Shown in pieces: positions 1 through 64,000 of a stretch of DNA of 64,000 bases (positions within the stretch are counted from its first letter, which is position 1; each line of letters opens with the position of its first letter). Origin of the DNA: Amycolatopsis sp. 2-15 (GTDB lineage Bacteria; Actinomycetota; Actinomycetes; Mycobacteriales; Pseudonocardiaceae); contig NZ_CP127294.1 in NCBI RefSeq assembly GCF_030285625.1, positions 7,720,001-7,784,000 on the forward strand, in the 5' to 3' direction. The notes under the pieces were generated by a model, which ran no database searches, had not been told where the DNA came from, and saw only the letters and a list, made by a program, of their open reading frames with translations. The translations under genes and the position numbers were made by a program.

Positions 1-692
1 TGGGCGTGGTCAAGGAACTGGGGTGGCCGCTCACCGTGAACGTGGTGCTGCACCGGCAGAACATCGACCGCGTCGCCGACGTGCTCGATCTGGCCGAACA
101 GGTGGGCGCCGACCGGGTGGAGCTGGCCAACACCCAGTACTACGGCTGGGCGTTGCGCAACCGGGCCGCGCTGCTGCCGAGCCGGGACCAGCTCGACGCG
201 GCCGAGGTCGTCGTGCGGGCCGCCCGCGAGCGGCTGCGGGATCGCATGGACGTCCTCTACGTCCTGCCCGACTACTACAGCCGCTATCCGAAGCCCTGCA
301 TGGGCGGCTGGGCGTCCCGCCAGCTGACCGTGACGCCGAACGGCGACGTCCTGCCGTGCCCCGCCGCCCAATCCCTGCCGTTGCCGCGGGCGAGCGTGCG
401 GGAGGACTCGCTGGCGCGGATCTGGGCCGAGGCCCCCGTGATGACCGCGTTCCGGGGGACGGACTGGATGCCGGATCCCTGCCGCGGCTGCGATCGGCGG
501 GAACTGGACTTCGGCGGCTGCCGCTGCCAGGCGTTCCAGCTCACCGGCGACGCGGCACGCACCGACCCGGTGTGCCACCTCTCGCCCGACCACGACCTCG
601 TGGCCCGGGTGGTCGAGACCGCGAACGCCGATTCGCGGACCGATCTTCCGTTGCTCCCCCGGCCGCACCGCGCCGGCCGTGCCCGCTCGTGA
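1..692 (+). CDS. pqqE: PqqE, PQQ biosynthesis radical SAM protein (3' part)
   Basis: This is the C-terminal part of PqqE; the frame is open through the left window edge, so the N-terminus with the radical-SAM CxxxCxxC cluster lies outside. PqqE forms the first Glu-Tyr carbon-carbon bond in the PqqA precursor peptide during pyrroloquinoline quinone synthesis. The visible part carries the SPASM/auxiliary cluster region: a Cys in KPCMGGW, another in VLPCPAA, then closely spaced cysteines in DPCRGCDRREL and GGCRCQAF, and a last one near TDPVCHL. The YSRYPKPCMGGW and NGDVLPCP blocks are typical of PqqE rather than of generic SPASM maturases. The remaining pqq genes must lie to the left. A cation exchanger converges from the right with only three bases between the stops. 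Confidence 0.9.
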   Translation, partial: GVVKELGWPLTVNVVLHRQNIDRVADVLDLAEQVGADRVELANTQYYGWALRNRAALLPSRDQLDAAEVVVRAARERLRDRMDVLYVLPDYYSRYPKPCMGGWASRQLTVTPNGDVLPCPAAQSLPLPRASVREDSLARIWAEAPVMTAFRGTDWMPDPCRGCDRRELDFGGCRCQAFQLTGDAARTDPVCHLSPDHDLVARVVETANADSRTDLPLLPRPHRAGRARS

Positions 693-695
693 CGC

Positions 696-1766
696 TCAAT
701 CCGTTTCGATCGGTGCTCCGCCGAACACGGTGAAGCTGACGGCCCAGTAGGCGATGTAGAGCGCGAGCAGCACGAACCCGTGCCAGCGCCGGAGCCGGCG
801 GGTGGCGAGGAAGTACGCCGCGAGCGCGGTCATGCCGACGAGGACCGGGAGGTGCCAGGAAAGCACGTTCCCGTCGACGTCGATGCTGCCGCCGGCGAGC
901 AGGATTATGCCGAGCTTCGCGGTCACGCCGAAGACGACGCTGCCGATGACGTTGCCGACCCCGAGCTCGGGCGCGCCTTTGCGGGTGGGTTCGACGGTCA
1001 GGAAGATGTCTTCGAGCGTGAGCACGAGGGTGGCGATCGTCGCGCCGAAGAGCGCACCCTGGATGTGGTAATCCTCCAGGATGCCCTTGGTGCCGTAGCT
1101 GGTGATGGCGGCGCCGGCGACGAGGCCCGCCAGCGCCAGCACGGCCAGCGCGATCGCGGCCCAGCCGGGAATCGGGCGCTCCTTGTCGAACGGCATCGTC
1201 ACGACGAACGGCGGCTTGTCGGTGGGCACGTCGGCGGGGCTTCGCGGCGTCGCGTCGCCGGTCGCGCTCGTACTGGGTCCCGCCCCGACTTCCAGCTTCT
1301 CGAGGATCTCGGCGTTGCGGAAGACCGGCGTGCTCCGCTTGAGCTCCCGGGTGGCCACGTAGCCGATGAAGAGCACGAACAGCAGCACGAGCACCACACC
1401 GTAGATCGGCGTGAGCGGCGCGAAGACGATGAACGGGATCAGCACCAACGGCGAGGCGGCGAACAGCACGAGGTAGGGGCGCGGAATGTTCACCTTCGTC
1501 GGCGAAACGATCGCAGCCAGGGCGAGCACTATTCCGATCATCGAGATGGCCGTGCCGAATACGGTCCCGAGCGCGACGTCACCGAGATCTTCCACGTTCA
1601 GCGCCACTCCGAGCGCGACGTCGTCGAATTCGATCCCGGTGAAGACGATCGCGAGCAGGAATATGGAGACACGCAGGCCGGCCGCCGCACCGACGAGGTA
1701 GGTGATCAGCTTCTCCGCGCTGTAGATCAGCAATGCCGCACCAGCGAAGAAAATCACTATCGACAT
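696..1766 (-). CDS. CaCA-family (sodium/calcium-type) cation exchanger
   Basis: A 356-residue integral membrane protein of the calcium/cation antiporter type. It has two hydrophobic halves of about five segments each, separated by a charged, Pro/Ser-rich cytoplasmic loop at roughly residues 155-200. Each half has an alpha-repeat-like acidic block: VFTGIEFDDVALGVA with GTVFGTAISMIG in the first, and TLVLTLEDIFLTVEP with GNVIGSVVFGVTAKLG in the second. The long frame opens further upstream, but the ATG at 1766 is preceded by GGAAAGGA at good spacing and the product then starts directly with a membrane segment, so I chose it. The substrate ion cannot be told from sequence. The next gene is divergent, so it is probably monocistronic. 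Confidence 0.75.
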   Translation of the reverse strand: MSIVIFFAGAALLIYSAEKLITYLVGAAAGLRVSIFLLAIVFTGIEFDDVALGVALNVEDLGDVALGTVFGTAISMIGIVLALAAIVSPTKVNIPRPYLVLFAASPLVLIPFIVFAPLTPIYGVVLVLLFVLFIGYVATRELKRSTPVFRNAEILEKLEVGAGPSTSATGDATPRSPADVPTDKPPFVVTMPFDKERPIPGWAAIALAVLALAGLVAGAAITSYGTKGILEDYHIQGALFGATIATLVLTLEDIFLTVEPTRKGAPELGVGNVIGSVVFGVTAKLGIILLAGGSIDVDGNVLSWHLPVLVGMTALAAYFLATRRLRRWHGFVLLALYIAYWAVSFTVFGGAPIETD

Positions 1767-2010
1767 AGTACCGGCGTTCCTTTCCGAGAGGGCCGAAAAG
1801 GTCAGTGCTCGGGTCGACCGACAGCCAGTCACTGCCCCCGGCATCCGATCGTCGCAGGTCGCCGTCGATTCGGCTATGCCCACTCACCCCCGTGAAATTG
1901 TGGGGACCAATGTGCCCGTTCGGCGGCGGAATTCACCGGATTCCGCTGTCGCCGGCCGCATTGTCGATGGGGCCGCCAGGACCCGCGTTCCCTGGTGGCA
2001 GGATGCGGGC

Positions 2011-2766
2011 ATGCGAGTGACGCGCTACGACGCGGCCCAAGAGGTTCGGCGGGGGCGGGTGGACACGAACACCGTGGCCCGCCTCGACGAGGTCGGCGGG
2101 TTCGCCGAGGTGCTCGACGTGCTGGCTCAACTGCGGGGCGAGGACACGGCCGCGCGGGTGCTGTGCACGCTCGACGACGTCGACCAGTGCCTGTACACGA
2201 ACCTGCACGCGACAGAAGACGAACGGCTCTGGTTCGACGACGGCGAAGACGAGGACCCGGCGCTGCGGCGGAAGGCGGACGACGCGCGGGCGGCACACGT
2301 CGCGGCGGCGCTCGAGGGGTCGCGGGTGGCATGGGAGGAGCTGCCGGGGCAGCGCATGGGCGGCGAGGTCGACGTCGCGGCGCTGGTGGCGGTGAACCGG
2401 GCGCCGGACGGGTTCCTGGACGACGTCGTGCTCGTGCAGCGGGTGCCCGTGGCGCGCGACGACCTGGCCATCGCGGGGATCCCGAACGGCTACTTCACCT
2501 CCGACTGGAGCGTGTTCCAGAACCACGCGATCGTCCGGCGGATGGCGACGCACGGCTATCGCCACTTCGGGATCGGGGCCTCGCTGCTCGGGTTCGATCG
2601 CCCGATCGCCCCCTCGGCCGAGGAGGCGCGGGCGGTCGTCGCCGACCTGACGCACCTCTACGGAGCACCCGGCGTGGCCGCGTGGGACGAGCTCGCCCGG
2701 CTGCTGCCGGAGCGCAGCCTGCTGCTGCTCGGCTACACCGAGAACTCCCCTGACCTGGTCGACTAG
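2011..2766 (+). CDS. Conserved hypothetical protein, 251 aa
   Basis: Soluble, acidic protein without a signal peptide or membrane segment. I do not recognise a family. The C-terminal half is the more structured-looking part, with DLAIAGIPNGYFTSDW followed by NHAIVRRMATHGYRHFG and a helical end rich in Glu and Leu. The pattern is compatible with a small alpha/beta domain but no catalytic motif is visible. The frame opens at 1876, but the ATG at 2011 begins the protein-like sequence and follows a purine-rich GGCAGGATG stretch. Its stop overlaps the convergent P450 stop by four bases: CTAG at 2763-2766 serves both strands. Confidence 0.6.
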   Translation: MRVTRYDAAQEVRRGRVDTNTVARLDEVGGFAEVLDVLAQLRGEDTAARVLCTLDDVDQCLYTNLHATEDERLWFDDGEDEDPALRRKADDARAAHVAAALEGSRVAWEELPGQRMGGEVDVAALVAVNRAPDGFLDDVVLVQRVPVARDDLAIAGIPNGYFTSDWSVFQNHAIVRRMATHGYRHFGIGASLLGFDRPIAPSAEEARAVVADLTHLYGAPGVAAWDELARLLPERSLLLLGYTENSPDLVD

Positions 2767-4148
2767 CTCGTCTGAACCTTCGCGCGCGCCCGGGCCCGCG
2801 GGCGGACCGTGAAACCGCTCGGCTTGAGTGTCAGGGACTCCGCGATCTTCAGCTCATACGCCGGATCGGCCTCGAAGTCGTAGCGCTGCAACACCATGCC
2901 GAGCGCCAGCACCGCTTCGTGCAGCGCGAACTGCCGGCCGACGCACGCGCGCTCCCCCGTGCCGAACGGTTTGTACGCCTGCGCCGGGCGTTTCTTCACC
3001 GCGGCGGGCTCGAAGCGGTCCGGGTCGAACTTCTCCGGGTCCGGCCCCCACACCGCCGGGTCGCGGTGGACCAGCGGCAGCGGCACGATCACCCAGTCGC
3101 CCTTGCGCATCCGGTACTTGCCGCCGAGCAGCACGTCTTCGCGGGCCTCGCGCGAGTAGCCGGGCGCGGTCGGCCAGAGGCGCATGGCCTCGTCGAGCAC
3201 GCGGCGCACGTAACGCAGCTTCGCGACGTCGCCGAACCCCGGCTCGCGATCGCCCCACACCGCGTCGACCTCGGCGCGCGCCTTCGCCAGCACCTCGGGG
3301 TTGCGCGTGAGGTAGTACAGCGCGAACGACAGCGCGCCGGACGTCGTCTCGTGGCCCGCGACGACGAACGTGATGGCCTGGTTGCGGATGTTCACCGGGT
3401 CCAGGCGCTCGCCCGTCATCGGGTGGCCCTCGGTGAGCATCAGCCCGAGCAGGTCGCGGCTCTCGCCCCCTTCGCGGCGGCGGGCCTCGATGACCTCGTC
3501 GACGAGGTTGTTCATCGTCGCGATGTCGGCCTGGTTCTGCGCGGGCGACCCGGCGAACGCGCGCCGCACGAACGGGAGCTTCACGTTCTGCAGCTGCGCG
3601 AACCGCAGCGCACGGATCATCGCCGTGACGAAGGGGTGCGGCTCGGTGCGCTCGAACGAGCCGAACCGGTAGCCGAAGCCGGCGCGCCCGATCGTCTCCA
3701 GGGTCAGCCGGGTCATGTCGGCGGCGACGTCCACCGGGCCGCTCGCGCGGTCCCACGCGTCGGTCAGCTCGTGCGCGACCTCCAGCATCACCGGGTGATA
3801 GCGGCGCATCGCGTCGGCGGAGAACGCCGGCTGCAGGATGTCGTGGGCCAGCCGCCAGTTCGGCTCGTGCGTGTGGGCGGTGAACAGCCCGTCGCCCGCC
3901 ACCGCGCGCAGGTTCTCGATGCCGAGACCGACGTGCTTGCCGAACTTCGTCTCGTCGTTGAGCTGCGTGACCACGTCGACGCCGCCGGCGAAGACGATCT
4001 CGAACCCGAAGATCTTGCGCGTGAAGATGGGCCCGACCTGCTGCCCGACGCGCAAGGTGTCTTGCAGCGGCGTGCGCGGGTTCGACCCGAGCAGGTCGCC
4101 GATCACCGGCAGCCGGCCCGGCCGGTGCGGAATCCCGGTGGTGTCCAC
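2763..4148 (-). CDS. CYP102 (P450-BM3)-like cytochrome P450, haem domain only
   Basis: A 461-residue P450 whose closest recognisable relative is the haem domain of the self-sufficient fatty-acid hydroxylase CYP102A1. Landmarks: AGDGLFT around residue 89 (the Phe matching F87 of BM3), the I-helix AGHETTS at 264-270, the ExxR pair E320/R323, and the haem loop FGTGERACVGRQF with the thiolate Cys near 402. The end, LTLKPSGFTVRPR, matches the end of the BM3 haem domain, but translation stops there and the FMN/FAD reductase half is absent. It would need separate redox partners. The GTG start at 4148 follows AGGGGAGC; the frame upstream of it is only antisense to the TetR gene. Fatty-acid hydroxylation is inferred from the family. 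Confidence 0.88.
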   Translation of the reverse strand: MDTTGIPHRPGRLPVIGDLLGSNPRTPLQDTLRVGQQVGPIFTRKIFGFEIVFAGGVDVVTQLNDETKFGKHVGLGIENLRAVAGDGLFTAHTHEPNWRLAHDILQPAFSADAMRRYHPVMLEVAHELTDAWDRASGPVDVAADMTRLTLETIGRAGFGYRFGSFERTEPHPFVTAMIRALRFAQLQNVKLPFVRRAFAGSPAQNQADIATMNNLVDEVIEARRREGGESRDLLGLMLTEGHPMTGERLDPVNIRNQAITFVVAGHETTSGALSFALYYLTRNPEVLAKARAEVDAVWGDREPGFGDVAKLRYVRRVLDEAMRLWPTAPGYSREAREDVLLGGKYRMRKGDWVIVPLPLVHRDPAVWGPDPEKFDPDRFEPAAVKKRPAQAYKPFGTGERACVGRQFALHEAVLALGMVLQRYDFEADPAYELKIAESLTLKPSGFTVRPRARARAKVQTS

Positions 4149-4159
4149 GTTCGCTCCCC

Positions 4160-4179
4160 TATTGAACCCAGATCCAATA
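4160..4179. promoter_or_regulatory. Candidate TetR operator 1 (TATTG-N10-CAATA)
   Basis: A 20-bp inverted repeat, TATTG then ten bases then CAATA, in the 75-bp gap between the divergent P450 and TetR genes. The internal part GAACCC is shared with the second site, so the two sites read as near-direct repeats. It lies 12 bp from the P450 start codon, in position to block its transcription. Operator function is inferred. Confidence 0.6.
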
Positions 4180-4196
4180 ACGTCACGATCCCCCGC

Positions 4197-4216
4197 TACT
4201 GAACCCGTGTCAAGTA
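4197..4216. promoter_or_regulatory. Candidate TetR operator 2 (TACTG-N10-AAGTA)
   Basis: Second 20-bp copy, TACTGAACCC followed by GTGTCAAGTA, 37 bp from the first. The arms match at four of five positions. It ends a few bases before the TetR start, which fits autoregulation by the adjacent repressor. Confidence 0.55.
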
Positions 4217-4226
4217 AGCTCGCGTG

Positions 4227-4799
4227 ATGCGGACACGGCTGAGCACGCAGCAGCGGCGCGAGCAGCTCCTGGGCATCGGCGCCGGACTGTTCGCGAACCG
4301 GCCGTACGACGACGTGTGGATCGAGGAGGTCGCGGAGATCGCCCAGGTCTCGCGCGGCCTGCTGTACCACTACTTCCCCACGAAAAAGGACTTCTTCGCC
4401 GAGATCGTCCGCCGGCAGCGCGACCAGTTGCTGGCGATGAGCGAGCCCGACCCGGAGCTGCCGGTGACCGAGCAGCTGCGCGCCGGGCTCGACGTCTACC
4501 TCGAGTTCGCCCGCACCCACCCCGATGGCTACCGCATCGTGCACCGCTCCGCCGGCGACGCCGACCGCGAGATCCGGGAAATCCGCGAAGCCGGGATGGC
4601 CGCGAACACCGAGCGCATCCTGGCCGCGATCAGCGTGCTGCGACCGGTCACCGACACCACGCGGCTGGCCGTGCGCGGCTGGCTGGCCTTCGTGTCCACC
4701 CTGATCCTCGACTGGCTCGACCAACCGAAGGTCACCCACGAGGAACTGCGCGACATCTGCGTGCGGACTCTGTTCGCGGCGGTCGACGTCACCGTGTGA
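4227..4799 (+). CDS. TetR/AcrR-family repressor, divergent to the P450
   Basis: A 190-residue TetR regulator. The N-terminal helix-turn-helix spans about residues 22-50 (IEEVAEIAQVSRGLLYHYFPTK has the canonical turn and YHYF recognition-helix end). The C-terminal ligand domain is all helical. It is divergent from the BM3-like P450 with two 20-bp palindromes in between. In Priestia megaterium the CYP102A1 gene is likewise controlled by a TetR protein, Bm3R1, so a fatty-acid-type inducer is a reasonable inference. A GTG at 4224 directly precedes the ATG at 4227; either could start translation. Confidence 0.88.
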   Translation: MRTRLSTQQRREQLLGIGAGLFANRPYDDVWIEEVAEIAQVSRGLLYHYFPTKKDFFAEIVRRQRDQLLAMSEPDPELPVTEQLRAGLDVYLEFARTHPDGYRIVHRSAGDADREIREIREAGMAANTERILAAISVLRPVTDTTRLAVRGWLAFVSTLILDWLDQPKVTHEELRDICVRTLFAAVDVTV

Positions 4800-4935
4800 C
4801 GGGGCGGGTCATTCCCGCAGCCGCACCCGGGCCCAGCTCGCCGGCGATGATCTGTTCCTTGATCCGCCGATGGCACTCGTCGACGAGCGAGGGCAGGGTG
4901 ATGCGGTCGAAACCCCGGGACTCCGCGATCGACAT
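4789..4935 (-). pseudogene. Remnant of a GntR-family regulator (first 48 codons)
   Basis: A 48-codon frame starting MSIAESRGFDRITLPSLVDE and continuing HRRIKEQIIAGELGPGA, which is the usual beginning of a GntR/FadR regulator: the basic helix before the winged helix, ending in the I-x-x-G-x-L-x-P-G motif. The rest of the DNA-binding domain and the effector domain are missing. After GELGPG the frame runs into unrelated codons and a stop overlapping the end of the TetR gene. No convincing ribosome-binding site is seen. I read it as a truncated relic. Confidence 0.5.
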
Positions 4936-4978
4936 CGTGACGGTTTCGTCGACAGCCGGCAGAAATCGCGGTGGCGGG

Positions 4979-6694
4979 TCAGACCTCCTTCTGGTGCCCG
5001 GTCAGCGTGATGTGGCCTTCGGCGCGGATCCGCTCGACCATGTGCGGGTAATGGAGCTCGAACGCGGGGCGCTCGGATCGGATCCGGGGCAGCTCGGTGA
5101 AGTTGTGCCGCGGCGGCGGGCACGACGTGGCCCATTCCAGGGAGTTGCCGTAGCCCCACGGATCGTCGACCGTGACGATCTCGCCGTAGCGGTAGCTCTT
5201 GAACACGTTCCACAGGAACGGCAGCATCGAGGCGCCGAGGAGGTACGCGCTGATCGTCGAGACGGTGTTGAGCACGGTGAAGCCGTCCGTGGACAGGTAG
5301 TCGGCGTAGCGGCGCGGCATGCCTTCGGCGCCGAGCCAGTGCTGGACCAGGAACGTGCCGTGGAAGCCGATGAAGGTGGTCCAGAAGTGCCACTTGCCGA
5401 GCTTCTCGTCCATCATCCGCCCGGTGAACTTGGGGAACCAGAAGTAGATGCCGGCGAAGGTGGCGAACACAATCGTGCCGTAGAGGACGTAATGGAAGTG
5501 CGCCACGACGAAATACGTGTCGGACACGTGGAAGTCGATCGGGGGCGCGGCCAGCATCACGCCGGTCAGACCACCGAACAGGAACGTGACGATGAAGCCC
5601 ATCGAGAAGATCATCGGCGTCTCGAAGGAGAGCTGACCCTTCCACATCGTGCCGATCCAGTTGAAGAACTTCACGCCCGTGGGCACGGCGATCAGGAACG
5701 TCATGAACGAGAAGAACGGCAGCAGCACCGCGCCCGTGGCGTACATGTGGTGCGCCCACACCGCGGCCGAGAGCGCCGAGATGGCGATGGTCGCGAAGAT
5801 CAGGCCGCGGTAGCCGAAGATCGGTTTCCGGCTGAACACCGGGAAGATCTCCGACACGATCCCGAAGAACGGCAGCGCGACGATGTACACCTCGGGGTGG
5901 CCGAAGAACCAGAACAGGTGTTGCCACAGGATCACCCCGCCGTTGGCCGGGTCGAACACGTGCGCGCCCAGGTGCCGGTCCGCCAGCAGCCCGAGCAACG
6001 CGGAGGTGAGGATCGGGAACGCGACGAGGATCAGGATGCTCGTGATGAGGATGTTCCAGGTGAAGATCGGCATCCGGAACATTGTCATTCCCGGCGCGCG
6101 CAGGCAGACCACCGTGGTGACCATGTTGACGGCGCCGAGGATCGTGCCCAGGCCGCCCACCACCAGCCCGGCGAGCCACAGATCGGCACCGACACCCGGC
6201 GAGTGGATCGCGTCCGACAGTGGCGTGTAGGCGAACCAGCCGAAGTCGGCCGCGCCGCCGGGGGTCAGGAATCCGGAAAGGACGATCAGGCTCCCGAAGA
6301 GGAAAAGCCAGTAGGAGAAGGCATTCAGCCGGGGAAAGGCGACGTCGGGCGACCCGATCTGCAGCGGCAGCACGAAGTTCGCGAACCCGAACAGCACCGG
6401 GGTCGCGTACAGCAGCAGCATCACGGTGCCGTGCATGGTGAACAGCTGGTTGTACTGCTCCTGCGACAGGAACTGCAGCCCGGGCCGGGCGAGCTCGGAG
6501 CGCATCAGCATCGCCATCGCGCCGCCAATGAGGAAGAACCCCATCGAGGTGACGAGGTACATGATGCCGAGCTGCTTGTGGTCCGTCGTGCGCAGCAGCC
6601 GGACGACCAGCGAACCCCGGGGCGAGTCCCGGCGCGGGTGAGCGCGGACCGCCACGGAAACCGGGACCACGCGCGCGGGCGAATCGGTGCTCAT
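4979..6694 (-). CDS. ctaD: Cytochrome c oxidase subunit I (aa3 type)
   Basis: A 571-residue haem-copper oxidase subunit I, about 12 membrane helices. It carries the low-spin haem a ligand in TMHGTVML, the CuB histidine and cross-linked Tyr in FGHPEVYI, the CuB pair in WAHHMYATG, the K-channel lysine in PTGVKFFNW, and the haem a3/a pair in AHFHYVLYG. It reduces oxygen to water and pumps protons. The ATG at 6694 follows AGGAG and overlaps the stop of a 47-residue ORF by four bases. Genes for subunits II and III are not adjacent, so this is probably an extra ctaD copy. The C-terminal tail after residue 540 is hydrophilic. Confidence 0.95.
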
Positions 6695-6834
6695 GACAGG
6701 CTCCTGACCAGGTCTTGGACCGACACGCGCTGCCCGGTGAGCGCGGCGGCCCCCCGGTCGCGCCCTGACGCCGCCGGGACGGCCGCGAAGACCGACCACA
6801 TCGTGTAGGCCTGCCCGGGTTCGCGGGCGTTCAT
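6691..6834 (-). CDS. Small ORF (47 aa) coupled to ctaD, HemQ-like heptapeptide
   Basis: A 47-codon frame that overlaps the preceding ORF by ATGA and the following ctaD by ATGA, so it is wired for translational coupling. It contains YTMWSVF near residues 10-16, a string typical of the start of actinobacterial HemQ/chlorite-dismutase-like proteins, followed by an arginine- and alanine-rich tail. Only that short stretch resembles HemQ, so this may be a truncated relic or an unrelated small protein. No membrane segment. Expression is supported only by gene overlap. Confidence 0.5.
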
Positions 6835-6971
6835 CGCGGCAGGACGGTGAACGCGACCGTCAGCACGAAGACCAGTGCGCCCATCGCCAGCAGCGCCAAA
6901 GCGATCCTCCGCGCCCCGGCGCCGGGCGGCCCCGCCACCTCGCGGCTCGGCTCCGGAATGAACTCGTCCAT
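6831..6971 (-). CDS. Small single-pass membrane protein (46 aa) heading the ctaD operon
   Basis: A 46-residue protein with a hydrophilic start ([12 protein letters not shown]) and one membrane helix at about residues 23-43, ending VLPR. The ATG at 6971 has an excellent AAAGGAG ribosome-binding site and the stop overlaps the next ORF by four bases. Size and position fit an accessory small subunit of the oxidase encoded by ctaD, as is common in actinobacterial aa3 oxidases, but I cannot assign it to a named subunit. Confidence 0.6.
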
Positions 6972-7007
6972 CACCACTCCTTTACTTACGCCTGACCGCC
7001 CGGATGG

Positions 7008-7037
7008 ATAATACGCTGATAATTAGCACACTAATCA
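7008..7037 (-). promoter_or_regulatory. Promoter/operator region of the ctaD operon
   Basis: An A+T-rich island in otherwise G+C-rich DNA. On the minus strand TATTAT (complement of 7008-7013) can serve as a -10 element, with TTGATT/TTAGTG further upstream as possible -35 elements. The palindrome TTAGCACACTAA at 7023-7034 lies between them and could be an operator. The region is shared with the plus-strand gene at 7184. Confidence 0.45.
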
Positions 7038-7183
7038 ACGGGGCGAGACGTACCTCACGACCCTTTTTCCGCCGCTGAGTGTGCGGGGACGACCCCGGTG
7101 CGCCTTCATGCGTGGCAGGTGATGCGCGGGCGACGGGCGGCTGGTGCTGTTCGCGGCAACGGCAGCGAGCGAAGGAGTCAGCC

Positions 7184-7474
7184 ATGTCCGAAGTCGAGGT
7201 CAAGCGCGAGGAGAAGCTTTCGCGCGAGGACGCCGCCCAGCGGCTCGCCGCACTCGCCGCCGCGCTGGCGGCAGGGGGCAAGGTGGAGCTCGCGCTCGGC
7301 GCCAGCACCGTGAAGATCCACGTGCCCGATGAGGTGGAGATCGAGGTCGAGATCGAAATCGACGGCGGCAAGGTGGAGCTCGAAGTGGAGCTGAAGTGGT
7401 CGACCGGGAAACCGGCCCGCGCGGTGGCCACGCGGCGGACCGGCCGGCGAACCGCCGCCGCCGCCGCGAAATGA
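7184..7474 (+). CDS. Amphi-Trp domain-containing protein
   Basis: A 96-residue protein matching the short amphi-Trp domain family: an N-terminal helix (REEKLSREDAAQRLAALAAAL), then strictly alternating charged/hydrophobic strands (VKIHVPDEVEIEVEIEI and VELEVELKW with the conserved Trp near residue 70). The last 20 residues are Arg/Ala-rich. The family is of unknown function and often small and stress-associated. The ATG at 7184 follows GAAGGAG. The gene is divergent from the oxidase operon; a large hairpin lies 65 bp downstream. Confidence 0.75.
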   Translation: MSEVEVKREEKLSREDAAQRLAALAAALAAGGKVELALGASTVKIHVPDEVEIEVEIEIDGGKVELEVELKWSTGKPARAVATRRTGRRTAAAAAK

Positions 7475-7520
7475 CCCCGTCCGCGAACTGACTCCGGCCC
7501 CTGCTCGACACCGGTGCCGG

Positions 7521-7600
7521 TGCCGGGCAGCCGTACCCCGTCGATACCGGCCAGCCGGTACGGACGCTACCGGCTGGCCGGTATCGACGTATTCCCGGCA
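7521..7600. terminator. Very long hairpin with a perfect 22-bp stem
   Basis: The core stem runs 7539-7560 against 7568-7589 (22 paired bases, no mismatch) around a seven-base loop CGGACGC. The inner arm contains ATACCGGCCAGCCGGTA. A further seven-bp outer stem pairs TGCCGGG (7521-7527) with CCCGGCA (7594-7600). It follows the amphi-Trp gene and could act as its terminator, though no T-tract follows. Confidence 0.6.
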
Positions 7601-7666
7601 GCACCGGGCCCGCAACGGCCGCTGGCGGCAATGTGCGCGGGCGGCGCCGCTGCGACGCTTGGTTTC

Positions 7667-7921
7667 ATGAAATCCAACGAGCGGTCCGCGCGGCGCTCCG
7701 AGCCCGAGGACCTCACCACGGTCACCGGGCACACCGGCACGTCGTACCTGTGCCCGGACCTGTCCGCCGTCGACCAGCACATCACCTTGCTGTACCAGGA
7801 AATCGAGCGCACTCCCCCGACGAGCCGGCGCGAGGTCGAACAGGCCGTGTGGGCCGACATCGACCTGCTGCTCGACCGCCGCAAGTGGCTCGAGGTGACC
7901 ACCCTTACCTCTGCGCGGTGA
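7667..7921 (+). CDS. Hypothetical protein, 84 aa
   Basis: A small, hydrophilic, helical protein beginning MKSNERSARRSEPEDL and ending with a segment rich in Glu, Asp and Leu (VEQAVWADIDLLLDRRKWLE). No known domain is recognised. There is no good ribosome-binding site in front of the chosen ATG; the frame itself opens at 7514, but the upstream part encodes the big hairpin and is unlikely to be protein. Flanked by the hairpin on the left and decayed sequence on the right. Coding status is moderately supported by composition only. Confidence 0.45.
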   Translation: MKSNERSARRSEPEDLTTVTGHTGTSYLCPDLSAVDQHITLLYQEIERTPPTSRREVEQAVWADIDLLLDRRKWLEVTTLTSAR

Positions 7922-7954
7922 CCTGACCGGCGGAGCCGCCGCCGTCCCACCGGA

Positions 7955-8440
7955 TCAGCCGGCCGGGCGCGGTAAGAGCACCTCCGCGCTGCCGCGGTCG
8001 ATCGCGGCAGCCTCGCCGTCGGCAAAGCGCGGGTACTGCTCCAGGTACCGGTTGCAGTAGGCGCCGGCCCGTTCAGGAGCGAAGGGCCAGTCGCAGCCGT
8101 AGTGGCCGAGAGAGCCGTGTCGAAGTAGAAGCGTTTGAGCTCGCAGATCACGTCGTCGGCTTCGCGTGTCGTGTCCACGACGGTCGACGTCAGCCCGGAG
8201 AATCGGTAGGCGGCATACGGCAGGAACCCGCCGCCGTGCGAGAGGCGGCATCGGCGACTGCGCCGGGTGGACGAACACGACGGCTCGCCGCCGGTCCAGT
8301 TCTTCCCTCAGCGGCGCGAAATCGGCGTCGCCGAAGTAGCGACCCTCCACTTGGACATCAGAACGACCCCGTCGGCCCGCAGGGTGTCACCGAAATGCGT
8401 GCCGGGCGCCGTGACGGACAGGACGCTGGTATGGATCGAA
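7955..8440 (-). pseudogene. Decayed amidohydrolase (ACMSD/uracil-hydrolase-like) remnant
   Basis: Pieces of an amidohydrolase are spread over different minus-strand frames. From 5' to 3' they are VLSVTAPGTHFGD (about 8440-8390), GRYFGDADFAPLREELDRR with VFVHPAQ (to about 8250), DTTREADDVICELKRFYFD (about 8175-8110), and HYGCDWPFAPERAGAYCNRY ending at the stop at 7955. Their order matches amidohydrolase-2 family proteins, whose C-terminal block has the metal-site Asp in a G-x-D-W/Y-P motif. At least two frame changes and missing segments make it nonfunctional. Confidence 0.6.
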
Positions 8441-8587
8441 GCGCCTTCTGGCCCTGCGCACCAAGCTACGCGCCCGGCAGTTCGAGGCGCTGTCGCGGTA
8501 TTCGGCACGGGAGCGGCGCGAACTGACCGCGCGCTGCAGGGACTGGCCGACGTCATCGGCGGGAGCCTGGCCGGCCCGGCGCGCTGA
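8434..8587 (+). pseudogene. Remnant of a MarR-family regulator, C-terminal part
   Basis: The plus strand encodes LLALRTKLRARQFEALSRYS and SARERRELTAR, then after a frame change ALQGLADVIGGSLAGPAR and a stop at 8587. Joined, these give the wing-to-C-terminal helix of a MarR regulator (the E-R-x-x-L-T-x-x-L-x-x-L pattern). The recognition helix is gone. It lies head-to-head with the amidohydrolase remnant, so regulator and target appear to have decayed together. Confidence 0.5.
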
Positions 8588-8627
8588 GCCGATTGGGCGA
8601 AGACCACGAAGTGGGTTGGATGGGCGC

Positions 8628-9332
8628 ATGGCTACCGACGTCACCAACGACTACGACAGTTTCGCCGAGGCTTACGCAGCCGAGAACGAGACCAGCCTCA
8701 TCAACGCCTACTACGCGCGGCCCGCGATCCTGGACCTGGCCGCGGATGTGACCGGCCGGCGGATCCTCGACGCGGGCTGCGGAGCCGGCCCCGTGTCCGC
8801 CGCGCTGCGCGACCGCGGCGCCGAGGTGCGGGGCTTCGACGCCAGCGTCAAGATGATCGAGCTCGCGCGGCAACGGCTCGGCGCCGACGCGGACCTGCGC
8901 GTCGCGGATCTGAGCAAGCCGCTGCCGTATCCCGACGCGGAGTTCGACGACGTCATCGCAGCCCTGGTGCTGCACTACCTCGAGGACTGGTCCACTCCCC
9001 TGGCCGAGCTGCGGCGCGTGCTGAAGCCCGGCGGCCGCCTGATCGTGGCCGTCAACCACCCGATCATCTTCGAACTGGTCCACCCCGAGTCGAGCTACTT
9101 CGCGATCACCCGGTGGTCGGAGGAGTACGACTTCGCCGGCCAGAAGGCCACGCTCACGTACTGGCACCGGCCCCTGCACGCGATGACCGACGCCTTCACC
9201 GCGGCCGGCTTCCGGACGGCCGTGATCAGCGAGCCGTACCCGGCGCCGGGCGCGCGCGAGCGGTTCCCCGAGGAGTTCGGGGACAAGCACGCGTTCCTGT
9301 GTTTCCTGTTCTTCGTCCTCGAGGCCGTCTGA
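8628..9332 (+). CDS. Class I SAM-dependent methyltransferase
   Basis: A 234-residue methyltransferase of the UbiE/Methyltransf_11 type. SAM-binding motif I is ILDAGCGAGPVSAAL at about residues 46-60, with an acidic end of beta-2 in VRGFDAS, motif II around AEFDDVIAALVLHYL, and motif III in LKPGGRLIVAV. The C-terminal part (YWHRPLHAMTDAFTAAGF) is the substrate cap seen in small-molecule methyltransferases of unknown target. The frame begins slightly earlier, but ATG at 8628 gives a compact start (MATDVTND). Convergent with the ATPase at 9334. Confidence 0.85.
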   Translation: MATDVTNDYDSFAEAYAAENETSLINAYYARPAILDLAADVTGRRILDAGCGAGPVSAALRDRGAEVRGFDASVKMIELARQRLGADADLRVADLSKPLPYPDAEFDDVIAALVLHYLEDWSTPLAELRRVLKPGGRLIVAVNHPIIFELVHPESSYFAITRWSEEYDFAGQKATLTYWHRPLHAMTDAFTAAGFRTAVISEPYPAPGARERFPEEFGDKHAFLCFLFFVLEAV

Positions 9333-9333
9333 C

Positions 9334-10077
9334 TCACGGGCCGGATTCCTTGTACTCGGCGAGGACCTCGTCGAGTGAGCCGTGCGCGCGGATACGGCCC
9401 TCGTCCAGCCACAGCGCCGTGGTGCACAGCTCGCGCAGCAGGTCGTCGGCGTGGGAGGCGAAGACCAGCGCACCGGAACGGCGGGCGAGGTCGACGAGGC
9501 GGCCGCGGGCTTTGGCCAGGAACGCCGCGTCGATCGCGCCGAGGCCCTCGTCGAGGATGAGGATCTCGGGGTCGATGGTGGTCACCACGCCGAGCGCGAG
9601 CCGGACCCGCATGCCGGCGGAGTAGGTGCGCAGCGGCAGGTGGAGGTAGTCGCCGAGCTCGGTGAACTCCGCGATGTCGTCGAGCCGGCGCTCCATCTGC
9701 CGGCGGCTCATGCCGAGGAACAGGCCGCGGATCAGGATGTTCTCGCGGCCGGAGACCTCGGGATCCAGGCCCACCCCGAGGTCGAACACCGGCGCGATCC
9801 GTCCGATGACGCGCGTGCTGCCGCGCGTCGGCTCGTAGATGCCCGACAGCAACCGCAGGAGCGTCGACTTGCCGGCGCCGTTGTGCCCCACCAGGCCGAC
9901 GCGGTCGCCGTCGCGCAGGGACAGCGTGATGTCGCGCAGCGCCTCGATGACCGGGACCATCGCGGCGGTGCCGATCTTGCCGCCGACCTTGCCGAGCACC
10001 TGCTTCTTCAGCGAGCGCGCCTTGGCGTCGAAGATCGGGAAGTCGACGGAGGCGCCCGCCACCTCGATGCTCACCAT
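9334..10077 (-). CDS. ABC transporter ATPase, Wzt/polysaccharide-export type
   Basis: A 247-residue ATPase of the polysaccharide/teichoic-acid export subfamily. It has Walker A GHNGAGKST at 64-72, signature YSAGMRVRLAL near 155, and Walker B ILILDEG near 175. The N-terminal block SLKKQVLGKVGGK before beta-1 and the MSRRQMERRLDDIAEF stretch are typical of Wzt/RfbE/TagH-like ATPases. The partner permease and sugar-synthesis genes are not adjacent, so it is an orphan here and must pair with a distant permease. The start has GAGGAG eight bases upstream and lies back-to-back with the TetR gene. Confidence 0.85.
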   Translation of the reverse strand: MVSIEVAGASVDFPIFDAKARSLKKQVLGKVGGKIGTAAMVPVIEALRDITLSLRDGDRVGLVGHNGAGKSTLLRLLSGIYEPTRGSTRVIGRIAPVFDLGVGLDPEVSGRENILIRGLFLGMSRRQMERRLDDIAEFTELGDYLHLPLRTYSAGMRVRLALGVVTTIDPEILILDEGLGAIDAAFLAKARGRLVDLARRSGALVFASHADDLLRELCTTALWLDEGRIRAHGSLDEVLAEYKESGP

Positions 10078-10105
10078 GCCGCCGCTCCTCCTCGTCTCGT
10101 ATGCG

Positions 10106-10127
10106 AATGGAAGTTATCATTCTCATT
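10106..10127. promoter_or_regulatory. Candidate operator in the ATPase/TetR divergent region
   Basis: A quasi-palindrome with outer arms AATG and CATT around an A+T-rich core (GGAAGTTATCATTCT). TATCAT at 10115-10120 could be a -10 element for the plus-strand TetR gene. The motif also resembles Fur/Zur-type boxes loosely, so the binder is uncertain; the adjacent TetR protein is the simplest candidate. Confidence 0.4.
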
Positions 10128-10172
10128 TGGGCGCCGGCCGGGCGCCCCGAGGCGCGAGGTAACGTGCGGCCG

Positions 10173-10823
10173 GTGAGTCAGCGATCCGTCGAGCAGGGCT
10201 TCCGCCCGCCCCAGCAAGCGCGCAGCCGGGAGTCCCTGCAGAAGGTGCTGGCCGCGGCCGAGCGGGTGCTCGCCGACGGGGGCATCGAGGAGTTCACCGT
10301 CGGCGCGGTCGCCGACCAGGCGGGACTGTCGGTGGGGGCCATCTACCGCCGGTTCTCGGGCAAAGACCAGCTGCTGTACGCGGTGAAAGACGACCTGCTC
10401 GGCCGGCTGGAGACCACCGTCGGCGACGCGCTTCGCTCGCCGGTGCCCGGGCTTCACGGGACCGTCGCCGCGTTCACCGAAGCCCTGGCGCAGACGTTCA
10501 CCCGCCACGGGCGCGTCTTCCCCGAGCTGCTCGACGCCCAGCGCACCGAGGGCCGCGACCGCGGCCTCCAGGCGATGGCCACGATCCAGCGGACGTTCGT
10601 CGACGCCGCCGAACCCTGCCTCGCCGAGATCCGCCGCCCGGACCGCGCGCTCGCCCTCCGGATGGCGGCGCGGACGATCATCGGCTCGTGCGTGCATCGC
10701 GCCGCCTCCGGCCGGTTCTGGCCGGATGACTTGACCTGGAGCACGTGGGCCACCGAGACGGGCGAGATGGCGCTGGCGTATCTGACGTCGCCGGGAAATC
10801 CGGAGCCCGGCCGCGGTGACTGA
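10173..10823 (+). CDS. TetR/AcrR-family regulator
   Basis: A 216-residue TetR protein with the HTH in the first 65 residues (FTVGAVADQAGLSVGAIYRRF, the last four residues being the typical recognition-helix end). Possible starts are the GTG at 10173 and a GTG at 10164; the latter has GAGG at better spacing, so the start is uncertain by three codons. The stop at 10821-10823 lies inside the start region of the next gene (eight-base overlap), so the two are co-transcribed and probably translationally coupled. That links this repressor to the unusual nucleic-acid-modification-like gene downstream rather than only to the ATPase. Confidence 0.85.
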   Translation: MSQRSVEQGFRPPQQARSRESLQKVLAAAERVLADGGIEEFTVGAVADQAGLSVGAIYRRFSGKDQLLYAVKDDLLGRLETTVGDALRSPVPGLHGTVAAFTEALAQTFTRHGRVFPELLDAQRTEGRDRGLQAMATIQRTFVDAAEPCLAEIRRPDRALALRMAARTIIGSCVHRAASGRFWPDDLTWSTWATETGEMALAYLTSPGNPEPGRGD

Positions 10824-11832
10824 GTCCATTCCGGACATCACCGTCGCGGGCCGGCGGCTGCGGCCCGGCCCGGTTTTCGACACGTACTGGCGGTTCGCCG
10901 CCGCCCGCCAGGAGGCCTACTTCGCGCGGCTGCGCGACGACGGGACCGCGACGAGCGATCCGATCCTCGCCCGGCACCGGTTCACGAACTGCTACCGCGC
11001 CGCGGACCGGGTGAGCCAGTTCGCCATCCACGACGTGGCCTACGGCGGCCCGCAAGAGCCTCGTGACGTGGTCTTCCGCATGATGCTGTTCAAGTTCTTC
11101 AACAAGATCGACACGTGGCGCCTGCTGGAGGCCGAGCTCGGCCCGGTCACCTGGGCGTCGTGGCACCCGGCGGCGGCGCGCGCGGTCCTCGACGCGGCCT
11201 GGCGCTCCCGGCGCACGCTCTACTCCCCCGCCTACGTCATCCCGCCACCCCGGCTGGGCGGCACCCGCAAGCACCACGACCATCTGCTGCTGGCCGAAAC
11301 GATGATCCACGACGGCCTGGCCGAGAAGCTCCAGGACGCCCGCGGCCTGGCGCAGGTCTTCGAACTGCTGCGCGTCTATCCGGGCCTCGGGGACTTCCTG
11401 GCCTTCCAGTTCTCGATCGACCTCAACTACACGTCTGTGCTGGACTTTTCGGAGAACGACTTCGTCGTCGCCGGCCCGGGCGCGCGGGACGGCGCCCGCA
11501 AGTGCTTCGGGCCCGCCGCCAGCGGCATCGAGGACGCGGTGATCGCGTACCTGACCGACACGCAAGAAGCCCACTTCGCCCGGCTCGGCCTGCGCTTCGC
11601 CTCCCTGGGCGGACGCCGCCTGCACCTCGTCGACTGCCAGAACCTGTTCTGCGAAGTCGACAAATATGCCCGCGTCGCGCACCCGGCTGTCCCCGGCATC
11701 TCCGGGCGGACCCGGATCAAGCAGCAGTACCACCGCAGCGACGAACCGATGCCGGCTCCGTGGTTTCCCCCGAAGTGGGGCATCACCGAGGCCGTGCGGG
11801 CGCAAGCCGCGGCTGTGGTCGTGCCGCGATAG
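10816..11832 (+). CDS. Putative 5-hmU DNA kinase-like / thymine hypermodification protein
   Basis: A 338-residue soluble protein. The N-terminal block YWRFAAARQEAYFARL, DPILARHRFTNCYRAADRVS and the central KHHDHLLLAETMIHDGL / FLAFQFSIDLNY blocks resemble the helical domain family of 5-hydroxymethyluracil DNA kinases (alpha-glutamyl/putrescinyl-thymine pyrophosphorylases), known from phages with hypermodified thymine and scattered in bacteria. It has a helical base-excision-glycosylase-like pattern, and DFSENDFVVAGPGARDGARK may hold the DNA/nucleotide contact region. The GTG start overlaps the TetR stop by eight bases. No companion hydroxymethylase, aminotransferase or phage genes are near. 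Family assignment is from memory of motifs and not verified. Confidence 0.6.
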   Translation: MTESIPDITVAGRRLRPGPVFDTYWRFAAARQEAYFARLRDDGTATSDPILARHRFTNCYRAADRVSQFAIHDVAYGGPQEPRDVVFRMMLFKFFNKIDTWRLLEAELGPVTWASWHPAAARAVLDAAWRSRRTLYSPAYVIPPPRLGGTRKHHDHLLLAETMIHDGLAEKLQDARGLAQVFELLRVYPGLGDFLAFQFSIDLNYTSVLDFSENDFVVAGPGARDGARKCFGPAASGIEDAVIAYLTDTQEAHFARLGLRFASLGGRRLHLVDCQNLFCEVDKYARVAHPAVPGISGRTRIKQQYHRSDEPMPAPWFPPKWGITEAVRAQAAAVVVPR

Positions 11833-11842
11833 GTTGCCCGTC

Positions 11843-12376
11843 ATGACCGCCTGGCCACCGGCTCCGATCAGAACGGAGCGACTGGTGCTCCGCCCGTCCG
11901 AGGCCCGCGACCGTGCCGCGGTCATCGAGTTGTTCGCCTCGCCCGAGGTCGGGACTTACCTCGGTGGCCCGCGATCGCGGGACGAGCTCGAGCGCACCGC
12001 TCCCGAGGTGCCCGGGCGGCGCTTCGGTTTCTTCGTGGTCGAGCTCGACGCGGCGATGATCGGCATGATCACGCTCGACCGGCGCGACGCGGCGCGTCCG
12101 GGTCGGCTCCGCCCGGGCGCCGAGACGACCGAGATCGGCTACCTGTTCCTGCCGCGGACGTGGGGATTCGGGTACGCCGCCGAGGCGTGCGCGGCGGTGC
12201 TCGGCTGGTTCGCCGCAGCGTCGCCCGGTGAGCCGGTGGCACTCTGCACCCAGACCGCCAACGAGCGCTCGATGCGGCTCGCGGCGAAGCTGGGGTTCAC
12301 CGAGGTGGCGAAGTTCGAGGAGTTCGGCGCCGAGCAGTGGTTCGGTGTGTGGCATTCGACCGCCGAGTCCGGTTGA
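11843..12376 (+). CDS. GNAT-family N-acetyltransferase (RimJ/RimL type)
   Basis: A 177-residue acetyltransferase of the RimJ/RimL-like branch. It starts with RTERLVLRPSEARD, the usual first strand of this group. The acetyl-CoA motif A appears as EIGYLFLPRTWGFGYAAEA (R/Q-x-x-G-x-G/A pattern), and the C-terminal ANERSMRLAAKLGF is the classical motif B. The substrate is unknown. The ATG at 11843 lies 11 bp after the previous stop, so it could share a transcript with the TetR pair. A short hairpin follows. Confidence 0.85.
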   Translation: MTAWPPAPIRTERLVLRPSEARDRAAVIELFASPEVGTYLGGPRSRDELERTAPEVPGRRFGFFVVELDAAMIGMITLDRRDAARPGRLRPGAETTEIGYLFLPRTWGFGYAAEACAAVLGWFAAASPGEPVALCTQTANERSMRLAAKLGFTEVAKFEEFGAEQWFGVWHSTAESG

Positions 12377-12400
12377 GCCCCGTGTCAAGGGACAGTCCTT

Positions 12401-12423
12401 ACCCGAAAGCCTCCGATTCGGGT
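12401..12423 (+). terminator. Small hairpin after the GNAT gene
   Basis: ACCCGAA pairs with TTCGGGT around a nine-base loop, 25 bp after the GNAT stop. There is no T-tract; weak terminator candidate. Confidence 0.35.
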
Positions 12424-12515
12424 CGTGGTCGCGGCGTAACGTGATCATGGCCGGGGGCCGCCCGCGGCCACTGTGGACAGACGGCGTCGATTGCCGACAA
12501 GGGGAGCTCTCAGCC

Positions 12516-13349
12516 ATGAAGCGCACAGACCCGCACCATCCCGAGAATCCGGGCACCACGAGATCCCCGGCGCGGCTGACCCGGCGGTCCTTCGCGGGCG
12601 TCGCGGCGCTGGGTGCCACCGGGCTCGCGCTCGCCGTGCCGGGTTCGGCGAGCGCGGCCACGCGGCCCGCGCCGCGGCGGTCCGTCGTGCTCGTGCACGG
12701 CGCGTATGCCGACGGGTCGTGCTGGGCCGAGGTGATCCCGCGTCTGCAAGCCGCCGGGATCACGGTCACGTCGGTGCAGAACCCGTTGACCTCGCTCGAC
12801 GACGACGTGGCCGCGACGCGGCGTGAGCTCGACCTGCAGAGCGGGCGGGCCGTCCTGGTGGGCCACTCCTACGGCGGGTCGGTGATCAGCCAGGCCGGTG
12901 ACCACCCGGCCGTCGACTCGCTCGTCTACCTGTCCGCGCGGGCGCCGATGGCCGGCGAGGACTACCCCGCGCTCACCGCGCGTTTCCCGGCCGCACCGGC
13001 CAGCGCGGGTCTCGTGTACCAGAACGGTTTCGGCCACCTGACCGAAGCCGCGTTCCTCAACGACTTCGCCAACGGCGTCCCCACTGCCAAGGCGCGGGTC
13101 CTCTACGCTGCCCAGGGCCGCGTGGCGCAAGATCTGTTCGCGACCAAAACCACCGCCGCCGCCTGGGAAACCAAGCCGAGCAGCTACGTGATCACCACGG
13201 CCGACCGCACGACGTCACCCGAGCTCCAGCGCTTCGTGGCCGCCCGGATGAAGGCGCGCACGACGGTGATCAAGTCGGGCCACCTGTCCTTCATCACGCA
13301 TCCCGACGTCGTCACCCGCGTCATCCTCGAGGCGGTGCACCGGGGCTGA
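12516..13349 (+). CDS. Tat-exported alpha/beta hydrolase
   Basis: A 277-residue secreted alpha/beta hydrolase. The twin-arginine signal is LTRRSFAGVAALGATG (RR at 23-24) with cleavage after ASA near residue 48. The mature part has VVLVHGAYADGS (oxyanion region), nucleophile Ser118 in GHSYGG, and a C-terminal His in KSGHLSF. This is the EstC/salicylate-esterase-like group that is abundant in actinomycetes; the substrate is unknown. ATG at 12516 follows AGGGGAG. A cytosolic relative, frameshifted, is encoded on the other strand at 13670-14363. Confidence 0.88.
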   Translation: MKRTDPHHPENPGTTRSPARLTRRSFAGVAALGATGLALAVPGSASAATRPAPRRSVVLVHGAYADGSCWAEVIPRLQAAGITVTSVQNPLTSLDDDVAATRRELDLQSGRAVLVGHSYGGSVISQAGDHPAVDSLVYLSARAPMAGEDYPALTARFPAAPASAGLVYQNGFGHLTEAAFLNDFANGVPTAKARVLYAAQGRVAQDLFATKTTAAAWETKPSSYVITTADRTTSPELQRFVAARMKARTTVIKSGHLSFITHPDVVTRVILEAVHRG

Positions 13350-13351
13350 AC

Positions 13352-13628
13352 CTACGAGCGTTCGGCGGCCCTCCGCGAGTCGGCGGCGGTCAGCAGCGAG
13401 GCGCCGAGAAGCACCCCGTCCTTCAGGAGGGCTTCGCCGAGCACCGACAGCTGGGACATCCGGTGCCCCTCGCGCCACGCTTCCGGGGTGGTGACGAGGA
13501 AGCTGAGCGTGCCGACCATCATCGCCGCGGCCCCGAGGCTGCCGACGGCGGAAGCCCGGGGCGCGAGCGGCTTCGCCACGATCAGACAGCCCGACCCGCA
13601 CGAAGCACGTCGTCAGCCCGTAGCGCAT
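13352..13628 (-). pseudogene. DUF417 (YkgB-like) membrane protein, internally deleted
   Basis: The N-terminal MRYGLTTCFVRVGL is in one frame (from ATG 13628). About one codon block later the other frame gives LIVAKPLAPRASAVGSLG, TLSFLVTTPEAW and LLKDGVLLGASLLT to the stop at 13352. These are the first and last parts of a DUF417/YkgB inner-membrane protein; the central two membrane segments are missing and the junction is out of frame. It begins 41 bp downstream of the frameshifted hydrolase and was probably in its operon. Confidence 0.55.
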
Positions 13629-13669
13629 CACCGGCAGCGCGGTGGCGGCCAGGACGCCCGGGACACTCG

Positions 13670-14363
13670 TCACCGCACGGCCTCGACCGCGCTCGCGATG
13701 AGCCGCAGCACGTCGTCGGGGTGGGAGACCATCGCGACGTGGTTCGTCGCGACCTCGACGGTCGCGGCCTTCATGCGAGCGGCGAACTGGCGCTGGGCCT
13801 CGGACGGGATCGCCTGGTCGCCGTCGGCCACCAGGAACCACGCCGGGTGCGACTTCCACGCCGGGACGCCCATCACCTCGTCCAGGGCCGACCAGGCCAG
13901 CGGCTGCTGCACGGCGTGCATGACCCGCGCCTTGACCGGGTCCACGTCGGCCGCGAAGTGGTTCACGAAGTCGTCCTCGGGCAGCCACGCGAAGCCCTGC
14001 TTGTCGATGTCAAGGTGCGTCAGCGCCGGCGGCAGTGGCCCTTGCTCCAGCAGCCTGCCGATCGTCTCGCCCTCGTCAAGGCCGAACGCCGCCACGTAGA
14101 CCAGGCCGACGACGTTCGGCGCGTCCGTCCCCCAGTGCGGTGACGATCTGCCCGCCGTACGAGTGCCCGGCGACGACCGTCGGGCCGTCCTGGCGGGCCG
14201 GCACCTGGCGCAGCCGGGCGACGTCGCCGGCCAGCGACGCCTCCGCGAACTGGGGTGCGGTGACCCGGTAGCCGTCGGCCTGCAGGCGCTCGATCACCTC
14301 GCTCCAGCTGGAACCGTCGGCCCACGCGCCGTGGACGAGGACGATGTTCGGTCGGCGAGCCAT
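13670..14363 (-). pseudogene. Alpha/beta hydrolase with single-base frameshift
   Basis: An EstC-like alpha/beta hydrolase of about 230 residues split by one extra base. The first part runs from ATG 14363 (GGAGGAA ribosome-binding site) through IVLVHGAWADGSSW and AGHSYGGQIVTALG. The second frame resumes VAAFGLDEGETIGRLLEQG and continues through FLVADGDQAIPSEAQ and the catalytic-His segment VATNHVAMVSHPDDV. Removing one C from the C5 run at 14129-14133 restores a continuous protein with TDAPNVVGLVYVAAFG at the join. Either a genuine frameshift or a homopolymer sequencing error. Confidence 0.8.
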
Positions 14364-14388
14364 GACGGTTCCTCCCCGGGCAGTGGTT

Positions 14389-15969
14389 TCAAGACCCCTT
14401 GGAGGCCGGCGCCGCGGGCGGCGTCGCCTCATCACCCCCGGCGAGTGAACCCTCGCGCGGGCCGAGCCACGCCGCCAGCACGTGGGCCACGACCACCGCG
14501 ACGATCACCAGCGGCATCACGGCCAGCCCGTCGGACGAGAGCAGCAACGTGGCGAGCAGGACGGACGTCAGCGGCAGGCGCAGCATGACGACGCACATCG
14601 CGCCGATCCCCATCGCCACCCCGGCGACGAGCGGCAGGCCCGGCAGGTGCGACAGCGCGATGCCACCCGCGGCGCCGAGGAACATCGACGGGAAGATCGG
14701 GCCGCCGCGGAACGCCGACAGCGTCACGCCGTACGCGAGTCCCTTGCAGGCCAGGAGGAGCAGCAGCGTCGAGACCGAGTACGCCGCGCTGTTCTCCAGG
14801 AGCTTCGGTAGCGCCGTCTCGCCGGAGAACAGGACGTCCGACAGGCTTCCACCCGCGCCGGTGTAGGCGATCGCGAGCCCGGCGACCACGAGGCCCGCCG
14901 CGGGAGTCAGCAGCAGGACGTGGTTTTCGACGCGCGAGTGCAGCAGCAGCGCCAGCCGCCGGATCCCCGTACCCAGCACCGCCGCAGCCGCGCCGATGGC
15001 GAGCGCCCAGCCGAACTGCGCGAGGTCGGGGTGGGTGAACGGCGGTAGCTCGGGCAACGCCAGCGAGGCCGCGCCCAGGCCCGTCAGCGAGTCGAGGCCG
15101 ATGAAGAGCAACGTGCCGATGCCGGCGGCCAGCAGCCCCGGCAGCAGCACCAGCCCCATGGTCGCGCCGGCCAGCCCGGACGCCTCCATCAGCAGGAACG
15201 CCCCCAGGATCGGCGACCCGAGCAGCGCGCTGATGGCCGCGAAGCTCCCCGTCGCCGCCACTACGGCACCGACCTGCTTCGGCGCGTGCGGCTGCGCGAG
15301 CCGGATCGCGCACACCCCGAGTCCGGCACCGAGTGCGATCAGCGGCGCCTCGGGCCCGAGCACCGCCCCCAGCCCGAGCGTCGCCAACGCGGCCAGCAGC
15401 ACGCCCGGCAGCTGCCGCGGCGTCGGCTCGTGGCCCGGTGAGAACCCGTAGACAGGCGGATGGCCGCCCCCACCGGGCAGATACCGCACCGCCACCGCGA
15501 CCAGCAGCCCGCACAGCACCAACAGCGGCACCGGCCACCACCACGGCGCCCCACCGAACCCGAGCGCGCGCGGCAGATCGGTGTACACCCAGCCCTGGAG
15601 CGCGCCGACCAGCTGGAGGAAGAAGTACGCCGCCGCGGAGATGGGCACCCCGATGATCGCGGCGAGCAGCAGCAGGCGCACGTAGGCGGGTGAGCGGAGC
15701 CGTGCTGCGGGGTCGGGCTGGTCTGGCTGGGTCGACTGGGCCGACTGGCCCGGGTTCGACTGGTCCGGCTGGTCCGGCTGGTCCGGCTGGTCCGGCTGGT
15801 CCGGCTGGTCCGGCTGGTCCGGCTGGTCCGGCTGGTCCGGCTGGGCCGGCTGGTCCGGCTGGTCCGGCTGGTCCGGCTGGGCCGGCTGGGCCGGCTGGTC
15901 CGGCTGGTCCGGCTGGGCCGGCCCGTCCGAGGTGCCGCCGGCCGGCGCGGGCGAAGCCGTGTCCGCCAT
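14389..15969 (-). CDS. ClC-family chloride channel/transporter with (PDQ)n N-terminus
   Basis: A 526-residue voltage-gated-chloride-channel-family protein. After an 85-residue Pro/Asp/Gln-rich N-terminus come about ten to eleven membrane helices. The ClC filter motifs are recognisable: a GxEAP-type block in [32 protein letters not shown], and [17 protein letters not shown]. Whether it is a channel or H+/Cl- exchanger is not clear. The ATG at 15969 follows GGAGGAGG. The cytoplasmic N-terminus is encoded by 18 tandem 9-bp units. No CBS domains follow the membrane part. Confidence 0.85.
15760..15921. repeat. 18 x 9-bp tandem repeat (CTGGTCCGG / CTGGGCCGG)
   Basis: Eighteen contiguous 9-bp units, 13 CTGGTCCGG and 5 CTGGGCCGG, encode PDQ and PAQ tripeptides on the minus strand. 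The first nine units are identical. Because the unit is a multiple of three, gain or loss of units would change the tail length without breaking the channel gene. Confidence 0.95.
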
Positions 15970-16354
15970 GCTCCGCCCACCTCCTCCGCCGGTCCTGCCG
16001 CGTCGGCGCGCCGCTCGAGCCGACGTAGGAGGACGAAGCCACGGTGCTCGCCACCGGGCCGCGAAGCATCGCCCGTCCCAGGTGAGCCGGATCGGTCTCG
16101 CCGCGGCGGACGGCCGCGAGGTTGAGGTGCGCGGCCGAGATGACCGGCCGGACCGCCGCCGAAACCCCTCGCCCGAGACCGCGGGTGCAAGGTGCCCACG
16201 CAGCGACACACATCGCGCGCGCCGAGCTGGCGGCGCCGGGTGTCCGCGGCCGACGAGGCCGAGCCGGCGAAAGCCACCCATCTCGGGTCCGAGCCGGCGC
16301 GGACAACGCCGGCCGTGCGATTGAGGCGCGTGACCGGCCGGACCGCCGCGAAAA
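15970..16354. other. Intergenic stretch with a 19-bp direct repeat
   Basis: No convincing gene in 385 bp. TGACCGGCCGGACCGCCGC occurs at 16141-16159 and again at 16331-16349, each preceded by a related TTGAGGYGCG stretch. Minus-strand translation of the first copy gives a short protein-like stretch ([17 protein letters not shown]), so a decayed gene is possible. Confidence 0.4.
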
Positions 16355-17341
16355 CTACCCGGCGTTCGCCCGCCGAGCCGTGCTGAACCGGCGTTGGTAG
16401 GCCGCCGGGCTGATCGACAGCTTCCGCGAGAACACCCGTCGCAGTGCTTCGTAGCTGGGGAAGCCGGCCAGCGTCGCCGCCTGGGTCGCCGTGTGGCCTT
16501 GGTCGAGCAGGGCCCGGGCCAGGTCGAAGCGGATGTTCTCGACGTAGCGGGCCGGGGTGGTGTCGAGTTCGTCGTGGAAGAGGCGCGTGAGCTGGCGGGT
16601 GCTGACGTTCAGGTGTTTCGCGAGGTCGCCGAGCGAGTGCCTGGCCCCGGGGTTCGCCGTGACGAGGTCGGTGATGGTGCGCAGGGCCGGGGAGCGCGGT
16701 GGCGGGCCTTGCAGCGGGGCGGAGAACTGCGACTGCCCGCCCGAGCGCTGCAGGTACACGACCAGCGAACGGGCGACGTCGCGTGTGAGGTCGGGGCCGT
16801 GGTCCTCCTCGACGAGGGCGAGGGCCAGGTCGATGCCGGCGGTGACGCCGGCGGAGGTGTAGGTGGTGCCGTCGCGGACGTAGATGGCGTCGGGCTCCAC
16901 GCGGCACGTCGGGCAGCGGGCGGCGAGCTCGTGGGTGACCTTCCAGTGCGTGGTCGCGCGCTTGCCGTCGAGCAGGCCGGCGGCGGCGAGGACGAACGCG
17001 CCCGTGCAGATCGAGGCGACGCGGCGCGCGCCGGCGGCCGGTACGCGGGCGGCTTCGGCCAGGTCGCACGGCACGGGCGTGCGCGGGAAGAGGTCGGATC
17101 CGGCCACGAGGTAGGTGTCCGGCGCGGGCTCGGAGCCCACGGAGCCCTCGACCGCGACCTTGAACCCGAGGTTCGACACCACGTCCTCGCCCGTCGGCGA
17201 GACGAGCACGATCCGGTAGTCGGCCCCGAAGCGGTTGGCCTCCTTGAACACCTCCGCCGGACCCGCGACGTCCAGCAGGGTCACCCCGTCGAAGACGAGG
17301 ATCGCCACGACGCGCGCGGCTGAGCCCGGCCGGGCGGTCAT
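16355..17341 (-). CDS. GlxA-family regulator (DJ-1/PfpI + AraC HTH)
   Basis: A 328-residue regulator. Residues 10-175 form a DJ-1/PfpI glutaminase-like domain (VVAILVFDGVTLLDVAGPAEV, and the nucleophile-elbow region VASICTGAFVLAAAGLL with a Cys). Residues 220-320 form an AraC-type double HTH (LGDLAKHLNVSTRQLTRLF and ATLAGFPSYEALRRVF). The ATG at 17341 starts the protein-like part. GlxA-type proteins usually activate adjacent catabolic or stress genes; here the divergent hydrolase/HD-domain genes are the likely target. The stop lies a few bases from one copy of the 19-bp repeat. Confidence 0.88.
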   Translation of the reverse strand: MTARPGSAARVVAILVFDGVTLLDVAGPAEVFKEANRFGADYRIVLVSPTGEDVVSNLGFKVAVEGSVGSEPAPDTYLVAGSDLFPRTPVPCDLAEAARVPAAGARRVASICTGAFVLAAAGLLDGKRATTHWKVTHELAARCPTCRVEPDAIYVRDGTTYTSAGVTAGIDLALALVEEDHGPDLTRDVARSLVVYLQRSGGQSQFSAPLQGPPPRSPALRTITDLVTANPGARHSLGDLAKHLNVSTRQLTRLFHDELDTTPARYVENIRFDLARALLDQGHTATQAATLAGFPSYEALRRVFSRKLSISPAAYQRRFSTARRANAG

Positions 17342-17411
17342 GGAGGCGGAAGACGGGCGCACACGGCATTGGTAGCACACCGTCACCACAAAAGTGCGCC
17401 GGACGAGTTCC

Positions 17412-17432
17412 GTTACACTACTTGACCGTAAC
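17412..17432. promoter_or_regulatory. Candidate GlxA/AraC site (GTTAC-N11-GTAAC)
   Basis: An inverted repeat of GTTAC and GTAAC in the divergent gap between the GlxA-type regulator and the hydrolase gene. TTGACC inside it could also be a -35 element. Binder inferred from position. Confidence 0.4.
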
Positions 17433-17536
17433 TGAACCACTCGCTACGTTTCCTCCGTCACAGGCCCGACCGAGAACAGGTCCGGCACGGGCCGCGAGCC
17501 CTCTGGCAATGAAGCCACAGGAAGGTGAGTCGAACC

Positions 17537-18271
17537 ATGGTGGAGACGTACGTTCTGGTTCCGGGCGCGTGGCACGGCGCGTGGTCGTGGCGGCCGGTCG
17601 CCCAGCGGTTGCGCGCCGCGGGCCACCACGTGGTCGCGCTGACACTGCCGGGCCTCGCGGACGGCGACGATCCCCGTCGCTTCACGCTCGAGGACACAGT
17701 GGACTTCCTCGTCGGTTTCCTCGACCGGCACGACCTGACCGACGTCACGCTGGTCGCCCACAGCTGGGGCGGTTACCCCGTTTTCGGTGCGGCCCACCGG
17801 GTTCCGCACCGGGTGCGCCGCGTCGTTTTCCACAGCGCGTTCGTGCCGGAGCAGGGCGTTCCGCTCGTGGACGACGTCCCGCCGGGGCACGCCGCGCTCT
17901 TCCGGCAGCTCGCACAGGAGTCGGGCGACCACTCCGTGGTCCTGCCCTACTCGGTGTGGCAAAGCGCCTTCGCGCAGGACACGCCCGAGCCGACGCAGAA
18001 GCTGATCTACGAACTGCTCGTGCCCCACCCGATGTGCTTCTTCGAACAGCCCCTGCACGCCCCCGCGCTGTCGACGCTCGGCCTGCCCGTCAGCTACCTG
18101 GCCGGCGAATGTGACCTGGCCATGCCCCCGGGCGACTACGCGTGGTGCCCGCGGTTCCCCGCCCGGCTCGGGGTCGAGCCGATCACCGTTCCGGGTGATC
18201 ACGAGGCGTTCCTGACCAGGCCCGACGCCTTCGTCTCGGCACTCCTGCACTCACACACCGTCGACGGCTGA
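17537..18271 (+). CDS. Alpha/beta hydrolase (esterase/MenH-like)
   Basis: A 244-residue cytosolic alpha/beta hydrolase: YVLVPGAWHGAWSW (oxyanion region), nucleophile Ser76 in VAHSWGGY, an acidic residue in AGECDLAMPP, and the catalytic His in PGDHEAFL. It belongs to the plant-salicylate-esterase/EstC-like group. The ATG at 17537 follows GAAGGTGAG. It faces the GlxA-type regulator and lies about 120 bp before the HD-domain gene, possibly the first gene of that transcript. Confidence 0.85.
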   Translation: MVETYVLVPGAWHGAWSWRPVAQRLRAAGHHVVALTLPGLADGDDPRRFTLEDTVDFLVGFLDRHDLTDVTLVAHSWGGYPVFGAAHRVPHRVRRVVFHSAFVPEQGVPLVDDVPPGHAALFRQLAQESGDHSVVLPYSVWQSAFAQDTPEPTQKLIYELLVPHPMCFFEQPLHAPALSTLGLPVSYLAGECDLAMPPGDYAWCPRFPARLGVEPITVPGDHEAFLTRPDAFVSALLHSHTVDG

Positions 18272-18388
18272 AGCGCGCGTCCTGATCTGAGTGGTTCCTG
18301 GCCGGACAAAGGCGGCACGACGGGCGCCTCGATCGGCACCATGAAGACAGACGAAATCCGTCGAGAAAAGAACGGAAGCGCAGCAGTC

Positions 18389-19027
18389 ATGTCAGAGATC
18401 ATCGCGGGTGTGGAGGTCCCCGAGACGGCGGCGGTCGCCGAGGCGTCGCAGCTCATCCGGGAAACGACCAACCCCCTCATCTACCACCACTCCCGCCGGG
18501 TTTACTTCTTCAGCCAGTTCCACGCGCAGCGGCTCGGGGTGAAACCGGATCCGGAGCTGCTCTACCTGGCCGCGATGTTCCACGACACCGGGCTCATCAC
18601 GCCGTTTTCCGACGTGGAGCAGCGGTTCGAGGTCGACGGCGCCGACCACGGGCGCAAGTTCCTGCTGGACCGGGGTTTCTCGCCCGCGGCCGCCGACACC
18701 GTGTGGACGGCCATCGCCCTGCACACCACGCCGGGAATCCCCGGCCGTATGGGCCCGGAAATCGCCACGACCCACCTCGGCGTGCTGACCGACGTGCTCG
18801 GTTTCGGATTCGACGGTCTGGATCTCGCCCACGTCGAGGAAATCCTCGCCTTCCACCCGCGCGGCGATTTCAAGACCGATTTCCTGCGCACTTTCGTCGA
18901 CGCGTTGAAGCACCGCCCGGACACCACCAACGGAACGGTGAACTCCGACATCCTGGAGCACTTCATCCCCGATTTCCGCCGCACGACCACGGTCGAGCGC
19001 ATCACCGGCTCGCCCTGGTCGAGCTGA
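18389..19027 (+). CDS. HD-domain protein (cyanamide hydratase-like)
   Basis: A 212-residue HD-superfamily metal-dependent protein. Metal ligands are visible in NPLIYHHSRRVYFF, the HD pair in AAMFHDTGLI, and the downstream histidine in IALHTTPGI. The pattern with YHHSRRV and the C-terminal EHFIPDF block matches the cyanamide-hydratase/urea-related HD group rather than phosphodiesterases. The frame also has an ATG at 18341; I prefer 18389, with GGAAG upstream, but this is uncertain. The following MFS gene starts 13 bp after the stop, indicating an operon. Confidence 0.8.
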   Translation: MSEIIAGVEVPETAAVAEASQLIRETTNPLIYHHSRRVYFFSQFHAQRLGVKPDPELLYLAAMFHDTGLITPFSDVEQRFEVDGADHGRKFLLDRGFSPAAADTVWTAIALHTTPGIPGRMGPEIATTHLGVLTDVLGFGFDGLDLAHVEEILAFHPRGDFKTDFLRTFVDALKHRPDTTNGTVNSDILEHFIPDFRRTTTVERITGSPWSS

Positions 19028-19040
19028 CCCGGCCACCGAG

Positions 19041-20255
19041 ATGGACGACCGACAGAGCCTGAGCCGGGGCGCTTCCTTCGCCCTGCTCGTCTTCGCCAAC
19101 GTGCTCCTGATGGCGTCGACGAGCGCGCCCTCGCCGATCTACCCGGTGTACCTGCAGCGGTGGGGCTTTTCGGTGACGATCCTGACGGTCGTGTTCGCCG
19201 TGTACGTCGCCGGGCTGGTCGCCGCGCTGCTGACGGTCGGTTCGCTGAGCGACCACGTCGGGCGCCGGCCGGTGCTGGTCGCGTCGCTCCTGGTGGCTGC
19301 GGCCGGCACGGCGATCTTCTGGGCGGCCGGCGGGGTCGGCGCGCTCGTGACCGCCCGGATCGTGCAGGGCCTCGCCACCGGGATGGCTACGGGCGCGCTG
19401 GCCGCCGGACTGGTCGAGCTCTCCCCCGCGGATCGCCCGCACCGCGGCCCGATGATGACCGCGGTGGGGACGAGTTTCGGCCTCGCCGCCGGTGGCGGGT
19501 TGACGGGCCTGCTCGTGCAGGCCGGGCCGCAGCCCGACGCGGTGGTCTTCCCGGTTCTCACCGTGGCGTTCATGGTCGTCGCCGCGCTGGTCTTCACCAT
19601 CCCCGAGACGGCCACCCCCCGGCCCGGTGTGCTGACGTCGTTGCGCCCGCGCGTTCGCGTGCCGCGCGAGACGCGCCGGGCGTTCCTCGGCGCGGTGCCC
19701 GCGATCGTCGCGGGGTGGTCGCTGACCGGGTTGTTCCTCGCGCTCGCCCCTTCGCTGGTGACCGACGTCCTGCACGTGCAGTTCGGCGCCGCGGGCGGCC
19801 TCGCCATCGCGGTGCTGTTCCTCGCCAACAGCGCAGGCGGGCTGTGGGCGGCGCGGCACCCGGCGCGGATCGCGACCCTGATGGGCGCGGTCCTGCTGGT
19901 CGTCGGCGCGGCCGTGCTGGCAGGCGCCCTCGGCCTCGGCTCCGCGGCCGGCTTCCTCGGCGGGTCGGTGATCGCCGGGCTCGGCGTCGGCCTCACGTTC
20001 ACCGGGACGCTGCGCGGCATCAGCGCGGCCACCACCACCAAGACGCGGTCGGAAGTGTTCTCCGCCGCCTACGTCGTCAGCTACGCGGCGCTGAGCCTCC
20101 CGTCGCTGGCGGCCGGGCTGGTGGCGCCGGCCTGGGGTCTGGAGACGACGGGCTACGTGTACCTCGCGTTCGTCGGCGTACTGTCCGTGAGCGCCGCCGT
20201 GCAGTCCTCTTCGGCCCGCCGCGTCGCCGAACTCGTCGCACCCCGACACCATTGA
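19041..20255 (+). CDS. MFS transporter
   Basis: A 404-residue, 12-helix major facilitator. It has the motif A stretch GSLSDHVGRRPVL after helix 2, motif C-like GTSFGLAAGGGLTGLL in helix 5, and a second-half ALAPSLVTDVL region. The family is the drug/metabolite exporter type (DHA1-like); substrate unknown. It is sandwiched between the HD-domain gene and the quinone-reductase gene with gaps of 13 and 24 bp, so all are probably one operon facing the GlxA-type regulator. Confidence 0.85.
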   Translation: MDDRQSLSRGASFALLVFANVLLMASTSAPSPIYPVYLQRWGFSVTILTVVFAVYVAGLVAALLTVGSLSDHVGRRPVLVASLLVAAAGTAIFWAAGGVGALVTARIVQGLATGMATGALAAGLVELSPADRPHRGPMMTAVGTSFGLAAGGGLTGLLVQAGPQPDAVVFPVLTVAFMVVAALVFTIPETATPRPGVLTSLRPRVRVPRETRRAFLGAVPAIVAGWSLTGLFLALAPSLVTDVLHVQFGAAGGLAIAVLFLANSAGGLWAARHPARIATLMGAVLLVVGAAVLAGALGLGSAAGFLGGSVIAGLGVGLTFTGTLRGISAATTTKTRSEVFSAAYVVSYAALSLPSLAAGLVAPAWGLETTGYVYLAFVGVLSVSAAVQSSSARRVAELVAPRHH

Positions 20256-20279
20256 GTGACCGTCCTGAAAGGACCTGAC

Positions 20280-21191
20280 ATGCAAGCCATCACCGCACAG
20301 GACCAAGGTGCGGGCATCGGCGGCCTCAAGCTCGCCGAGCTGCCCCACCCGCACGCCGCCGAGAACGACGTCATCGTGCGCGTCCACGCCGCCGGCTTCA
20401 CCCCGGGCGAGCTCGAGTGGCCCGGCACCTGGACCGACCGCGCCGGGCGCGACCGCAGGCCCAGCGTGCCCGGGCACGAACTGTCCGGCGTTGTCACCGA
20501 GCTCGGTTACGGCACCACCGGCCTGAGCGTCGGGCAGCGCGTGTTCGGCCTCACCGACTGGTTGCGCGACGGTGCCCTGGCCGAGTACACGGCCGTCGAG
20601 GCCCGCAACCTCGCGCCGCTCGCCGCGGACATCGACCACACCGTGGCCGCCGCGCTGCCGATCTCGGGGCTGACGGCGTGGCAGGCGCTGTTCGACCACG
20701 CTTCGCTGTCCACCGGCCAGACCGTGCTGATCCACGGCGCCGCCGGCGGTGTCGGGTCCATCGCCGTGCAGCTCGCCCACGAGGCGGGGGCCCACGTGAT
20801 CGGCACCGGCCGCCCCGCCGACCGCGACTTCGTGCTCGGCCTCGGCGCGCATTCCTTTGTGGACACCGCCTCCTTCGAGTCCGCCGGCCCGGCCGACGTG
20901 ATCCTCGACGTCATCGGCGGCGAGGTACTGGAGCGCTCTACGAAGCTGGTGCGCCCCGGCGGCACCGTCGTGACCATCGCCGCGCCGCCCGAGGTACAGC
21001 CCGCCGACGGGCGCGCCGTTTTCTTCGTGGTGGAACCGGATCGGGCGCGCCTGGCCGATCTGGCGCAGCGCGTCCGCGCCGGACGCCTCAAGCCGATCGT
21101 CAGCGGCGTGCGCCCGCTCGCCGAGACGGCGGACGCGTTCGCGCGGCGTCAGCGGACTCCGGGCAAGACGATCATCCGGGTGGCGGAGTGA
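20280..21191 (+). CDS. NADP-dependent quinone oxidoreductase (zinc-free MDR)
   Basis: A 303-residue medium-chain reductase of the quinone-oxidoreductase/zinc-independent type. It has a GroES-like N-terminus (ENDVIVRVHAAGFTPGELEW), the PSVPGHELSGVV strand, and the Rossmann motif GQTVLIHGAAGGVGSIAVQLA at about 157-177. Zinc ligands of the alcohol dehydrogenases are absent. The ATG at 20280 has AAAGGA nine bases upstream. Its TGA overlaps the GTG of the cupin gene. Confidence 0.88.
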   Translation: MQAITAQDQGAGIGGLKLAELPHPHAAENDVIVRVHAAGFTPGELEWPGTWTDRAGRDRRPSVPGHELSGVVTELGYGTTGLSVGQRVFGLTDWLRDGALAEYTAVEARNLAPLAADIDHTVAAALPISGLTAWQALFDHASLSTGQTVLIHGAAGGVGSIAVQLAHEAGAHVIGTGRPADRDFVLGLGAHSFVDTASFESAGPADVILDVIGGEVLERSTKLVRPGGTVVTIAAPPEVQPADGRAVFFVVEPDRARLADLAQRVRAGRLKPIVSGVRPLAETADAFARRQRTPGKTIIRVAE

Positions 21192-21655
21192 TCAACCCTC
21201 GTGTCGCCGGCGGCCTGCTGCTCACCGCGGTGGCGGTCGCCGGCTGCTCGTCCGCCGCGGAGCCCCGGCCCGCCGCCCCGGCTTCGGTTTCGGCTCCGGT
21301 CTCCGCTTCCGGTCATCCGGCCGAGACCCTGACCCCGCTGCTCGCCCAGGCCCTGCCGAACATCCCGGGCAAGACGTTCACCTCGTCGATCGTCACGTTC
21401 CCGCCGTCCGCCAGCGCGGTCCCCCACCGGCACGGCGACGCTTTCGTCTACGCCTACGTGCTCGAAGGCACGGTCCGCAGCCAGCTCGAAGGCCAGCCCG
21501 CCCACACCTACCACCAGGGCGACAACTGGACCGAACAGCCGGGCGCGCACCACGTGGCCACGGACAACGTCAGCGCGACCGAACCGGCGAAACTGCTGGT
21601 CGTGTTCGTGGCGACGACCGGAGAGCAGCTGAAGGTCGACGACCCGCACGGCTGA
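21188..21655 (+). CDS. Cupin-domain lipoprotein
   Basis: A 155-residue secreted protein: signal LLLTAVAVAGCSSA with a lipobox-like AGC at about residue 20, an Ala/Pro/Ser-rich linker, then a single cupin barrel. Motif 1 is FPPSASAVPHRHGDAFVYAYVLEG with the metal-ligand histidines and motif 2 is YHQGDNWTEQPGAHHVA. Cupins of this kind often accompany small oxidoreductases; substrate unknown. The GTG start overlaps the previous TGA (GTGA), so it is translationally coupled. A perfect 20-bp inverted repeat begins 22 bp after its stop. Confidence 0.85.
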   Translation: MINPRVAGGLLLTAVAVAGCSSAAEPRPAAPASVSAPVSASGHPAETLTPLLAQALPNIPGKTFTSSIVTFPPSASAVPHRHGDAFVYAYVLEGTVRSQLEGQPAHTYHQGDNWTEQPGAHHVATDNVSATEPAKLLVVFVATTGEQLKVDDPHG

Positions 21656-21677
21656 GCCGCCGGGAGCCCGGTCCCGA

Positions 21678-21732
21678 CTCGACAACCTCACCGCTTCGCG
21701 ACCAATGATCAAGAAGCGGTGAGGTTGTCGAG
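21678..21732. terminator. Perfect 20-bp inverted repeat using the TetR 3' end
   Basis: Left arm 21678-21697 (CTCGACAACCTCACCGCTTC) and right arm 21713-21732 pair without mismatch around a 15-base loop. The right arm is the last coding stretch of the convergent TetR gene (LDNLTAS and stop at 21709). It can terminate the cupin transcript and, from the other side, the TetR transcript. Confidence 0.7.
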
Positions 21733-22410
21733 CATCAACGACAGCGTGAACTCGAACCGCTCATGACCGGACCCCGACGTCAGCTCGGCCGCATGCCGGC
21801 GCGTGTGGGGGAAACGCTCGGCCGGCAGAGCGCCCAATCGCTCGACGAGGTCCTCCCGGCTGAGCACCCAGTCGTCGTCCTCGGTTTTCCGGCGCTGGTC
21901 GACCAGCGACCGTTCCCAGGCATAAGCGGTGACGTACAGCGTGAGGGAGTCCAGCACCCACGCGGCGGTCTGCGCGGGGACGCCGCCGGCCAGCAGGAGG
22001 CCGAGGATGCCCTCGCTGACGCGCAGGGTTTCCTGGTGCGTGGGCACCAGGGCGAGCGCCGCGCGGGACACGCCGGGGTACTTGAGGTACTGGTCGCGCA
22101 GCTGGGCGTAGACGTCGTGGATCTGCTGCCGCCACTGCGCGGGGTCCGGCTCGGGTAACGAGATCTCCGCGCAGAGCCGGCCGATGAGCAGGTCGTCGAG
22201 GTCGGTCTTCGTGGTGATGTGGGCGTAGAGCGACGACGGCCCGGTGCCCAGCACGGCCGTGACACGGCGGATGGTCAGCGCGTCGTAGCCCTCGGTGGCG
22301 ACGACCTGCAACGCGGCGTCCGTCATGCGCTCGGCGGTGATGGGCGGCTTGCGGGAGGCGGCGGACTCGGAGCGCTGAGCACGGCGGGAGGCGGCGGGCA
22401 TGGGCGCCAC
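21709..22410 (-). CDS. TetR-family repressor of the adjacent drug exporter
   Basis: A 233-residue TetR protein with the HTH at about residues 40-65 (TIRRVTAVLGTGPSSLYAHI) and a TetR_C-type ligand domain. The first 25 residues are basic and Ser/Ala-rich; ATG at 22401 is an alternative start. It is divergent from a DHA2-type exporter pseudogene. Three copies of a GAACTTAGTTCGT palindrome lie between them, so it almost certainly represses both directions. Its last 20 bases are mirrored in the downstream terminator. Confidence 0.88.
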   Translation of the reverse strand: MAPMPAASRRAQRSESAASRKPPITAERMTDAALQVVATEGYDALTIRRVTAVLGTGPSSLYAHITTKTDLDDLLIGRLCAEISLPEPDPAQWRQQIHDVYAQLRDQYLKYPGVSRAALALVPTHQETLRVSEGILGLLLAGGVPAQTAAWVLDSLTLYVTAYAWERSLVDQRRKTEDDDWVLSREDLVERLGALPAERFPHTRRHAAELTSGSGHERFEFTLSLMLDNLTAS

Positions 22411-22421
22411 CCTACCTTGAC

Positions 22422-22475
22422 ACGAACTTAGTTCGTCATCTAGAACTTAGTTCGTGAGCACTGAACTTAGTTCGT
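22422..22475. promoter_or_regulatory. Triple TetR operator overlapping the exporter promoter
   Basis: Three copies of a palindrome centred on GAACTTAGTTC: 22422-22436 (ACGAACTTAGTTCGT, perfect), 22441-22455 and 22461-22475, spaced 19 and 20 bp. TTGACA at 22418-22423 with TAGAAC at 22441-22446 makes a plausible plus-strand promoter whose spacer and -10 are covered by copies 1 and 2. The third copy lies within the first codons of the exporter gene. Confidence 0.85.
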
Positions 22476-23889
22476 CAGCCGTGCCGAGAACGGCGCAGCT
22501 CCCCCTCCGCCAGGCCTGGCTGGTGCTGGTCGTCGTGGTCGTCGCGGAGCTGATGGACCTCGTCGACACGAGCGTCGCCAACCTGGCCGGGCCGTCGATC
22601 CGCGCGGATCTCGGTGGGGGCCGATGACGCTGCCGTGGGTGCTCTCGGCCTACACCGCGGCGTTCGCGCTCGGCCTCGTCACCTCGGGCCGCCTCGGTGA
22701 CCTGCTCGGCCGCCGCCGGCTGTTCCTGCTGGGGATGGCCGGCTTCACCGTCGCGTCGCTGGCCTGCGGGCTCGCGCCCAGCGCCGGGTTCCTCATCGCC
22801 GCCCGCGTGGTCCAGGGCCTGTTCGGCTCGGTGATGATCCCGCAGGGCCTGGCGCTGGTGAAGATCGTCTTCCCGCCCGAGCACCTGCGCAAGGCGCTCA
22901 TGCCGTTCGGCCCGATCATGGGCCTGGCCACGGTCGCCGGCCCGGTCCTGGCCGGCTGACTGCTGCGCCTGGACCTGTTCGGCAGCGAGTGGCGCTCGAT
23001 CTTCCTCATCAGCGTCCCGTTCGGCGTTCTCGCCGGCGCGCTCGCCTGGTGGGTCCTGCCCCGCCACAGCGGCGAAGACCGCGCCGCCCGCCTCGACCTG
23101 CGTGGCATCGGCCTGCTCACCGCCGGTTCGGCACTGCTGATCGTGCCGCTCATCCAGGGCCGCGACCTCGGCTGGCCCGCGTGGACGTACGTGCTGATCG
23201 CCGCCGGCCTGGTGGCCTTCGGGCTGTTCGCCGCGTCCGAACGCCGCAGCGCGCATCCGGTCATCTCGCCGTCGTTGTTCCGCAGGCGCAGTTTCGTGGT
23301 GGGCCTGCTGGTCGTCGGCCGGTTCTACGCCGCGCTCAGCGCGTTCGTCCTGGTGCTCAACCTGCTGCTGCAGTCCGGCCTGAGCTGGTCACCGCTGCAG
23401 ACCGGTTTCGCCCTGATCCCGTGGGCCGCGGGCACCGCGGCCGCCACGTTGCTCTCCGGCGCCGTACTCGCCGCGAAACTCGGGCGAGCGAACCTCCACT
23501 GGGGACTGGCCATCGCGGTCGCCGGCCTGCTCGGACTCTGGTGGTCGATCGCCCACTGGCGCGCGGCCGTCACGATGTGGCAACTGGCCCCGGCGCTGCT
23601 GGTGACCGGACTCGGTTGCGGGCTGCTGTTCGTGCCGCTGTTCGACTTCGTCCTCGGCGACGCCAACACCGAAGAGGTCGGCACCGGCGCCGGCGTGCTC
23701 AACGCGGCCCAGCAGTTCGCCGGCGCCCTCGGCGTCGCCGCGCTCGGCACCGTGTTCTTCGCCCGCGTCGGCCCGTCTTCCCCCGCGTCGTACATTTCCG
23801 CCGCCGAGCTGGTGTTCGGCCTCTGCGCCGGCGTGTACGTGCTGGTGCTGCTGCTGGTCCGGTTCCTGCCGAAGCACGCCCAGCGGTGA
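22454..23889 (+). pseudogene. DHA2/EmrB-type MFS drug exporter, frameshift plus nonsense
   Basis: A 14-helix DHA2 exporter of about 478 codons in three pieces. GTG 22454 starts a piece ending QAWLVLVVVVVAELMDLVD... then a stop just after the G5 run at 22616-22620; one missing G there restores the frame into MTLPWVLSAYTAAFALGL. That piece, with motif A SGRLGDLLGRRRLF, ends at TGA 22957-22959, where family members have Trp (AGWLLRLD). The rest continues in the same frame to 23889. The promoter and operators are intact, so decay is recent or the two lesions are sequencing errors. Confidence 0.85.
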
Positions 23890-23892
23890 AAC

Positions 23893-24906
23893 TCAGTCGC
23901 CCAGGCCGTAGCGCCGGAGGCGCTTGTACAGGGTGCCGCGCGCCATGCCGAGCCGGTGCGCCGCCGCGGTCTTGTTGCCACGGCAGGCGATCAGGACCTC
24001 GCGGATGATCTCGGCTTCGGCGTTCTGGAGCGGGTTTTCGTGCTCCGACAACGAAACCGCGCTGAAAATCAGGACACAGCCGTCTTCGAAGCGGCCCGGC
24101 GTGACGGGGCGGACGGTGGCGACCCGGCCGTCGGCGAGGGTCAGGTGCGTGGCCGAGGGGCCGGCTTGGCGCAGCATCGACCACAGCGTCGCGCGGTCGG
24201 GCAGGGTCGCGACGGGACCACCGTCGCTGATCATGATCTCGCCGTCGAGCGTGATCACCGTTGCGCCGGGCAGGGAGCGGAACGTCATGTGCGCGTCGAC
24301 GAGCCGGCGCTGCCGGGGCGTGGCCGCGTCGCGCAACGCGGAACGCAGGCGCTCGGCGAAGGCGACGACGGCGGCCATCACGAAGCGGTTGGTGTGCTCG
24401 GCGCGGCAGCACACGTTGACCGAGCCGAGCAGCAGCCGCGTGGTCGGGTCGACGATCGGCGCGGTCGCGCACGTGTAGGGGTGCCAGGCCTGCTTGTAGT
24501 GCTCGGCCCCCACCACCATCGACGCGGACCGCACCGCCATCGAGAGCCCCACCCCGCAGGTGCCGACGCCGTCCTCGACGTAGCGGTGCCCGGGCTCGAC
24601 CTCCACCTGCTGCAGGTCACGGCGCAACGCGGGATCGGACTCCCAGCGCCAGGTCAGCGTGCCGCGCGGGTCGACCAACGCGACCGACGCGGCGTCGCCC
24701 ACGAGCAGATCGGCCGTGCCGGGGATGACGCGGCTGCCGACCGCGACGAGCAGGGTTTCGGGGTCGAACCGAGCGGGCGCGAGGTCGAGCCGTTCGGGAT
24801 CGACGCCGGACTGCCGCGACCGCACCCACGACTCCTCGATCTCCGGGCGCGCCGCCCCGCGGCGATCGGCCTCGAGGAACTGCTGCCAGACGTCCGAAGC
24901 AGGCAC
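23893..24906 (-). CDS. GAF-domain activator with Fis-type HTH
   Basis: A 337-residue regulator: N-terminal GAF-like sensor (PEIEESWVRSRQSGVDPERL entry helix, then VALVDPRGTLTWRW and VEDGVGTCGVGLSMAV), and a C-terminal Fis-type helix-turn-helix (NKTAAAHRLGMARGTLYKRL) in the last 35 residues. The central AAA+ ATPase of NtrC-type proteins is absent, as usual for actinobacterial members that do not use sigma-54. The GTG at 24906 has GAGAGGAG six bases upstream and is preferred to an ATG at 24999 without one. Such proteins typically activate the divergent oxygenase or alcohol-dehydrogenase gene, here the luciferase-like monooxygenase. Confidence 0.88.
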   Translation of the reverse strand: MPASDVWQQFLEADRRGAARPEIEESWVRSRQSGVDPERLDLAPARFDPETLLVAVGSRVIPGTADLLVGDAASVALVDPRGTLTWRWESDPALRRDLQQVEVEPGHRYVEDGVGTCGVGLSMAVRSASMVVGAEHYKQAWHPYTCATAPIVDPTTRLLLGSVNVCCRAEHTNRFVMAAVVAFAERLRSALRDAATPRQRRLVDAHMTFRSLPGATVITLDGEIMISDGGPVATLPDRATLWSMLRQAGPSATHLTLADGRVATVRPVTPGRFEDGCVLIFSAVSLSEHENPLQNAEAEIIREVLIACRGNKTAAAHRLGMARGTLYKRLRRYGLGD

Positions 24907-25023
24907 GGGCGGCTCCTCTCCTGGCGTCGTCGCCGGGAGACCCGAGTGTGCAGGATCGGTGAAGCGCGCGGCCAGCCCCCGAACGGGCGGGGTGTTCATC
25001 TTTTGAACGGTTCCGCCGCGCGT

Positions 25024-25045
25024 CCGGTGTGGCGCGGCACACCGG
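25024..25045. promoter_or_regulatory. Candidate activator site (CCGGTGTG-N6-CACACCGG)
   Basis: A perfect 8-bp inverted repeat with a six-base spacer, 42 bp before the monooxygenase start and about 118 bp from the GAF-Fis gene start. Its position between the two divergent genes makes it a good upstream activating sequence for the Fis-type protein. Confidence 0.55.
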
Positions 25046-25087
25046 CGTTACCGTCGATCACCCGGCCGGCGAAGTCAAGGAGGACTC

Positions 25088-26245
25088 ATGCGTTTCGGCG
25101 TCTTCATGGCCCCGTTCCACGCCTCACCGACCAAGAGCCCGGTGGCGGCACTGGCTCGCGACATCGAGACGATCAAGCTGCTCGACCGGCTCGGCTACGA
25201 CGAGGCGTGGATCGGCGAGCACCACTCCTGCGGCGTCGAGCTCATCGCGAGCCCGGAGATCTTCATCGCCCACGTCGCGGCTCAGACGAAGACGATCAAG
25301 CTCGGCACCGGCGTGCTCTCGCTGCCGTACCACAACCCGTTGTGGGTGGCCGACCGCGCGATCCTGCTCGACCACCTCACCCGCGGCCGGTTCATGCTCG
25401 GCCTCGGCCCGGGCTCGCTGCCCACCGACGCGTCCATGATCGGGCTCGACCCCCTCAGCCAGCGCGGCGCGCTGGAGGAGGACACCGACGTGCTGATGCA
25501 GCTGCTCAACGGCGCCGAACCCGTGACGGTCAAGACCGACCGCTACCAGCTGCGCGACGCGCTGTGCCAGCTGCGGCCCTTCACCCAGGGCGGGCTGGAG
25601 GTCGGCGTCGCCGCGATCGCGTCGCCGTCGGGGCCGCGCATCGCCGGCAAGCACGGCCTCAGCCTCCTGTCGATCGGCGCGACCCTGACCGGCGACCTCG
25701 ACCTGCTGGCCCAGCACTGGGACGTCGCCGAGGAACGCGCCACGCAGTTCGGCGCCACGATGAACCGCGACGGCTGGCGCCTCGTCGGCCCGATGCACCT
25801 GGCCGAGACGAAGGAACAGGCCTATGCCGAGGTCGAGCACGGCCTCGACGACTGGTGCAACTACCTGCAGCACGTCGCCGCCGTCCCGCACTTCGAGCCC
25901 GGCGGCGCGACGTTCACCGAACGCGTCGACTGGATCAACGCCAGCGGCATCGGCGTGATCGGCACCCCGGAGGACGCGATCCGCCAGATCGGCACCCTCG
26001 AGACGCAGTCGAAGGGCGGCTTCGGCTCGTATCTGATGATGGCGCACGAGTGGGCGACCCCGGCCGCCACGGCGCGGCACTACGAGCTGTTCGCCGAAGC
26101 CGTCGCCCCGCACTTCCAGCAGCGGCTCGACCGCCTCGCCGCCACCGAGGCGCAGGCGAAGAAGCTGCGGGCCGAGCTGCACAGCCGGCAGGGCCAGGCA
26201 CTGGAGGAGGCGAAGGCCCGGCACGAGGCGGAGAAGTCCGGTTGA
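25088..26245 (+). CDS. LLM-class flavin-dependent monooxygenase (limonene-monooxygenase-like)
   Basis: A 385-residue bacterial-luciferase-family TIM barrel. It begins MRFGVFMAPFH, with the family block GYDEAWIGEHHSCG around residue 38, KLGTGVLSLPYHNPLWVAD, and LLDHLTRGRFMLGLGPGS. The last 40 residues form a charged helix (QAKKLRAELHSRQGQALEE) beyond the barrel. It uses FMNH2 (or F420) to oxidise small substrates with oxygen; the nearest known function I recall is limonene 1,2-monooxygenase. ATG at 25088 follows AAGGAGGA. Control by the divergent GAF-Fis activator is inferred. Confidence 0.85.
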   Translation: MRFGVFMAPFHASPTKSPVAALARDIETIKLLDRLGYDEAWIGEHHSCGVELIASPEIFIAHVAAQTKTIKLGTGVLSLPYHNPLWVADRAILLDHLTRGRFMLGLGPGSLPTDASMIGLDPLSQRGALEEDTDVLMQLLNGAEPVTVKTDRYQLRDALCQLRPFTQGGLEVGVAAIASPSGPRIAGKHGLSLLSIGATLTGDLDLLAQHWDVAEERATQFGATMNRDGWRLVGPMHLAETKEQAYAEVEHGLDDWCNYLQHVAAVPHFEPGGATFTERVDWINASGIGVIGTPEDAIRQIGTLETQSKGGFGSYLMMAHEWATPAATARHYELFAEAVAPHFQQRLDRLAATEAQAKKLRAELHSRQGQALEEAKARHEAEKSG

Positions 26246-26296
26246 TCGTGGGCGCGGCGGCACCGGTTCTGGTGCCGCCGCGGGCGTTTCCTCGGC

Positions 26297-26704
26297 TCAG
26301 ACGGGCATCGCGCGTGCGTGGGCGGTGCGGAGCTCGGCGAGCTTTCCGGCCGGCGGCGGGGTGCCGAACACGGAGACGTCGCGGACGTCGGGGCCCGGTT
26401 CCCGGCTCAGCGACGGGATCTCGGCGCCCGCGCGGTCGAGGAGAACCATCGCCGTGGCGAGGAAGCCTTCGACCATCGAGCGCAGGATCAGGTGGGTCGA
26501 ACGCTGGTAGCGGTCGACGAGTGCGTCGACGAAGGCGGCGAAGACCGGCAAGTCGATCGCCCACTCGTCGGCGGCCTTGGGGCTGACCCCGGTCGGCAGC
26601 TCGACGATCGGGGCCACGGCCTCGGCCGAGCGGACGAACAGCAAACCGACGCCGTTGGACGGATTCCACAACGTCGTGTCGCCGAGGTCGAAGTATTGAC
26701 TCAT
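26297..26704 (-). CDS. DUF6086-family protein
   Basis: A 135-residue protein starting SQYFDLGDTTLWNPSNGVGLL, the hallmark of the actinobacterial DUF6086 family, followed by DEWAIDLPVFAAFVDAL. No catalytic motif or membrane segment. The function is unknown; members occur singly in Streptomyces and Amycolatopsis. The final 25 residues are Pro/Ala-rich. Its start is 124 bp from the divergent GNAT gene, with no evident operator. Confidence 0.65.
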   Translation of the reverse strand: MSQYFDLGDTTLWNPSNGVGLLFVRSAEAVAPIVELPTGVSPKAADEWAIDLPVFAAFVDALVDRYQRSTHLILRSMVEGFLATAMVLLDRAGAEIPSLSREPGPDVRDVSVFGTPPPAGKLAELRTAHARAMPV

Positions 26705-26828
26705 CGGCTCACTCCCCCATCCGGTGCTTTCACGGCCGCGTGAGCGTACTCAGAGCGCACGACGCTCGGCGATCGTTTTGCCGGAAAACGAAGCGACGGC
26801 CCGCCCCCGCGTGAATACCTTCGGGCGC

Positions 26829-27796
26829 ATGGACACCACGTCTCTCACCTGGCGCCCGCTCACCCGCGACGACGCCCAGGCTTCGGCCGATCTGCTCAAC
26901 GCCATGGAGGCCGTCGACCGGATCGGCGAGAACTACACCGCGCAGGACACCCTCCAGGAGCTGGTCGACCCCTACGCGGATCTGGAGCGCGCGAGCCTCG
27001 CGGTCTTCGACGGTGCCGTGCTGGCCGGGTACATGAAGATCCGCTACAAGCGGTTCGCGCAAGAGGTCCACCGCGTGTTCCTCGACGGCGGCGTGCACCC
27101 GGACCACCGGCGCCGCGGAATCGGTGGCGCGCTCGTCGAAGCCGGGGTGGCGGCGGCGAAAACGCTGCACGCGCTGCACCATCCGGGGCTGCGGCTAGCG
27201 ATCGACGTCCACAAGGCCGGGCACATCGCCGGGCTGGCCGAGCTCCTGGCCCCGCGAGGCTTCGCGCCCGTGCGGTACTTCCGGCGCATGGAGCACCCGC
27301 TCGGCGCCGCGCTCCCCGAGCCAGTGATCCCCGAAGGGCTGCGGATCGAGCCGTGGTCGGAGGACAACGACGAGGACTTCCGCGTGACCCGCAACAAGGC
27401 GTACGCGGACACCTGGAACCCGGCGCCGTTGCCCGCGGGCAATTGGAAGAACAAGATCGCCAACCACACCCTGCGGCCCGAGGCCAGTTTCCTGCTCCGC
27501 GACGCGGCGGACGGCACCGCGGCGGGGATGATCGTGGCCAACCACTGGGAAGCCGACGCGGCGGTCACCGGCGTCCGCGACGTGCACTTCATGGCGATCG
27601 GGACGAGCCCCGCCTACCGCAACCGCGGCGTCGCCGGCGCGCTGATCGGGCACGCGCTGCGGGCGGCCGCCGGGCACGGCTTCGACCGGGCCAGCGTGAA
27701 CGCGGACTCGGCGAGCCTCGCGGGCCATCCGGGATCTTCGAGAGGGCCGGCTTCACGTCCGAGCGGCCGTTCGTCCGCTGGGCGCTCGAGATCTGA
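26829..27796 (+). pseudogene. Double-GNAT acetyltransferase, frameshift near the C-terminus
   Basis: A tandem-GNAT protein: the first domain has motif A in HPDHRRRGIGGALVEAG (about residues 96-112), the second in SPAYRNRGVAGALIGHAL (about 260-277). After NADSASLAG the reading frame must shift by one missing base near 27715-27735 to give PSGIFERAGFTSERPFVRW and LEI ending at 27796, the normal end of the second GNAT fold. Unshifted, translation would run to 27827 with an unrelated Arg/Ser-rich tail. Only the last 25 residues are affected. ATG at 26829 starts the protein-like region; no strong ribosome-binding site. Confidence 0.75.
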
Positions 27797-27892
27797 CGCG
27801 CGGGGCAAGCTCACCTCCCGCAGATGAGGCCGTCCGCGACCCGCGCCCAGATGCTCGCCATGAGGGACGCGACGCAGAACGGAGGCAGACTC

Positions 27893-28438
27893 ATGACGAT
27901 CGGACCCATCCAGCTCGTCGTACTGGGATTTCCGGAACCGGACTTCCACGGCGCGATCATCACCGAGCTCGAGCGGCTGAGGGAAAGCGGCACCGTCAAC
28001 GTGGTCGACGCGCTGGCCGTGCACAAGGATTCCGACGGCGGGATCGAGGTCGCCCACCTGAGCAACCTCAGTGACGAAGAAGCCATCGAGCTCGGCAGCA
28101 AGGTCGGCGCGCTGATCGGGCTCGGGATCGACGGTGAGGAAGGCATGGCGGCCGGCGCCCTCGAGGGTGCCGAGGAGGCCGCGGACGGCGTCGAGGTGTT
28201 CTCCGACGAAGAAGCCTGGGACGTGTTGTCGGAGATCCCGGACGGCTCGGCCGCCGCCCTCGTGCTGCTGGAACACCGCTGGGCCATCCCCCTGCGCGAC
28301 GCCATCGCGGAAGCGGGCGGGTTCCGTATCTCCGACGGCTTCGTCAGCCCGCTCGACCTGGTCGCCATCGGCCTGGTGACGGCGGAGGAAGCGAACCAGC
28401 TGCACACGTTCGAAACAGCCACACCCAGCCGCACCTGA
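27893..28438 (+). CDS. DUF6325-type (DUF1269-like) stress protein
   Basis: A 181-residue acidic protein: GPIQLVVLGFPEPDFHGAI at the start, then alternating hydrophobic strands and Glu/Ala helices, with a glycine-rich central hairpin (SKVGALIGLGIDGEEGMAAG) that looks like a membrane-associating loop. This is the DUF1269/DUF6325 pattern of actinobacterial proteins linked to stress. ATG at 27893 has GGAGGC upstream. A 24-residue arginine-rich ORF follows 15 bp downstream. Confidence 0.7.
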   Translation: MTIGPIQLVVLGFPEPDFHGAIITELERLRESGTVNVVDALAVHKDSDGGIEVAHLSNLSDEEAIELGSKVGALIGLGIDGEEGMAAGALEGAEEAADGVEVFSDEEAWDVLSEIPDGSAAALVLLEHRWAIPLRDAIAEAGGFRISDGFVSPLDLVAIGLVTAEEANQLHTFETATPSRT

Positions 28439-28453
28439 GACAGGAGACAGACC

Positions 28454-28528
28454 ATGTTCGGATCCCGCAGGATCGCCCGCCGCACCTCGCGGCGCACCGC
28501 CCGGCGCGTCAGCCGGCGCCGGCGCTGA
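28454..28528 (+). CDS. 24-residue arginine-rich peptide
   Basis: ATG at 28454 with an AGGAGA ribosome-binding site eight bases upstream, 15 bp after the DUF6325-type gene. It encodes 24 residues, 12 of them arginine in regularly spaced pairs, starting MFGSRRIARR and ending RRRR. Short Arg-rich partners downstream of such genes are, as far as I recall, a recurring actinobacterial arrangement. Nucleic-acid or phospholipid binding is a guess from charge alone. Confidence 0.6.
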   Translation: MFGSRRIARRTSRRTARRVSRRRR

Positions 28529-28660
28529 ACCACCGGGCCGCGTCGACCGGGAATGCCTGCCCGGCAACTACATCGGCCGAGCTCGACGGCCGTCGCGGCG
28601 CTGTCCGATGTGGACACCGCGCGGAGTGCCGCGATCGTCGCGTCGACGCGACCCGGCCCC

Positions 28661-28666
28661 TACACT
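28661..28666 (+). promoter_or_regulatory. -10 element (TACACT) for a leaderless mRNA
   Basis: TACACT fits the actinobacterial TANNNT -10 consensus and ends six bases before the ATG at 28673, so transcription would start at or next to the start codon. No ribosome-binding site is present, consistent with leaderless translation. Confidence 0.5.
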
Positions 28667-28672
28667 CGACGG

Positions 28673-29101
28673 ATGCCGGTCCACGACCGTCCCGCCCGCG
28701 TCGAGGACGTGCACGAGCTCGCGCTCGCGATGCCGCACGTCAAGATCTGGCCGGGGTCGGAAAGCAAGCCCGTGTACCAGGTCGGCGGCAAGTCGTTTGT
28801 CTTCTTCCGCAACCCGCGTCCGGACGCCGTCGACCCGGGCACGGGTGAGCGCTACCCCGACGTGATCGTCTTCTGGGTCCCGTCGGAAGCCGACAAGGAA
28901 GCACTCGTGCAGGACGAGGCCACGCCGTTCTTCACCACCCCGCACTTCCGCGGCCACCTTTCGGTGCTGGCGCGGGCGTGCCGCCTCGGCGAGCTCAGCC
29001 GGGGCGAGCTGGCGGAGGTGGTGCAGGAGGCGTGGCTCTCGCGCGCCTCCGCGAGCCGCGCGGCCGCGTGGCTCGCCGAACACCCGCCCCCGGCCGGCTG
29101 A
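28673..29101 (+). CDS. MmcQ/YjbR-family protein
   Basis: A 142-residue protein of the MmcQ/YjbR DNA-binding-like fold: VEDVHELALAMPHVKIW, GGKSFVFFRNPR and TTPHFRGHLSVLARACRLGEL, followed by the helical ELAEVVQEAWLSRA end. The biochemical role of the family is unknown. ATG at 28673 is preceded by a -10 element at leaderless spacing. The gene stands alone before the arabinose locus. Confidence 0.8.
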   Translation: MPVHDRPARVEDVHELALAMPHVKIWPGSESKPVYQVGGKSFVFFRNPRPDAVDPGTGERYPDVIVFWVPSEADKEALVQDEATPFFTTPHFRGHLSVLARACRLGELSRGELAEVVQEAWLSRASASRAAAWLAEHPPPAG

Positions 29102-29170
29102 GGCACGCGGTCCGATCTCCCGACGATCAGGAGACCCAGTCGTGACCGAGCCGAGCCTTGACCGGGTGAC

Positions 29171-29184
29171 TGTTATCGCTAACA
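29171..29184. promoter_or_regulatory. AraR-type operator 1 (TGTTATCGCTAACA)
   Basis: A 14-bp palindrome, one mismatch pair, 54 bp upstream of araR. It matches the second copy inside araB at 13 of 14 positions. The TAACGCTA-like core is typical of LacI/GalR operators with a central CG. Confidence 0.75.
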
Positions 29185-29238
29185 CTATTCGCCGGAAAGA
29201 GTGGATTGGACCACCCGGACGAGGAAGGCGGTGACGAA

Positions 29239-30267
29239 GTGTCAGCAGGAGCGGCCGGCGACCGGCAGGCGAGCCTCACGGACGTGGCCGGGCTCGCGGG
29301 CGTCTCCCACATGACCGTCTCGCGGGTGATCAACGGCACCGGCCCGGTTCGCCCCGAGACCCGGGCGCGGGTGATGGCCGCGGTGGAGGAGTTGGGTTAC
29401 CGGCCCAACTCCGCGGCCCGCACGCTTGTCACGGGCCGCTCCGGCACTCTCGGCGTCGTCGCGCTCGAGTCCAATCTGTACGGACCCGCGAGCACCCTGC
29501 ACGGCATCGAGAACGCCGCCCGGGAAGCCGGTTACGCCATCACGATCTCGAGCGTGAGCCGCCCGGGCCGCTCGTCCATCGCGGACGCGGTGGAGAGCCT
29601 GCGGCGCCAGGCGGTGGAGGGGATCGTCGTGATCGCGCCGCACGTCACGGCCGGGCAGGCCCTGGCGGGAGTGCCTTCTGCGGTCCCGGTGGTCGCCGTC
29701 GGCGGCGGCGAGGGCGCGCCGGTTCCGGTGATCTCCGTGGACCAGTACGACGGCGCCCGCCGCGCGACCGAGCACCTGCTCGCGCTCGGGCACCGCACGG
29801 TGTGGCACGTCGCCGGGCCGCAGGACTGGCTGGAAGCCCTCGAACGCGAGCGCGGCTGGCGCGAGACGCTGCAGCGTCACGGCGCCGAGGTGCCACCCGT
29901 CATCCGCGGCGACTGGAGCCCGGCCTCCGGCTACGCCGCCGGGCGGACGCTGGCCAAGAAGGTGCCCGCCGGGAACGGCGGGCTGGACGCGGTGTTCGCC
30001 GCCAACGACCAGATGGCGCTGGGGTTGCTGCGCGCGTTCACCGAGGCCGGCATCGGCGTGCCGGGCGACGTGCACGTCGCGGGCTTCGACGACGTCCCCG
30101 AGGCGGCGTACTTCACGCCGCCGCTGACCACGGTGCGCCAGGACTTCATCGAAGTCGGCCGGCGCACCTTCGGGCTGCTGACCGAACGGATGGGCGGCGG
30201 CGACCAGCACGTGCGCCACCTGGTCGAGCCCGAGCTGATCGTCCGGGAGAGCACCGGACCACGCTGA
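29239..30267 (+). CDS. araR: LacI-family repressor of the arabinose operon
   Basis: A 342-residue LacI/GalR regulator: HTH at about residues 15-40 (LTDVAGLAGVSHMTVSRVINGT), hinge helix NSAARTLVTGRSGTLGVV, and a sugar-binding core (VFAANDQMALGLL, GFDDVPEAAYFTPPL). It is immediately upstream of araB (27 bp) and two TGTTA-N4-TAACA sites lie in the locus, so it is the arabinose regulator by context; the AraR of Bacillus has a GntR HTH instead, so the name is functional. The GTG at 29239 is preferred, as the frame upstream to TTG 29206 lacks family similarity. Confidence 0.8.
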   Translation: MSAGAAGDRQASLTDVAGLAGVSHMTVSRVINGTGPVRPETRARVMAAVEELGYRPNSAARTLVTGRSGTLGVVALESNLYGPASTLHGIENAAREAGYAITISSVSRPGRSSIADAVESLRRQAVEGIVVIAPHVTAGQALAGVPSAVPVVAVGGGEGAPVPVISVDQYDGARRATEHLLALGHRTVWHVAGPQDWLEALERERGWRETLQRHGAEVPPVIRGDWSPASGYAAGRTLAKKVPAGNGGLDAVFAANDQMALGLLRAFTEAGIGVPGDVHVAGFDDVPEAAYFTPPLTTVRQDFIEVGRRTFGLLTERMGGGDQHVRHLVEPELIVRESTGPR

Positions 30268-30294
30268 GCGCGGTCCCCACCGAAGGAGAACCCC

Positions 30295-32013
30295 GTGTCC
30301 CCGCACTCTCCGAATGTTAACGCTAACATCTGCGAGCCTCTCGTGGTCGGCGTCGACTTCGGCACGCTCTCGGGCCGCGCCGTCGTGGTGCGGGTTTCCG
30401 ACGGCGCCGAGTTGGGCACTGCCGTGTCCGAGTACCCGCACGGCGTCGTCGACCGGGCGCTGCCCGTGACCGGCGAGCCGCTGCCGCCGGACTGGGCGCT
30501 GCAGGTCCCCTCGGACTACGTCGGGGTGCTGCGCACCGCCGTCCCCGCCGCGCTCCGCGACGCCGGCGCCGATCCCGCCGACGTCGTGGGCCTCGGCACG
30601 GACTTCACCGCGTGCACGGTGGTACCGACCACTGTGGATGGAACGCCGCTGTGCGAGCTGCCGGAGTTCGAGCGCGAGCCGCACGCGTACGTGAAGCTGT
30701 GGCGCCACCACGCCGCCCAGCCGCAGGCCGACCGGATCACCGAGCTCGCGCGGGCCCGCGACGAGAAGTGGCTGCCCCGCTACGGCGGGCGGATCTCGTC
30801 GGAGTGGGAGTTCGCCAAAGCGCTGCAGGTCCTGGAGGAGGCGCCGGCCGTCTACGCGGCGACGGCGCACTGGGTCGAGCTGGCCGACTGGATCGTCTGG
30901 CAGCTGACCGGCAACTACGTCCGCAACGCCTGCACCGCCGGGTACAAGGGCATCCTGCAGGACGGCGAGTACCCGGGCGCCGATTTCCTGCGCGAGCTCA
31001 ACCCCGGGTTCGCGGACTTCGTGCCGGACAAGCTCGATCGGCCACTCGGGCGCCTCGGCGACCGGGCCGGGTCGCTCACGGCCGAAGCGGCGGCGTGGAC
31101 CGGGCTGCGGGAAGGCATCGCCGTCGCGGTGGGCAACGTCGATGCCCACGTGACCGCGCCCGCCGCACTGGCCGTCGAGCCGGGCCGGATGGTCGCGATC
31201 ATGGGCACCTCGACGTGTCACGTGCTCAATGCCGAGGAGCTGCGTGCGGTGCCCGGCATGTGCGGCGTCGTCGACGGCGGAATCGTGCCCGGGCTGTGGG
31301 GCTACGAGGCCGGGCAGAGCGGGGTCGGCGACATCTTCGGCTGGTTCGCCGAGCACGGCGTGCCGCCCGCGTACCACGAGGACGCTCGGCGAGCGGGCGT
31401 CTCGCTCCACGAGCACCTCACCACGCTGGCCGCCGGCCAGGAAATCGGCGCCCACGGACTGGTCGCGCTCGACTGGCACAGCGGCAACCGCTCGGTGCTG
31501 GTGGACCACGAGCTGTCCGGCGTCGTCGTCGGCCAGACGCTGGCCACCCGCGCCGAGGACACCTACCGGGCCCTGCTGGAGGCCACCGCGTTCGGCACCC
31601 GCACGATCATCGAAGCCTTCCGGGACGCGTGCGTGCCGGTCACCGAGCTGGTCGTGGCCGGCGGGCTCGTCCGCAACGCCTTCCTGATGCAGCTCTACGC
31701 CGACGTGGTGAACCTGCCCCTGTCGGTGATCGGGTCCGCGCAGGGGCCGGCGGTCGGCTCGGCCCTGCACGCCGCCGTGGCGGCCGGCGCCCACCCGGAC
31801 ATCACCGCGGCTTCCCGCGCGATGGGCTCGGTCCACCGGGACGTGTACCGCCCGGTGCCGGCCAACGTCCGCGCCTACGACGAGCTCTACGCCGACTACC
31901 GCGAGCTGCACGACCACTTCGGCCGTGGCGGCAGCGACGTGCTGCACCGCCTCGCAGCCCGCCGCCACGCCGCCGCATCCGCCGGCGAAAGGACAGTCCT
32001 GACATGTCGCTGA
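30295..32013 (+). CDS. araB: L-ribulokinase
   Basis: A 572-residue FGGY-family kinase that phosphorylates L-ribulose to L-ribulose 5-phosphate. VVGVDFGTLSGRAVVVRV is the first phosphate-binding loop, GLGTDFTACTVVP the AraB-type substrate segment, and GTSTCHVLN with VAGGLVRNAFLMQLYAD the C-terminal ATP-binding motifs. The GTG at 30295 has GGAGAA upstream. Codons 7-11 contain an AraR-type operator. The stop overlaps the araD start by 10 bp. Confidence 0.93.
   Translation: MSPHSPNVNANICEPLVVGVDFGTLSGRAVVVRVSDGAELGTAVSEYPHGVVDRALPVTGEPLPPDWALQVPSDYVGVLRTAVPAALRDAGADPADVVGLGTDFTACTVVPTTVDGTPLCELPEFEREPHAYVKLWRHHAAQPQADRITELARARDEKWLPRYGGRISSEWEFAKALQVLEEAPAVYAATAHWVELADWIVWQLTGNYVRNACTAGYKGILQDGEYPGADFLRELNPGFADFVPDKLDRPLGRLGDRAGSLTAEAAAWTGLREGIAVAVGNVDAHVTAPAALAVEPGRMVAIMGTSTCHVLNAEELRAVPGMCGVVDGGIVPGLWGYEAGQSGVGDIFGWFAEHGVPPAYHEDARRAGVSLHEHLTTLAAGQEIGAHGLVALDWHSGNRSVLVDHELSGVVVGQTLATRAEDTYRALLEATAFGTRTIIEAFRDACVPVTELVVAGGLVRNAFLMQLYADVVNLPLSVIGSAQGPAVGSALHAAVAAGAHPDITAASRAMGSVHRDVYRPVPANVRAYDELYADYRELHDHFGRGGSDVLHRLAARRHAAASAGERTVLTCR
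30315..30328. promoter_or_regulatory. AraR-type operator 2 inside araB (TGTTAACGCTAACA)
   Basis: A 14-bp palindrome 20 bp into the araB coding sequence, encoding the NVNANI stretch near residues 7-12. It could act as a roadblock or as a looping partner for the site at 29171, 1.14 kb upstream. Confidence 0.75.
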
Positions 32014-32681
32014 CCGACGAGCTGCTCGGCACCGTCGCCGAGCTGCGCCGCACCGTCGCGGACCTGCACGGCGAGCTGACCCGCAACGAGCTGGTCGCGT
32101 GGACCGCGGGCAACGTCTCGGCACGGGTGCCCGGGCGCGAGCTGATGGTGATCAAACCGTCCGGGGTCTCCTACGACGAGCTGTCCGCCGACACCATGGT
32201 CGTCACCGACCTGCACGGGCGGCTGCGCGACGGCGACCTCGCACCCTCGTCCGACACGGCCGCCCACGCCTACGTCTACCGGCATCTGCCCGACGTCGGC
32301 GGGGTCGTGCACACGCACTCCACCTACGCCACCGCGTGGGCCGCGCGCGGCGAGCCCATCCCGTGCGTGCTCACGATGATCGCCGACGAGTTCGGCGGGG
32401 CGATCCCGGTGGGGCCGTTCGCGCTGATCGGCGACGACTCCATCGGCCGCGGCATCGTCGAGACGCTGCGGGCGAGCCGCTCCCCCGCCGTTCTCATGCG
32501 CAACCACGGCCCGTTCACCGTCGGGCGCACCGCCCGCGACGCGGTGAAGGCGGCGGTGCTGGTGGAGGACGTGGCCCGGACCGTCCACAAGGCCTTCGAG
32601 CTGGGCGCGCCCGCGCCGTTGCCGGCCGAGGACATCGACCGCCTCTACGCGCGCTACCAGAACGTCTACGGCCAGCGCTGA
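32004..32681 (+). CDS. araD: L-ribulose-5-phosphate 4-epimerase
   Basis: A 225-residue class II aldolase-family epimerase giving D-xylulose 5-phosphate. Zinc ligands: HTHST in GGVVHTHSTYATAW and a further His in LMRNHGPFTVG; GNVSAR and IKPSG form the phosphate site. The ATG at 32004 overlaps the araB stop by 10 bp, and araA begins 30 bp downstream. Confidence 0.92.
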   Translation: MSLTDELLGTVAELRRTVADLHGELTRNELVAWTAGNVSARVPGRELMVIKPSGVSYDELSADTMVVTDLHGRLRDGDLAPSSDTAAHAYVYRHLPDVGGVVHTHSTYATAWAARGEPIPCVLTMIADEFGGAIPVGPFALIGDDSIGRGIVETLRASRSPAVLMRNHGPFTVGRTARDAVKAAVLVEDVARTVHKAFELGAPAPLPAEDIDRLYARYQNVYGQR

Positions 32682-32711
32682 GCCCGGCCGGCGCACACGA
32701 CGAGGAGACAC

Positions 32712-34217
32712 ATGGCTTCGCAGAACAAACCCCAGGTCTGGTTCCTCACCGGGAGCCAGGCGCTCTACGGCGAGGACACGCTGGCACAGGTCGCCGGCCA
32801 GTCGCTGGAGATCCAGCGGCTGCTCGCCTCGACGGGACGGCTTTCGGCCGAGCTGGTCGGGAAACCGGTCCTGACCGAGGCCCCCGCGATCCGCCGGCTG
32901 CTGCTCGAGGCCAACGCCGACACCTCCTGCGTCGGGGTGATCGCGTGGATGCACACCTTCTCGCCGGCGAAGATGTGGATCGGCGGCCTCGACGCGCTGC
33001 GGAAACCGTTGCTGCACCTGCACACCCAGCTCAACGAAGCCCTGCCGTGGCGCAGCATCGACATGGACTTCATGAACCTCAACCAGGCCGCCCACGGAGA
33101 CCGCGAGTTCGGCCACGTGCTGACCCGCCTTTCCGTGCCGCGCAAGACCGTCGCCGGGCACGCGGGCGACCCGGTGGTCGTGGCCCGGATCGACGCGTGG
33201 GCGCGGGCCGCGATCGGCGCGGACCACCTGCGCGAGCTGCGGCTGGCGCGCTTCGGTGACAACATGCGCGACGTCGCCGTGACCGAAGGGGACAAGGTCG
33301 AGGCCGAGCTGCGCTTCGGCGTCTCGGTCAACACCTACGGCGTGAACGACCTCGTCGAGCTCGTCGACAGCGCGTCCGAAAAGGACACCGGCGAACTGGT
33401 CGCCGAGTACGCGTCGGCCTACGACCTGGCGCCGCAGCTCGCCGAAACCGGCGCCCGCCACGAGTCCCTGCGGTACGCGGCAAGGGTCGAGCTGGGGCTG
33501 CGGCGGTTCCTCACCGAGGGCGGTTTCGGCGCGTTCACCACGAACTTCGAGGACCTCGGCGGCCTGCGGCAGCTGCCGGGGCTGGCCGTGCAGCGGCTGA
33601 TGGCCGACGGTTACGGCTTCGGCGGCGAAGGCGACTGGAAGACCTCGGCCCTGCTCGCCGCGGTGAAGGCGATGGGGGCCGGCACCGGCCGCGGCACGTC
33701 GTTCATGGAGGACTACACCTACCACTTCGGGCCGGGTGAGCCGAAAATCCTCGGCGCGCACATGCTCGAGGTCTGCCCGAGCATCGCCGCCGCGCGCCCG
33801 TCGTGCGAGATCCACCCGCTCGGCATCGGCGGGCGCGAGGACCCGGTGCGGCTCGTGTTCGACGCCGCCCCCGGCCCCGGCGTGGTGCTCGGCCTGGCCG
33901 ACCTCGGCGACCGGTTCCGCTTGGTGGCCAACGAGATCGAGGTCGTCCCACCCGACGAGCCGCTGCCCAGCCTGCCGGTCGCGCGCGCGGTCTGGCGGCC
34001 GGCGCCGTCGCTCGCCACGTCGGCCGAGTCGTGGATCACGGCCGGCGCGCCGCACCACACCGTGCTGACCCAGGCGGTGCCGGTCGAGACCCTCCGCGAC
34101 TTCGCCGACCTGCTCGGCGTCGAGCTCCTCACCATCGACGCCGGCACCACCACCTCCGGGTTCGCCGACCGGATCCGCTGGAACCAGGCCTACCACCGGC
34201 TCGCCCAGGGCTTCTGA
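32712..34217 (+). CDS. araA: L-arabinose isomerase
   Basis: A 501-residue isomerase converting L-arabinose to L-ribulose, normal full length. Family blocks: [16 protein letters not shown] at the start, [12 protein letters not shown], the [12 protein letters not shown] region, and active-site Glu in [13 protein letters not shown] and [10 protein letters not shown]. Manganese-binding histidines lie in the DYTYHFG and PHHTVL regions. ATG at 32712 follows GAGGAGACAC. It closes the araBDA block before the importer genes. Confidence 0.95.
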
Positions 34218-34231
34218 AAGGAGCACGAACA

Positions 34232-35332
34232 ATGAAGTTCATCCGAGGGATCCGAGGGGTCACCGTCGCCGCGCTGGCACTGACGCTGGCCGCCTGCGGT
34301 TCGAGTGTGAAAACGGCCGACCAGCAGCCGGCCGCCGGCTCGTCGGCCGGCGCGCTGATCGGCGTCACGATGCCGACGAAGGCGTCGGAGCGCTGGATCC
34401 ACGACGGCGACAACATCAAGGCAGCGCTGGAGAAGCTCGGCTACAAGGTCGACCTGCAGTACGCCGAGAACGACATCCCCACCCAGGTCAACCAGATCGA
34501 GAACCAGATCACCAAGGGTGCGAAGCTGCTGGTGATCGCCTCCATCGACGGCACCGCGATCACCACCCAGCTGCAGGAGGCGGCCGACCACAAGATCCCG
34601 GTGATCGCTTACGACCGGCTCCTGCTCAACAGCCCGAACGTCGACTACTACGCCACCTTCGACAACTACAAGGTCGGTGTCGAACAGGCGAACTCGCTGC
34701 TGAAGGGCCTCGGAACGGGACCGGGACCGTTCAACATCGAGTTGTTCGGCGGTTCGCCCGACGACAACAACTCGACGTACTTCTTCAACGGCGCCATGTC
34801 CGTGCTCAAGCCGCTCATGGACAGCGGCAAGCTCGTGGTGAAGAGCGGCCAGACGACGTTCGCGCCGACCGCGATCCTGCGCTGGGACCCGGCCACCGCG
34901 CAGCGGCGCATGGAGGACCTGCTCACCAAGACCTACGGCGGCGGCGCGAAGGTCGACGGGGTGCTCTCGCCCTACGACGGCCTGTCCATCGGCATCCTCT
35001 CGGCGCTCAAGAGCAACGGTTACGGCACCGGCGGCCAGTCCTACCCGGTGGTCACCGGCCAGGACGCCGAGGTCGCTTCGGTCAAGTCCATCATCGCCGG
35101 CGAGCAGTACTCGACGGTGTTCAAGGACACCCGCAAGCTCGCCGACGTCACCGTGAAGATGGCCGACACCGTGCTCAAGGGCGGCAAGGCGGAGGTCAAC
35201 AACACCACGGACTACAACAACGGCAAGAAGGTCGTCCCCTCCTACCTGCTGCAGCCCGTGGTCGTCGACAAGAGCAACTACCAGAAGGAGCTCCTGGACT
35301 CCGGCTACTACACCGCGGGCCAGCTGAAATGA
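34232..35332 (+). CDS. Sugar ABC transporter substrate-binding lipoprotein (ChvE-like)
   Basis: A 366-residue periplasmic-binding-type I lipoprotein. Lipobox LTLAACGS puts the modified Cys near residue 22; the mature part has [19 protein letters not shown] and [16 protein letters not shown], the signatures of ChvE/multiple-monosaccharide binding proteins. It captures L-arabinose or related sugars at the membrane. The stop overlaps the ATPase start by ATGA. Clustering with araBDA strongly suggests an arabinose importer. Confidence 0.9.
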
Positions 35333-36849
35333 CGGAACTGCTCGGCATGCGCGGGATCACCAAGACCTTCCCCGGGGTCACCGCGCTTGCCGACGTCACC
35401 CTTTCCGTGCGCCGCGGGGAGATCCACGCGATCTGCGGGGAGAACGGCGCCGGGAAGTCGACCCTGATGAAGGTGCTCTCCGGGGTGCACCCGCACGGCA
35501 GCTACACCGGGGAGATCCGGTTCGACGACGACGCTTGCGAGTTCGGTTCGGTACGCGACAGCGAACGCCGGGGCATCGTGATCATCCACCAGGAGCTGGC
35601 ATTGTGCGGGCAGCTCTCGATCGCGGAGAACATCTTCCTCGGCAACGAGCGGGCGCGGCGTGGGTTCATCGACTGGAACCGCACCAACCACGAGGCCGGC
35701 GAGCTGCTGCGGCGCGTCGGCCTCGCGGAGAACCCGGTCACGCCGGTGCGTGACCTCGGCGTCGGCAAGCAGCAGCTCGTGGAGATCGCGAAGGCGCTGT
35801 CGAAGCAGGTGCGGTTGCTCATCCTCGACGAGCCGACCGCCGCGCTCAACGACGACGACTCCGCGCACCTGCTCGACCTGCTGCGTGGTCTGCGCGACGA
35901 AGGCGTGACGTCGGTGATCATCTCCCACAAGCTCGGTGAGGTGATCGCGATCGCCGACACCGTCACCATCCTGCGCGACGGCCGGACGATCGAGACCCTC
36001 GACGCGGCCGGGCTCACCGAGGAGCGGCTGATCACCGGCATGGTCGGACGCGACCTGGAGCACCGCTTCCCGCCGCGGGTGCCCGACATCGGCGACGAGG
36101 TGCTGCGGATCGAGGACTGGACCGTGCACAGCCCGACGCAGCCGGGCCGGGTCGTGGTCGAGGGCGCCAACCTGACGCTGCGGCGCGGGGAGGTGGTCGG
36201 CCTGGCCGGGCTGATGGGCGCGGGCCGGACCGAGCTGGCGATGAGCGTGTTCGGACGTTCCTACGGCACCGGCATCTCCGGCCGGCTGGTCAAGGACGGC
36301 GTGCCGATCGACGTCCGCTCGGTCCGCGACGCCGTGCGCCACGGCATCGCCTACGCCACCGAGGACCGCAAGCGCTACGGGCTCAACCTCATCGAAGACG
36401 TGCAGCGCAACGTCTCGGCCGCCGGCCTCGGCAAGCTGGCGCGCCGGGGCTGGGTCGACGAGCACGCCGAGCACGACACCGCCGCGGGGTTCCGCCGGGA
36501 CCTGCGGATCAAGGCGCCGACCGTGCGCAGCGTGACCGGGAAGCTCTCGGGCGGCAACCAGCAGAAAGTCGTGCTGGCCAAGTGGATCTTCACCGATCCG
36601 GACGTGCTGATCCTCGACGAGCCGACCCGCGGCATCGACGTCGGCGCGAAGTTCGAGATCTACTCGATCATCAACTCCCTTGCCGCGCAAGGGAAGGCCG
36701 TGCTGGTCATCAGCTCCGAGCTGCCCGAGCTGCTCGGCCTGTGCGACCGGATCTACGCGCTGGCCGCGGGCCGGGTGACCGGCGAGGTCGCCCGCGAGGA
36801 CGCCACCCAGGAGCTGCTGATGCAGTACATGACGAAGGAACGCCCATGA
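35329..36849 (+). CDS. mmsA: Sugar ABC transporter tandem ATPase (MmsA/GguA type)
   Basis: A 506-residue protein with two ABC domains, as in ribose/xylose/multiple-sugar importers. First Walker A is GENGAGKST near residue 38-46 and Walker [12 protein letters not shown] near 165; the second domain has the altered Walker [11 protein letters not shown], signature [13 protein letters not shown] and [15 protein letters not shown] start overlaps the binding-protein stop and its own stop overlaps the permease start, each by four bases. Confidence 0.92.
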
Positions 36850-38069
36850 CCACAACGGACACGGCCCGGCCCGCCGCGCCCCCGGCCGCCACCCCGGGCA
36901 GGCGGATCTCGATCAACCCGCGCCAGAGCGGGATCTACGTCGCCTTCGCCCTCATCGTGGTGCTGTTCGAAGTGCTCACGGGCGGCGCGCTGCTGGAGCC
37001 GCAGAACATCTCGAACATCATCGTGCAGAACTCCTACGTGCTGATCCTCGCGATCGGCATGATCCTGGTGATCATCTCCGGCCACATCGACCTCTCGGCC
37101 GGGTCGGTGGTCGCGATGACCGGCGCCGTCTCCGCGGTGCTCATGGTGAACCTGCATGTGCCGTGGCCGCTCGCGGTACTCATCACCCTGGTGACGGGCG
37201 CGGTGATCGGCGCGTGGCAGGGGTACTGGGTCGCCTACTTCGGCATCCCGGCCTTCATCGTGACACTGGCGGGGATGCTGGCGTTCCGCGCGCTGACGCT
37301 GACCGTGCTGGGCAACCAGGGCATCGGCCCGTTCCCCGACGCGATCCGCACGCTGTCCAACGGCTTCACCGACGGTTACCTCGGCAACATCGGCCTCGGC
37401 CCGCTCGGCGGCGCCGACCTGGTCAGCCTCATCGTCGGGGTGCTCACCGTCGCCGCGATCGCGATCACCCAGCAGCGCAAGCGCTCCGCGCGGCTCGGCT
37501 ACGGGCAGGACGTGGACCCGTATCCCGTCTTCGTCGCGAAGGTCGCCGGCGCCGCGATCCTGGTGCTCGCCGTGGTCGTGCAGCTCGCGCGGTTCAAGAA
37601 CCTGCCGTGGGTGCTGATCCTGCTGGCCCTGCTCGTCGTCGGCTACTCGCTCGTCGCCGGGCGCTCGGTGTTCGGCCGCCACATCTACGCGGTCGGCGGC
37701 AACCTCCAGGCCGCGACGCTGTCGGGCGTCAAGGTCAAGTCGGTGGCGTTCTGGATCTTCGTGAACATGGGCGTGCTGGCCGCGCTCGCGGGGATCATCT
37801 TCGCCGGCCGGCTCAACCAGGCCGGCCCGACCGCCGGCGTGAACTTCGAGCTCGACGCGATCGCCGCCGCGTTCATCGGCGGCGCCGCCGTGCAGGGCGG
37901 CGTGGGGAAGGTCGTCGGCGCGATCACCGGCGGGCTGATCATGGCCGTGATCAACAACGGCATGTCCCTCATCGGCGCCCCGAGCGAGCGCGTGATGCTG
38001 GTCAAGGGCGTGGTCCTGCTCGCAGCGGTCGCCTACGACATCTGGACGAAACGACGCGGTACGGCTTAG
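36846..38069 (+). CDS. mmsB: Sugar ABC transporter permease (MmsB/GguB type)
   Basis: A 407-residue permease, about 10-11 helices, of the ribose/xylose permease family. Key blocks are [20 protein letters not shown] (the conserved G-x-IDLS-x-GS motif), [20 protein letters not shown] and [22 protein letters not shown], the coupling region. Long hydrophilic loop at about 190-225 with the NGFTDGYLG insert typical of the XylH/GguB branch. Last gene of the arabinose operon; a hairpin follows 75 bp downstream. Confidence 0.92.
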
Positions 38070-38144
38070 GACTCGCGTGTATCCACTGTGGACTTCCGGG
38101 TTCGGGCGAGGAGCAGCGTGGCTCGGACGGGCGGGTGCGTGGCC

Positions 38145-38180
38145 GCGGCAGCCGGACGGGGTTGTTCGCCTGGCTGCCGC
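38145..38180 (+). terminator. Hairpin downstream of the arabinose operon
   Basis: GCGGCAGCC (38145-38153) pairs perfectly with GGCTGCCGC (38172-38180) around an 18-base loop. It lies 75 bp after the permease stop, before the convergent glycosyltransferase gene. Confidence 0.55.
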
Positions 38181-38264
38181 AACACGATTTGAACCTTGAC
38201 ACCACCGCACATCAGCGGCCGCCCACGTTCACGCCGTCCGTGCACCCCGGGCCGTGACCGGGAG

Positions 38265-39953
38265 CTACGGCCGGCGGTAGATGGTGATCGAGTGGCCGAC
38301 CTCGTCGATCGGGTTGCTGGTGTCCAGCAGGGCCTTCAGGTGCGCGTCGGCCTTGGCGACGGAGGAGTCGGAGACGGCGAGGAGGCCGTGGACCTGGTCC
38401 GGGGGCACCCGGATCGGGTCTGCGGCCTCGATGCCGTAGTGCGCGGGGACGCCGCTGCCCTTGTAGATCAGCCAGACGTGCTCGCCCGGGTAGGTCGTGT
38501 GGAGGCGATCGGCGAGGCGGCCGAGGTCCTGGCCCCAGTCGACGTTCGAGTCGTGCAGGCGCAGGTGGGTCTGCGCCGGGCCGCCGAAGGCCTCGTTGGC
38601 GTAGGGCAGGTAGTACGGGAACGTCAGCAGGGAGCTGACGGCCGTGAAGACGACCAGGGCCGCCGCCGTGAGGTGGGCCCAGCGGCGGTGCAGGAGGACG
38701 AGGCCGGCGGCCGCGACGGCGAGGAACATCGGGAGGAAAACCGTGTACCGGACGCCGAAATCGCGGCTGCCGGTCATCGCGGCGGCCAGCAGCACGGCGG
38801 ACGGAACGAGGAGGTACGGCGCGGCGGGGCGCAGCCGCGGAATCGCGAGCAGCACGACGATGCCGCCCAGCCAGAGCGCCAGCGTGCCGAGCGGGGTCTT
38901 CACGAGGATCGCGGCCGGGAGGTAGTACCAGAGGGCGCCGAAATACAGGCGGCCGAACAGGAAGCCGCTCCACACCTGGTCTTCGAAGCCGAACTGGAGG
39001 TGCATGCCGTCGCGGTACGGCGCGGGCACCGGCAGCCAGTCGGCGAGGGCGCGCAGGCCGTGGAGGCTCGGCAGGCCGGGCGGCGCCTGCCAGCGCAAGT
39101 GTGGATCGACGGCGAGGTAGGCGGCCCAGAGGACGGCGACGGCGATCAGCCCTATGCCGATGACCGTCGCGGCGAGCTCGGCCGCTGTCCGTTTCGGAGA
39201 GTGGCCGGAGCCGCGGCGGAAGTGCCACACCGACAACGCCCCCAGGAGCAGCATCACCGGAACCGCGGGCAGCGCACTCATCTTCGTGGCGATCGCCGCG
39301 CCCAGCGCGAGTCCCGCCAGGGGCAGATACCGCACGGGCCGGCGCCGGGCCCGCCACACCAGCCAGGCCGACGTCAGCAGGAACCCGGCCATCGGCACGT
39401 CGAGCGTGGCCAGCGAGCCGTAGGCGATGACGTCGGGTGAGAAAGCGTAGAGCGCGAGCGCCATGAGCCCGCCGACCGGGCCGGCGAGGTCACGCGCGAA
39501 CGCGAAGACGACCAGCCCGAACAGCAGCGTGAGCACGATCATCGGCAGCCGCGCCAGGAGCATCAGCCGGCCGGGATCGCTGCCCGACTCGTACAGCACG
39601 CGCCGGCCGAGCTGCGTTTCGTCGCCGGCGAAGGCCGGGTCGAGGTGCACGTCGGTGAACACCAGGCCGGACGCGATGATCAGCTTGCCCAGCGGCGGGT
39701 GCTCAGGGTTGTACCGCAGGCTGTGCTGGTCGAGGTAGACGACGGCGGTGCCGACGTACACGGGCTCGTCGATCGTCGGGGTCTGCTCGACGGCCGTGGT
39801 GACCATCGCGAACGCCATCTGCGCGAGCAACACGAACCCGACGATCGCGAACGCCCACCGCCGCAGCCACTCGAACCGGCCCGCCGGGGCCGGAACCGGG
39901 TCCGCCGGGGTCGCCTCGCCCGCGCTCGACAGCTGGCTCGGAGGCGGCGACAA
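38265..39953 (-). CDS. GT39/ArnT-like membrane glycosyltransferase
   Basis: A 562-residue integral membrane protein of the GT-C fold. After a Pro-rich N-terminus the first helix is followed by TPTIDEPVYVGTAVVYL and NPEHPPLGKLI, the two motifs of dolichyl-phosphate-mannose mannosyltransferase/ArnT-type enzymes; the Asp-Glu pair is the catalytic motif. About nine to ten helices follow, and a C-terminal soluble segment of about 110 residues (LHDSNVDWGQDLGRLADRL). It probably transfers a lipid-linked sugar to a wall or protein acceptor. GT39 and GT83 cannot be separated by eye. Confidence 0.8.
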   Translation of the reverse strand: MSPPPSQLSSAGEATPADPVPAPAGRFEWLRRWAFAIVGFVLLAQMAFAMVTTAVEQTPTIDEPVYVGTAVVYLDQHSLRYNPEHPPLGKLIIASGLVFTDVHLDPAFAGDETQLGRRVLYESGSDPGRLMLLARLPMIVLTLLFGLVVFAFARDLAGPVGGLMALALYAFSPDVIAYGSLATLDVPMAGFLLTSAWLVWRARRRPVRYLPLAGLALGAAIATKMSALPAVPVMLLLGALSVWHFRRGSGHSPKRTAAELAATVIGIGLIAVAVLWAAYLAVDPHLRWQAPPGLPSLHGLRALADWLPVPAPYRDGMHLQFGFEDQVWSGFLFGRLYFGALWYYLPAAILVKTPLGTLALWLGGIVVLLAIPRLRPAAPYLLVPSAVLLAAAMTGSRDFGVRYTVFLPMFLAVAAAGLVLLHRRWAHLTAAALVVFTAVSSLLTFPYYLPYANEAFGGPAQTHLRLHDSNVDWGQDLGRLADRLHTTYPGEHVWLIYKGSGVPAHYGIEAADPIRVPPDQVHGLLAVSDSSVAKADAHLKALLDTSNPIDEVGHSITIYRRP

Positions 39954-40045
39954 CCCGAAGTTCCTTCCACGCGAGAGAACACGTCCGAGCCCATGTTACG
40001 CAGCGATCGGACCTCCGCCTCAGCCGTCGACGGCGCGGCCACGCG

Positions 40046-40576
40046 CTAGTCCTCGGCCACCGCAGTCCGTCCGGGTGACAATGCCATCGCCGTGACGGCG
40101 CCCTCGAGCCAGCCCACGCCGGCGCCGATGCCGACGACGGCCCAGATCGAAAGCTGGGGGTGGGCCGCGAGCAGCAGCGGCACGGTGGCCAAGGTGACGA
40201 CCTCGCCGGTGAGGGACGCGATCAGCGAGACGTTGGTGCCCGCGCCCAGGCGGTCCGCGGTGGCGCCGGCCAGGCGCAGCACGACGTAGCCGGACAGCAG
40301 GATCGCGCAATCCTGCCAAGCGTTCACCCGGGAGCCCGCGACCGCGACGCCGGCCAGGCCGCCCAGGAGACCCCCGAACACCGTCGCACCCGCGAGCACC
40401 GCGGGGCGCACCGACGGCAGGTTGGCCACCGCCTGCGCGACGATCCCCCCGGCGAGAGCGGCCACCCCGGCGGCGATCAGCAGGAACAGCCACCACGGCA
40501 CCAGCGGATCGCTGAGGATCCCCGCCGTCACCCCCACCATCACGCCGACGACCTCGACCTCGGGACGGTCCGCCAT
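40046..40576 (-). CDS. Hypothetical polytopic membrane protein, 176 aa
   Basis: A 176-residue membrane protein with about five hydrophobic segments (WWLFLLIAAGVAALAGGIV, AVLAGATVFGGLLGGLAGVA, a third at about 88-105, and two in the last 60 residues). Only short polar loops. No family recognised; a holin-like or small integral protein is possible. ATG at 40576 follows GGGGGATC. The next two minus-strand genes are also small membrane proteins. Confidence 0.6.
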   Translation of the reverse strand: MADRPEVEVVGVMVGVTAGILSDPLVPWWLFLLIAAGVAALAGGIVAQAVANLPSVRPAVLAGATVFGGLLGGLAGVAVAGSRVNAWQDCAILLSGYVVLRLAGATADRLGAGTNVSLIASLTGEVVTLATVPLLLAAHPQLSIWAVVGIGAGVGWLEGAVTAMALSPGRTAVAED

Positions 40577-40722
40577 GCCCGATCCCCCGTTCGCACTCGA
40601 CCTCCGGACGAGCCGAAGGTCAAGGGGGAAGCGGCGGGACCGGTCCCGCCGCCGGAACCGGACGGACGCGCCGGCACCGTCCCGTGTGGACCAATGCCGA
40701 CGACTTCGCCGAGGAGGGCCGG

Positions 40723-40884
40723 TCAGCAGCTGCCCACGGTCTTGCGCTTGACGAACGCGATCACCGCCGTCGCCACGAAGAGCACCGCGCCGAGGATCAC
40801 CAGCCAGAACAAGCCTTTGATCACGACCCCCAGTACCACGCACACGAGCCAGACCACCAGCAGAATCCCCAGCAACGCGATCAT
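40723..40884 (-). CDS. Small hydrophobic membrane protein, 53 aa
   Basis: A 53-residue, two-helix protein: MIALLGILLVVWLVCVVLGV, a short loop, WLVILGAVLFVATAVIAF, then a basic VKRKTVGSC end. It resembles the small hydrophobic proteins often induced by stress in actinomycetes but has no assigned function. ATG at 40884 has AAGGAG five bases upstream, better than the earlier GTG/ATG codons in the frame. Confidence 0.65.
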   Translation of the reverse strand: MIALLGILLVVWLVCVVLGVVIKGLFWLVILGAVLFVATAVIAFVKRKTVGSC

Positions 40885-41286
40885 CGAAGCTCCTTCTGCG
40901 TTCACCACCTCCCCGGCGGGAGGCACGTCCGACTACCGCGGCTCGCGGGGCGCAAACGCCGTTGGCCCGCCCGGGATCCGCGGCCGTCACCGAGCTCGCC
41001 GTAGATCGAAACGTCGCTGCGGCGGGTGGGATGATTCTGCTGCTTTTGCCGGGAGGCAGGCAGGCGCGTGCTCGCAGTTCGGTGGGGAGCGCCGCCGAAG
41101 GCAAGGGCCGTCGGCCAGCTCGATACCGTCCTCTCGCCGAGGTGGATCCCACGACCTGCCCGACGTGGCCGGTGCGGTGCTGCCGCCCACTGGGCCTTCA
41201 GGCGGTGCCGGTAATTCGGTTGACCCGGCCTCGCGACGCCGATGCACTGTGGCGCGACAGCCACGACACCCGGGGAGATCGCCGCA
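40885..41286. other. 402-bp divergent gap without a recognisable gene
   Basis: Long open frames cross it on both strands but they are GC-driven and lack protein-like composition or ribosome-binding sites. I see no repeat, hairpin or operator worth naming. It must contain the promoters of the divergent genes. Confidence 0.4.
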
Positions 41287-42499
41287 GTGGAGATCCGCGC
41301 CACGACCGAGCAAGACTTCGACGTCTTCGTCGCCACCGTCCACACCGCGTTCGCGCGGTTCCCGGAGGCGCCGGCCGAGGGTGGCGGCGGGTTGTGGTGG
41401 TCGGCGCTCGAAATGGACCGCGGGGTGCTGGCTCTGGCGGACGGGCGGCCCGTCGGGACCGCGGCGGCCTAACTACTCGTTCGAGCTCACGCTGCCGGGC
41501 GAGGTCGTGGTGCCGGCGGCCGGGATCACGTCCGTCGGGGTGCTGCCTTCGCATCGGCGCCGGGGGGTGCTGAGCGCGATGATGCGGCACCAGCTGGCCG
41601 AACTGCGGGCGCGCGGGGAGTTCCTGTCCGTGCTGCTGGCGTCGGAGGCCACGATCTACGGCCGCTTCGGCTACGGGCCGGCGACCTACACCGGGCAGCT
41701 GACGGTGGCGCGGCACCAGGCCGCGCTCGCCGCACCGCGGGCCCAGGCGCCGGCCGACGCCGGCTCGGTCGAGGTGCTGAAGCGGGACGAGTGCGGCGAG
41801 CTGCTGGAAGACGTCTACGACCGCTACCGCCGCGCGCAGCCCGGTGCGTTGTCCCGGCCGCACCGGTGGTGGGCCTTGCGCGCGGGCCAGCCGCCGATCA
41901 CCGCGGCACCGCGGTACATCGCCGTGCACCGGGACGCCGACGGGAACCCGGACGGGTACGCCAGCTACTCGCTCGGCGAGCCCGGCACGCTGACCGTCGA
42001 CGAAACCATCGCCACCGACGACGCCGTCTTCACGGCCCTGGCCCGGTTCGTGCTCGGCCACGACCTGGTCACGCGCGTGGTGTTCAAGCACGTCCCGCCG
42101 TGGCACCCGCTGCGCTGGCAGCTCGCGGACTTCCGCGCCGGCGAGGCCCGCGACGACGACTGGCTGTGGGTGCGGCTGCTGGACGTCCCGCGCGCGCTGA
42201 CCACCCGCGGCTGGTTCACCGACGGCGAACTCGTCCTCGACGTCACCGACCCCTTCCTCGCCGAGCGCGGCCGCCACCTCCTGACCGTCCGCGACGGCAA
42301 GGCCGAGTGCGTCCCCACGGACCGCGCCCCCGACCTGTCCCTCGACGTGCGCGACCTCGGCTCCCTCTACCTCGGCGGCACCACCCCGAGCACCCTCGTG
42401 CGCGCCGGCCACATCCACGCGCACCATCCCGAGGCCGCGGCTGCCGCCGACGCGCTGTTCCGCGGGGAACGAGAGCCGCACTGCCTGCACTGGTTCTGA
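41287..42499 (+). pseudogene. eis: Eis-type GNAT acetyltransferase with a 4-bp insertion
   Basis: A protein of about 403 residues of the Eis (enhanced intracellular survival) family: tandem GNAT domains plus SCP2-like C-terminus. From GTG 41287 (GGGGAG upstream) translation reads VEIRATTEQDFDVFVATVHT to GRPVGTAAA and then TAA. Deleting TAAC at about 41471-41474 restores AAAYSFELTLPGEVVVPAAG and a continuous frame to 42499. Motif A is GVLPSHRRRGVLSAMM; the C-terminal catalytic carboxylate lies at the end (EPHCLHWF). The lesion may be real or an assembly error. Confidence 0.85.
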
Positions 42500-42538
42500 C
42501 GGTGCCGGCTCAGCGATCCGGGCCGTTCGGCGGCGACG

Positions 42539-42769
42539 CTAGTTCCAAGGCTCGCGGTCCGGATCCTCGCCGAGCATCCGGGCCGCGTCCTCGCAGAGCC
42601 GCCGCCCGGCGGTCTGGTCGGTGCTGTGCGGCAGTCCGAGCCGCGCGGTCACGAGAATGGCGATCTGCCGCCACGTCTCCTCGTCGAGGCCGCGCCAACG
42701 CCGGATCTGCTCGGCAAGCGCGCGATCCACTTCGACCGTCCAACGTCCATGGCGGTCATCCTCGCGCAT
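42539..42769 (-). CDS. Hypothetical protein, 76 aa
   Basis: A small hydrophilic protein (VEVDRALAEQIRRWRGLDEE, then ARLGLPHSTDQTAGRRLCED) with helical, ribbon-helix-like spacing but no recognisable family. The start at 42769 lacks a convincing ribosome-binding site. It lies 45 bp upstream of the CoA-transferase stop on the same strand. Coding potential rests on composition only. Confidence 0.4.
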   Translation of the reverse strand: MREDDRHGRWTVEVDRALAEQIRRWRGLDEETWRQIAILVTARLGLPHSTDQTAGRRLCEDAARMLGEDPDREPWN

Positions 42770-42814
42770 CGGCCGGCCGGCCCGAGCAGCTCACGCACGG
42801 AAAGGTCCGCCGGC

Positions 42815-44365
42815 TCAGCGGTTGAGTGCCTTCGCGAGCGCGGCGACGTCGACCTGCCGGGGCTTCGGCAGCCACGCCGGTTGGTCGGCGCCGCGGGGTG
42901 AGAGCACGTTGAGGTAGTGGTGCGGGGTCCGCGAGAGGGTGACGTTTTCCGTGACGCCCTGGTACAGCCCGAGCGGCGTGAGCGACGTGAACAGCTGCGG
43001 GTCCAGCAGCTCGTGCTCTCCCCCGCTGCCGACGGCGCGGTGGACGTAGTCCCGGTCGAAGAAGCCGAGGGTGGTGGCCCACATGGCGGCGCGGGTGAGG
43101 GAGACGTGGACGCGGTAGCTGCCGCCCTCCGTGGCGCGGCGGATGAGGGCGGCCAGCGCGCCGGTGGCGCCCAGCCAGGCGACGAGGTAGTCGTTGATGA
43201 TCGAAGTCGGGGGGAGTTTCGGCTGGGCCAGGGTGCCTTCGGCGGCGACCATGCCCGTGACGGTGCCGGCGACCTGGTCGAAGCCCACGCGGCCGGCCCA
43301 CGGGCCGGTGTCGCCGTGGCAGCTGGCGGTGACGTGGACGAGGCCGGGACGCAGGCCGATGGCCTGGTGGGCGTCGACGCCGAGCTCGGTGAGCAGCCCG
43401 GGGCGGCGGTTGGCGTAGAAGACGTCGGCGTCGCGCAGGAGGGCGTGCAGCGTCGCCTGGCCGTCGGGACCGCGGACGTTGAGGCGGGTCGAGCGGACGC
43501 CCACGTTGGCCGTCGCGACCAGCGAGTCCATCTCGAACTCCATGACCCGCCAGACGTTGAGCACGTCGGCGCCCAGTGCGGCGAGCGAGCGGCCGATGCC
43601 GGCGCCCGCGATGACGTGGCCCATGCCGAGTGCGCGGATGCCGGACAGCGGGTGCGTGCCCCAGTCCGGCAACGGTTCGGGCGGGGTGTCCGCGACCTTC
43701 TCGATCTCGATGAGCGGCCGGGAAGCGAGGTGCTCGAACACGGGCTCGGCCACGAACTCCTCGACGCTGCGGACCTTCGCGAACACGATGCCGTGCCGCT
43801 CCCCCAGCTCCTCCAGCTCGTCGGCGGTGTGGCGGGCGATCGCGCGGCCGAGCGCTTCGGGGCTGTCCGCGCAGTCGAGGACGGCGAGCATCTTCGACTT
43901 CAGGCCGGGGTAGATGTTCGCGGGGATGACGTGGCGGCCGTCGCGGGTCGGGTAGAAGCCGAGGTAGGAACCGACGAGCCGGTCGGCCAAGTCGGCAGGG
44001 TAGCCGTTGAGCGTCTCCCACCGCAGCTCCGACGCCGGAGCGAGCCGGCGGATGGCCTGGCCCAGGTCGACCGTGATGTCCTGACCCAGCCCCGTGCGCA
44101 GGCGCCAGAGCTTCGCGGCGAGCACCGACTGCTGGGTCAGCGCGACAGCCGCCGCCCCGCCGATGCGGATGGCGCTGGGCAGCAGCGGATCGCGCTTGAG
44201 GAAGGTGATCGCGCCGCCGCTGTCCTCGGGCGTGAAACCCAGTGGTGCCAGCACTTCGCGCAGCTCGGCGTGCGGGTCGAACGCGTCGTCGGACGCGCGG
44301 GCGCGTACCGCGCGGAGCATGGCGTCGCGCATCGCCCGCGGATCGGTCGTTTCCACAGTGGACAC
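42815..44365 (-). CDS. CaiB/BaiF-family (class III) CoA-transferase
   Basis: A 516-residue CoA-transferase of the carnitine dehydratase/BaiF family. It begins with a non-catalytic N-terminal block (residues 1-230), followed by the core with HPLSGIRALGMGHVIAGAGIGRSLAALGAD, NVWR, and VFYANRRPGLLTELGVD. The usual catalytic Asp region (N-x-x-P-G-x-x-x-x-L-G) is present here as NRRPGLLTELG, and CHGDTGPWAGRVGFDQVAG carries the family G-x-x-G-x-D-x-x motif. GTG start at 44365, with CCACTGTGGA within codons 2-5. Substrate unknown. Confidence 0.85.
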   Translation of the reverse strand: MSTVETTDPRAMRDAMLRAVRARASDDAFDPHAELREVLAPLGFTPEDSGGAITFLKRDPLLPSAIRIGGAAAVALTQQSVLAAKLWRLRTGLGQDITVDLGQAIRRLAPASELRWETLNGYPADLADRLVGSYLGFYPTRDGRHVIPANIYPGLKSKMLAVLDCADSPEALGRAIARHTADELEELGERHGIVFAKVRSVEEFVAEPVFEHLASRPLIEIEKVADTPPEPLPDWGTHPLSGIRALGMGHVIAGAGIGRSLAALGADVLNVWRVMEFEMDSLVATANVGVRSTRLNVRGPDGQATLHALLRDADVFYANRRPGLLTELGVDAHQAIGLRPGLVHVTASCHGDTGPWAGRVGFDQVAGTVTGMVAAEGTLAQPKLPPTSIINDYLVAWLGATGALAALIRRATEGGSYRVHVSLTRAAMWATTLGFFDRDYVHRAVGSGGEHELLDPQLFTSLTPLGLYQGVTENVTLSRTPHHYLNVLSPRGADQPAWLPKPRQVDVAALAKALNR

Positions 44366-44500
44366 TCCAGGGTCGGGACCGCGACGTCCACGACCCGGGC
44401 CACGAGCTCGCCCGCGCCAGGGCGTCGCGGTGCGGCGGGCAGCGAAGCGCGTCGATCGTAGCGACGACCGTGGCCCGCCGGGCCCACTCGGGAGAATCCG

Positions 44501-45412
44501 TCAGTCCTGCGAAGCCGCCGGGCGGTTCCCGCGCACCACCAGAACGGGGCACAACGCGTACGAGATCAAGCTCTGGCTGGTGGATCCGAGCGCCAGGCCG
44601 GCGAGCCCGCCGCGGCCGCGGCTGCCGACGACCAGCAGCTGCGCGCGGTCGGCCCAGTCGAGCAGGCCGTCGACCGGCTTTTCCTTCACGACCACGCGCT
44701 GGACCTGCACGTCGGGGTACTTCGCCTGCCACCCGGCGAGGCGCTGGGCGAGCAGTTCCCGCTCGTGGGCCTCGATCTTGTCGACGTCGGCGGACGAGCC
44801 GGACTCCTCGAACACCGACGCCAGGAAGCCTTCCTTCCAGCAGTGCACGGCCACGAGCGGAGTCCGCCGCCACGACGCTTCCTCGAAGGCGGCGCCGATC
44901 GCGTCCTCGCCGATCGGCGTGGCGTCCACGCCGACCACGACCGGGCCGTCCACCGGCGGCGCGTCCTCGGCGACGTGGGGACGCACGAACGCGACCGGGC
45001 ACTCCGCGTGCGAAGCGAGCGAGACCGACACCGAGCCCAGCACGAACCGGCCGAGCCGGCGCTGCCCCGTCGAGCCGAGGATCAGCATCCCGGCCGACGC
45101 GGACTCGGCACGCAGGGCCGACGCCGGCTGCTCCGGCCGCAACACGGCCTCGGCGGCCAGCTCCGGCGCCACCTCGGCGACGGCCGCCTGCGCCCGGCGG
45201 AGCACCCGATCGCCGCGTTCGCCGACGACCCGCTGCGCGTCCTCGTACGTCGGCGCGGCGTGCGGGTACGACACGGGGATCTCGTCCACGGCGTGCACGA
45301 GCCGCAGCCCGAGGCCGCGCTCGCGGGCCATCCGCGCGGCCCAGCGCGCCGCCATCAGCGACGACTCGCTCTCGTCGACCCCGACGACCAGATCGGTGGA
45401 CGCGCTTGCCAT
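44501..45412 (-). CDS. Tandem universal stress protein
   Basis: A 303-residue protein with two UspA domains. Each has the ATP-binding pattern G-x2-G-x9-G-(S/T): GSTGQRRLGRFVLGSVS at about 113-129 and GSRGRGGLAGLALGSTS at about 263-279. The N-terminal strand is VVGVDESESSLMAARWA. ATG at 45412. Likely a nucleotide-binding stress or hypoxia protein; mycobacterial relatives belong to the DosR regulon, but no such operator was identified here. Confidence 0.9.
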   Translation of the reverse strand: MASASTDLVVGVDESESSLMAARWAARMARERGLGLRLVHAVDEIPVSYPHAAPTYEDAQRVVGERGDRVLRRAQAAVAEVAPELAAEAVLRPEQPASALRAESASAGMLILGSTGQRRLGRFVLGSVSVSLASHAECPVAFVRPHVAEDAPPVDGPVVVGVDATPIGEDAIGAAFEEASWRRTPLVAVHCWKEGFLASVFEESGSSADVDKIEAHERELLAQRLAGWQAKYPDVQVQRVVVKEKPVDGLLDWADRAQLLVVGSRGRGGLAGLALGSTSQSLISYALCPVLVVRGNRPAASQD

Positions 45413-45561
45413 GGATTCCCCGCCTTCGTCGGTCTGCCGGCACCCCGGACTGTAATCGCAGCGGACCGGCGCGCGAGACGGCCAACAGGCCCCCGTCCGG
45501 GTGACTTTCGTCCGGCGGTGCTCGCCTCTTCGAAAGCCGCTGACGCCGTGATGCGGCCGGG

Positions 45562-46539
45562 TCAGTCCGGGCAGCCGTCCAGGGTCGGCACCGGGTATTT
45601 CGGGTCGTAGTAGCCGGGTGCGTCGCGCTCGCCCGCGGGCGCCGGGCCGACGGGCGGGTTGGCGTAGCCGGGCGCCAGGAAGCCCGTCTTCGCGGCGGCG
45701 CAGCCGACGGAGGAGAACGCGCTGTGCTCGCCGTCGAGCCAGAGGCCCTGGCTGGTTTTGCTGAACCTCGTGCCGCTGCGGAGCACGTAGTTCTCGTCCA
45801 CGCGCACGAAGCTGACGATCTGCGCCGGCCCGGTCAGGCCGCCGGGGTGGGGGTCGTCGAAGGCGTAGGCGACCACGTACTTCGCGTCCACGGCCAGCTC
45901 CCCCGGCTTGGCCCCGGGGTGCGCGCTCAAGGTGCCGAAGGTCCGCGGGCCCGCGTCGAGCAGGCGGTATCCGTCGGCGATCTCGGTCACGTACGGCAGC
46001 AGGCCCTTGCCGTGCTCCGCCATCTTCGACGCGATCCACGGCCGCGCGTCCGGCGCCAGCTGCGCCAGGAAGGCCGCGGGGTCATGCCCCGTCACGACGG
46101 CGGGTTCGAGCCGCGCGGCGGAGATCGCGCGCTTGACCTGCGCGTAGGCCTCTGTGACAACTTCGGGCTTGAACGCCGCCGTCGCGGTCGTGGCCATCCC
46201 GTCGAACCCCTTGGCCCAGTTCTCGGCGGGCGTCCGGTCGTACGGTCGCGCCAGATCGACATGCGCGAGCACCGGCACCGCCGTCGGATTCGGCGCGGCC
46301 GGCTCGGTTTTGGGCCGGCTCCCCACGAGCACGATCGCGGCCGCCGTCACCCCGAGGACGAGAAGGACGAGGCTCGCACCCCACCACCGCCCCCGCGGCC
46401 GCGGCAGTCGTGCGCGCCACTGCTTGCGCACCCGTCGGCGATCTTTCCTCGCGCCCGCCCGCGCGCCGGCCTCCGCCCGCCGGCGCCACTCCGGATCCAC
46501 CAGGTCCGGGTGGGAGTCGAGCAGGTCTTCCTCTTCCAC
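45562..46539 (-). CDS. Membrane-anchored hypothetical protein, 325 aa
   Basis: N-terminal acidic then basic cytoplasmic part (residues 1-52), one membrane helix at about 53-73 (WWGASLVLLVLGVTAAAIVL), then a large extracytoplasmic domain of about 250 residues with YDRTPAENWAKGFDGM and a C-terminal block of Asp/Gly/Pro-rich turns and two Cys (SSVGCAAAKTG and LDGCPD). No enzyme motif. The GTG at 46539 has GGGGAG six bases upstream. Anti-sigma-like topology, but there is no sigma factor nearby. Confidence 0.65.
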   Translation of the reverse strand: MEEEDLLDSHPDLVDPEWRRRAEAGARAGARKDRRRVRKQWRARLPRPRGRWWGASLVLLVLGVTAAAIVLVGSRPKTEPAAPNPTAVPVLAHVDLARPYDRTPAENWAKGFDGMATTATAAFKPEVVTEAYAQVKRAISAARLEPAVVTGHDPAAFLAQLAPDARPWIASKMAEHGKGLLPYVTEIADGYRLLDAGPRTFGTLSAHPGAKPGELAVDAKYVVAYAFDDPHPGGLTGPAQIVSFVRVDENYVLRSGTRFSKTSQGLWLDGEHSAFSSVGCAAAKTGFLAPGYANPPVGPAPAGERDAPGYYDPKYPVPTLDGCPD

Positions 46540-46621
46540 GTGCGTCTCCCCGGAAAACGTCGTCGCCTCCTCATCGACGACAGCGGGACATCGTTACGCC
46601 GGGCGGAGATCGCCGTTCGGT

Positions 46622-47053
46622 TCACCTGAGTGGCTCGCTCGGGTCTCCCAGCACGACAAGGATCCGGGCCGGTTCATCGCCGTCGTCCCCGTAGACCGAC
46701 ACCCGGTTCAGCACTCGCTCGACCGGCAGTTCCAGGCGAAGCTGCGCGTTCGGCTCGTAGATCGCGAGCGACCGCCGAGAGAGCTCGATTTCGCCGCGGT
46801 GCAGGAGCCCGAGCCCGTCGACCGCGAACGGCTCCTCGACACACGTGACTCCGACCGGTCCGCTCGCCGCGTCACGCACGCCCACGTACAGGGAGTCGTT
46901 CCCCGCATGGACGGCCTCCGTCGCGGCGTCCCACCCGGCGTGATCGTCCTGACTGTCCGGCGCGGCGATCACCAGCAGCCCGAACGCGAACCGCGCGACG
47001 GCACTGCCGTGAAACCGCTCGCCGGCCGCCTCGGCCGTTGCCATATCGATCAT
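46622..47053 (-). CDS. Hypothetical protein, 143 aa
   Basis: Soluble 143-residue protein beginning MIDMATAEAAGERFHGSAVA and ending with beta-rich segments (LAIYEPNAQLRLELPVERVL, VSVYGDDGDEPARILVVLGD). No recognised family. The ATG at 47053 has AGGAG eight bases upstream. It lies 82 bp upstream of the membrane-anchored protein on the same strand, so it may share its transcript. Confidence 0.55.
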   Translation of the reverse strand: MIDMATAEAAGERFHGSAVARFAFGLLVIAAPDSQDDHAGWDAATEAVHAGNDSLYVGVRDAASGPVGVTCVEEPFAVDGLGLLHRGEIELSRRSLAIYEPNAQLRLELPVERVLNRVSVYGDDGDEPARILVVLGDPSEPLR

Positions 47054-47180
47054 CAACACCACTCCTGACGCAGTCCGTCGCGAACAACCTGATTCTTTCG
47101 CACTGCAGAGGAGGCGCTGCCCGGTCAGCGGTGGTCGTCGCGGGTCGGTGGGGTGAGGGTGGTGATCGTGAAGCACAACG

Positions 47181-47217
47181 AAAAACGGACGAGGACCAAT
47201 GGCGGCCCTCGCCCGTT
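47181..47217 (-). terminator. Minus-strand intrinsic terminator
   Basis: Read on the minus strand, AACGGGCGAGG pairs with CCTCGTCCGTT (one mismatch) and is followed directly by a TTTTT tract (complement of 47181-47185). It lies 23 bp after the stop of the 59-residue ORF. Confidence 0.7.
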
Positions 47218-47239
47218 CGCCCCTCCGGTCAGCCGGTGA

Positions 47240-47419
47240 TCACTTGGCCGTGCACCGCACCACCGGCTCGGCCGCCGTGCCCGAGGCGACGCAGTCCAGG
47301 GTCTGCCCCGCGGCCGGCTGCGGGAACGACGCGATTTGCTTGCCGTGCTCCTCGCCTGGCTGCTGGGGCGGCTCGCCGCTCGAGCCCCGACAGCCACTCC
47401 ACCTCACCACGACCGCCAT
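47240..47419 (-). CDS. Small secreted-looking ORF, 59 aa, with own terminator
   Basis: ATG at 47419 to TGA at 47240. The product has a polar, Pro/Gln/Glu-rich middle and a C-terminal block with paired cysteines (TLDCVASGTAAEPVVRCTAK) that looks like a secreted or lipoprotein tail; SGC near residue 9 is a poor lipobox. No clear ribosome-binding site. An intrinsic terminator immediately downstream on the same strand supports transcription. It could be the 3' relic of a longer secreted protein. Confidence 0.4.
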   Translation of the reverse strand: MAVVVRWSGCRGSSGEPPQQPGEEHGKQIASFPQPAAGQTLDCVASGTAAEPVVRCTAK

Positions 47420-47556
47420 TATTCACAGTGGACTCCGGCACTACAGGGCCAACGGCGATCTTGTGGCGAAACCATGACACTGCGCTATCGACAGCAGCTA
47501 CCGGGACGCGGCTACCGGACAGCCGCAATCAGACAGTGGCCATCGGACAGTGGCCA

Positions 47557-49833
47557 TCACGTCGGCGTGAGCGACGGCGGCAACGCTCTCGCACCCCAGG
47601 CCTGGTTCGGCCTCGCGCTCATGTGGACCAGTTCGCCGCCGCGGACGACCTCGTCGTGGGTGATCCAGGCGCGGTGCAACGGCTTCCCGTTCAGCGTCGC
47701 CGACGTGATGTAGACGTTGACCGGCGAGTTGCCGATCGCGCGCACGGTGAACGTCCGGCCTCGTCCCGTCGTGAAGCGCGCGCGATCGAAGACGGGGCTG
47801 CCCAGGATGTACACGCCGCTCGCGGGGGAAACGGGGTAGAAACCCGCCGCGGCGAGGACGTACCACGCCGACATCTGCCCGGCGTCGTCGTTGCCCGCCA
47901 GGCCGCCTGCGCCCGTGTGGTAGGCGTTTTCGCAGACGTACCGGGACCACCTCTGGGTGAGCCACGGCGCACCCGCGTAGGTGAACATGAAGGGCATCTG
48001 CTGCACGGGCTCGTTGCTGTGGTTGTAGAACTCGTTCCACTTCATCATCACGTCCGGCGGCGTCTTCTCGAAGATGCCGTTGAGGCGGTCGACGAACGCC
48101 GCGCGCCCACCCGCCAGCTTCGCCAGGCCGCCGACGTCGTGCGGCACGAACCAGCCCTGCTGCTCCGGGTTGCTCTCGATGCAACCGTCGCCATCGCCCA
48201 TCCAGGTGCCGTCGGCATTGCGGCCGCGGAACCAGCCGGCGTCGGTGTTGAAGAGGTTCCGGTAGTTCTGCGAAGTCGCATAGAGGCGCGTCGCGTCTTC
48301 CTTCTTGCCCAACGCTTCGGCGAACCGTGCGAGGGCGTAGTCGGTGTACGCGTTTTCCAGCGTCGAGGAGAGGCTGTAGGTGACGCAGTAGCCGAGCGAG
48401 GTCCAGTTCGCGAAATCGGTGCGGTTGGAGCGTTCCGCCGGGCCCATCGCGACTTCGCGGCAGAAGCGGTACGCCTTCTCGGCGTCGAACCCGCGCAGCC
48501 CCTTGAGGTACGCCTCGGCGATGACGTTGCTCGCGGCGTCGCCGATCATCGTGTCGGTGTCCTTGCCCAGTAGCTCCCACCGGGCGAGGCCCTTCGTGAG
48601 GCCGCGGTCAGTGAGCGAGACCAGCGACGTGATCGTCTCCTGCACCACGTCCGGGTCGATGATCGTGAGCAGCGGGAACTGCGCGCGGAACACGTCCCAG
48701 CCGCTGAACAGCGTGCGGTGCGTGACGCCGTCGCGCACCGGGGCGGTGTCGCCCACGCGGTGCCGGCCGTCGACGTCGCCGAACAGCCGCGGGTCGATCA
48801 TCGAGTGGTACAGCGCGGTTTCAAAGATCTTGCGCTGCTCGGCCGTGCCGCCTTCGACGGCGACCTTGCCCAGCGCGTCCGCCTACGTGCGACGGGCCCC
48901 GGTGGCCACGGCGTCGAAGCTCCAGCTCGGCAGGTCGTGGCGCAGGTTGCGGCGGGAGCCGTCGAGGTCGACGAACGACACGCCCGCGCGCACTGGCACC
49001 TGCTGGCCGGCGCGGACGGGGAACTCGGCGAAGAAGCCGAGCTGGGTGCCGTCACGCTGCGCCAGGTCGGTGCGGACGTCGGTGCCGTCCCAGGTGCCGA
49101 ACACGGCGATCGGCTGGTGGAACTCCATCGTGAAGTACACGGTGTAGGCCGGGCTCTGCGCGCCGCAGCCCCACCCGCCGCCCGTGTGGTCGCAGCGGAC
49201 CCAGCCTTCGACGGTGGTGGCGTCGACCTGCCGCACGTGCTGCGCGATCGAGTGCGAGCCGTCCGGGCCGATGCGGCGGGTGAGGTCGACCTTGACGCGG
49301 CCGGTGCCGGCGTCGTGGAAGGTGAAGCGCAGCAGCCCGGCCCGCTCGGTGGCGGTGAGCTCGGCGCGCACGCGGTAGCGGTCGAGCTCCACGGCGTAGT
49401 AACCGGCGCGCGCGGTCTCGGTTTCCGTGCGGTACGGGCTCTTCGCCTCGTCGCGCCCGGTCACGAGCGGGCCGGTCTGCGGGAGCACCTGGAGGTTGCC
49501 GAGGTCGCCGTAGCAGCCGACGCCCGACATGTGCAGGAAGCTGAAGCCTTCGATCGTGGTCATCTCGGCCGAGTAGCCGCTGCCGTTGTCACCGCCGGAG
49601 ACCGTGTCCGGGCTCAGCTGGACCAGGCCGAACGGCGCGACCGCGCCCGGGAATGTCTTACCGCACGCCGTGTCGGCGGCCGTGGCGACAGATCCGATGA
49701 TCGGATCGACGGAGTCCACCGGTTGGGGCCGCGCGGCGGCAGCCACCGCGGTGCGGGGCAGCGCCGCGACGGCGGCCACCCCACCCGTGGCGACCAGAAA
49801 ACCGCGTCTGGACAGAGAACCCGCGTCGGTCAT
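47557..49833 (-). pseudogene. GH92 alpha-mannosidase interrupted by one amber codon
   Basis: A 758-residue glycoside hydrolase family 92 protein with an in-frame TAG at codon 317 (48883-48885), where family members usually have Trp (the context is GARRT-stop-ADALGK). Twin-arginine signal: SLSRRGFLVATGG. N-terminal domain starts DPIIGSVATAADTACGKTFP; catalytic regions are KWNEFYNHSNEP (acid) and AGNDDAGQMSAWYVL (base, calcium). Otherwise intact. Exported exo-alpha-mannosidases release mannose from glycans. Two adjacent 13-bp copies of GACAGTGGCCATC lie at the 3' end. Confidence 0.85.
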
Positions 49834-49970
49834 CCTTCATCGCCTTCCGGACGCTCGTGCAGTTGTCGCCGACCACACTGGGCGAACGAGCGAGCCGGGT
49901 CAACCAAACATCGGATGTGTGGCCTTTTCTGTCCACTCGTTTGTCCGGCCCGGGAATTCCACTGTGGACC

Positions 49971-50888
49971 TCACCGCGCGAGCAGTCGCCGGGCCTCCGG
50001 CACCACGTCACGGGCGAATGCGGTGACCTGAGCGGGGGAATTGTCTTCGGGCATGAAGAGGAACCCGGTGTAGGGCAGTTCGCCGCCGAGTTTCGCCAGC
50101 AGCACGGCCCATTCCGGCGCGGTGCCCCGCACGGGGTCTGCACCCTGCTCCAGTCGCGGCCGGCCGGGAGTTTCGGTGACCGTGCCGACGATCTGGGCGA
50201 TCCGGCGCACGGCCCGCGGGTTCCGGCCCGCCGCAACCGCCGCGTCGTCGATGACGCGGTTGGCCTCGGCCCACTTCTCGTAGGGCAGGTAGGTGGCGAT
50301 CGGGGCGGCCCACCCGTCGGCGATCCGGCCGGTCAGCGCGAGGGACTTCGGGCCCTGTGCGCCGACCCAGATCTCGATGGGGTGCACGGGCGCCGGACCC
50401 GGGTGCGCACCCGCGACGGAGTAGAACTCGCCCTCGACCCGCACCGCCGGGCCACCGTCGGCCCAGAGCGCGCGAAGGATGGTGACCGCCTCCTCCAGTG
50501 CGACGTTCGACTCGCGCGGACTGCGGCGCGGCACTCCGAGCTGCGTGATCGCGTCCCAATAGCCACCCGCGCCGAGCGCCAGCTCGAACCGGCCGCCGGA
50601 CACGATGTCCAGGGCAGCCGCGGTCTTCGCCAGCAGTGCCGGCGGCCGCAGCGGCAGGCTCGCGACGTCCGGGAAGACGCTGATCTTGTCCGTGTGCGCC
50701 AGCAGGTCTCCGGCCAGCACGAACGTGTCCAGCTGGTCCGGCGCGAACGGCGCGTCCTGGATTCCGAGGAGGTCGAGGCCGCCCTCGTCCGCGGCCGCGG
50801 CGAAGGCGCGGTCGGCCGCCAGATCGGTGGTGGGCGTCAGCGCAACGCCGAACAGCAGGTCGTCGCGCAAAGCGCTCCCGTCAAGCAA
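49971..50888 (-). CDS. LLM-class (F420/FMN) oxidoreductase, left paralogue
   Basis: A 305-residue luciferase-family oxidoreductase. Blocks: LLFGVALTPTTD at the start, GLDLLGIQDAPF, then VSGGRFELALGAGGYWDAI and the GPKSLALTGRIADGWAAP block. It is closely similar to the protein at 62149-63057 through most of its length, which marks the two as paralogues. No AUG is available; the frame opens with TTG at 50888, and a second TTG a few codons in has GGGAG in front, so the start is uncertain. Family members oxidise or reduce small organics with F420 or FMN. Confidence 0.8.
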   Translation of the reverse strand: MLDGSALRDDLLFGVALTPTTDLAADRAFAAAADEGGLDLLGIQDAPFAPDQLDTFVLAGDLLAHTDKISVFPDVASLPLRPPALLAKTAAALDIVSGGRFELALGAGGYWDAITQLGVPRRSPRESNVALEEAVTILRALWADGGPAVRVEGEFYSVAGAHPGPAPVHPIEIWVGAQGPKSLALTGRIADGWAAPIATYLPYEKWAEANRVIDDAAVAAGRNPRAVRRIAQIVGTVTETPGRPRLEQGADPVRGTAPEWAVLLAKLGGELPYTGFLFMPEDNSPAQVTAFARDVVPEARRLLAR

Positions 50889-50971
50889 TAGACATTACCG
50901 TCAATGATGATGCCGAGATCCGGCGCGCGACGCCATTCGGCGGTGGATCGTTTTCCGCCGAGATCGGATCA

Positions 50972-51005
50972 GGAGGTCCGGCGCGGGTGGCGGCGCCGAA
51001 CCTCC
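50972..51005 (-). terminator. Hairpin downstream of the aldehyde dehydrogenase
   Basis: GGAGGT-CGGCGC and its complement form a 13-position stem with one mismatch around an eight-base loop, 43 bp beyond the ALDH stop on its strand. There is no T-tract. Confidence 0.4.
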
Positions 51006-51047
51006 CTGTCGATCACGTCCAGCGGTTACGCTCGGAGCCGATCGGCG

Positions 51048-52571
51048 TCAGTCGACCGGCGGCCACACGGGGATCGGCCCGCGGCCCGACGGGAACCGCA
51101 CGTTCTTGGCCCGCACGAACTCGTGCAGGGTCTCGGCGGCGTTCTCCCGGCCGAACCCGCTTCCCTTCACGCCGCCGAACGGCGAGCCGAGGAAGGAGCG
51201 GCGGACGTAGTTGTTCACGAAGACCATGCCGGCCTGCAGGTCGCGCGCCAGGTTCGAGGCGCGGAAGTGATCGCGCGTGATGAGCGCGGCCGTGAGCCCG
51301 TACGCGGTGCCGTTGGCGATGCGCACGGCTTCTTCATCGGTGTCGTGGACCATGATCGATGCGACCGGGCCGAAGATCTCCTCCTGCGCGACGGTGTGGT
51401 CGGGCTGCACGCCCGTGAGCACGGTCGGCGGGACCCAGAAGCCGCCGGCCAGGCGCGCGTCGTCCGGAAGCTCGGCCTGGAAGACGATCTTCGCGCCTTC
51501 CTTCACCGCGGTGTCGATGTAGCCGAGCACCTTCTGCTGCTGGCGCGCGTCGACCATCGCACCGATGTCGGTGGCCTTGTCGAGCCCGTCGCCGACCTGC
51601 AGCTTCGCGGTCGCGGCCACGAACCTCTCCACGAACTCGTCGTGCAACGACCGGTGCACGACGATCCGCGCGGTGGACGTGCAGGCCTCGCCCTGGTTGT
51701 AGAACATGCCCTCGATCGCCACGGTGACGGCGACCTCCAGGTCGGCGTCGTCGAGCACGATCAGGGCGTTCTTGCCGCCGAGCTCCATCGTGGCGAAGGT
51801 GAGGTTCTCGGCGGCGGTGCGCAGCACGGCCTGGCCGGTCTTGGTCGCGCCGGTGAAGGTGATCCGCTCGACGGTGGGGTGCCCGGCGAGCGCGGGGCCC
51901 GCGGACATCCCCGACACGGCGTTCACGACACCCGGCGGCAGGACCTGGTTCACGATCTCCACGAGCCGCAGCACGGCCAGCGGCGCCTGCTCCCCCGGCT
52001 TGATGACCACGGTGTTGCCCGCGGCCAGCGCCGGTGCGGTCTTCTTGGTGAAGTGCATCGGCGGCCAGTTGAACGGCAGGATCGCGGCCACGACCCCGTA
52101 GGGCTCGTAGTGCACGCGCGCTTCGATGGGTCCCTGGTCCAGCACCTCGCCGTGGAGCGTCTCGGCGAGGCCGCTGAAGTAGTCGAACCCGGCGGAGCTG
52201 AACGCCACGTCGAACCGCCGCGCGTCGCGTACCGGTTTGCCGACCTCACGGGCCTCGAGCTCGGCCAGCTCCTCGGCGTGCTCCCGGATCAGGGCCGCAA
52301 CCTTGCGCAGCAGCCCGCTGCGCTCGCGCGGAGTGAGGCGGCCCCACGCCCCCTCGTACGCCCGGCGAGCGTCGCGGACGGCCTGCTCGACGACGTCGTC
52401 GCTCGCTTCCACCACGTCGGCGAGCCGGCCCCCGGTGGCCGGCTCGAGAACGGTGAAGGCCGGCGCGTCTTCGGGCGTCACCCAGCTGCCGCCGATGAAC
52501 GAGCCCCAGCGGGCACGCGGCAGCGGGCCACGGCCGTCGGCCGGAAGGACGGGTTCCAGGGCGTCGGACAT
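51048..52571 (-). CDS. NAD(P)-dependent aldehyde dehydrogenase
   Basis: A 507-residue ALDH with Asn168 in FNWPP, general base Glu263 in MELGGKNA and nucleophile Cys297 in NQGEACTST, and the C-terminal VNNYVRRSFLGSPFGGVKGSGFGREN. The first 40 residues extend beyond a typical ALDH start. ATG at 52571 with AAGGGA upstream. It is divergent from an amidohydrolase with a TGCAATCGTTTGCG site in between, so both belong to the proposed LacI regulon. Substrate unknown. Confidence 0.88.
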   Translation of the reverse strand: MSDALEPVLPADGRGPLPRARWGSFIGGSWVTPEDAPAFTVLEPATGGRLADVVEASDDVVEQAVRDARRAYEGAWGRLTPRERSGLLRKVAALIREHAEELAELEAREVGKPVRDARRFDVAFSSAGFDYFSGLAETLHGEVLDQGPIEARVHYEPYGVVAAILPFNWPPMHFTKKTAPALAAGNTVVIKPGEQAPLAVLRLVEIVNQVLPPGVVNAVSGMSAGPALAGHPTVERITFTGATKTGQAVLRTAAENLTFATMELGGKNALIVLDDADLEVAVTVAIEGMFYNQGEACTSTARIVVHRSLHDEFVERFVAATAKLQVGDGLDKATDIGAMVDARQQQKVLGYIDTAVKEGAKIVFQAELPDDARLAGGFWVPPTVLTGVQPDHTVAQEEIFGPVASIMVHDTDEEAVRIANGTAYGLTAALITRDHFRASNLARDLQAGMVFVNNYVRRSFLGSPFGGVKGSGFGRENAAETLHEFVRAKNVRFPSGRGPIPVWPPVD

Positions 52572-52660
52572 CGTGAGATCCCTTCGGTGGACTGTGAACG
52601 TTTGCGGTGGAACACAGCCGAAGCTGCCATTGACCACAGACTACTCAGCTCTTACGATAT

Positions 52661-52674
52661 TGCAATCGTTTGCG
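52661..52674. promoter_or_regulatory. LacI-type operator a (TGCAATCGTTTGCG)
   Basis: One of four TGCAATCG-type sites in the 52-60 kb island, between the divergent ALDH and amidohydrolase genes. TATTGCAATCG places a possible -10 next to it. Confidence 0.65.
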
Positions 52675-52734
52675 GCCATGCGGGCCGGTCTTGCAGGTTT
52701 CGCAATGAGGCACAGTTCGGCAGGAGGCAGTCGG

Positions 52735-54099
52735 ATGAGGACTTTGCTCAGCGGAGGCGCGGTCGTCGCGCCGGGTCGCCCGGAACTTCTCGGCGGAGGA
52801 GACCTCCTGATCGACGGGACGACCATCGCCGAGCTCGGCCCGGTGGGGTCGGTGAGCCGGGAGGGTGTGGACCGCGTCGTGGACACGACGGGTTCGATCG
52901 TGCTGCCGGGGCTGGTCAACGCCCACCAGCACGACTGGTACCTCTACGGCAAGGGGCTCGGCTGCGACGTGCTGCTGGAGCAGTGGATCACCGGCTGCCT
53001 CGTGCCGCTCAAGGACAACCTCGACGTGGACGACCTGCGGGTGGCCAGTGAGCTCGCCGCGCTCGACATGCTGCGCGGCGGGACCACCAGCTCCGTCAAC
53101 CACCTCGTGAACGAGACGACGATCGCCGACGAGGAGGCGATCCTGGGACCCGTGGCCGACGCCGGGGTCCGCCAGTTCTTCGCGAAGGTCATCCGCCCGC
53201 ACGACGCGCGCGACGACTACGCCGGCGCGCGCGAGTCGTTCGAGAAGTGGGACGGCGCCGCCGAGGGCCGGATCCGCGTCGGCTTCGTGCTCGAGGCGAC
53301 GGCCCACTGGGTCGCGCTCGGCACGAGCTCCGAGGAGATGGTGGTGGGCGGCCACGAGCTCGCCGTGGAGAAGGACACGTTCGTCACCTCGCACATCGCG
53401 GGCGGCACCATGTCGCGCGACGAGGGTTACCTCAAGTGGGTGCTGGAAACCGGCCGCACCGACGTGCAGTTCCTGCACCGCCTCGGCGTCCTCGACGACC
53501 GCTGGATCCTCGCGCACACCATCCACCCGCGCGGCAACGACCTCGACCTCATCGCGGCCTCGCGCAGCACCGTCGCGCACACTCCGAGCTCCGAAGCCGC
53601 CCGCGGCGCCGGCATCACACCGGTGAAACACATGCTGGACAACGACATCCGCGTCGCCCTCGGCACCGACGGCCCGATGGTCGACCTCACCAACGACATG
53701 GTCGAGCAGCTCAAGTGGACCCGCCTTCTGCAGAACCAGCTCCACGAACACCCCGGCTCGATCGACCTCGGCAAGCTCGTGACGATGGCCACCGAAGACA
53801 GCGCTTACGCCGTCCGCGCGGACAAGTACCTCGGTTCGTTGCGGCCGGGCTACGCCGCGGACATCGCGGTCTTCGACCTCGACACCCTGCACGCGGGGCC
53901 GGTGCACCGCCCCCTGACGACGTTCGTCCACGCGGCTCGGGGGACGGACGCGAAGCATGTCTTCGTGAACGGTGAGCAGCTGCTGGACGACGGCCGGTTC
54001 ACCCGGGTGGACGAGCTGCACGTGACGGATCTGATGCGCCGGGCCGGTGACCGGGCCCGCGCGCTGGGCCGGCGGGCGGGGCTGCTGCCGCAGGACTGA
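52735..54099 (+). CDS. Amidohydrolase of the ATZ/TRZ (cytosine/guanine-deaminase) type
   Basis: A 454-residue metal-dependent hydrolase. The HxH metal motif is NAHQHDWY (His64/His66) after the strand SIVLPGLV; further ligands lie in SHIAGG and LAHTIHP, and the Asp in LGTDGPMVD. This is the subtype of guanine deaminase, atrazine chlorohydrolase and hydroxyatrazine hydrolase. Substrates are usually heterocycles or aryl/alkyl-amine derivatives. ATG at 52735 has AGGAGG upstream. A strong bidirectional terminator follows. Confidence 0.87.
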   Translation: MRTLLSGGAVVAPGRPELLGGGDLLIDGTTIAELGPVGSVSREGVDRVVDTTGSIVLPGLVNAHQHDWYLYGKGLGCDVLLEQWITGCLVPLKDNLDVDDLRVASELAALDMLRGGTTSSVNHLVNETTIADEEAILGPVADAGVRQFFAKVIRPHDARDDYAGARESFEKWDGAAEGRIRVGFVLEATAHWVALGTSSEEMVVGGHELAVEKDTFVTSHIAGGTMSRDEGYLKWVLETGRTDVQFLHRLGVLDDRWILAHTIHPRGNDLDLIAASRSTVAHTPSSEAARGAGITPVKHMLDNDIRVALGTDGPMVDLTNDMVEQLKWTRLLQNQLHEHPGSIDLGKLVTMATEDSAYAVRADKYLGSLRPGYAADIAVFDLDTLHAGPVHRPLTTFVHAARGTDAKHVFVNGEQLLDDGRFTRVDELHVTDLMRRAGDRARALGRRAGLLPQD

Positions 54100-54112
54100 G
54101 TCCCTCGAGGCG

Positions 54113-54159
54113 AAACCCCCGGGCCGACAACGGTTCCTCGCTGTCGGACCGGGGTTTTC
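54113..54159. terminator. Bidirectional terminator between convergent genes
   Basis: AAACCCC pairs with GGGGTTT and the inner GGCCGACA with TGTCGG-CC, giving an almost continuous stem with a T-run on the plus strand (GGGGTTTTCT) and an equivalent tract on the other strand. It lies between the amidohydrolase and LacI stops. Confidence 0.75.
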
Positions 54160-54303
54160 TTGCAGATCAGCCTGATTCACAGGTTTCCTCACGGCGCCCC
54201 CGTGCGCTCGGCGGGATCGATGCGTTCCGCCGACGCTGACCGGCGCCAGAGCGGTGATCGCCGTGCCGGCAGGCTTTCATTGCGCCGCAGCAGAAGCGGG
54301 TGG

Positions 54304-55311
54304 CTAGCTCTGCGCCGCGGCCGTCGAGTCGCGGCGGACCAGTTCGACCGGGAGGACCACGCGTTTCGCGGGCGCCGTCGGGGAGGCGATGCGTTCCAGC
54401 AGCAGGCGGGCGGCTTCGCGGCCGATGTCGTAGTGCGGGATGCGCACGGTGGTCAGCGAGGGGCGCTGGCGATCGACGAACGGCATGTCGTTGAAGCCCG
54501 TCACGGAGACGTCGCCGGGGACGGTGCGGCCGAGTTCGGCCAGGGCGGAGTAGCAGCCGAGGGCGATGAGGTCGTTGCCGGCGAGCACCGCGGTCAGCGA
54601 GGGGTGCGCGGCGAGCAGGCGCAGGGTCGCGGCGTGGCCCGCGGTTTCGGTGAACGCGCCGGCGAACTCGACCGCGTCGGTGGCCGCCTCGAGGCCCAGG
54701 GACGTCGTGGCGTCGAGGTAGCCGCGGTAGCGCTCCCAGCCGGTGGAGAGGTCGCGCGGGCCGGCGACGTGGCCGATGCGCGTGTGGCCGAGGTCGGTGA
54801 GGTGGCGCACGAGCAGGTGGATGCCCGCGGCGTTGTCGGCGGTGACCGACGGGATGCCGCCGTTGTCGGTGCGGCGATTGACGAGCACCGTGGGCACCGA
54901 GGACGTCAGCTCGTCGGAACGGCGGCTGGTGGCCAGGATGAAGCCGTCGATCTGGCGGCCGCGCATGGCGGTGACCAGCTCGCGCTCGCGGTCCGGGTCG
55001 CCGTCTGTGTTGCCGACGAGGGCCATGTACCCGGCGTCCCGCAGACCGTCCTCGATACCGCGGACGATCGGCGGGAACACCGGGTTGCGCAGGTCCGGGA
55101 TGATGACCCCGGCGACCGACGACGTGCGCGTGCGCAGGCTGCGCGCGGCGGAGTTGGGCGCGTAGCCCAGGGCGCGGGCGGCCTCGGCGACCCGGCTCGC
55201 CGTCCGCGCGTTGACCATCCCGCGGGTGGCGGGGTTGAGCGCCCGGCTCGCGGTCGCGGCGTGCACCCCCGCCCGCTCGGCGACGTCCTTGATCGTCGGC
55301 GGCCTGTTCAT
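54304..55311 (-). CDS. LacI-family repressor of the catabolic island
   Basis: A 335-residue LacI/GalR regulator: HTH at residues 5-25 (TIKDVAERAGVHAATASRAL), hinge NSAARSLRTRTSSVAGVI, and a sugar-type binding core (VLAGNDLIALGCYSAL, VTGFNDMPFVDRQRPSL). It is the last gene of a minus-strand operon with the beta-hydroxyacid dehydrogenase, the M24 protein and an ALDH (25 bp gap), so it is likely autoregulated through the operator at 58983. The ligand could be a non-sugar, as in other catabolic LacI proteins. Confidence 0.9.
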   Translation of the reverse strand: MNRPPTIKDVAERAGVHAATASRALNPATRGMVNARTASRVAEAARALGYAPNSAARSLRTRTSSVAGVIIPDLRNPVFPPIVRGIEDGLRDAGYMALVGNTDGDPDRERELVTAMRGRQIDGFILATSRRSDELTSSVPTVLVNRRTDNGGIPSVTADNAAGIHLLVRHLTDLGHTRIGHVAGPRDLSTGWERYRGYLDATTSLGLEAATDAVEFAGAFTETAGHAATLRLLAAHPSLTAVLAGNDLIALGCYSALAELGRTVPGDVSVTGFNDMPFVDRQRPSLTTVRIPHYDIGREAARLLLERIASPTAPAKRVVLPVELVRRDSTAAAQS

Positions 55312-55336
55312 CGTGCCAGCATAGAGTGACCGGACG

Positions 55337-56770
55337 TCACCAAGAGACGGCGACGTACTTGGACTCCGTGTACTCCAGCAGACCCTCGTGCCCGCCCTCG
55401 CGGCCGAGCCCGCTCTGCTTCACGCCGCCGAACGGCGCGGCCGGCTCGGAGACCAGACCACGGTTGAGCCCGACCATCCCCGACTCCAGCGCCTCCGAAA
55501 GCCGCAGGCCGCGCGCCAGGTCGCGGGTGTACACGTAGGACACCAGGCCGTGCTCGGTGTCGTTGGCCAGCCGGACGACCTCGTCCTCGGTGTCGAACGT
55601 GACGATCGGCGCCACCGGGCCGAAGATCTCCTCCGCGAGCACCGGCGCGCCCGCCGGGACGTCGGCCAGGACGGTCGCCGGGTAGTAGAACCCCGTTCCC
55701 TCCGGGCGTTTTCCCCCGACCAGCACACGGGCGCCGGCGCCGACGGCCCCGTCGACCAGCTCGGTCACCTTGTCGACGGCGGCTTCGTTGACGAGCGGGC
55801 CGAGCTCGATCCCGGCGTCGGTGCCCGGGCCGACGCGCAGCGCGCCCATCCGCTCAGCCAGCCGCCGGCCGAACTCGGCGGCCACGCCGCGCTGCACGAA
55901 GAACCGGTTGGCCGCCGTGCAGGCCTGGCCGCCGTTGCGCATCTTGGCGACCATCGCACCCTCGACCGCCGCGTCGAGGTCGGCGTCGTCGAAGACCAGG
56001 AACGGCGCGTTGCCGCCCAGCTCCATCGACGTGCTGACCACGGTGTCCGCGGCCACGTGCAGCAGCGCTCGGCCGACCTCCGTCGACCCGGTGAACGACA
56101 GCTTCCGCACGCGCGGGTCGTGGACCATCGCCCCGACCACCTTGCCGGACCGCGTGGACGGGACCACGTTCACCGTGCCCGCCGGCGCGCCGGCCTCTTC
56201 GAGGATGGCGGCGATCGCGAGCGCGGTGAGCGGGGTTTCCGACGCCGGCTTGAGGATCACGGTGCAGCCGGCGCCGAGCGCGGGCGCGATCTTGCGCGTG
56301 GCCATGGCGGCCGGGAAGTTCCACGGCGTCACGAGCACGCTCACGCCGATCGGCTGCCGCAGCACCAGGATGCGGTTGGCGCCGCCCGGCGCGGTCTGCA
56401 CGGTGCCCGCCACGCGCACGGTTTCCTCGGCGTACCAACGGAAGAACTCGGCGGCGTAGTTCACCTCGCCCCGCGCGTCGGGCAGCGCCTTGCCGTTCTC
56501 CCGCACGATCAGCTCGGCGAGCTCCTCGGCGCGCTCGTGCATCAGCGTGAACGCACGCTGCAGCACGTCGGCGCGCGCCCGGGGCGCGGTCGCACCCCAC
56601 GCGGGCAGCGCGGCCGCAGCGGCGTCGACGGCGGCCAGGCCGTCCTCGACGCTGCCGTTCGCGACCGTGGTGATGGGCTCGGCCGTGGCCGGGTCGATCA
56701 CGGTGATGCGGGACCCGTCGGACGAGGGCCGCCACTCACCGCCGATGAACAACTCTTCGGGGACCTTCAC
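55337..56770 (-). CDS. Aldehyde dehydrogenase (succinate-semialdehyde type)
   Basis: A 477-residue ALDH close to GabD/SSADH: LFIGGEWRP start, Asn151 in TPWNFPAAM, Glu250 in MELGGNAP, Cys284 in GGQACTAAN, and the SGLGREGGHEGLLEYTE end. It probably oxidises a semialdehyde formed in the same pathway. Its start is 9 bp from the M24 gene stop. A second, dissimilar ALDH is encoded at 51048-52571. Confidence 0.88.
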   Translation of the reverse strand: MKVPEELFIGGEWRPSSDGSRITVIDPATAEPITTVANGSVEDGLAAVDAAAAALPAWGATAPRARADVLQRAFTLMHERAEELAELIVRENGKALPDARGEVNYAAEFFRWYAEETVRVAGTVQTAPGGANRILVLRQPIGVSVLVTPWNFPAAMATRKIAPALGAGCTVILKPASETPLTALAIAAILEEAGAPAGTVNVVPSTRSGKVVGAMVHDPRVRKLSFTGSTEVGRALLHVAADTVVSTSMELGGNAPFLVFDDADLDAAVEGAMVAKMRNGGQACTAANRFFVQRGVAAEFGRRLAERMGALRVGPGTDAGIELGPLVNEAAVDKVTELVDGAVGAGARVLVGGKRPEGTGFYYPATVLADVPAGAPVLAEEIFGPVAPIVTFDTEDEVVRLANDTEHGLVSYVYTRDLARGLRLSEALESGMVGLNRGLVSEPAAPFGGVKQSGLGREGGHEGLLEYTESKYVAVSW

Positions 56771-56779
56771 AGTGGCTCC

Positions 56780-58024
56780 TCAGTACGGGTTGGCGACGAA
56801 CAGGTCCTGCGCCGGGAACTTCGTCAGCACCTCGACGCCGGTCTCGGTGACCACGACTTCCTCTTCGATGCGCGCGGCGGAGAAGCCGTCGGTGGCCGGG
56901 CAGTACGTCTCGAGCGCGAACACCATCCCGGGGCGGATCTCGACGGGGTTGTCGAGGCTGTTGAGCCGGGAGATGATCGGCCGCTCGTGCAGCCCCAGCC
57001 CGAGCCCGTGGCCGAACTGCAGGCCGAACGCGGCCATCTCGTTCGCGAAGCCGAACTCCGTGGCGGCCGGCCAGACCCGGGCGACGTCGTCGGTCCCGAT
57101 CCCCGGCTTGACCGCTTCGATCGCCGCGTCCATCCACTCGCGCGCCTGCCGGTACGCGCCGCGCTGCACATCGGTGGCACTGCCGACGCTGAACGTGCGG
57201 TAGTAACACGTGCGATAGCCGTTGTAGGACTGGATGATGTCGAAGAACGCCTGGTCCCCGGGCCGGATGAGCCGGTCGGAGAAGTTGTGCGGGTGCGGGT
57301 TGCACCGCTCCCCCGACACGGCGTTGATCGCCTCGACCTGGTCGGAACCCATTTCGTACAGCCGTTTGTTGGCCAGCGCGACGATCTCGTTCTCGCGCAC
57401 ACCGGGCTTCAGCGCCTCGACGATGTCCTGGTACACGCCGTCGACCATCGCCGCGGCCTGCGAGAGCAACGTGATCTCGTCGGACGACTTGATCTCCCGC
57501 GCGTCGAGCATCGCCTGCTGCGCGTCGACCACCGTCAACCCCTGCCGCTGCATCTCGAACAGGAACGGCGGCTCCACGATGTCCACGCCCACCGGTGAAT
57601 CGGCGACGCCGGCCTGCGTGAGCAGGTCCTTGATCTGCGTCACGGCGTCACGCATCAGGCCCGCCTCGGGCGAGATCGCGCCACGCAGGCCGAGCATGCC
57701 GGCGCGGCAGTTCTCCGGCTCGAGCCACGGCGAGTACAGCTGGTGGTGCTTCGCGGCGGAACCGAAGTCCCACAGCATCGGCTCGCCGTCGCGGGTCAGC
57801 AGCGCGTAGCGGGTCATCTTGTCGCCGAGCGCGCCGCCGATCCACGTCTGCGTGGTGTAGCGGATGTTGTAGAAGTCGAACAGCAGGAACGCGCCGCACT
57901 CGCCCGCGTCGAGCGAGGCCCGCGCCCGGGCGAGGCGGTAGTCGCGCAGCCGGGCGAAGTCCACGCGCTCTTCGAAGTCGACCGCGTTGTGACCCGGAGC
58001 CGGGATCGGCCGACCGTCAAACAT
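56780..58024 (-). CDS. M24-family (creatinase/DddP-like) protein with an incomplete metal site
   Basis: A 414-residue pita-bread-fold protein. The N-terminal half starts RLRDYRLARARASLDAGECG, as in creatinases and DddP-type DMSP lyases. Of the five M24 metal ligands, Asp262 (FFDIIQ), His339 (FGHG), Glu372 (ALETY) and a Glu near 388 (IEEEV) are present, but the second Asp, normally eleven residues after the first, is Cys273 (YRTCYYRTF). This resembles creatinases, which work without metal. Substrate unknown. It overlaps the dehydrogenase gene by 8 bp, so the two are coupled. Confidence 0.85.
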   Translation of the reverse strand: MFDGRPIPAPGHNAVDFEERVDFARLRDYRLARARASLDAGECGAFLLFDFYNIRYTTQTWIGGALGDKMTRYALLTRDGEPMLWDFGSAAKHHQLYSPWLEPENCRAGMLGLRGAISPEAGLMRDAVTQIKDLLTQAGVADSPVGVDIVEPPFLFEMQRQGLTVVDAQQAMLDAREIKSSDEITLLSQAAAMVDGVYQDIVEALKPGVRENEIVALANKRLYEMGSDQVEAINAVSGERCNPHPHNFSDRLIRPGDQAFFDIIQSYNGYRTCYYRTFSVGSATDVQRGAYRQAREWMDAAIEAVKPGIGTDDVARVWPAATEFGFANEMAAFGLQFGHGLGLGLHERPIISRLNSLDNPVEIRPGMVFALETYCPATDGFSAARIEEEVVVTETGVEVLTKFPAQDLFVANPY

Positions 58025-58964
58025 CGGTGGGCTCCAGACCGTCGGTCACGTCGGCGTTCTCGGACACCAGGGTGATCCCCGAGCGCCGGGCCTGCTCCTC
58101 GACGAGCACGGCGAAGTCCTGCTCCACCAACCCGGCGCCGATCGCGCCGGCCACGATCTGCGCGGTCGCCGAGGCCACCGGCATCGGCGCTTCCAGCTCA
58201 CGGGCGGCGGCGAGACCGAGGTCGAAGTCCTTGCGCAGCAACGGCATCGTGAACGTGGGCGTGAAGTCGAGGTTCACCAGGGCCGGCGTCTTGTAGCGGG
58301 AAAAGACCGAGCCCATCACGGAGTCGTTGAGGAAGGCCATGAACGCCTCGCGCGTCACACCGCCCTTCTCCGCCAGCACCGTGATCTCGGCCAGCGACTG
58401 GATCACCACGCCGAGGAAGACGTTGTGGCAGATCTTCACCAGGCGCGCCACCTCGTCCTCACCGACGTAGGTCACGCCGCGGCCGAGCACCTCCAGCATC
58501 GGGCGCACCTCGTCGAACACCGGGCGCGGGCCGGAGATCGCGAGCGTCAGCTTCCCCGAGCTCACCACCTTCGGGTTGCCGCTCACCGGCGCGGCCAGCA
58601 ACTCGGTGCCGCGCTTCGCCGCCTCCACGCGGACGGCGGCCGAGCCTTCGGCGGAGACCGTGGACGAGTCGATCACGATCTTCGGCGCCTGCGCCGGGTC
58701 CGTGAACAGGCCCCCGTCGCCCGACGTCACGTGCTGGAGGTCGGCCGAAGCCGACACCATGGTGAACACCACGTCGCGACCGGCGAGGTCCACCGGACGG
58801 TCGACCACTGTCGCTCCGTCGGCGACCAGCTCTTCGGCCTTGGCGCGGGTGCGGTTGCAGACTGCGACGTCGTAACCGGCCGCGAGCAACCGGCGCACCA
58901 GCGCCGCACCCATGCGGCCTGTGCCGATCCAGCCGATCGTGGGTCGGTCGGTGTGGGTCACCAT
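58017..58964 (-). CDS. Beta-hydroxyacid dehydrogenase (3-hydroxyisobutyrate type)
   Basis: A 315-residue NAD(P)-dependent oxidoreductase of the 6-PGDH/HIBADH family: Rossmann motif IGWIGTGRMGAALVRRLL at the start, substrate block AAPVSGNPKVVSSGKLTL, catalytic Lys in RLVKICHNVFLG, and PTFTMPLLRKDFDLGLAAA. ATG at 58964 has GGAGG eight bases upstream. A perfect TGCAATCGTTTGCA site overlaps the region just in front. It heads the operon with the M24 protein, ALDH and LacI. Confidence 0.88.
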   Translation of the reverse strand: MVTHTDRPTIGWIGTGRMGAALVRRLLAAGYDVAVCNRTRAKAEELVADGATVVDRPVDLAGRDVVFTMVSASADLQHVTSGDGGLFTDPAQAPKIVIDSSTVSAEGSAAVRVEAAKRGTELLAAPVSGNPKVVSSGKLTLAISGPRPVFDEVRPMLEVLGRGVTYVGEDEVARLVKICHNVFLGVVIQSLAEITVLAEKGGVTREAFMAFLNDSVMGSVFSRYKTPALVNLDFTPTFTMPLLRKDFDLGLAAARELEAPMPVASATAQIVAGAIGAGLVEQDFAVLVEEQARRSGITLVSENADVTDGLEPTDV

Positions 58965-58982
58965 GACATGTACCTCCGTAGC

Positions 58983-58996
58983 TGCAATCGTTTGCA
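58983..58996. promoter_or_regulatory. LacI-type operator b (TGCAATCGTTTGCA, perfect arms)
   Basis: The best copy of the motif, with TGCAA and TTGCA arms, 19 bp in front of the dehydrogenase start and 106 bp from the binding-protein start. Divergent control of both directions is likely. Confidence 0.75.
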
Positions 58997-59101
58997 ACCA
59001 TCATGCGGTGCCAGCTAGGATCCGTCAAGTAGCGAAAAGAAAGTCGAGCTGCGAACGTCCGCAGCCGACCTCCCCGGACGAGCCAGGAAAGGCGGCGCCC
59101 C

Positions 59102-60019
59102 GTGCCTTCGATCAAGCTGGGCACCTTCAGCCCCTCGGTCCTCCTGTCGGTCGCCTCCGCCACCGGCGCCCTGGCCGAGGCCGGGCTCGAGGTCACGGAA
59201 GTGCCGGCGAAAACGTCGGCCCACCAGTTCGAGGACCTCTTCGAAAGCCGCCTCGACGCCGCGTTCACCAACCCGGACAACGTGCTGGCCTACCGCTGCG
59301 TCCCCGGCAACCCGCTGGGCCGGACCGGCGACGTGCGGATCCTCGGCGCGGTCGACCGCGGCCTGGGGCTGGGCCTGTTCACCGCGCCCGGCGTCGCCGG
59401 ACCCGCGCGCGGCGGCCGGCTCGGCGTCGACGTGCCCGGGTCGGGCTTCGCCTTCATCGCGTTCGAGCTCCTGGCGCGCGCCGGCCTGGCCCGCGACAGC
59501 GACTACGAGGTCGTCAGCCTCGGCTCCACCCCGAAACGCGCGCGGGCCCTGGTCGAGGGCACCGTGGACACCACCGTGCTCAATGCCGGCAACGACCTCG
59601 TCGCCGAAGCCCGGGGCGCCCGGCGCGTCGCGTCGGTCACCGAGATCGGCCCGTACGCCGGGACCGTTCTGTGTGCCACCGCCGACGGGATCGCCGCGCA
59701 CGGCGCAGCCCTCGCCGCCCTGCTCACGGTCACCTCCGCCGTGGCCGGGGAGCTGGCCGCGGGCCGGCACCGGGAGGTCGCGCTGGCCGCGGTGGCCGAC
59801 CGCCTCGGACTGACAGGCCCGAGCGCCGAACGCCACCTGGCGATCCTGACCGATCCCGCGGTGGGCCTGGTCTCCGACGCCCGACTGACCCGCGCGGAGC
59901 TCGACACCGTCGTCCACCTGCGCAACCGGCACTCCCGCGCCGCGACGCCGGTCACCGCGGAAGAGGCGTTGCGAAGCGGCCTGGTCGACGCCTCACTCCT
60001 CCCACAGAATGAAGCGTGA
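59102..60019 (+). CDS. Cytosolic NMT1/TauA-like binding protein
   Basis: A 305-residue protein resembling the type II periplasmic binding fold of NMT1/TauA/SsuA proteins (KLGTFSPSVLLSVASATG, FEDLFESRLDAAFTNPDNVL, then VDVPGSGFAFIAFELLARAG), but with no signal peptide, so it stays inside the cell. The final 75 residues are helical (VADRLGLTGPSAERHLAILT), an extension beyond the binding fold. GTG start, weakly supported ribosome-binding site. The MFS gene follows 176 bp later. A sensor, chaperone or enzyme role is possible; not a normal ABC component here. Confidence 0.6.
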   Translation: MPSIKLGTFSPSVLLSVASATGALAEAGLEVTEVPAKTSAHQFEDLFESRLDAAFTNPDNVLAYRCVPGNPLGRTGDVRILGAVDRGLGLGLFTAPGVAGPARGGRLGVDVPGSGFAFIAFELLARAGLARDSDYEVVSLGSTPKRARALVEGTVDTTVLNAGNDLVAEARGARRVASVTEIGPYAGTVLCATADGIAAHGAALAALLTVTSAVAGELAAGRHREVALAAVADRLGLTGPSAERHLAILTDPAVGLVSDARLTRAELDTVVHLRNRHSRAATPVTAEEALRSGLVDASLLPQNEA

Positions 60020-60020
60020 C

Positions 60021-60034
60021 TGCGATCGTTTGTC
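60021..60034. promoter_or_regulatory. LacI-type operator c (TGCGATCGTTTGTC)
   Basis: A degenerate copy just after the binding-protein stop and 120 bp before the next start. Matches operator b at 11 of 14 positions. Confidence 0.4.
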
Positions 60035-60142
60035 ATCGCGTCGCAGCATTGAAAACCCGGCTATCGAGCCGTCCTAGCTGCAAACCTTCCGCATCTGGCA
60101 GTTGATCAACATTGACCTCAGGCCATCCGCCGCCTACATTGC

Positions 60143-60156
60143 TGCAATCGATCGCA
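60143..60156. promoter_or_regulatory. LacI-type operator d (TGCAATCGATCGCA)
   Basis: A copy 40 bp before the MFS start, with near-symmetric arms TGCAATCG/ATCGCA. It suggests a separate LacI-controlled promoter for the transporter. Confidence 0.65.
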
Positions 60157-60195
60157 GCTGTGACGCTCGTCTCCGGCGCCCGGGAAGGCTCCCCC

Positions 60196-61452
60196 ATGAA
60201 AAGCTCTCAGAGAACCACCGCGCCCCAGGTCCCGAAGGCACGCCGGGTTCCGCTCGCCGTGTCGATCACCGGCTGGACGCTGCTCGTCCTCTCCTACCTG
60301 ATCAACGCCATGGACCGGCAGGTGTTCTACCCGCTGCTCCCGGAGATCAGCGCCGAGCACGGCTTCAGCCTCTCGCAGGGCGGGCTCCTCGCGACCGGCT
60401 TCACCCTCGGCATCGCCCTGGCGGGTCTGCCCGCCGGGTACCTCGTCGAGAAGCTGCCCCGCAAGACGGTGCTCGTGATCAGCGTCTTCTTCTACTCCGC
60501 CGGCACCCTCGCCACGCCGCTCGCCTCCGGCTTCGCGGACATGGCCGTCTACCGGCTGATCTCCGGCGCCGGCGAGGGCATGCAGGCGACCGCGCTGTAC
60601 GCGGTGGTCGGCTCGTTCTTCGTGCTGCGCCGGTCGTTCGCCTTCGGCGTGCTGGGCGCGGTGTTCGGTACCGGCGTGTTCCTCGGCCCGCTGGTCGGCA
60701 CCGCCATCGCGCAGAACTTCGGGGGCTGGCACACGCCGTTCCTGTTCTACGGCATCGCGGGCCTGGTCCTGACCGTCCTCATCGGACTGCTGGTCCGGCG
60801 CGACGTGACCGACCTCGACGCCGGTGTGGTGCGCGGCGCCGAGATCCCGACCGACCACGTGCCGAGCTCGCCCTTCAACCGCAACACCGCGATGCTGTGC
60901 CTCGCCTGCATCGCCGGCGGGCTCGTGTTCTACGGCTACCTCGGCCTGTATCCGACGTACCTGCGCCAGCAGCTGCACTACACCGCGTCCGAGGCCGCCC
61001 TCGCCACGAGTGTGGTCGGCGCCGGCGCCGCGACGTCGATCCTCACCGGCTGGCTCGCCGACCGGTTCAACCCACGCACGATCCTGCTCATCACCTACGC
61101 GGGGGTGGCCGTGAGCGCGTGGCTGGTCTTCAACGGCTCCGCGAGCCACGCCTGGCAGTACACGTGGTCCTTCGTCCTGGCCGTGTTCGTGGCGGGCTCG
61201 CTGTTCACCACGCTCAACGCCACCATGCAGCGCGCGGTGCGGCCCCACTACGTCGGCCGCGCAGCCGGGATGTTCGTCTCGTTCTACTACGTGGCGGCCG
61301 CGTTCTCCGGGCTCATCTTCGCATCGCTCGTCGGCTCGCTGGGCTGGCACGGCGCCGCGTTGTGGCAGCTGACCATCCTGCCGCTGGCGACGCTGATCCC
61401 GTTGTGGTTCATCGACTCCCGCAAGCTCCTCGATCCGCGCCGCGACCGCTGA
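60196..61452 (+). CDS. MFS transporter (importer-like)
   Basis: A 418-residue, 12-helix MFS protein with AMDRQVFYPLLPEIS in helix 1 (the D-R-x-x-F pattern of the anion/aromatic-acid and sugar-phosphate groups), LPAGYLVEKLPRKTVLV as motif A, and GTGVFLGPLVG. The substrate is likely the organic acid or heterocycle catabolised by the surrounding genes. ATG at 60196 follows GGGAAGG. A strong terminator comes directly after it. Confidence 0.85.
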   Translation: MKSSQRTTAPQVPKARRVPLAVSITGWTLLVLSYLINAMDRQVFYPLLPEISAEHGFSLSQGGLLATGFTLGIALAGLPAGYLVEKLPRKTVLVISVFFYSAGTLATPLASGFADMAVYRLISGAGEGMQATALYAVVGSFFVLRRSFAFGVLGAVFGTGVFLGPLVGTAIAQNFGGWHTPFLFYGIAGLVLTVLIGLLVRRDVTDLDAGVVRGAEIPTDHVPSSPFNRNTAMLCLACIAGGLVFYGYLGLYPTYLRQQLHYTASEAALATSVVGAGAATSILTGWLADRFNPRTILLITYAGVAVSAWLVFNGSASHAWQYTWSFVLAVFVAGSLFTTLNATMQRAVRPHYVGRAAGMFVSFYYVAAAFSGLIFASLVGSLGWHGAALWQLTILPLATLIPLWFIDSRKLLDPRRDR

Positions 61453-61458
61453 ACGCAC

Positions 61459-61498
61459 GGACGCCGGCCACGCGCCCGCAGGCGCGTGGCCGGCGTCC
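61459..61498. terminator. Perfect 18-bp bidirectional terminator
   Basis: GGACGCCGGCCACGCGCC (61459-61476) pairs completely with 61481-61498 around CGCA, between the convergent MFS gene and the minus-strand unknown gene. GAAAAGG follows. Confidence 0.8.
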
Positions 61499-61507
61499 GA
61501 AAAGGAC

Positions 61508-62119
61508 TCATCGGCGGACGAGCTCGCGCCCCAGCTGCTTCTCGAGGTGCACCTCGATGAACACCCGCAGGTACGGGTCGTTCTCGTACATGTTGAAGGC
61601 CGCGGCCAGCTCCGGCTGCTCCTGCTCGGTCAGGAAGACGATTCGCCACATGTTGAGCGGGTCCTCTTCCGAACCGCCGACGGAGTGCTCGACGTGGAAG
61701 ATCGGCTGCCCGGTGCCGGCGGTGAACACCCGGCCGTCGGGCGCCTCGAAGCGCTCCGCGCCGACGAAGAACGCCCGCCGGCTCTCGTGGTCGAGGCGGA
61801 CGTGCTCGATGATCAGGTCGTAGTTGTCGGGGTCGGCCCAGCGCCGCTGCTGCGATACACGGGTGAAGTCCTCGAACTGCCCGTTGTGGACACTCGGGAA
61901 CTTCTCGGCGCTGCCGGGCTTCACGACCGTCGGGATGTACACGTCCGGCGCCGCCGCCTTGCGCTTTTCCATGTCCCACAGGTCGGTGCCGGTGTACTGG
62001 AACGGCGGGGTCACCTCGTAGCGCTCGCGCAGCACCTCGTTCACCCGCACCGGCGTCAGCTTCGCCGTGGTGCTGCCCGGCGCGTCCCACGCTTGGGTGA
62101 TGATCGCTTCGTGGTCCAT
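61508..62119 (-). CDS. Protein of unknown function in the oxidoreductase operon, 203 aa
   Basis: A soluble 203-residue protein starting MDHEAIITQAWDAPGSTTAK. It has several aromatic, beta-rich blocks (PPFQYTGTDLWDMEKRK, IIEHVRLDHESRRAFFVG, GQPIFHVEHSVGG) and a C-terminal acidic helix (YLRVFIEVHLEKQLGRELVR). No family recognised. It could be a substrate-binding or steroid-delta-isomerase-like domain. It is 29 bp downstream of the LLM oxidoreductase gene on the same strand, hence probably in the same pathway. GAAAGG precedes the ATG at 62119. Confidence 0.6.
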   Translation of the reverse strand: MDHEAIITQAWDAPGSTTAKLTPVRVNEVLRERYEVTPPFQYTGTDLWDMEKRKAAAPDVYIPTVVKPGSAEKFPSVHNGQFEDFTRVSQQRRWADPDNYDLIIEHVRLDHESRRAFFVGAERFEAPDGRVFTAGTGQPIFHVEHSVGGSEEDPLNMWRIVFLTEQEQPELAAAFNMYENDPYLRVFIEVHLEKQLGRELVRR

Positions 62120-62148
62120 CGGTTGTCCTTTCAGGGAAAGAGAGTTTC

Positions 62149-63057
62149 TCAAGCGGGTTGTGCGTCCAACAGCAGCCGCACCTCGGGTGCCACTTCCCGA
62201 GCGAAGGACTCGACCTGGTCGATCGCCTGCTCCTCAGGCCAGAACACGAACGTCGTGAACGGCTGTTCTTCGCCGAGGCGGGCCAGCAGCTGCGCCCATT
62301 GCCGCGCCGTGCCCCGCACGGGGTCGGCGCCCTCGTCGACGCGCAGCCGCCCGGGGTTCGCGGTGATCGTGCCGACCACCTGCGCGATCCGGCGGACCGC
62401 CCAGGGATTCCGGCCCGCCGCCTCGGCCGCGTCGTCGATGATGCGGTTGGCCTCGGCCCACTTCTCGTAGGGCAGGTAGGAGGCGATCGGCGCCGCCCAC
62501 CCGTCGGCGATCCGGCCCGTCAGCGCGAGCGCCTTCGGTCCCTGCGAGCCGGTCCAGATCTCGATGGGGTGCGCCGGCGCCGGGCCCGGGTGGGCCCCGG
62601 CGACCTTGTAGTACTCGCCGTCGAACCGGATCGGCTTGCCGCCGTCGGCCCACAGCGCGCGCAGCACCGTGATCGCTTCCTCCAGCGCGACGTTGGCCTC
62701 GGCGGGAGTCCGCCGCGACACCCCGAGCCGGGTGATCGCGTCCCAGTAGCCGCCGGCGCCGAGCGCCAGCTCGAACCGGCCGCCGGACACCAGGTCCAGC
62801 GCCGCCGCCGTCTTCGCCAGCAACGCCGGCGGCCGCAGTGGCAGGTTCGCCACGTCCGGGAAGACGCTGATCTTGCTCGTGTGCGCCAGCAGATCGCCGG
62901 CGAGGACGAACGTGTCGAGGCAACTCGGCACGTACGGGTGGTCCTGGATCCCGATCAGGTCCAGCCCGGCCGCTTCCGCCGCGCGGGCGAACTGGCGGTT
63001 TCCCACCACGTCGTCGATCGGTGTCAGCGAGACACCGAACTGCAGGTCCTTGCTCAT
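62149..63057 (-). CDS. LLM-class (F420/FMN) oxidoreductase, right paralogue
   Basis: A 302-residue luciferase-family protein with the same block structure as the left paralogue at 49971: LQFGVSLTPIDD, GLDLIGIQDHPY, LVSGGRFELALGAGGYWD, GRIADGWAAPIASYLPYEKW. ATG at 63057. It overlaps the upstream esterase gene by four bases (ATGA), and the unknown 203-residue gene follows, so these form one operon with a further gene beyond the window. Confidence 0.85.
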   Translation of the reverse strand: MSKDLQFGVSLTPIDDVVGNRQFARAAEAAGLDLIGIQDHPYVPSCLDTFVLAGDLLAHTSKISVFPDVANLPLRPPALLAKTAAALDLVSGGRFELALGAGGYWDAITRLGVSRRTPAEANVALEEAITVLRALWADGGKPIRFDGEYYKVAGAHPGPAPAHPIEIWTGSQGPKALALTGRIADGWAAPIASYLPYEKWAEANRIIDDAAEAAGRNPWAVRRIAQVVGTITANPGRLRVDEGADPVRGTARQWAQLLARLGEEQPFTTFVFWPEEQAIDQVESFAREVAPEVRLLLDAQPA

Positions 63058-63953
63058 GCCACGTGCTCCCGGACGAATGCGCCGATGCGGTCGACCGACG
63101 CCGCCGCCTCGGGGAGGAACGATACGAAGTGCTGCCAGATGTGCGGGGCGCCCTTGGTCTCGACCAGCTCCGAAGCCACGCCTGCCGCCAGCGCGCGCTC
63201 GTGGAAGCGGCGCGAGTCGTCGATCATGACCTCTTCGGTGCCGACTTCGAGGTGCAGCGGCGGCAGCCCCGTGAGGTCGCCGAACAGCGGCGACGCGAAC
63301 GGGTCCCGTGGGTCGTGGTCGCCGAGGTAACCGGCCGCGAAGCCGCGCAGCGCTTCCCGGCTTACGAACGGGTCGCGGTCGGCGCGCTCGGCGAACGAGG
63401 GCGCGGAGACCGTCAGATCCGTCCACGGCGACACCGGCACCGCCGCCGCGGGCAGCGGCAGGGCCAGGTCCTTGAGCTTCAACAGCAACGCCAGCGACAG
63501 CCCGCCGCCGGCGGAGTCGCCGCCGACGGCGATCCGGGTCGCCGGCACCGTGTCGAGCAGCGCCCGGTAGGCCGCCACCGCCGCGTCGAGCGCCGCGGGG
63601 AAGCGGTGCTCGGGCGCCAGCGGGTAGTCCGGCAGGTAGACGGTGCCCCGCGAGGCGGTGGCCAGCCGGGCACCCACTTCCCGGTGGTTGTACGCCGAAC
63701 CTTCGGTGTAACCACCGCCGTGGAAGTACAGCAGCGCCCGGCCGGCCACGGAGGCCGGCGTGGTCACCGCGAGCCCCGGGAAGCCCGGGGCCGCGGTGAC
63801 GAGCGCGTCGTCGGGGACGGGGAACTGCTCGCTCCAACGCCGGTAGGCGTCCCGGTGCCGCACGTGTTCCGGCCGGTCGTCGACGGGCATGTGCTCGCCC
63901 ATCGTCGCCAGCAGGTGGTGCGCCTTGGCGAGCTCGGCGCTGAGTGAGATCAT
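63054..63953 (-). CDS. HSL-family alpha/beta hydrolase (carboxylesterase)
   Basis: A 299-residue hormone-sensitive-lipase-type esterase: oxyanion motif FHGGGYTEG (HGGG at 78-81), nucleophile Ser147 in GGDSAGGGL, Asp in LEVGTEEVMIDD and His near the C-terminus in KGAPHIWQHF. It would hydrolyse the ester of the cluster's substrate before or after oxidation by the coupled LLM protein. The ATG at 63953 overlaps the stop of the upstream gene by four bases. Confidence 0.88.
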   Translation of the reverse strand: MISLSAELAKAHHLLATMGEHMPVDDRPEHVRHRDAYRRWSEQFPVPDDALVTAAPGFPGLAVTTPASVAGRALLYFHGGGYTEGSAYNHREVGARLATASRGTVYLPDYPLAPEHRFPAALDAAVAAYRALLDTVPATRIAVGGDSAGGGLSLALLLKLKDLALPLPAAAVPVSPWTDLTVSAPSFAERADRDPFVSREALRGFAAGYLGDHDPRDPFASPLFGDLTGLPPLHLEVGTEEVMIDDSRRFHERALAAGVASELVETKGAPHIWQHFVSFLPEAAASVDRIGAFVREHVA

Positions 63954-64000
63954 TCGTTCTCCTGCGGCAGCAGCACAGGTTTGGTCGCGGTGCCGTTCTT
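63950..64000 (-). CDS. C-terminal end of a gene extending beyond the window
   Basis: Sixteen codons and a stop on the minus strand, ending KPVLLPQENE, overlapping the esterase start by ATGA. It is too short to identify, but it shows that the esterase-LLM operon has at least one more gene to the right. Confidence 0.6.
   Translation of the reverse strand, partial: KNGTATKPVLLPQENE

What the first reader, a model, noticed from the sequence alone, without database searches (positions are those of the whole stretch)
49971..64000. LacI-controlled catabolic island with TGCAATCGTTTGCA operators and no known substrate
The sequence shows four copies of a 14-bp palindrome-like motif at 52661, 58983, 60021 and 60143, located at the divergent ALDH/amidohydrolase promoter, the divergent dehydrogenase/binding-protein promoter and upstream of the MFS gene. 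A LacI gene lies at the end of the dehydrogenase-M24-ALDH operon. The combination of HSL esterase, two LLM oxidoreductases, ATZ/TRZ amidohydrolase, creatinase-like M24, HIBADH, two ALDHs, a signal-less NMT1-like protein, MFS and one unknown protein is not a standard pathway I recognise. Inference: it degrades an ester- or amide-linked (hetero)cyclic or N-containing compound.
Basis: partly seen in the sequence, partly recalled or inferred. Interest (0 to 1): 0.8.

Follow-up and report, generated by a model that had tools for sequence, protein, structure and literature searches.

The report
LacI-controlled catabolic operons, unknown substrate
A soil actinobacterium carries a set of breakdown genes switched by one LacI-type repressor, and the same switch and core genes recur in many bacterial genera, which marks a widespread degradation pathway whose substrate and key enzyme are not yet known.

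Summary
The motif sites are real. Three are strong operators (52661, 58983, 60143); the fourth (60021) is weak and at most auxiliary, and two more weak sites (52593, 59050) lie 67-68 bp from strong ones, a spacing that recurs in sister genomes. Each strong site sits 2-3 nt 3' of the -10 of a sigma-70-type promoter with a 17-bp spacer, a repressor geometry. In the 10-Mb genome only five sites fit TGCAAWCGWTTGCA with up to one mismatch; three are in the island. In 80 related loci (M24 71-88% identical) the relaxed operator occurs 104 times against 1-7 in five shuffles, 95 near gene starts. The conserved core is HIBADH-M24-ALDH2-LacI-NMT1-like plus a VOC protein, GntR and a 2-oxoacid dehydrogenase E1/E2, which in this genome lies ~155 kb beyond the window. 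ALDH1, amidohydrolase and MFS belong to the regulon in several Amycolatopsis; HSL, LLM1, LLM2 and the unknown protein are not core. The M24 protein has Cys instead of a metal-ligand Asp in every homologue checked, so it is probably not an ordinary peptidase. The NMT1-like protein looks cytosolic; homologues are fused to a molybdenum-hydroxylase 2Fe-2S domain. The substrate is undetermined; an N-heterocycle or cyclic amide is my leading guess.

The parts
49971..50888 (-). LLM2, luciferase-like flavin/F420 oxidoreductase; downstream of ALDH1, possibly co-transcribed; not core
   Evidence: Pfam PF00296 131 bits; 74% identical to LLM1; 0 of 80 related loci; present in G059
51048..52571 (-). ALDH1, aldehyde dehydrogenase (BADH-like, below equivalog cut-off)
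   Evidence: >=50% identity in 7 of 80 loci; operators near ALDH1 starts in five other loci
52593..52606 (.). weak auxiliary site TGTGAACGTTTGCG, 68 bp from 52661, 21 nt before the ALDH1 start
   Evidence: 6.2 bits; aligned block kept in G059 and G054, 7.7 bits in G059 and 12.3 bits at 68 bp in G054
52630..52658 (+). promoter-like TTGACC-17 nt-TACGAT towards the amidohydrolase
   Evidence: one of 3 promoter-like hits in 52500-60300, shuffle mean 0.3; conserved
52661..52674 (.). strong operator TGCAATCGTTTGCG, 2 nt after the -10
   Evidence: 20.0 bits; identical in G059 and G054
52735..54099 (+). amidohydrolase of the ATZ/TRZ / deaminase type
   Evidence: Pfam PF01979 128 bits; nearest solved relatives include deaminases and chlorohydrolases; kept in G059, G061, G054 and Wenjunlia
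54304..55311 (-). LacI-family repressor, last gene of the HIBADH operon (autoregulation expected)
   Evidence: Pfam PF00356, PF13377; recognition helix VHxxTASRALN shared with 35 of the 40 locus LacI proteins listed
55337..56770 (-). ALDH2, succinate-semialdehyde-dehydrogenase-like
   Evidence: TIGR01780 568 bits, cut-off 646; >=50% identity in 34 of 80 loci
56780..58024 (-). M24-fold protein with Cys273 in place of a metal-ligand Asp; core enzyme
   Evidence: Pfam PF00557; alignment to 1pv9; Cys273 in 81 of 81 aligned sequences and in 14 of 14 further segments covering it, three of them already counted
58017..58964 (-). HIBADH-type beta-hydroxyacid dehydrogenase, first gene of the operon
   Evidence: Pfam PF03446, PF14833; >=50% identity in 65 of 80 loci
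58983..58996 (.). strong operator TGCAATCGTTTGCA, 18 nt before the HIBADH start codon
   Evidence: 23.8 bits; identical in the five Amycolatopsis promoters aligned
59000..59028 (-). promoter-like TTGACG-17 nt-CATGAT towards HIBADH
   Evidence: promoter scan; TTGAC in the 48 nt before the operator in 22 of 26 other HIBADH promoters against 2.9% of random windows
59050..59063 (.). auxiliary site TGCGAACGTCCGCA, 67 bp from 58983, towards NMT1
   Evidence: 8.9 bits; sites 67 bp from the strong one also in G059 (8.9), G061 (10.4) and G068 (12.3)
59102..60019 (+). NMT1/Thi5-like PBP-fold protein without leader, probably cytosolic
   Evidence: AlphaFold pLDDT 95.6; Foldseek PBP-II fold; CoxS fusions among homologues
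60021..60034 (.). weak, at most auxiliary site TGCGATCGTTTGTC, 122 bp before 60143
   Evidence: 9.7 bits; 13.2 bits in near-identical G059; no counterpart at this spacing in G054 or G061, whose MFS promoters have weak sites at 68 and 77 bp instead
60112..60140 (+). promoter-like TTGACC-17 nt-TACATT towards MFS
   Evidence: promoter scan; alignment
60143..60156 (.). strong operator TGCAATCGATCGCA, 2 nt after the -10
   Evidence: 20.6 bits; conserved in G059, G054, and as TGCAATCGTTCGCA in G061
60196..61452 (+). MFS importer candidate
   Evidence: Pfam PF07690 229 bits; G059 97%, G054 83%, G061 64%; Wenjunlia 57% with operators
61508..62116 (-). unknown protein, no Pfam; peripheral here
   Evidence: 184 homologues, 120 listed, none with a functional name; the 74% identical G061 protein (L130:12152-12775) has a 25.3-bit operator in front
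62149..63066 (-). LLM1, luciferase-like oxidoreductase; peripheral
   Evidence: PF00296; 0 of 80 loci; 67% identical paralogue beside GntR-VOC-E1-E2 in L104
63054..63953 (-). HSL-type alpha/beta hydrolase; peripheral
   Evidence: PF07859 178.7 bits; 0 of 80 loci

Best explanation
The island is the local version of a widespread catabolic regulon. A dedicated LacI-family repressor binds strong operators that cover the start region of sigma-70-type promoters, helped by weaker auxiliary sites (67, 68 and 122 bp away here), and blocks the HIBADH-M24-ALDH2-LacI operon, the divergent NMT1-like gene, the ALDH1/amidohydrolase pair and the MFS gene (geometry and conservation shown; binding and looping inferred). 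When the substrate or an early intermediate is present the repressor lets go, and autoregulation through the last gene resets it (inferred). The substrate enters by MFS here and by Liv-type or Ssu-type ABC transporters in other genera (inferred from operators in front of these genes). Amidohydrolase and, in other genomes, molybdenum hydroxylase, alpha/beta hydrolase or flavin monooxygenase prepare it. The core enzymes, M24 protein, HIBADH and ALDHs, convert it to a 2-oxo acid that a dedicated VOC/E1/E2 set (GntR-linked, ~155 kb beyond the window here) turns into an acyl-CoA (inferred). The substrate is most likely a small N-containing ring or cyclic amide, the M24 protein acting on a C-N bond or as a lyase. 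My confidence is about 0.9 for the regulatory part, 0.75 for M24-HIBADH-E1/E2 being one pathway, and 0.35 for the substrate class.
For: Regulation: 104 relaxed operators against 1-7 in five Markov shuffles of 80 loci; 95 of 104 lie near gene starts (HIBADH 29, NMT1 28, LivSBP 18, ABhyd 11, LacI 10, ALDH1 9; a site may count for two genes), against 27% of random positions. The three promoter-like hits found in 52500-60300 (shuffle mean 0.3) are the ones 2-3 nt before the strong operators. TTGAC within 48 nt upstream in 22 of 26 HIBADH promoters, 2.9% of random windows. Second site >7 bits within 30-200 nt for 54 of 104 sites against 5.2% of shuffled segments; pairs counted from both ends. Footprints within the genus. 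67 sites against 7 reversed-control sites in 13 genomes chosen because they carry the cluster. Shared LacI recognition helix, 35 of 40. Pathway: E1/E2/VOC/GntR near LacI in G061, G054, G068; fused E1 (>=50%) in 33 and VOC in 36 of 80 loci; M24 with E1a-E1b-lipoyl-SSADH-E2 on two Roseobacter plasmids, HIBADH-M24-SSADH-VOC-E1-E2 on a Streptomyces plasmid. N-ring: deaminase-type amidohydrolase; CoxS-NMT1 fusions; XDH (>=40%) in 12 of 80 loci; ABhyd closest to 2,6-dihydroxypseudooxynicotine hydrolase, 150.8 bits; a nitrilase-like ORF with operator in L053 only (family by eye); RidA near M24 paralogues on two Paenarthrobacter plasmids.
Against: No binding, expression or growth data. The ring-attacking enzymes differ between genomes, and the window's amidohydrolase is found in only 1 of 80 loci. 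RidA, amidase and HsaA-type queries found nothing in the 80 loci. 9 of 41 loci with LacI had no strict operator, and 16 of 39 without a LacI match had one. No operator above 7 bits lies in L104, so E1/E2/VOC would not be under this LacI here. G068 has M24, HIBADH, ALDH2, LacI and E1/E2 but no NMT1, ALDH1, amidohydrolase or MFS match in the 20 kb compared. Two Roseobacter relatives have a sugar-type ABC transporter and two SDRs, one of them also ThuA, which points to a polyol-like compound. The M24 orthologue is in only 5 of 80 genomes of the genus.
Confidence: 0.6

Rival explanations
1. The regulon degrades a sugar-like polyol, cyclitol or similar hydroxylated compound; LacI senses it as other LacI proteins sense sugars, HIBADH and SDRs oxidise alcohols, M24 cleaves the oxidised product and E1/E2 finish the 2-oxo acid.
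For: Sugar-type ABC transporter and two SDRs beside M24 on a Phaeobacter and a Tritonibacter plasmid; on the Phaeobacter plasmid also ThuA and a HIBADH-type gene, and its SDRs score best as acetoin reductase; RbsA-like ATPase at >=30% in 9 of 80 loci; the own-genome M24 paralogue lies beside ABC transporter and SDR genes that look sugar-type by sequence.
Against: Operators lie before Liv-type, Ssu-type and MFS transporters; amidohydrolase, XDH and CoxS-NMT1 fusions are not expected for polyols.
Confidence: 0.2
2. Organosulfur or DMSP-like route: M24 is a DddP-like beta-elimination lyase, and NMT1-like, LLM and TauE parts handle sulfonates or sulfite.
For: The M24 N-terminal domain hits only 4rzy/4s00/4s01 (E 0.0012) and 4b28 (E 0.042), entries titled M24 peptidase that I recall as DddP structures; full length they reach 65-68 bits; NCBIfam DddP 103 bits; TauE/SafE protein in L132; Ssu-like transporter with operators in L135; DszB among the fold matches.
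Against: DddP cut-off is 600 bits; prolidases score higher than the DddP entries over the full protein, 87 bits; TauE in 1 of 80 loci; DszB ranks 38th in the fold search behind Thi5 and SsuA; several record titles name soil, fen, bog or palsa.
Confidence: 0.1
3. Pantothenate/pantoate catabolism: M24 is the missing pantothenase, HIBADH and ALDH oxidise pantoate, and E1/E2 act on 2-oxoisovalerate.
For: The order amide hydrolase, hydroxyacid dehydrogenase, ALDH, 2-oxoacid dehydrogenase fits the textbook route (recalled); ALDH2 and HIBADH sit in the M24 operon; a malic-enzyme gene, the type that a dimethylmalate step could need, lies about 5 kb from the M24 paralogue on a Rhodococcus plasmid.
Against: No such gene was recognised by eye in the other gene maps (no search was made for it); the VOC protein, NMT1-like protein and XDH have no role; E2 is closest to pyruvate-dehydrogenase E2.
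Confidence: 0.06
4. The motif is a generic LacI-family half-site and the genes are an accidental grouping.
For: A second LacI gene, 50% identical, with the same recognition-helix pattern and operators lies at 3.80 Mb.
Against: Five sites in 10 Mb, three in the island; 104 against 1-7 in related loci.
Confidence: 0.03

Closest known systems
LacI/GalR-family catabolic regulons
   Same: LacI HTH plus periplasmic-binding-like domain, palindromic operator with central CG, operator at promoter starts, regulator gene in the operon
   Different: Not a recognised sugar pathway; the regulator is below the cut-off of all 18 NCBIfam families it matches. The LacI regulon paper PMC4052901 was searched by terms only; Xaa-Pro, creatinase and hydroxyisobutyrate had no occurrence
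M24 pita-bread enzymes: prolidase, creatinase, DddP, ectoine hydrolase DoeA
   Same: M24 domain over residues 187-394; the other four ligand positions kept; weak N-terminal match to DddP-type entries only
   Different: Second metal Asp replaced by Cys273 in every homologue checked; DddP 103 of 600 bits, DoeA 69 of 613
NMT1/Thi5 and SsuA-type binding-protein fold
   Same: PBP-II fold, Thi5 and SsuA among the best matches
   Different: No leader; homologues fused to CoxS 2Fe-2S domains
Nicotine (pAO1) and sulfonamide (sad/sul) catabolic clusters
   Same: XDH, amine-oxidase-like and pseudooxynicotine-hydrolase-like enzymes in operator-linked neighbourhoods; M24 paralogue near sulR
   Different: Only enzyme classes are shared; those paralogues are about 56% identical and no shared substrate is shown. 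The nicotine comparison is recalled

Membership tests
LacI-family repressor | LacI HTH and sugar-binding-type effector domain above Pfam cut-offs | tested here: met
   PF00356 45.8 (cut-off 27) and PF13377 122.6 (26.5) bits
LacI-family repressor | binds the palindrome and releases it with an effector | not testable with these tools
   comparative footprint only
M24 metallopeptidase (dinuclear) | five metal ligands Asp, Asp, His, Glu, Glu (recalled) | tested here: not met
   alignment to 1pv9 puts C273 on the second Asp; Cys in 81 of 81 aligned sequences
DddP DMSP lyase | NCBIfam NF043017 cut-off of 600 bits | tested here: not met
   103.4 bits
ectoine hydrolase DoeA | TIGR02993 cut-off of 613 bits | tested here: not met
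   68.6 bits
ABC substrate-binding protein | export signal or lipoprotein leader | tested here: not met
   judged from sequence and model: first fold strand at residues 3-8; no signal predictor was run
3-hydroxyisobutyrate dehydrogenase (equivalog) | TIGR01692 cut-off of 291.6 bits | tested here: not met
   140 bits; superfamily domains PF03446 and PF14833 met
succinate-semialdehyde dehydrogenase | TIGR01780 cut-off of 646 bits | tested here: not met
   568 bits for ALDH2
ATZ/TRZ amidohydrolase superfamily | Amidohydro_1 domain above cut-off | tested here: met
   128.1 of 25 bits; no NCBIfam cut-off among the 25 of 36 rows shown was reached

The most novel reading that the evidence does not exclude
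The M24 protein founds a distinct enzyme class, an M24 fold with a Cys-containing metal site that is not a peptidase, at the heart of an uncharacterised catabolic pathway spread over Actinomycetota, Acidobacteriota, Eremiobacterota and Roseobacter plasmids, and in many Actinomycetota controlled by one conserved LacI-operator pair; its NMT1-like partner is a cytosolic protein of a molybdenum-hydroxylase step instead of a transporter part.
Probability: 0.45. Interest if true: 0.75.

Novelty: new variant of a known kind. Interest (0 to 1): 0.6.

Why it matters
Regulator, operators, core enzymes and variable upstream enzymes are now named, so one regulator-ligand screen or one RNA-seq series could identify the substrate. 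Public annotation mostly calls the core enzyme a Xaa-Pro peptidase family protein, which is probably misleading because a metal-ligand residue is replaced.

Tried and rejected
Taking the whole 14-kb block as one unit: dropped, because HSL, LLM1 and LLM2 have no counterpart in the 80 loci and the unknown protein one. Reading the NMT1-like protein as a transporter component: dropped for lack of a leader and because 13 of the 120 listed homologues (of 713 matches) carry the CoxS domain pair. Pantothenate catabolism: the literature listing gave no support. DMSP: equivalog cut-off missed. Structure of M24: the model had pLDDT 64.3, probably because the alignment was too uniform, so no fold search was made with it. 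A profile search of the PDB with alignment A1 was run only at E<=1e-30 and found nothing. Ten literature searches listed no paper that I recognised as describing this gene set; two searches returned none. Of the papers listed, passages were read only from PMC4052901 (two hits, both in its reference list) and PMC10873849; the others were seen as listing and abstract start. The Paenarthrobacter sulfonamide link is recorded as neighbourhood only. The 3-hydroxyanthranilate genes beside the island in G061 (3,4-dioxygenase above cut-off; the others named by eye) were found in no other locus held, so I do not use them for the substrate.

Counts that depend on choices: operator scans used TGCAANCGNTTGCA with up to one mismatch; the 80 loci are the best kept of 592 confirmed and only 54 are 19 kb or longer, so presence counts are lower bounds. 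LacI is counted at >=44% identity (41 loci) and >=40% (43). Markov controls were five per set. ORFs were called by a simple script, not a gene finder, so some starts are approximate. Many gene names were read from sequence by eye. Three rough queries (Ldh2, AmHydL096, AmHydL067) held 6-10 stops, so their frames were probably wrong, and their rows are not used.

Full report
The window is 7720001-7784000 of a single 10,050,063-bp contig. The genome appears to be an Amycolatopsis: the NMT1-like protein is 91% identical to one of Amycolatopsis sp. CA-161197. This placement is inferred.

Observation. Measured by a matrix made from 104 sites in related loci, three are strong (58983 23.8 bits, 60143 20.6, 52661 20.0) and 60021 is weak (9.7). 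In the whole genome four places are within one mismatch of the exact motif and five within one mismatch of TGCAAWCGWTTGCA, with one for the reversed control. Two of those five lie outside the island: 3803586, before a second LacI gene that is 50% identical to this one and has the same recognition-helix pattern, and 5045244, at the start of an alcohol dehydrogenase gene whose 71% identical counterpart lies in the extended regulon of the sister genome G061.

Promoter anatomy. A consensus scan of 52500-60300 found three promoter-like sites (shuffle mean 0.3, sd 0.4), and these are TTGACC-17-TACGAT with the operator two bases later (amidohydrolase), TTGACG-17-CATGAT with the operator three bases later (HIBADH) and TTGACC-17-TACATT with the operator two bases later (MFS) (sequence). 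In promoter alignments the strong operators stay while much of the flanks differ: five genomes for HIBADH/NMT1, four for MFS, three for ALDH1/amidohydrolase. Among 26 HIBADH promoters from other loci that carry a strict operator (of 65 loci with HIBADH above 50% identity), 22 have TTGAC in the 48 bases upstream, 27-40 bases before the operator, against 2.9% of random windows. This is the geometry of a steric repressor. Second, weaker sites are common: 54 of 104 sites have another above 7 bits within 30-200 nt, against 5.2% of shuffled segments, with a spacing peak at 67-69; pairs are counted from both ends. In the window they are 52593 (6.2 bits, 68 bp), 59050 (8.9, 67 bp) and 60021 (9.7, 122 bp). 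Sister promoters repeat the 67-68 bp spacing: G059 67 bp at HIBADH (8.9 bits) and 68 bp at ALDH1/amidohydrolase (7.7), G061 67 bp (10.4), G068 67 bp (12.3), G054 68 bp at ALDH1/amidohydrolase (12.3) and MFS (6.6); the G061 MFS promoter has one at 77 bp (9.1). Single scores near 9 are not significant alone: a 9.0-bit site lies inside the GH92 ORF at 49243. Cooperative binding or looping is my inference.

Conservation. In these the relaxed operator occurs 104 times against 3, 5, 1, 2 and 7 in shuffles; 95 lie near gene starts, most often HIBADH (29), NMT1-like (28), Liv substrate-binding protein (18), an alpha/beta hydrolase (11), LacI (10) and ALDH1 (9), a site counting for both genes of a divergent pair; 27% of random positions meet that criterion. 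Sites occur in 32 of 41 loci with LacI and 16 of 39 without a LacI match. In 13 genomes chosen for carrying the cluster there are 67 sites against 7 control sites. Of 40 locus LacI proteins listed, 35 have the recognition helix VHxxTASRALN, four have TVSRALN and one TASKALN. I take the regulator-operator pair as established by footprint, not by experiment.

Which genes belong. Of 80 loci: HIBADH >=50% identity 65, VOC >=50% 36, ALDH2 >=50% 34, fused E1 >=50% 33, LacI >=40% 43, GntR >=40% 30, NMT1-like >=40% 28, alpha/beta hydrolase >=40% 28, CMD-like >=40% 15, XDH >=40% 12; amidohydrolase and MFS 1 each, unknown protein 1 at >=30%, LLM1, LLM2 and HSL 0. In the genus the M24 orthologue (>=93%) is in 5 of 80 genomes including this one; two further genomes pass the threshold only with a 55-58% paralogue. 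G059 is syntenic throughout, including HSL, LLMs, the unknown protein and the GH92 gene; G061, G054 and G068 carry GntR-VOC-E1-E2 next to LacI, but G068 lacks matches to NMT1, ALDH1, amidohydrolase and MFS in the 20 kb compared. In this genome that half lies at about 7937-7943 kb, together with a third LLM paralogue, and has no operator above 7 bits. In G061 the 74% identical counterpart of the unknown protein, a Liv transporter, an LLM gene unrelated in detail (27% over 149 residues to LLM1), an HsaA-like monooxygenase and a 64% identical MFS gene have operators in front.

Enzymes. M24: the domain matches Pfam, but in the alignment with prolidase 1pv9 residue C273 takes the place of the second Asp; that this Asp is a metal ligand is recalled. 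Cys is found in 81 of 81 aligned sequences and in 14 of 14 segments covering the position from plasmid, paralogue and sister loci at 54-79% identity, three of which are already among the 81. The N-terminal domain matches only entries 4rzy/4s00/4s01 and 4b28, weakly (E 0.0012 and 0.042). NMT1-like: a confident PBP-II model (pLDDT 95.6), best matches 3qsl, 4nmy, Thi5 and SsuA, no leader, and 13 of 120 listed homologues carry a CoxS-type 2Fe-2S domain pair, which links it to the molybdenum hydroxylase seen in part of the neighbourhoods. Alpha/beta hydrolase of other genera: closest to 2,6-dihydroxypseudooxynicotine hydrolase. Amidohydrolase: solved relatives include deaminases and chlorohydrolases of nitrogen rings.

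Plasmid relatives. M24 at 64-67% identity is on Roseobacter plasmids. Both regions read have two SDRs, E1a, E1b, a lipoyl protein, SSADH, E2 and a sugar-type ABC transporter; the Phaeobacter one also has a HIBADH-type gene, ThuA and LpdA, the Tritonibacter stretch does not show these. At 77% it is on a Streptomyces plasmid with LacI, HIBADH, SSADH, VOC, E1, E2, LLM and a flavin reductase. Paralogues at about 56% lie on Paenarthrobacter, Rhodococcus and Streptomyces plasmids, with RidA in the two Paenarthrobacter regions read and none annotated in the Rhodococcus one.

Mechanism. I propose: repression by LacI at promoter starts, induction by the substrate or an intermediate, uptake, ring or amide attack by genome-specific enzymes, then M24, HIBADH and ALDHs, then VOC/E1/E2 to an acyl-CoA. 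Shown: co-conservation, operators, promoter geometry, residue pattern. Inferred: binding, order of steps, substrate. The N-ring reading rests on enzyme classes; the sugar-type transporters of Roseobacter relatives and the rarity of the amidohydrolase argue against it, and I give it 0.35.

Verdict. The finding is an uncharacterised but ordinary-looking LacI regulon wrapped around an unusual and widespread M24 enzyme.

Noticed in passing
window 47557-49836 (-): GH92 gene split into two ORFs by an in-frame stop near 48883; the orthologue in G059 (L106:16398-18677) is one 760-aa ORF.
   Followed up: partly
G000:C1:3803586-3804763 (L016:7587-8764): A second LacI gene, 50% identical, with the same recognition-helix pattern and matching operators, a candidate for cross-talk.
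   Followed up: partly
G000:C1:5045244 (L017:7245): 19.2-bit operator at the start of a zinc alcohol dehydrogenase gene; likely regulon member outside the island.
   Followed up: partly
G000:C1:4993746 (L110:8423-9808): M24 paralogue (56-58%) with the same Cys, beside an XRE-type regulator, SDR and ABC transporter genes that look sugar-type by sequence; no operator above 7 bits.
   Followed up: partly
L015:6078-8284, L112:12821-14078: YceI and isochorismatase-like ORFs (named by eye) recur beside the island in this genome and G061; YceI also lies near M24 paralogues on a Rhodococcus and a Paenarthrobacter plasmid.
   Followed up: no
L143 (Paenarthrobacter sp. R1 plasmid): An M24 paralogue next to RidA and a HIBADH-type gene lies near the flavin reductase gene sulR of sulfonamide breakdown.
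   Followed up: partly
L107:1173-4705: In G061 the island adjoins 3-hydroxyanthranilate 3,4-dioxygenase (above cut-off) and, by eye, ACMSD-, ALDH- and RidA-like genes; the dioxygenase, ACMSD and RidA queries hit no other locus held.
   Followed up: partly
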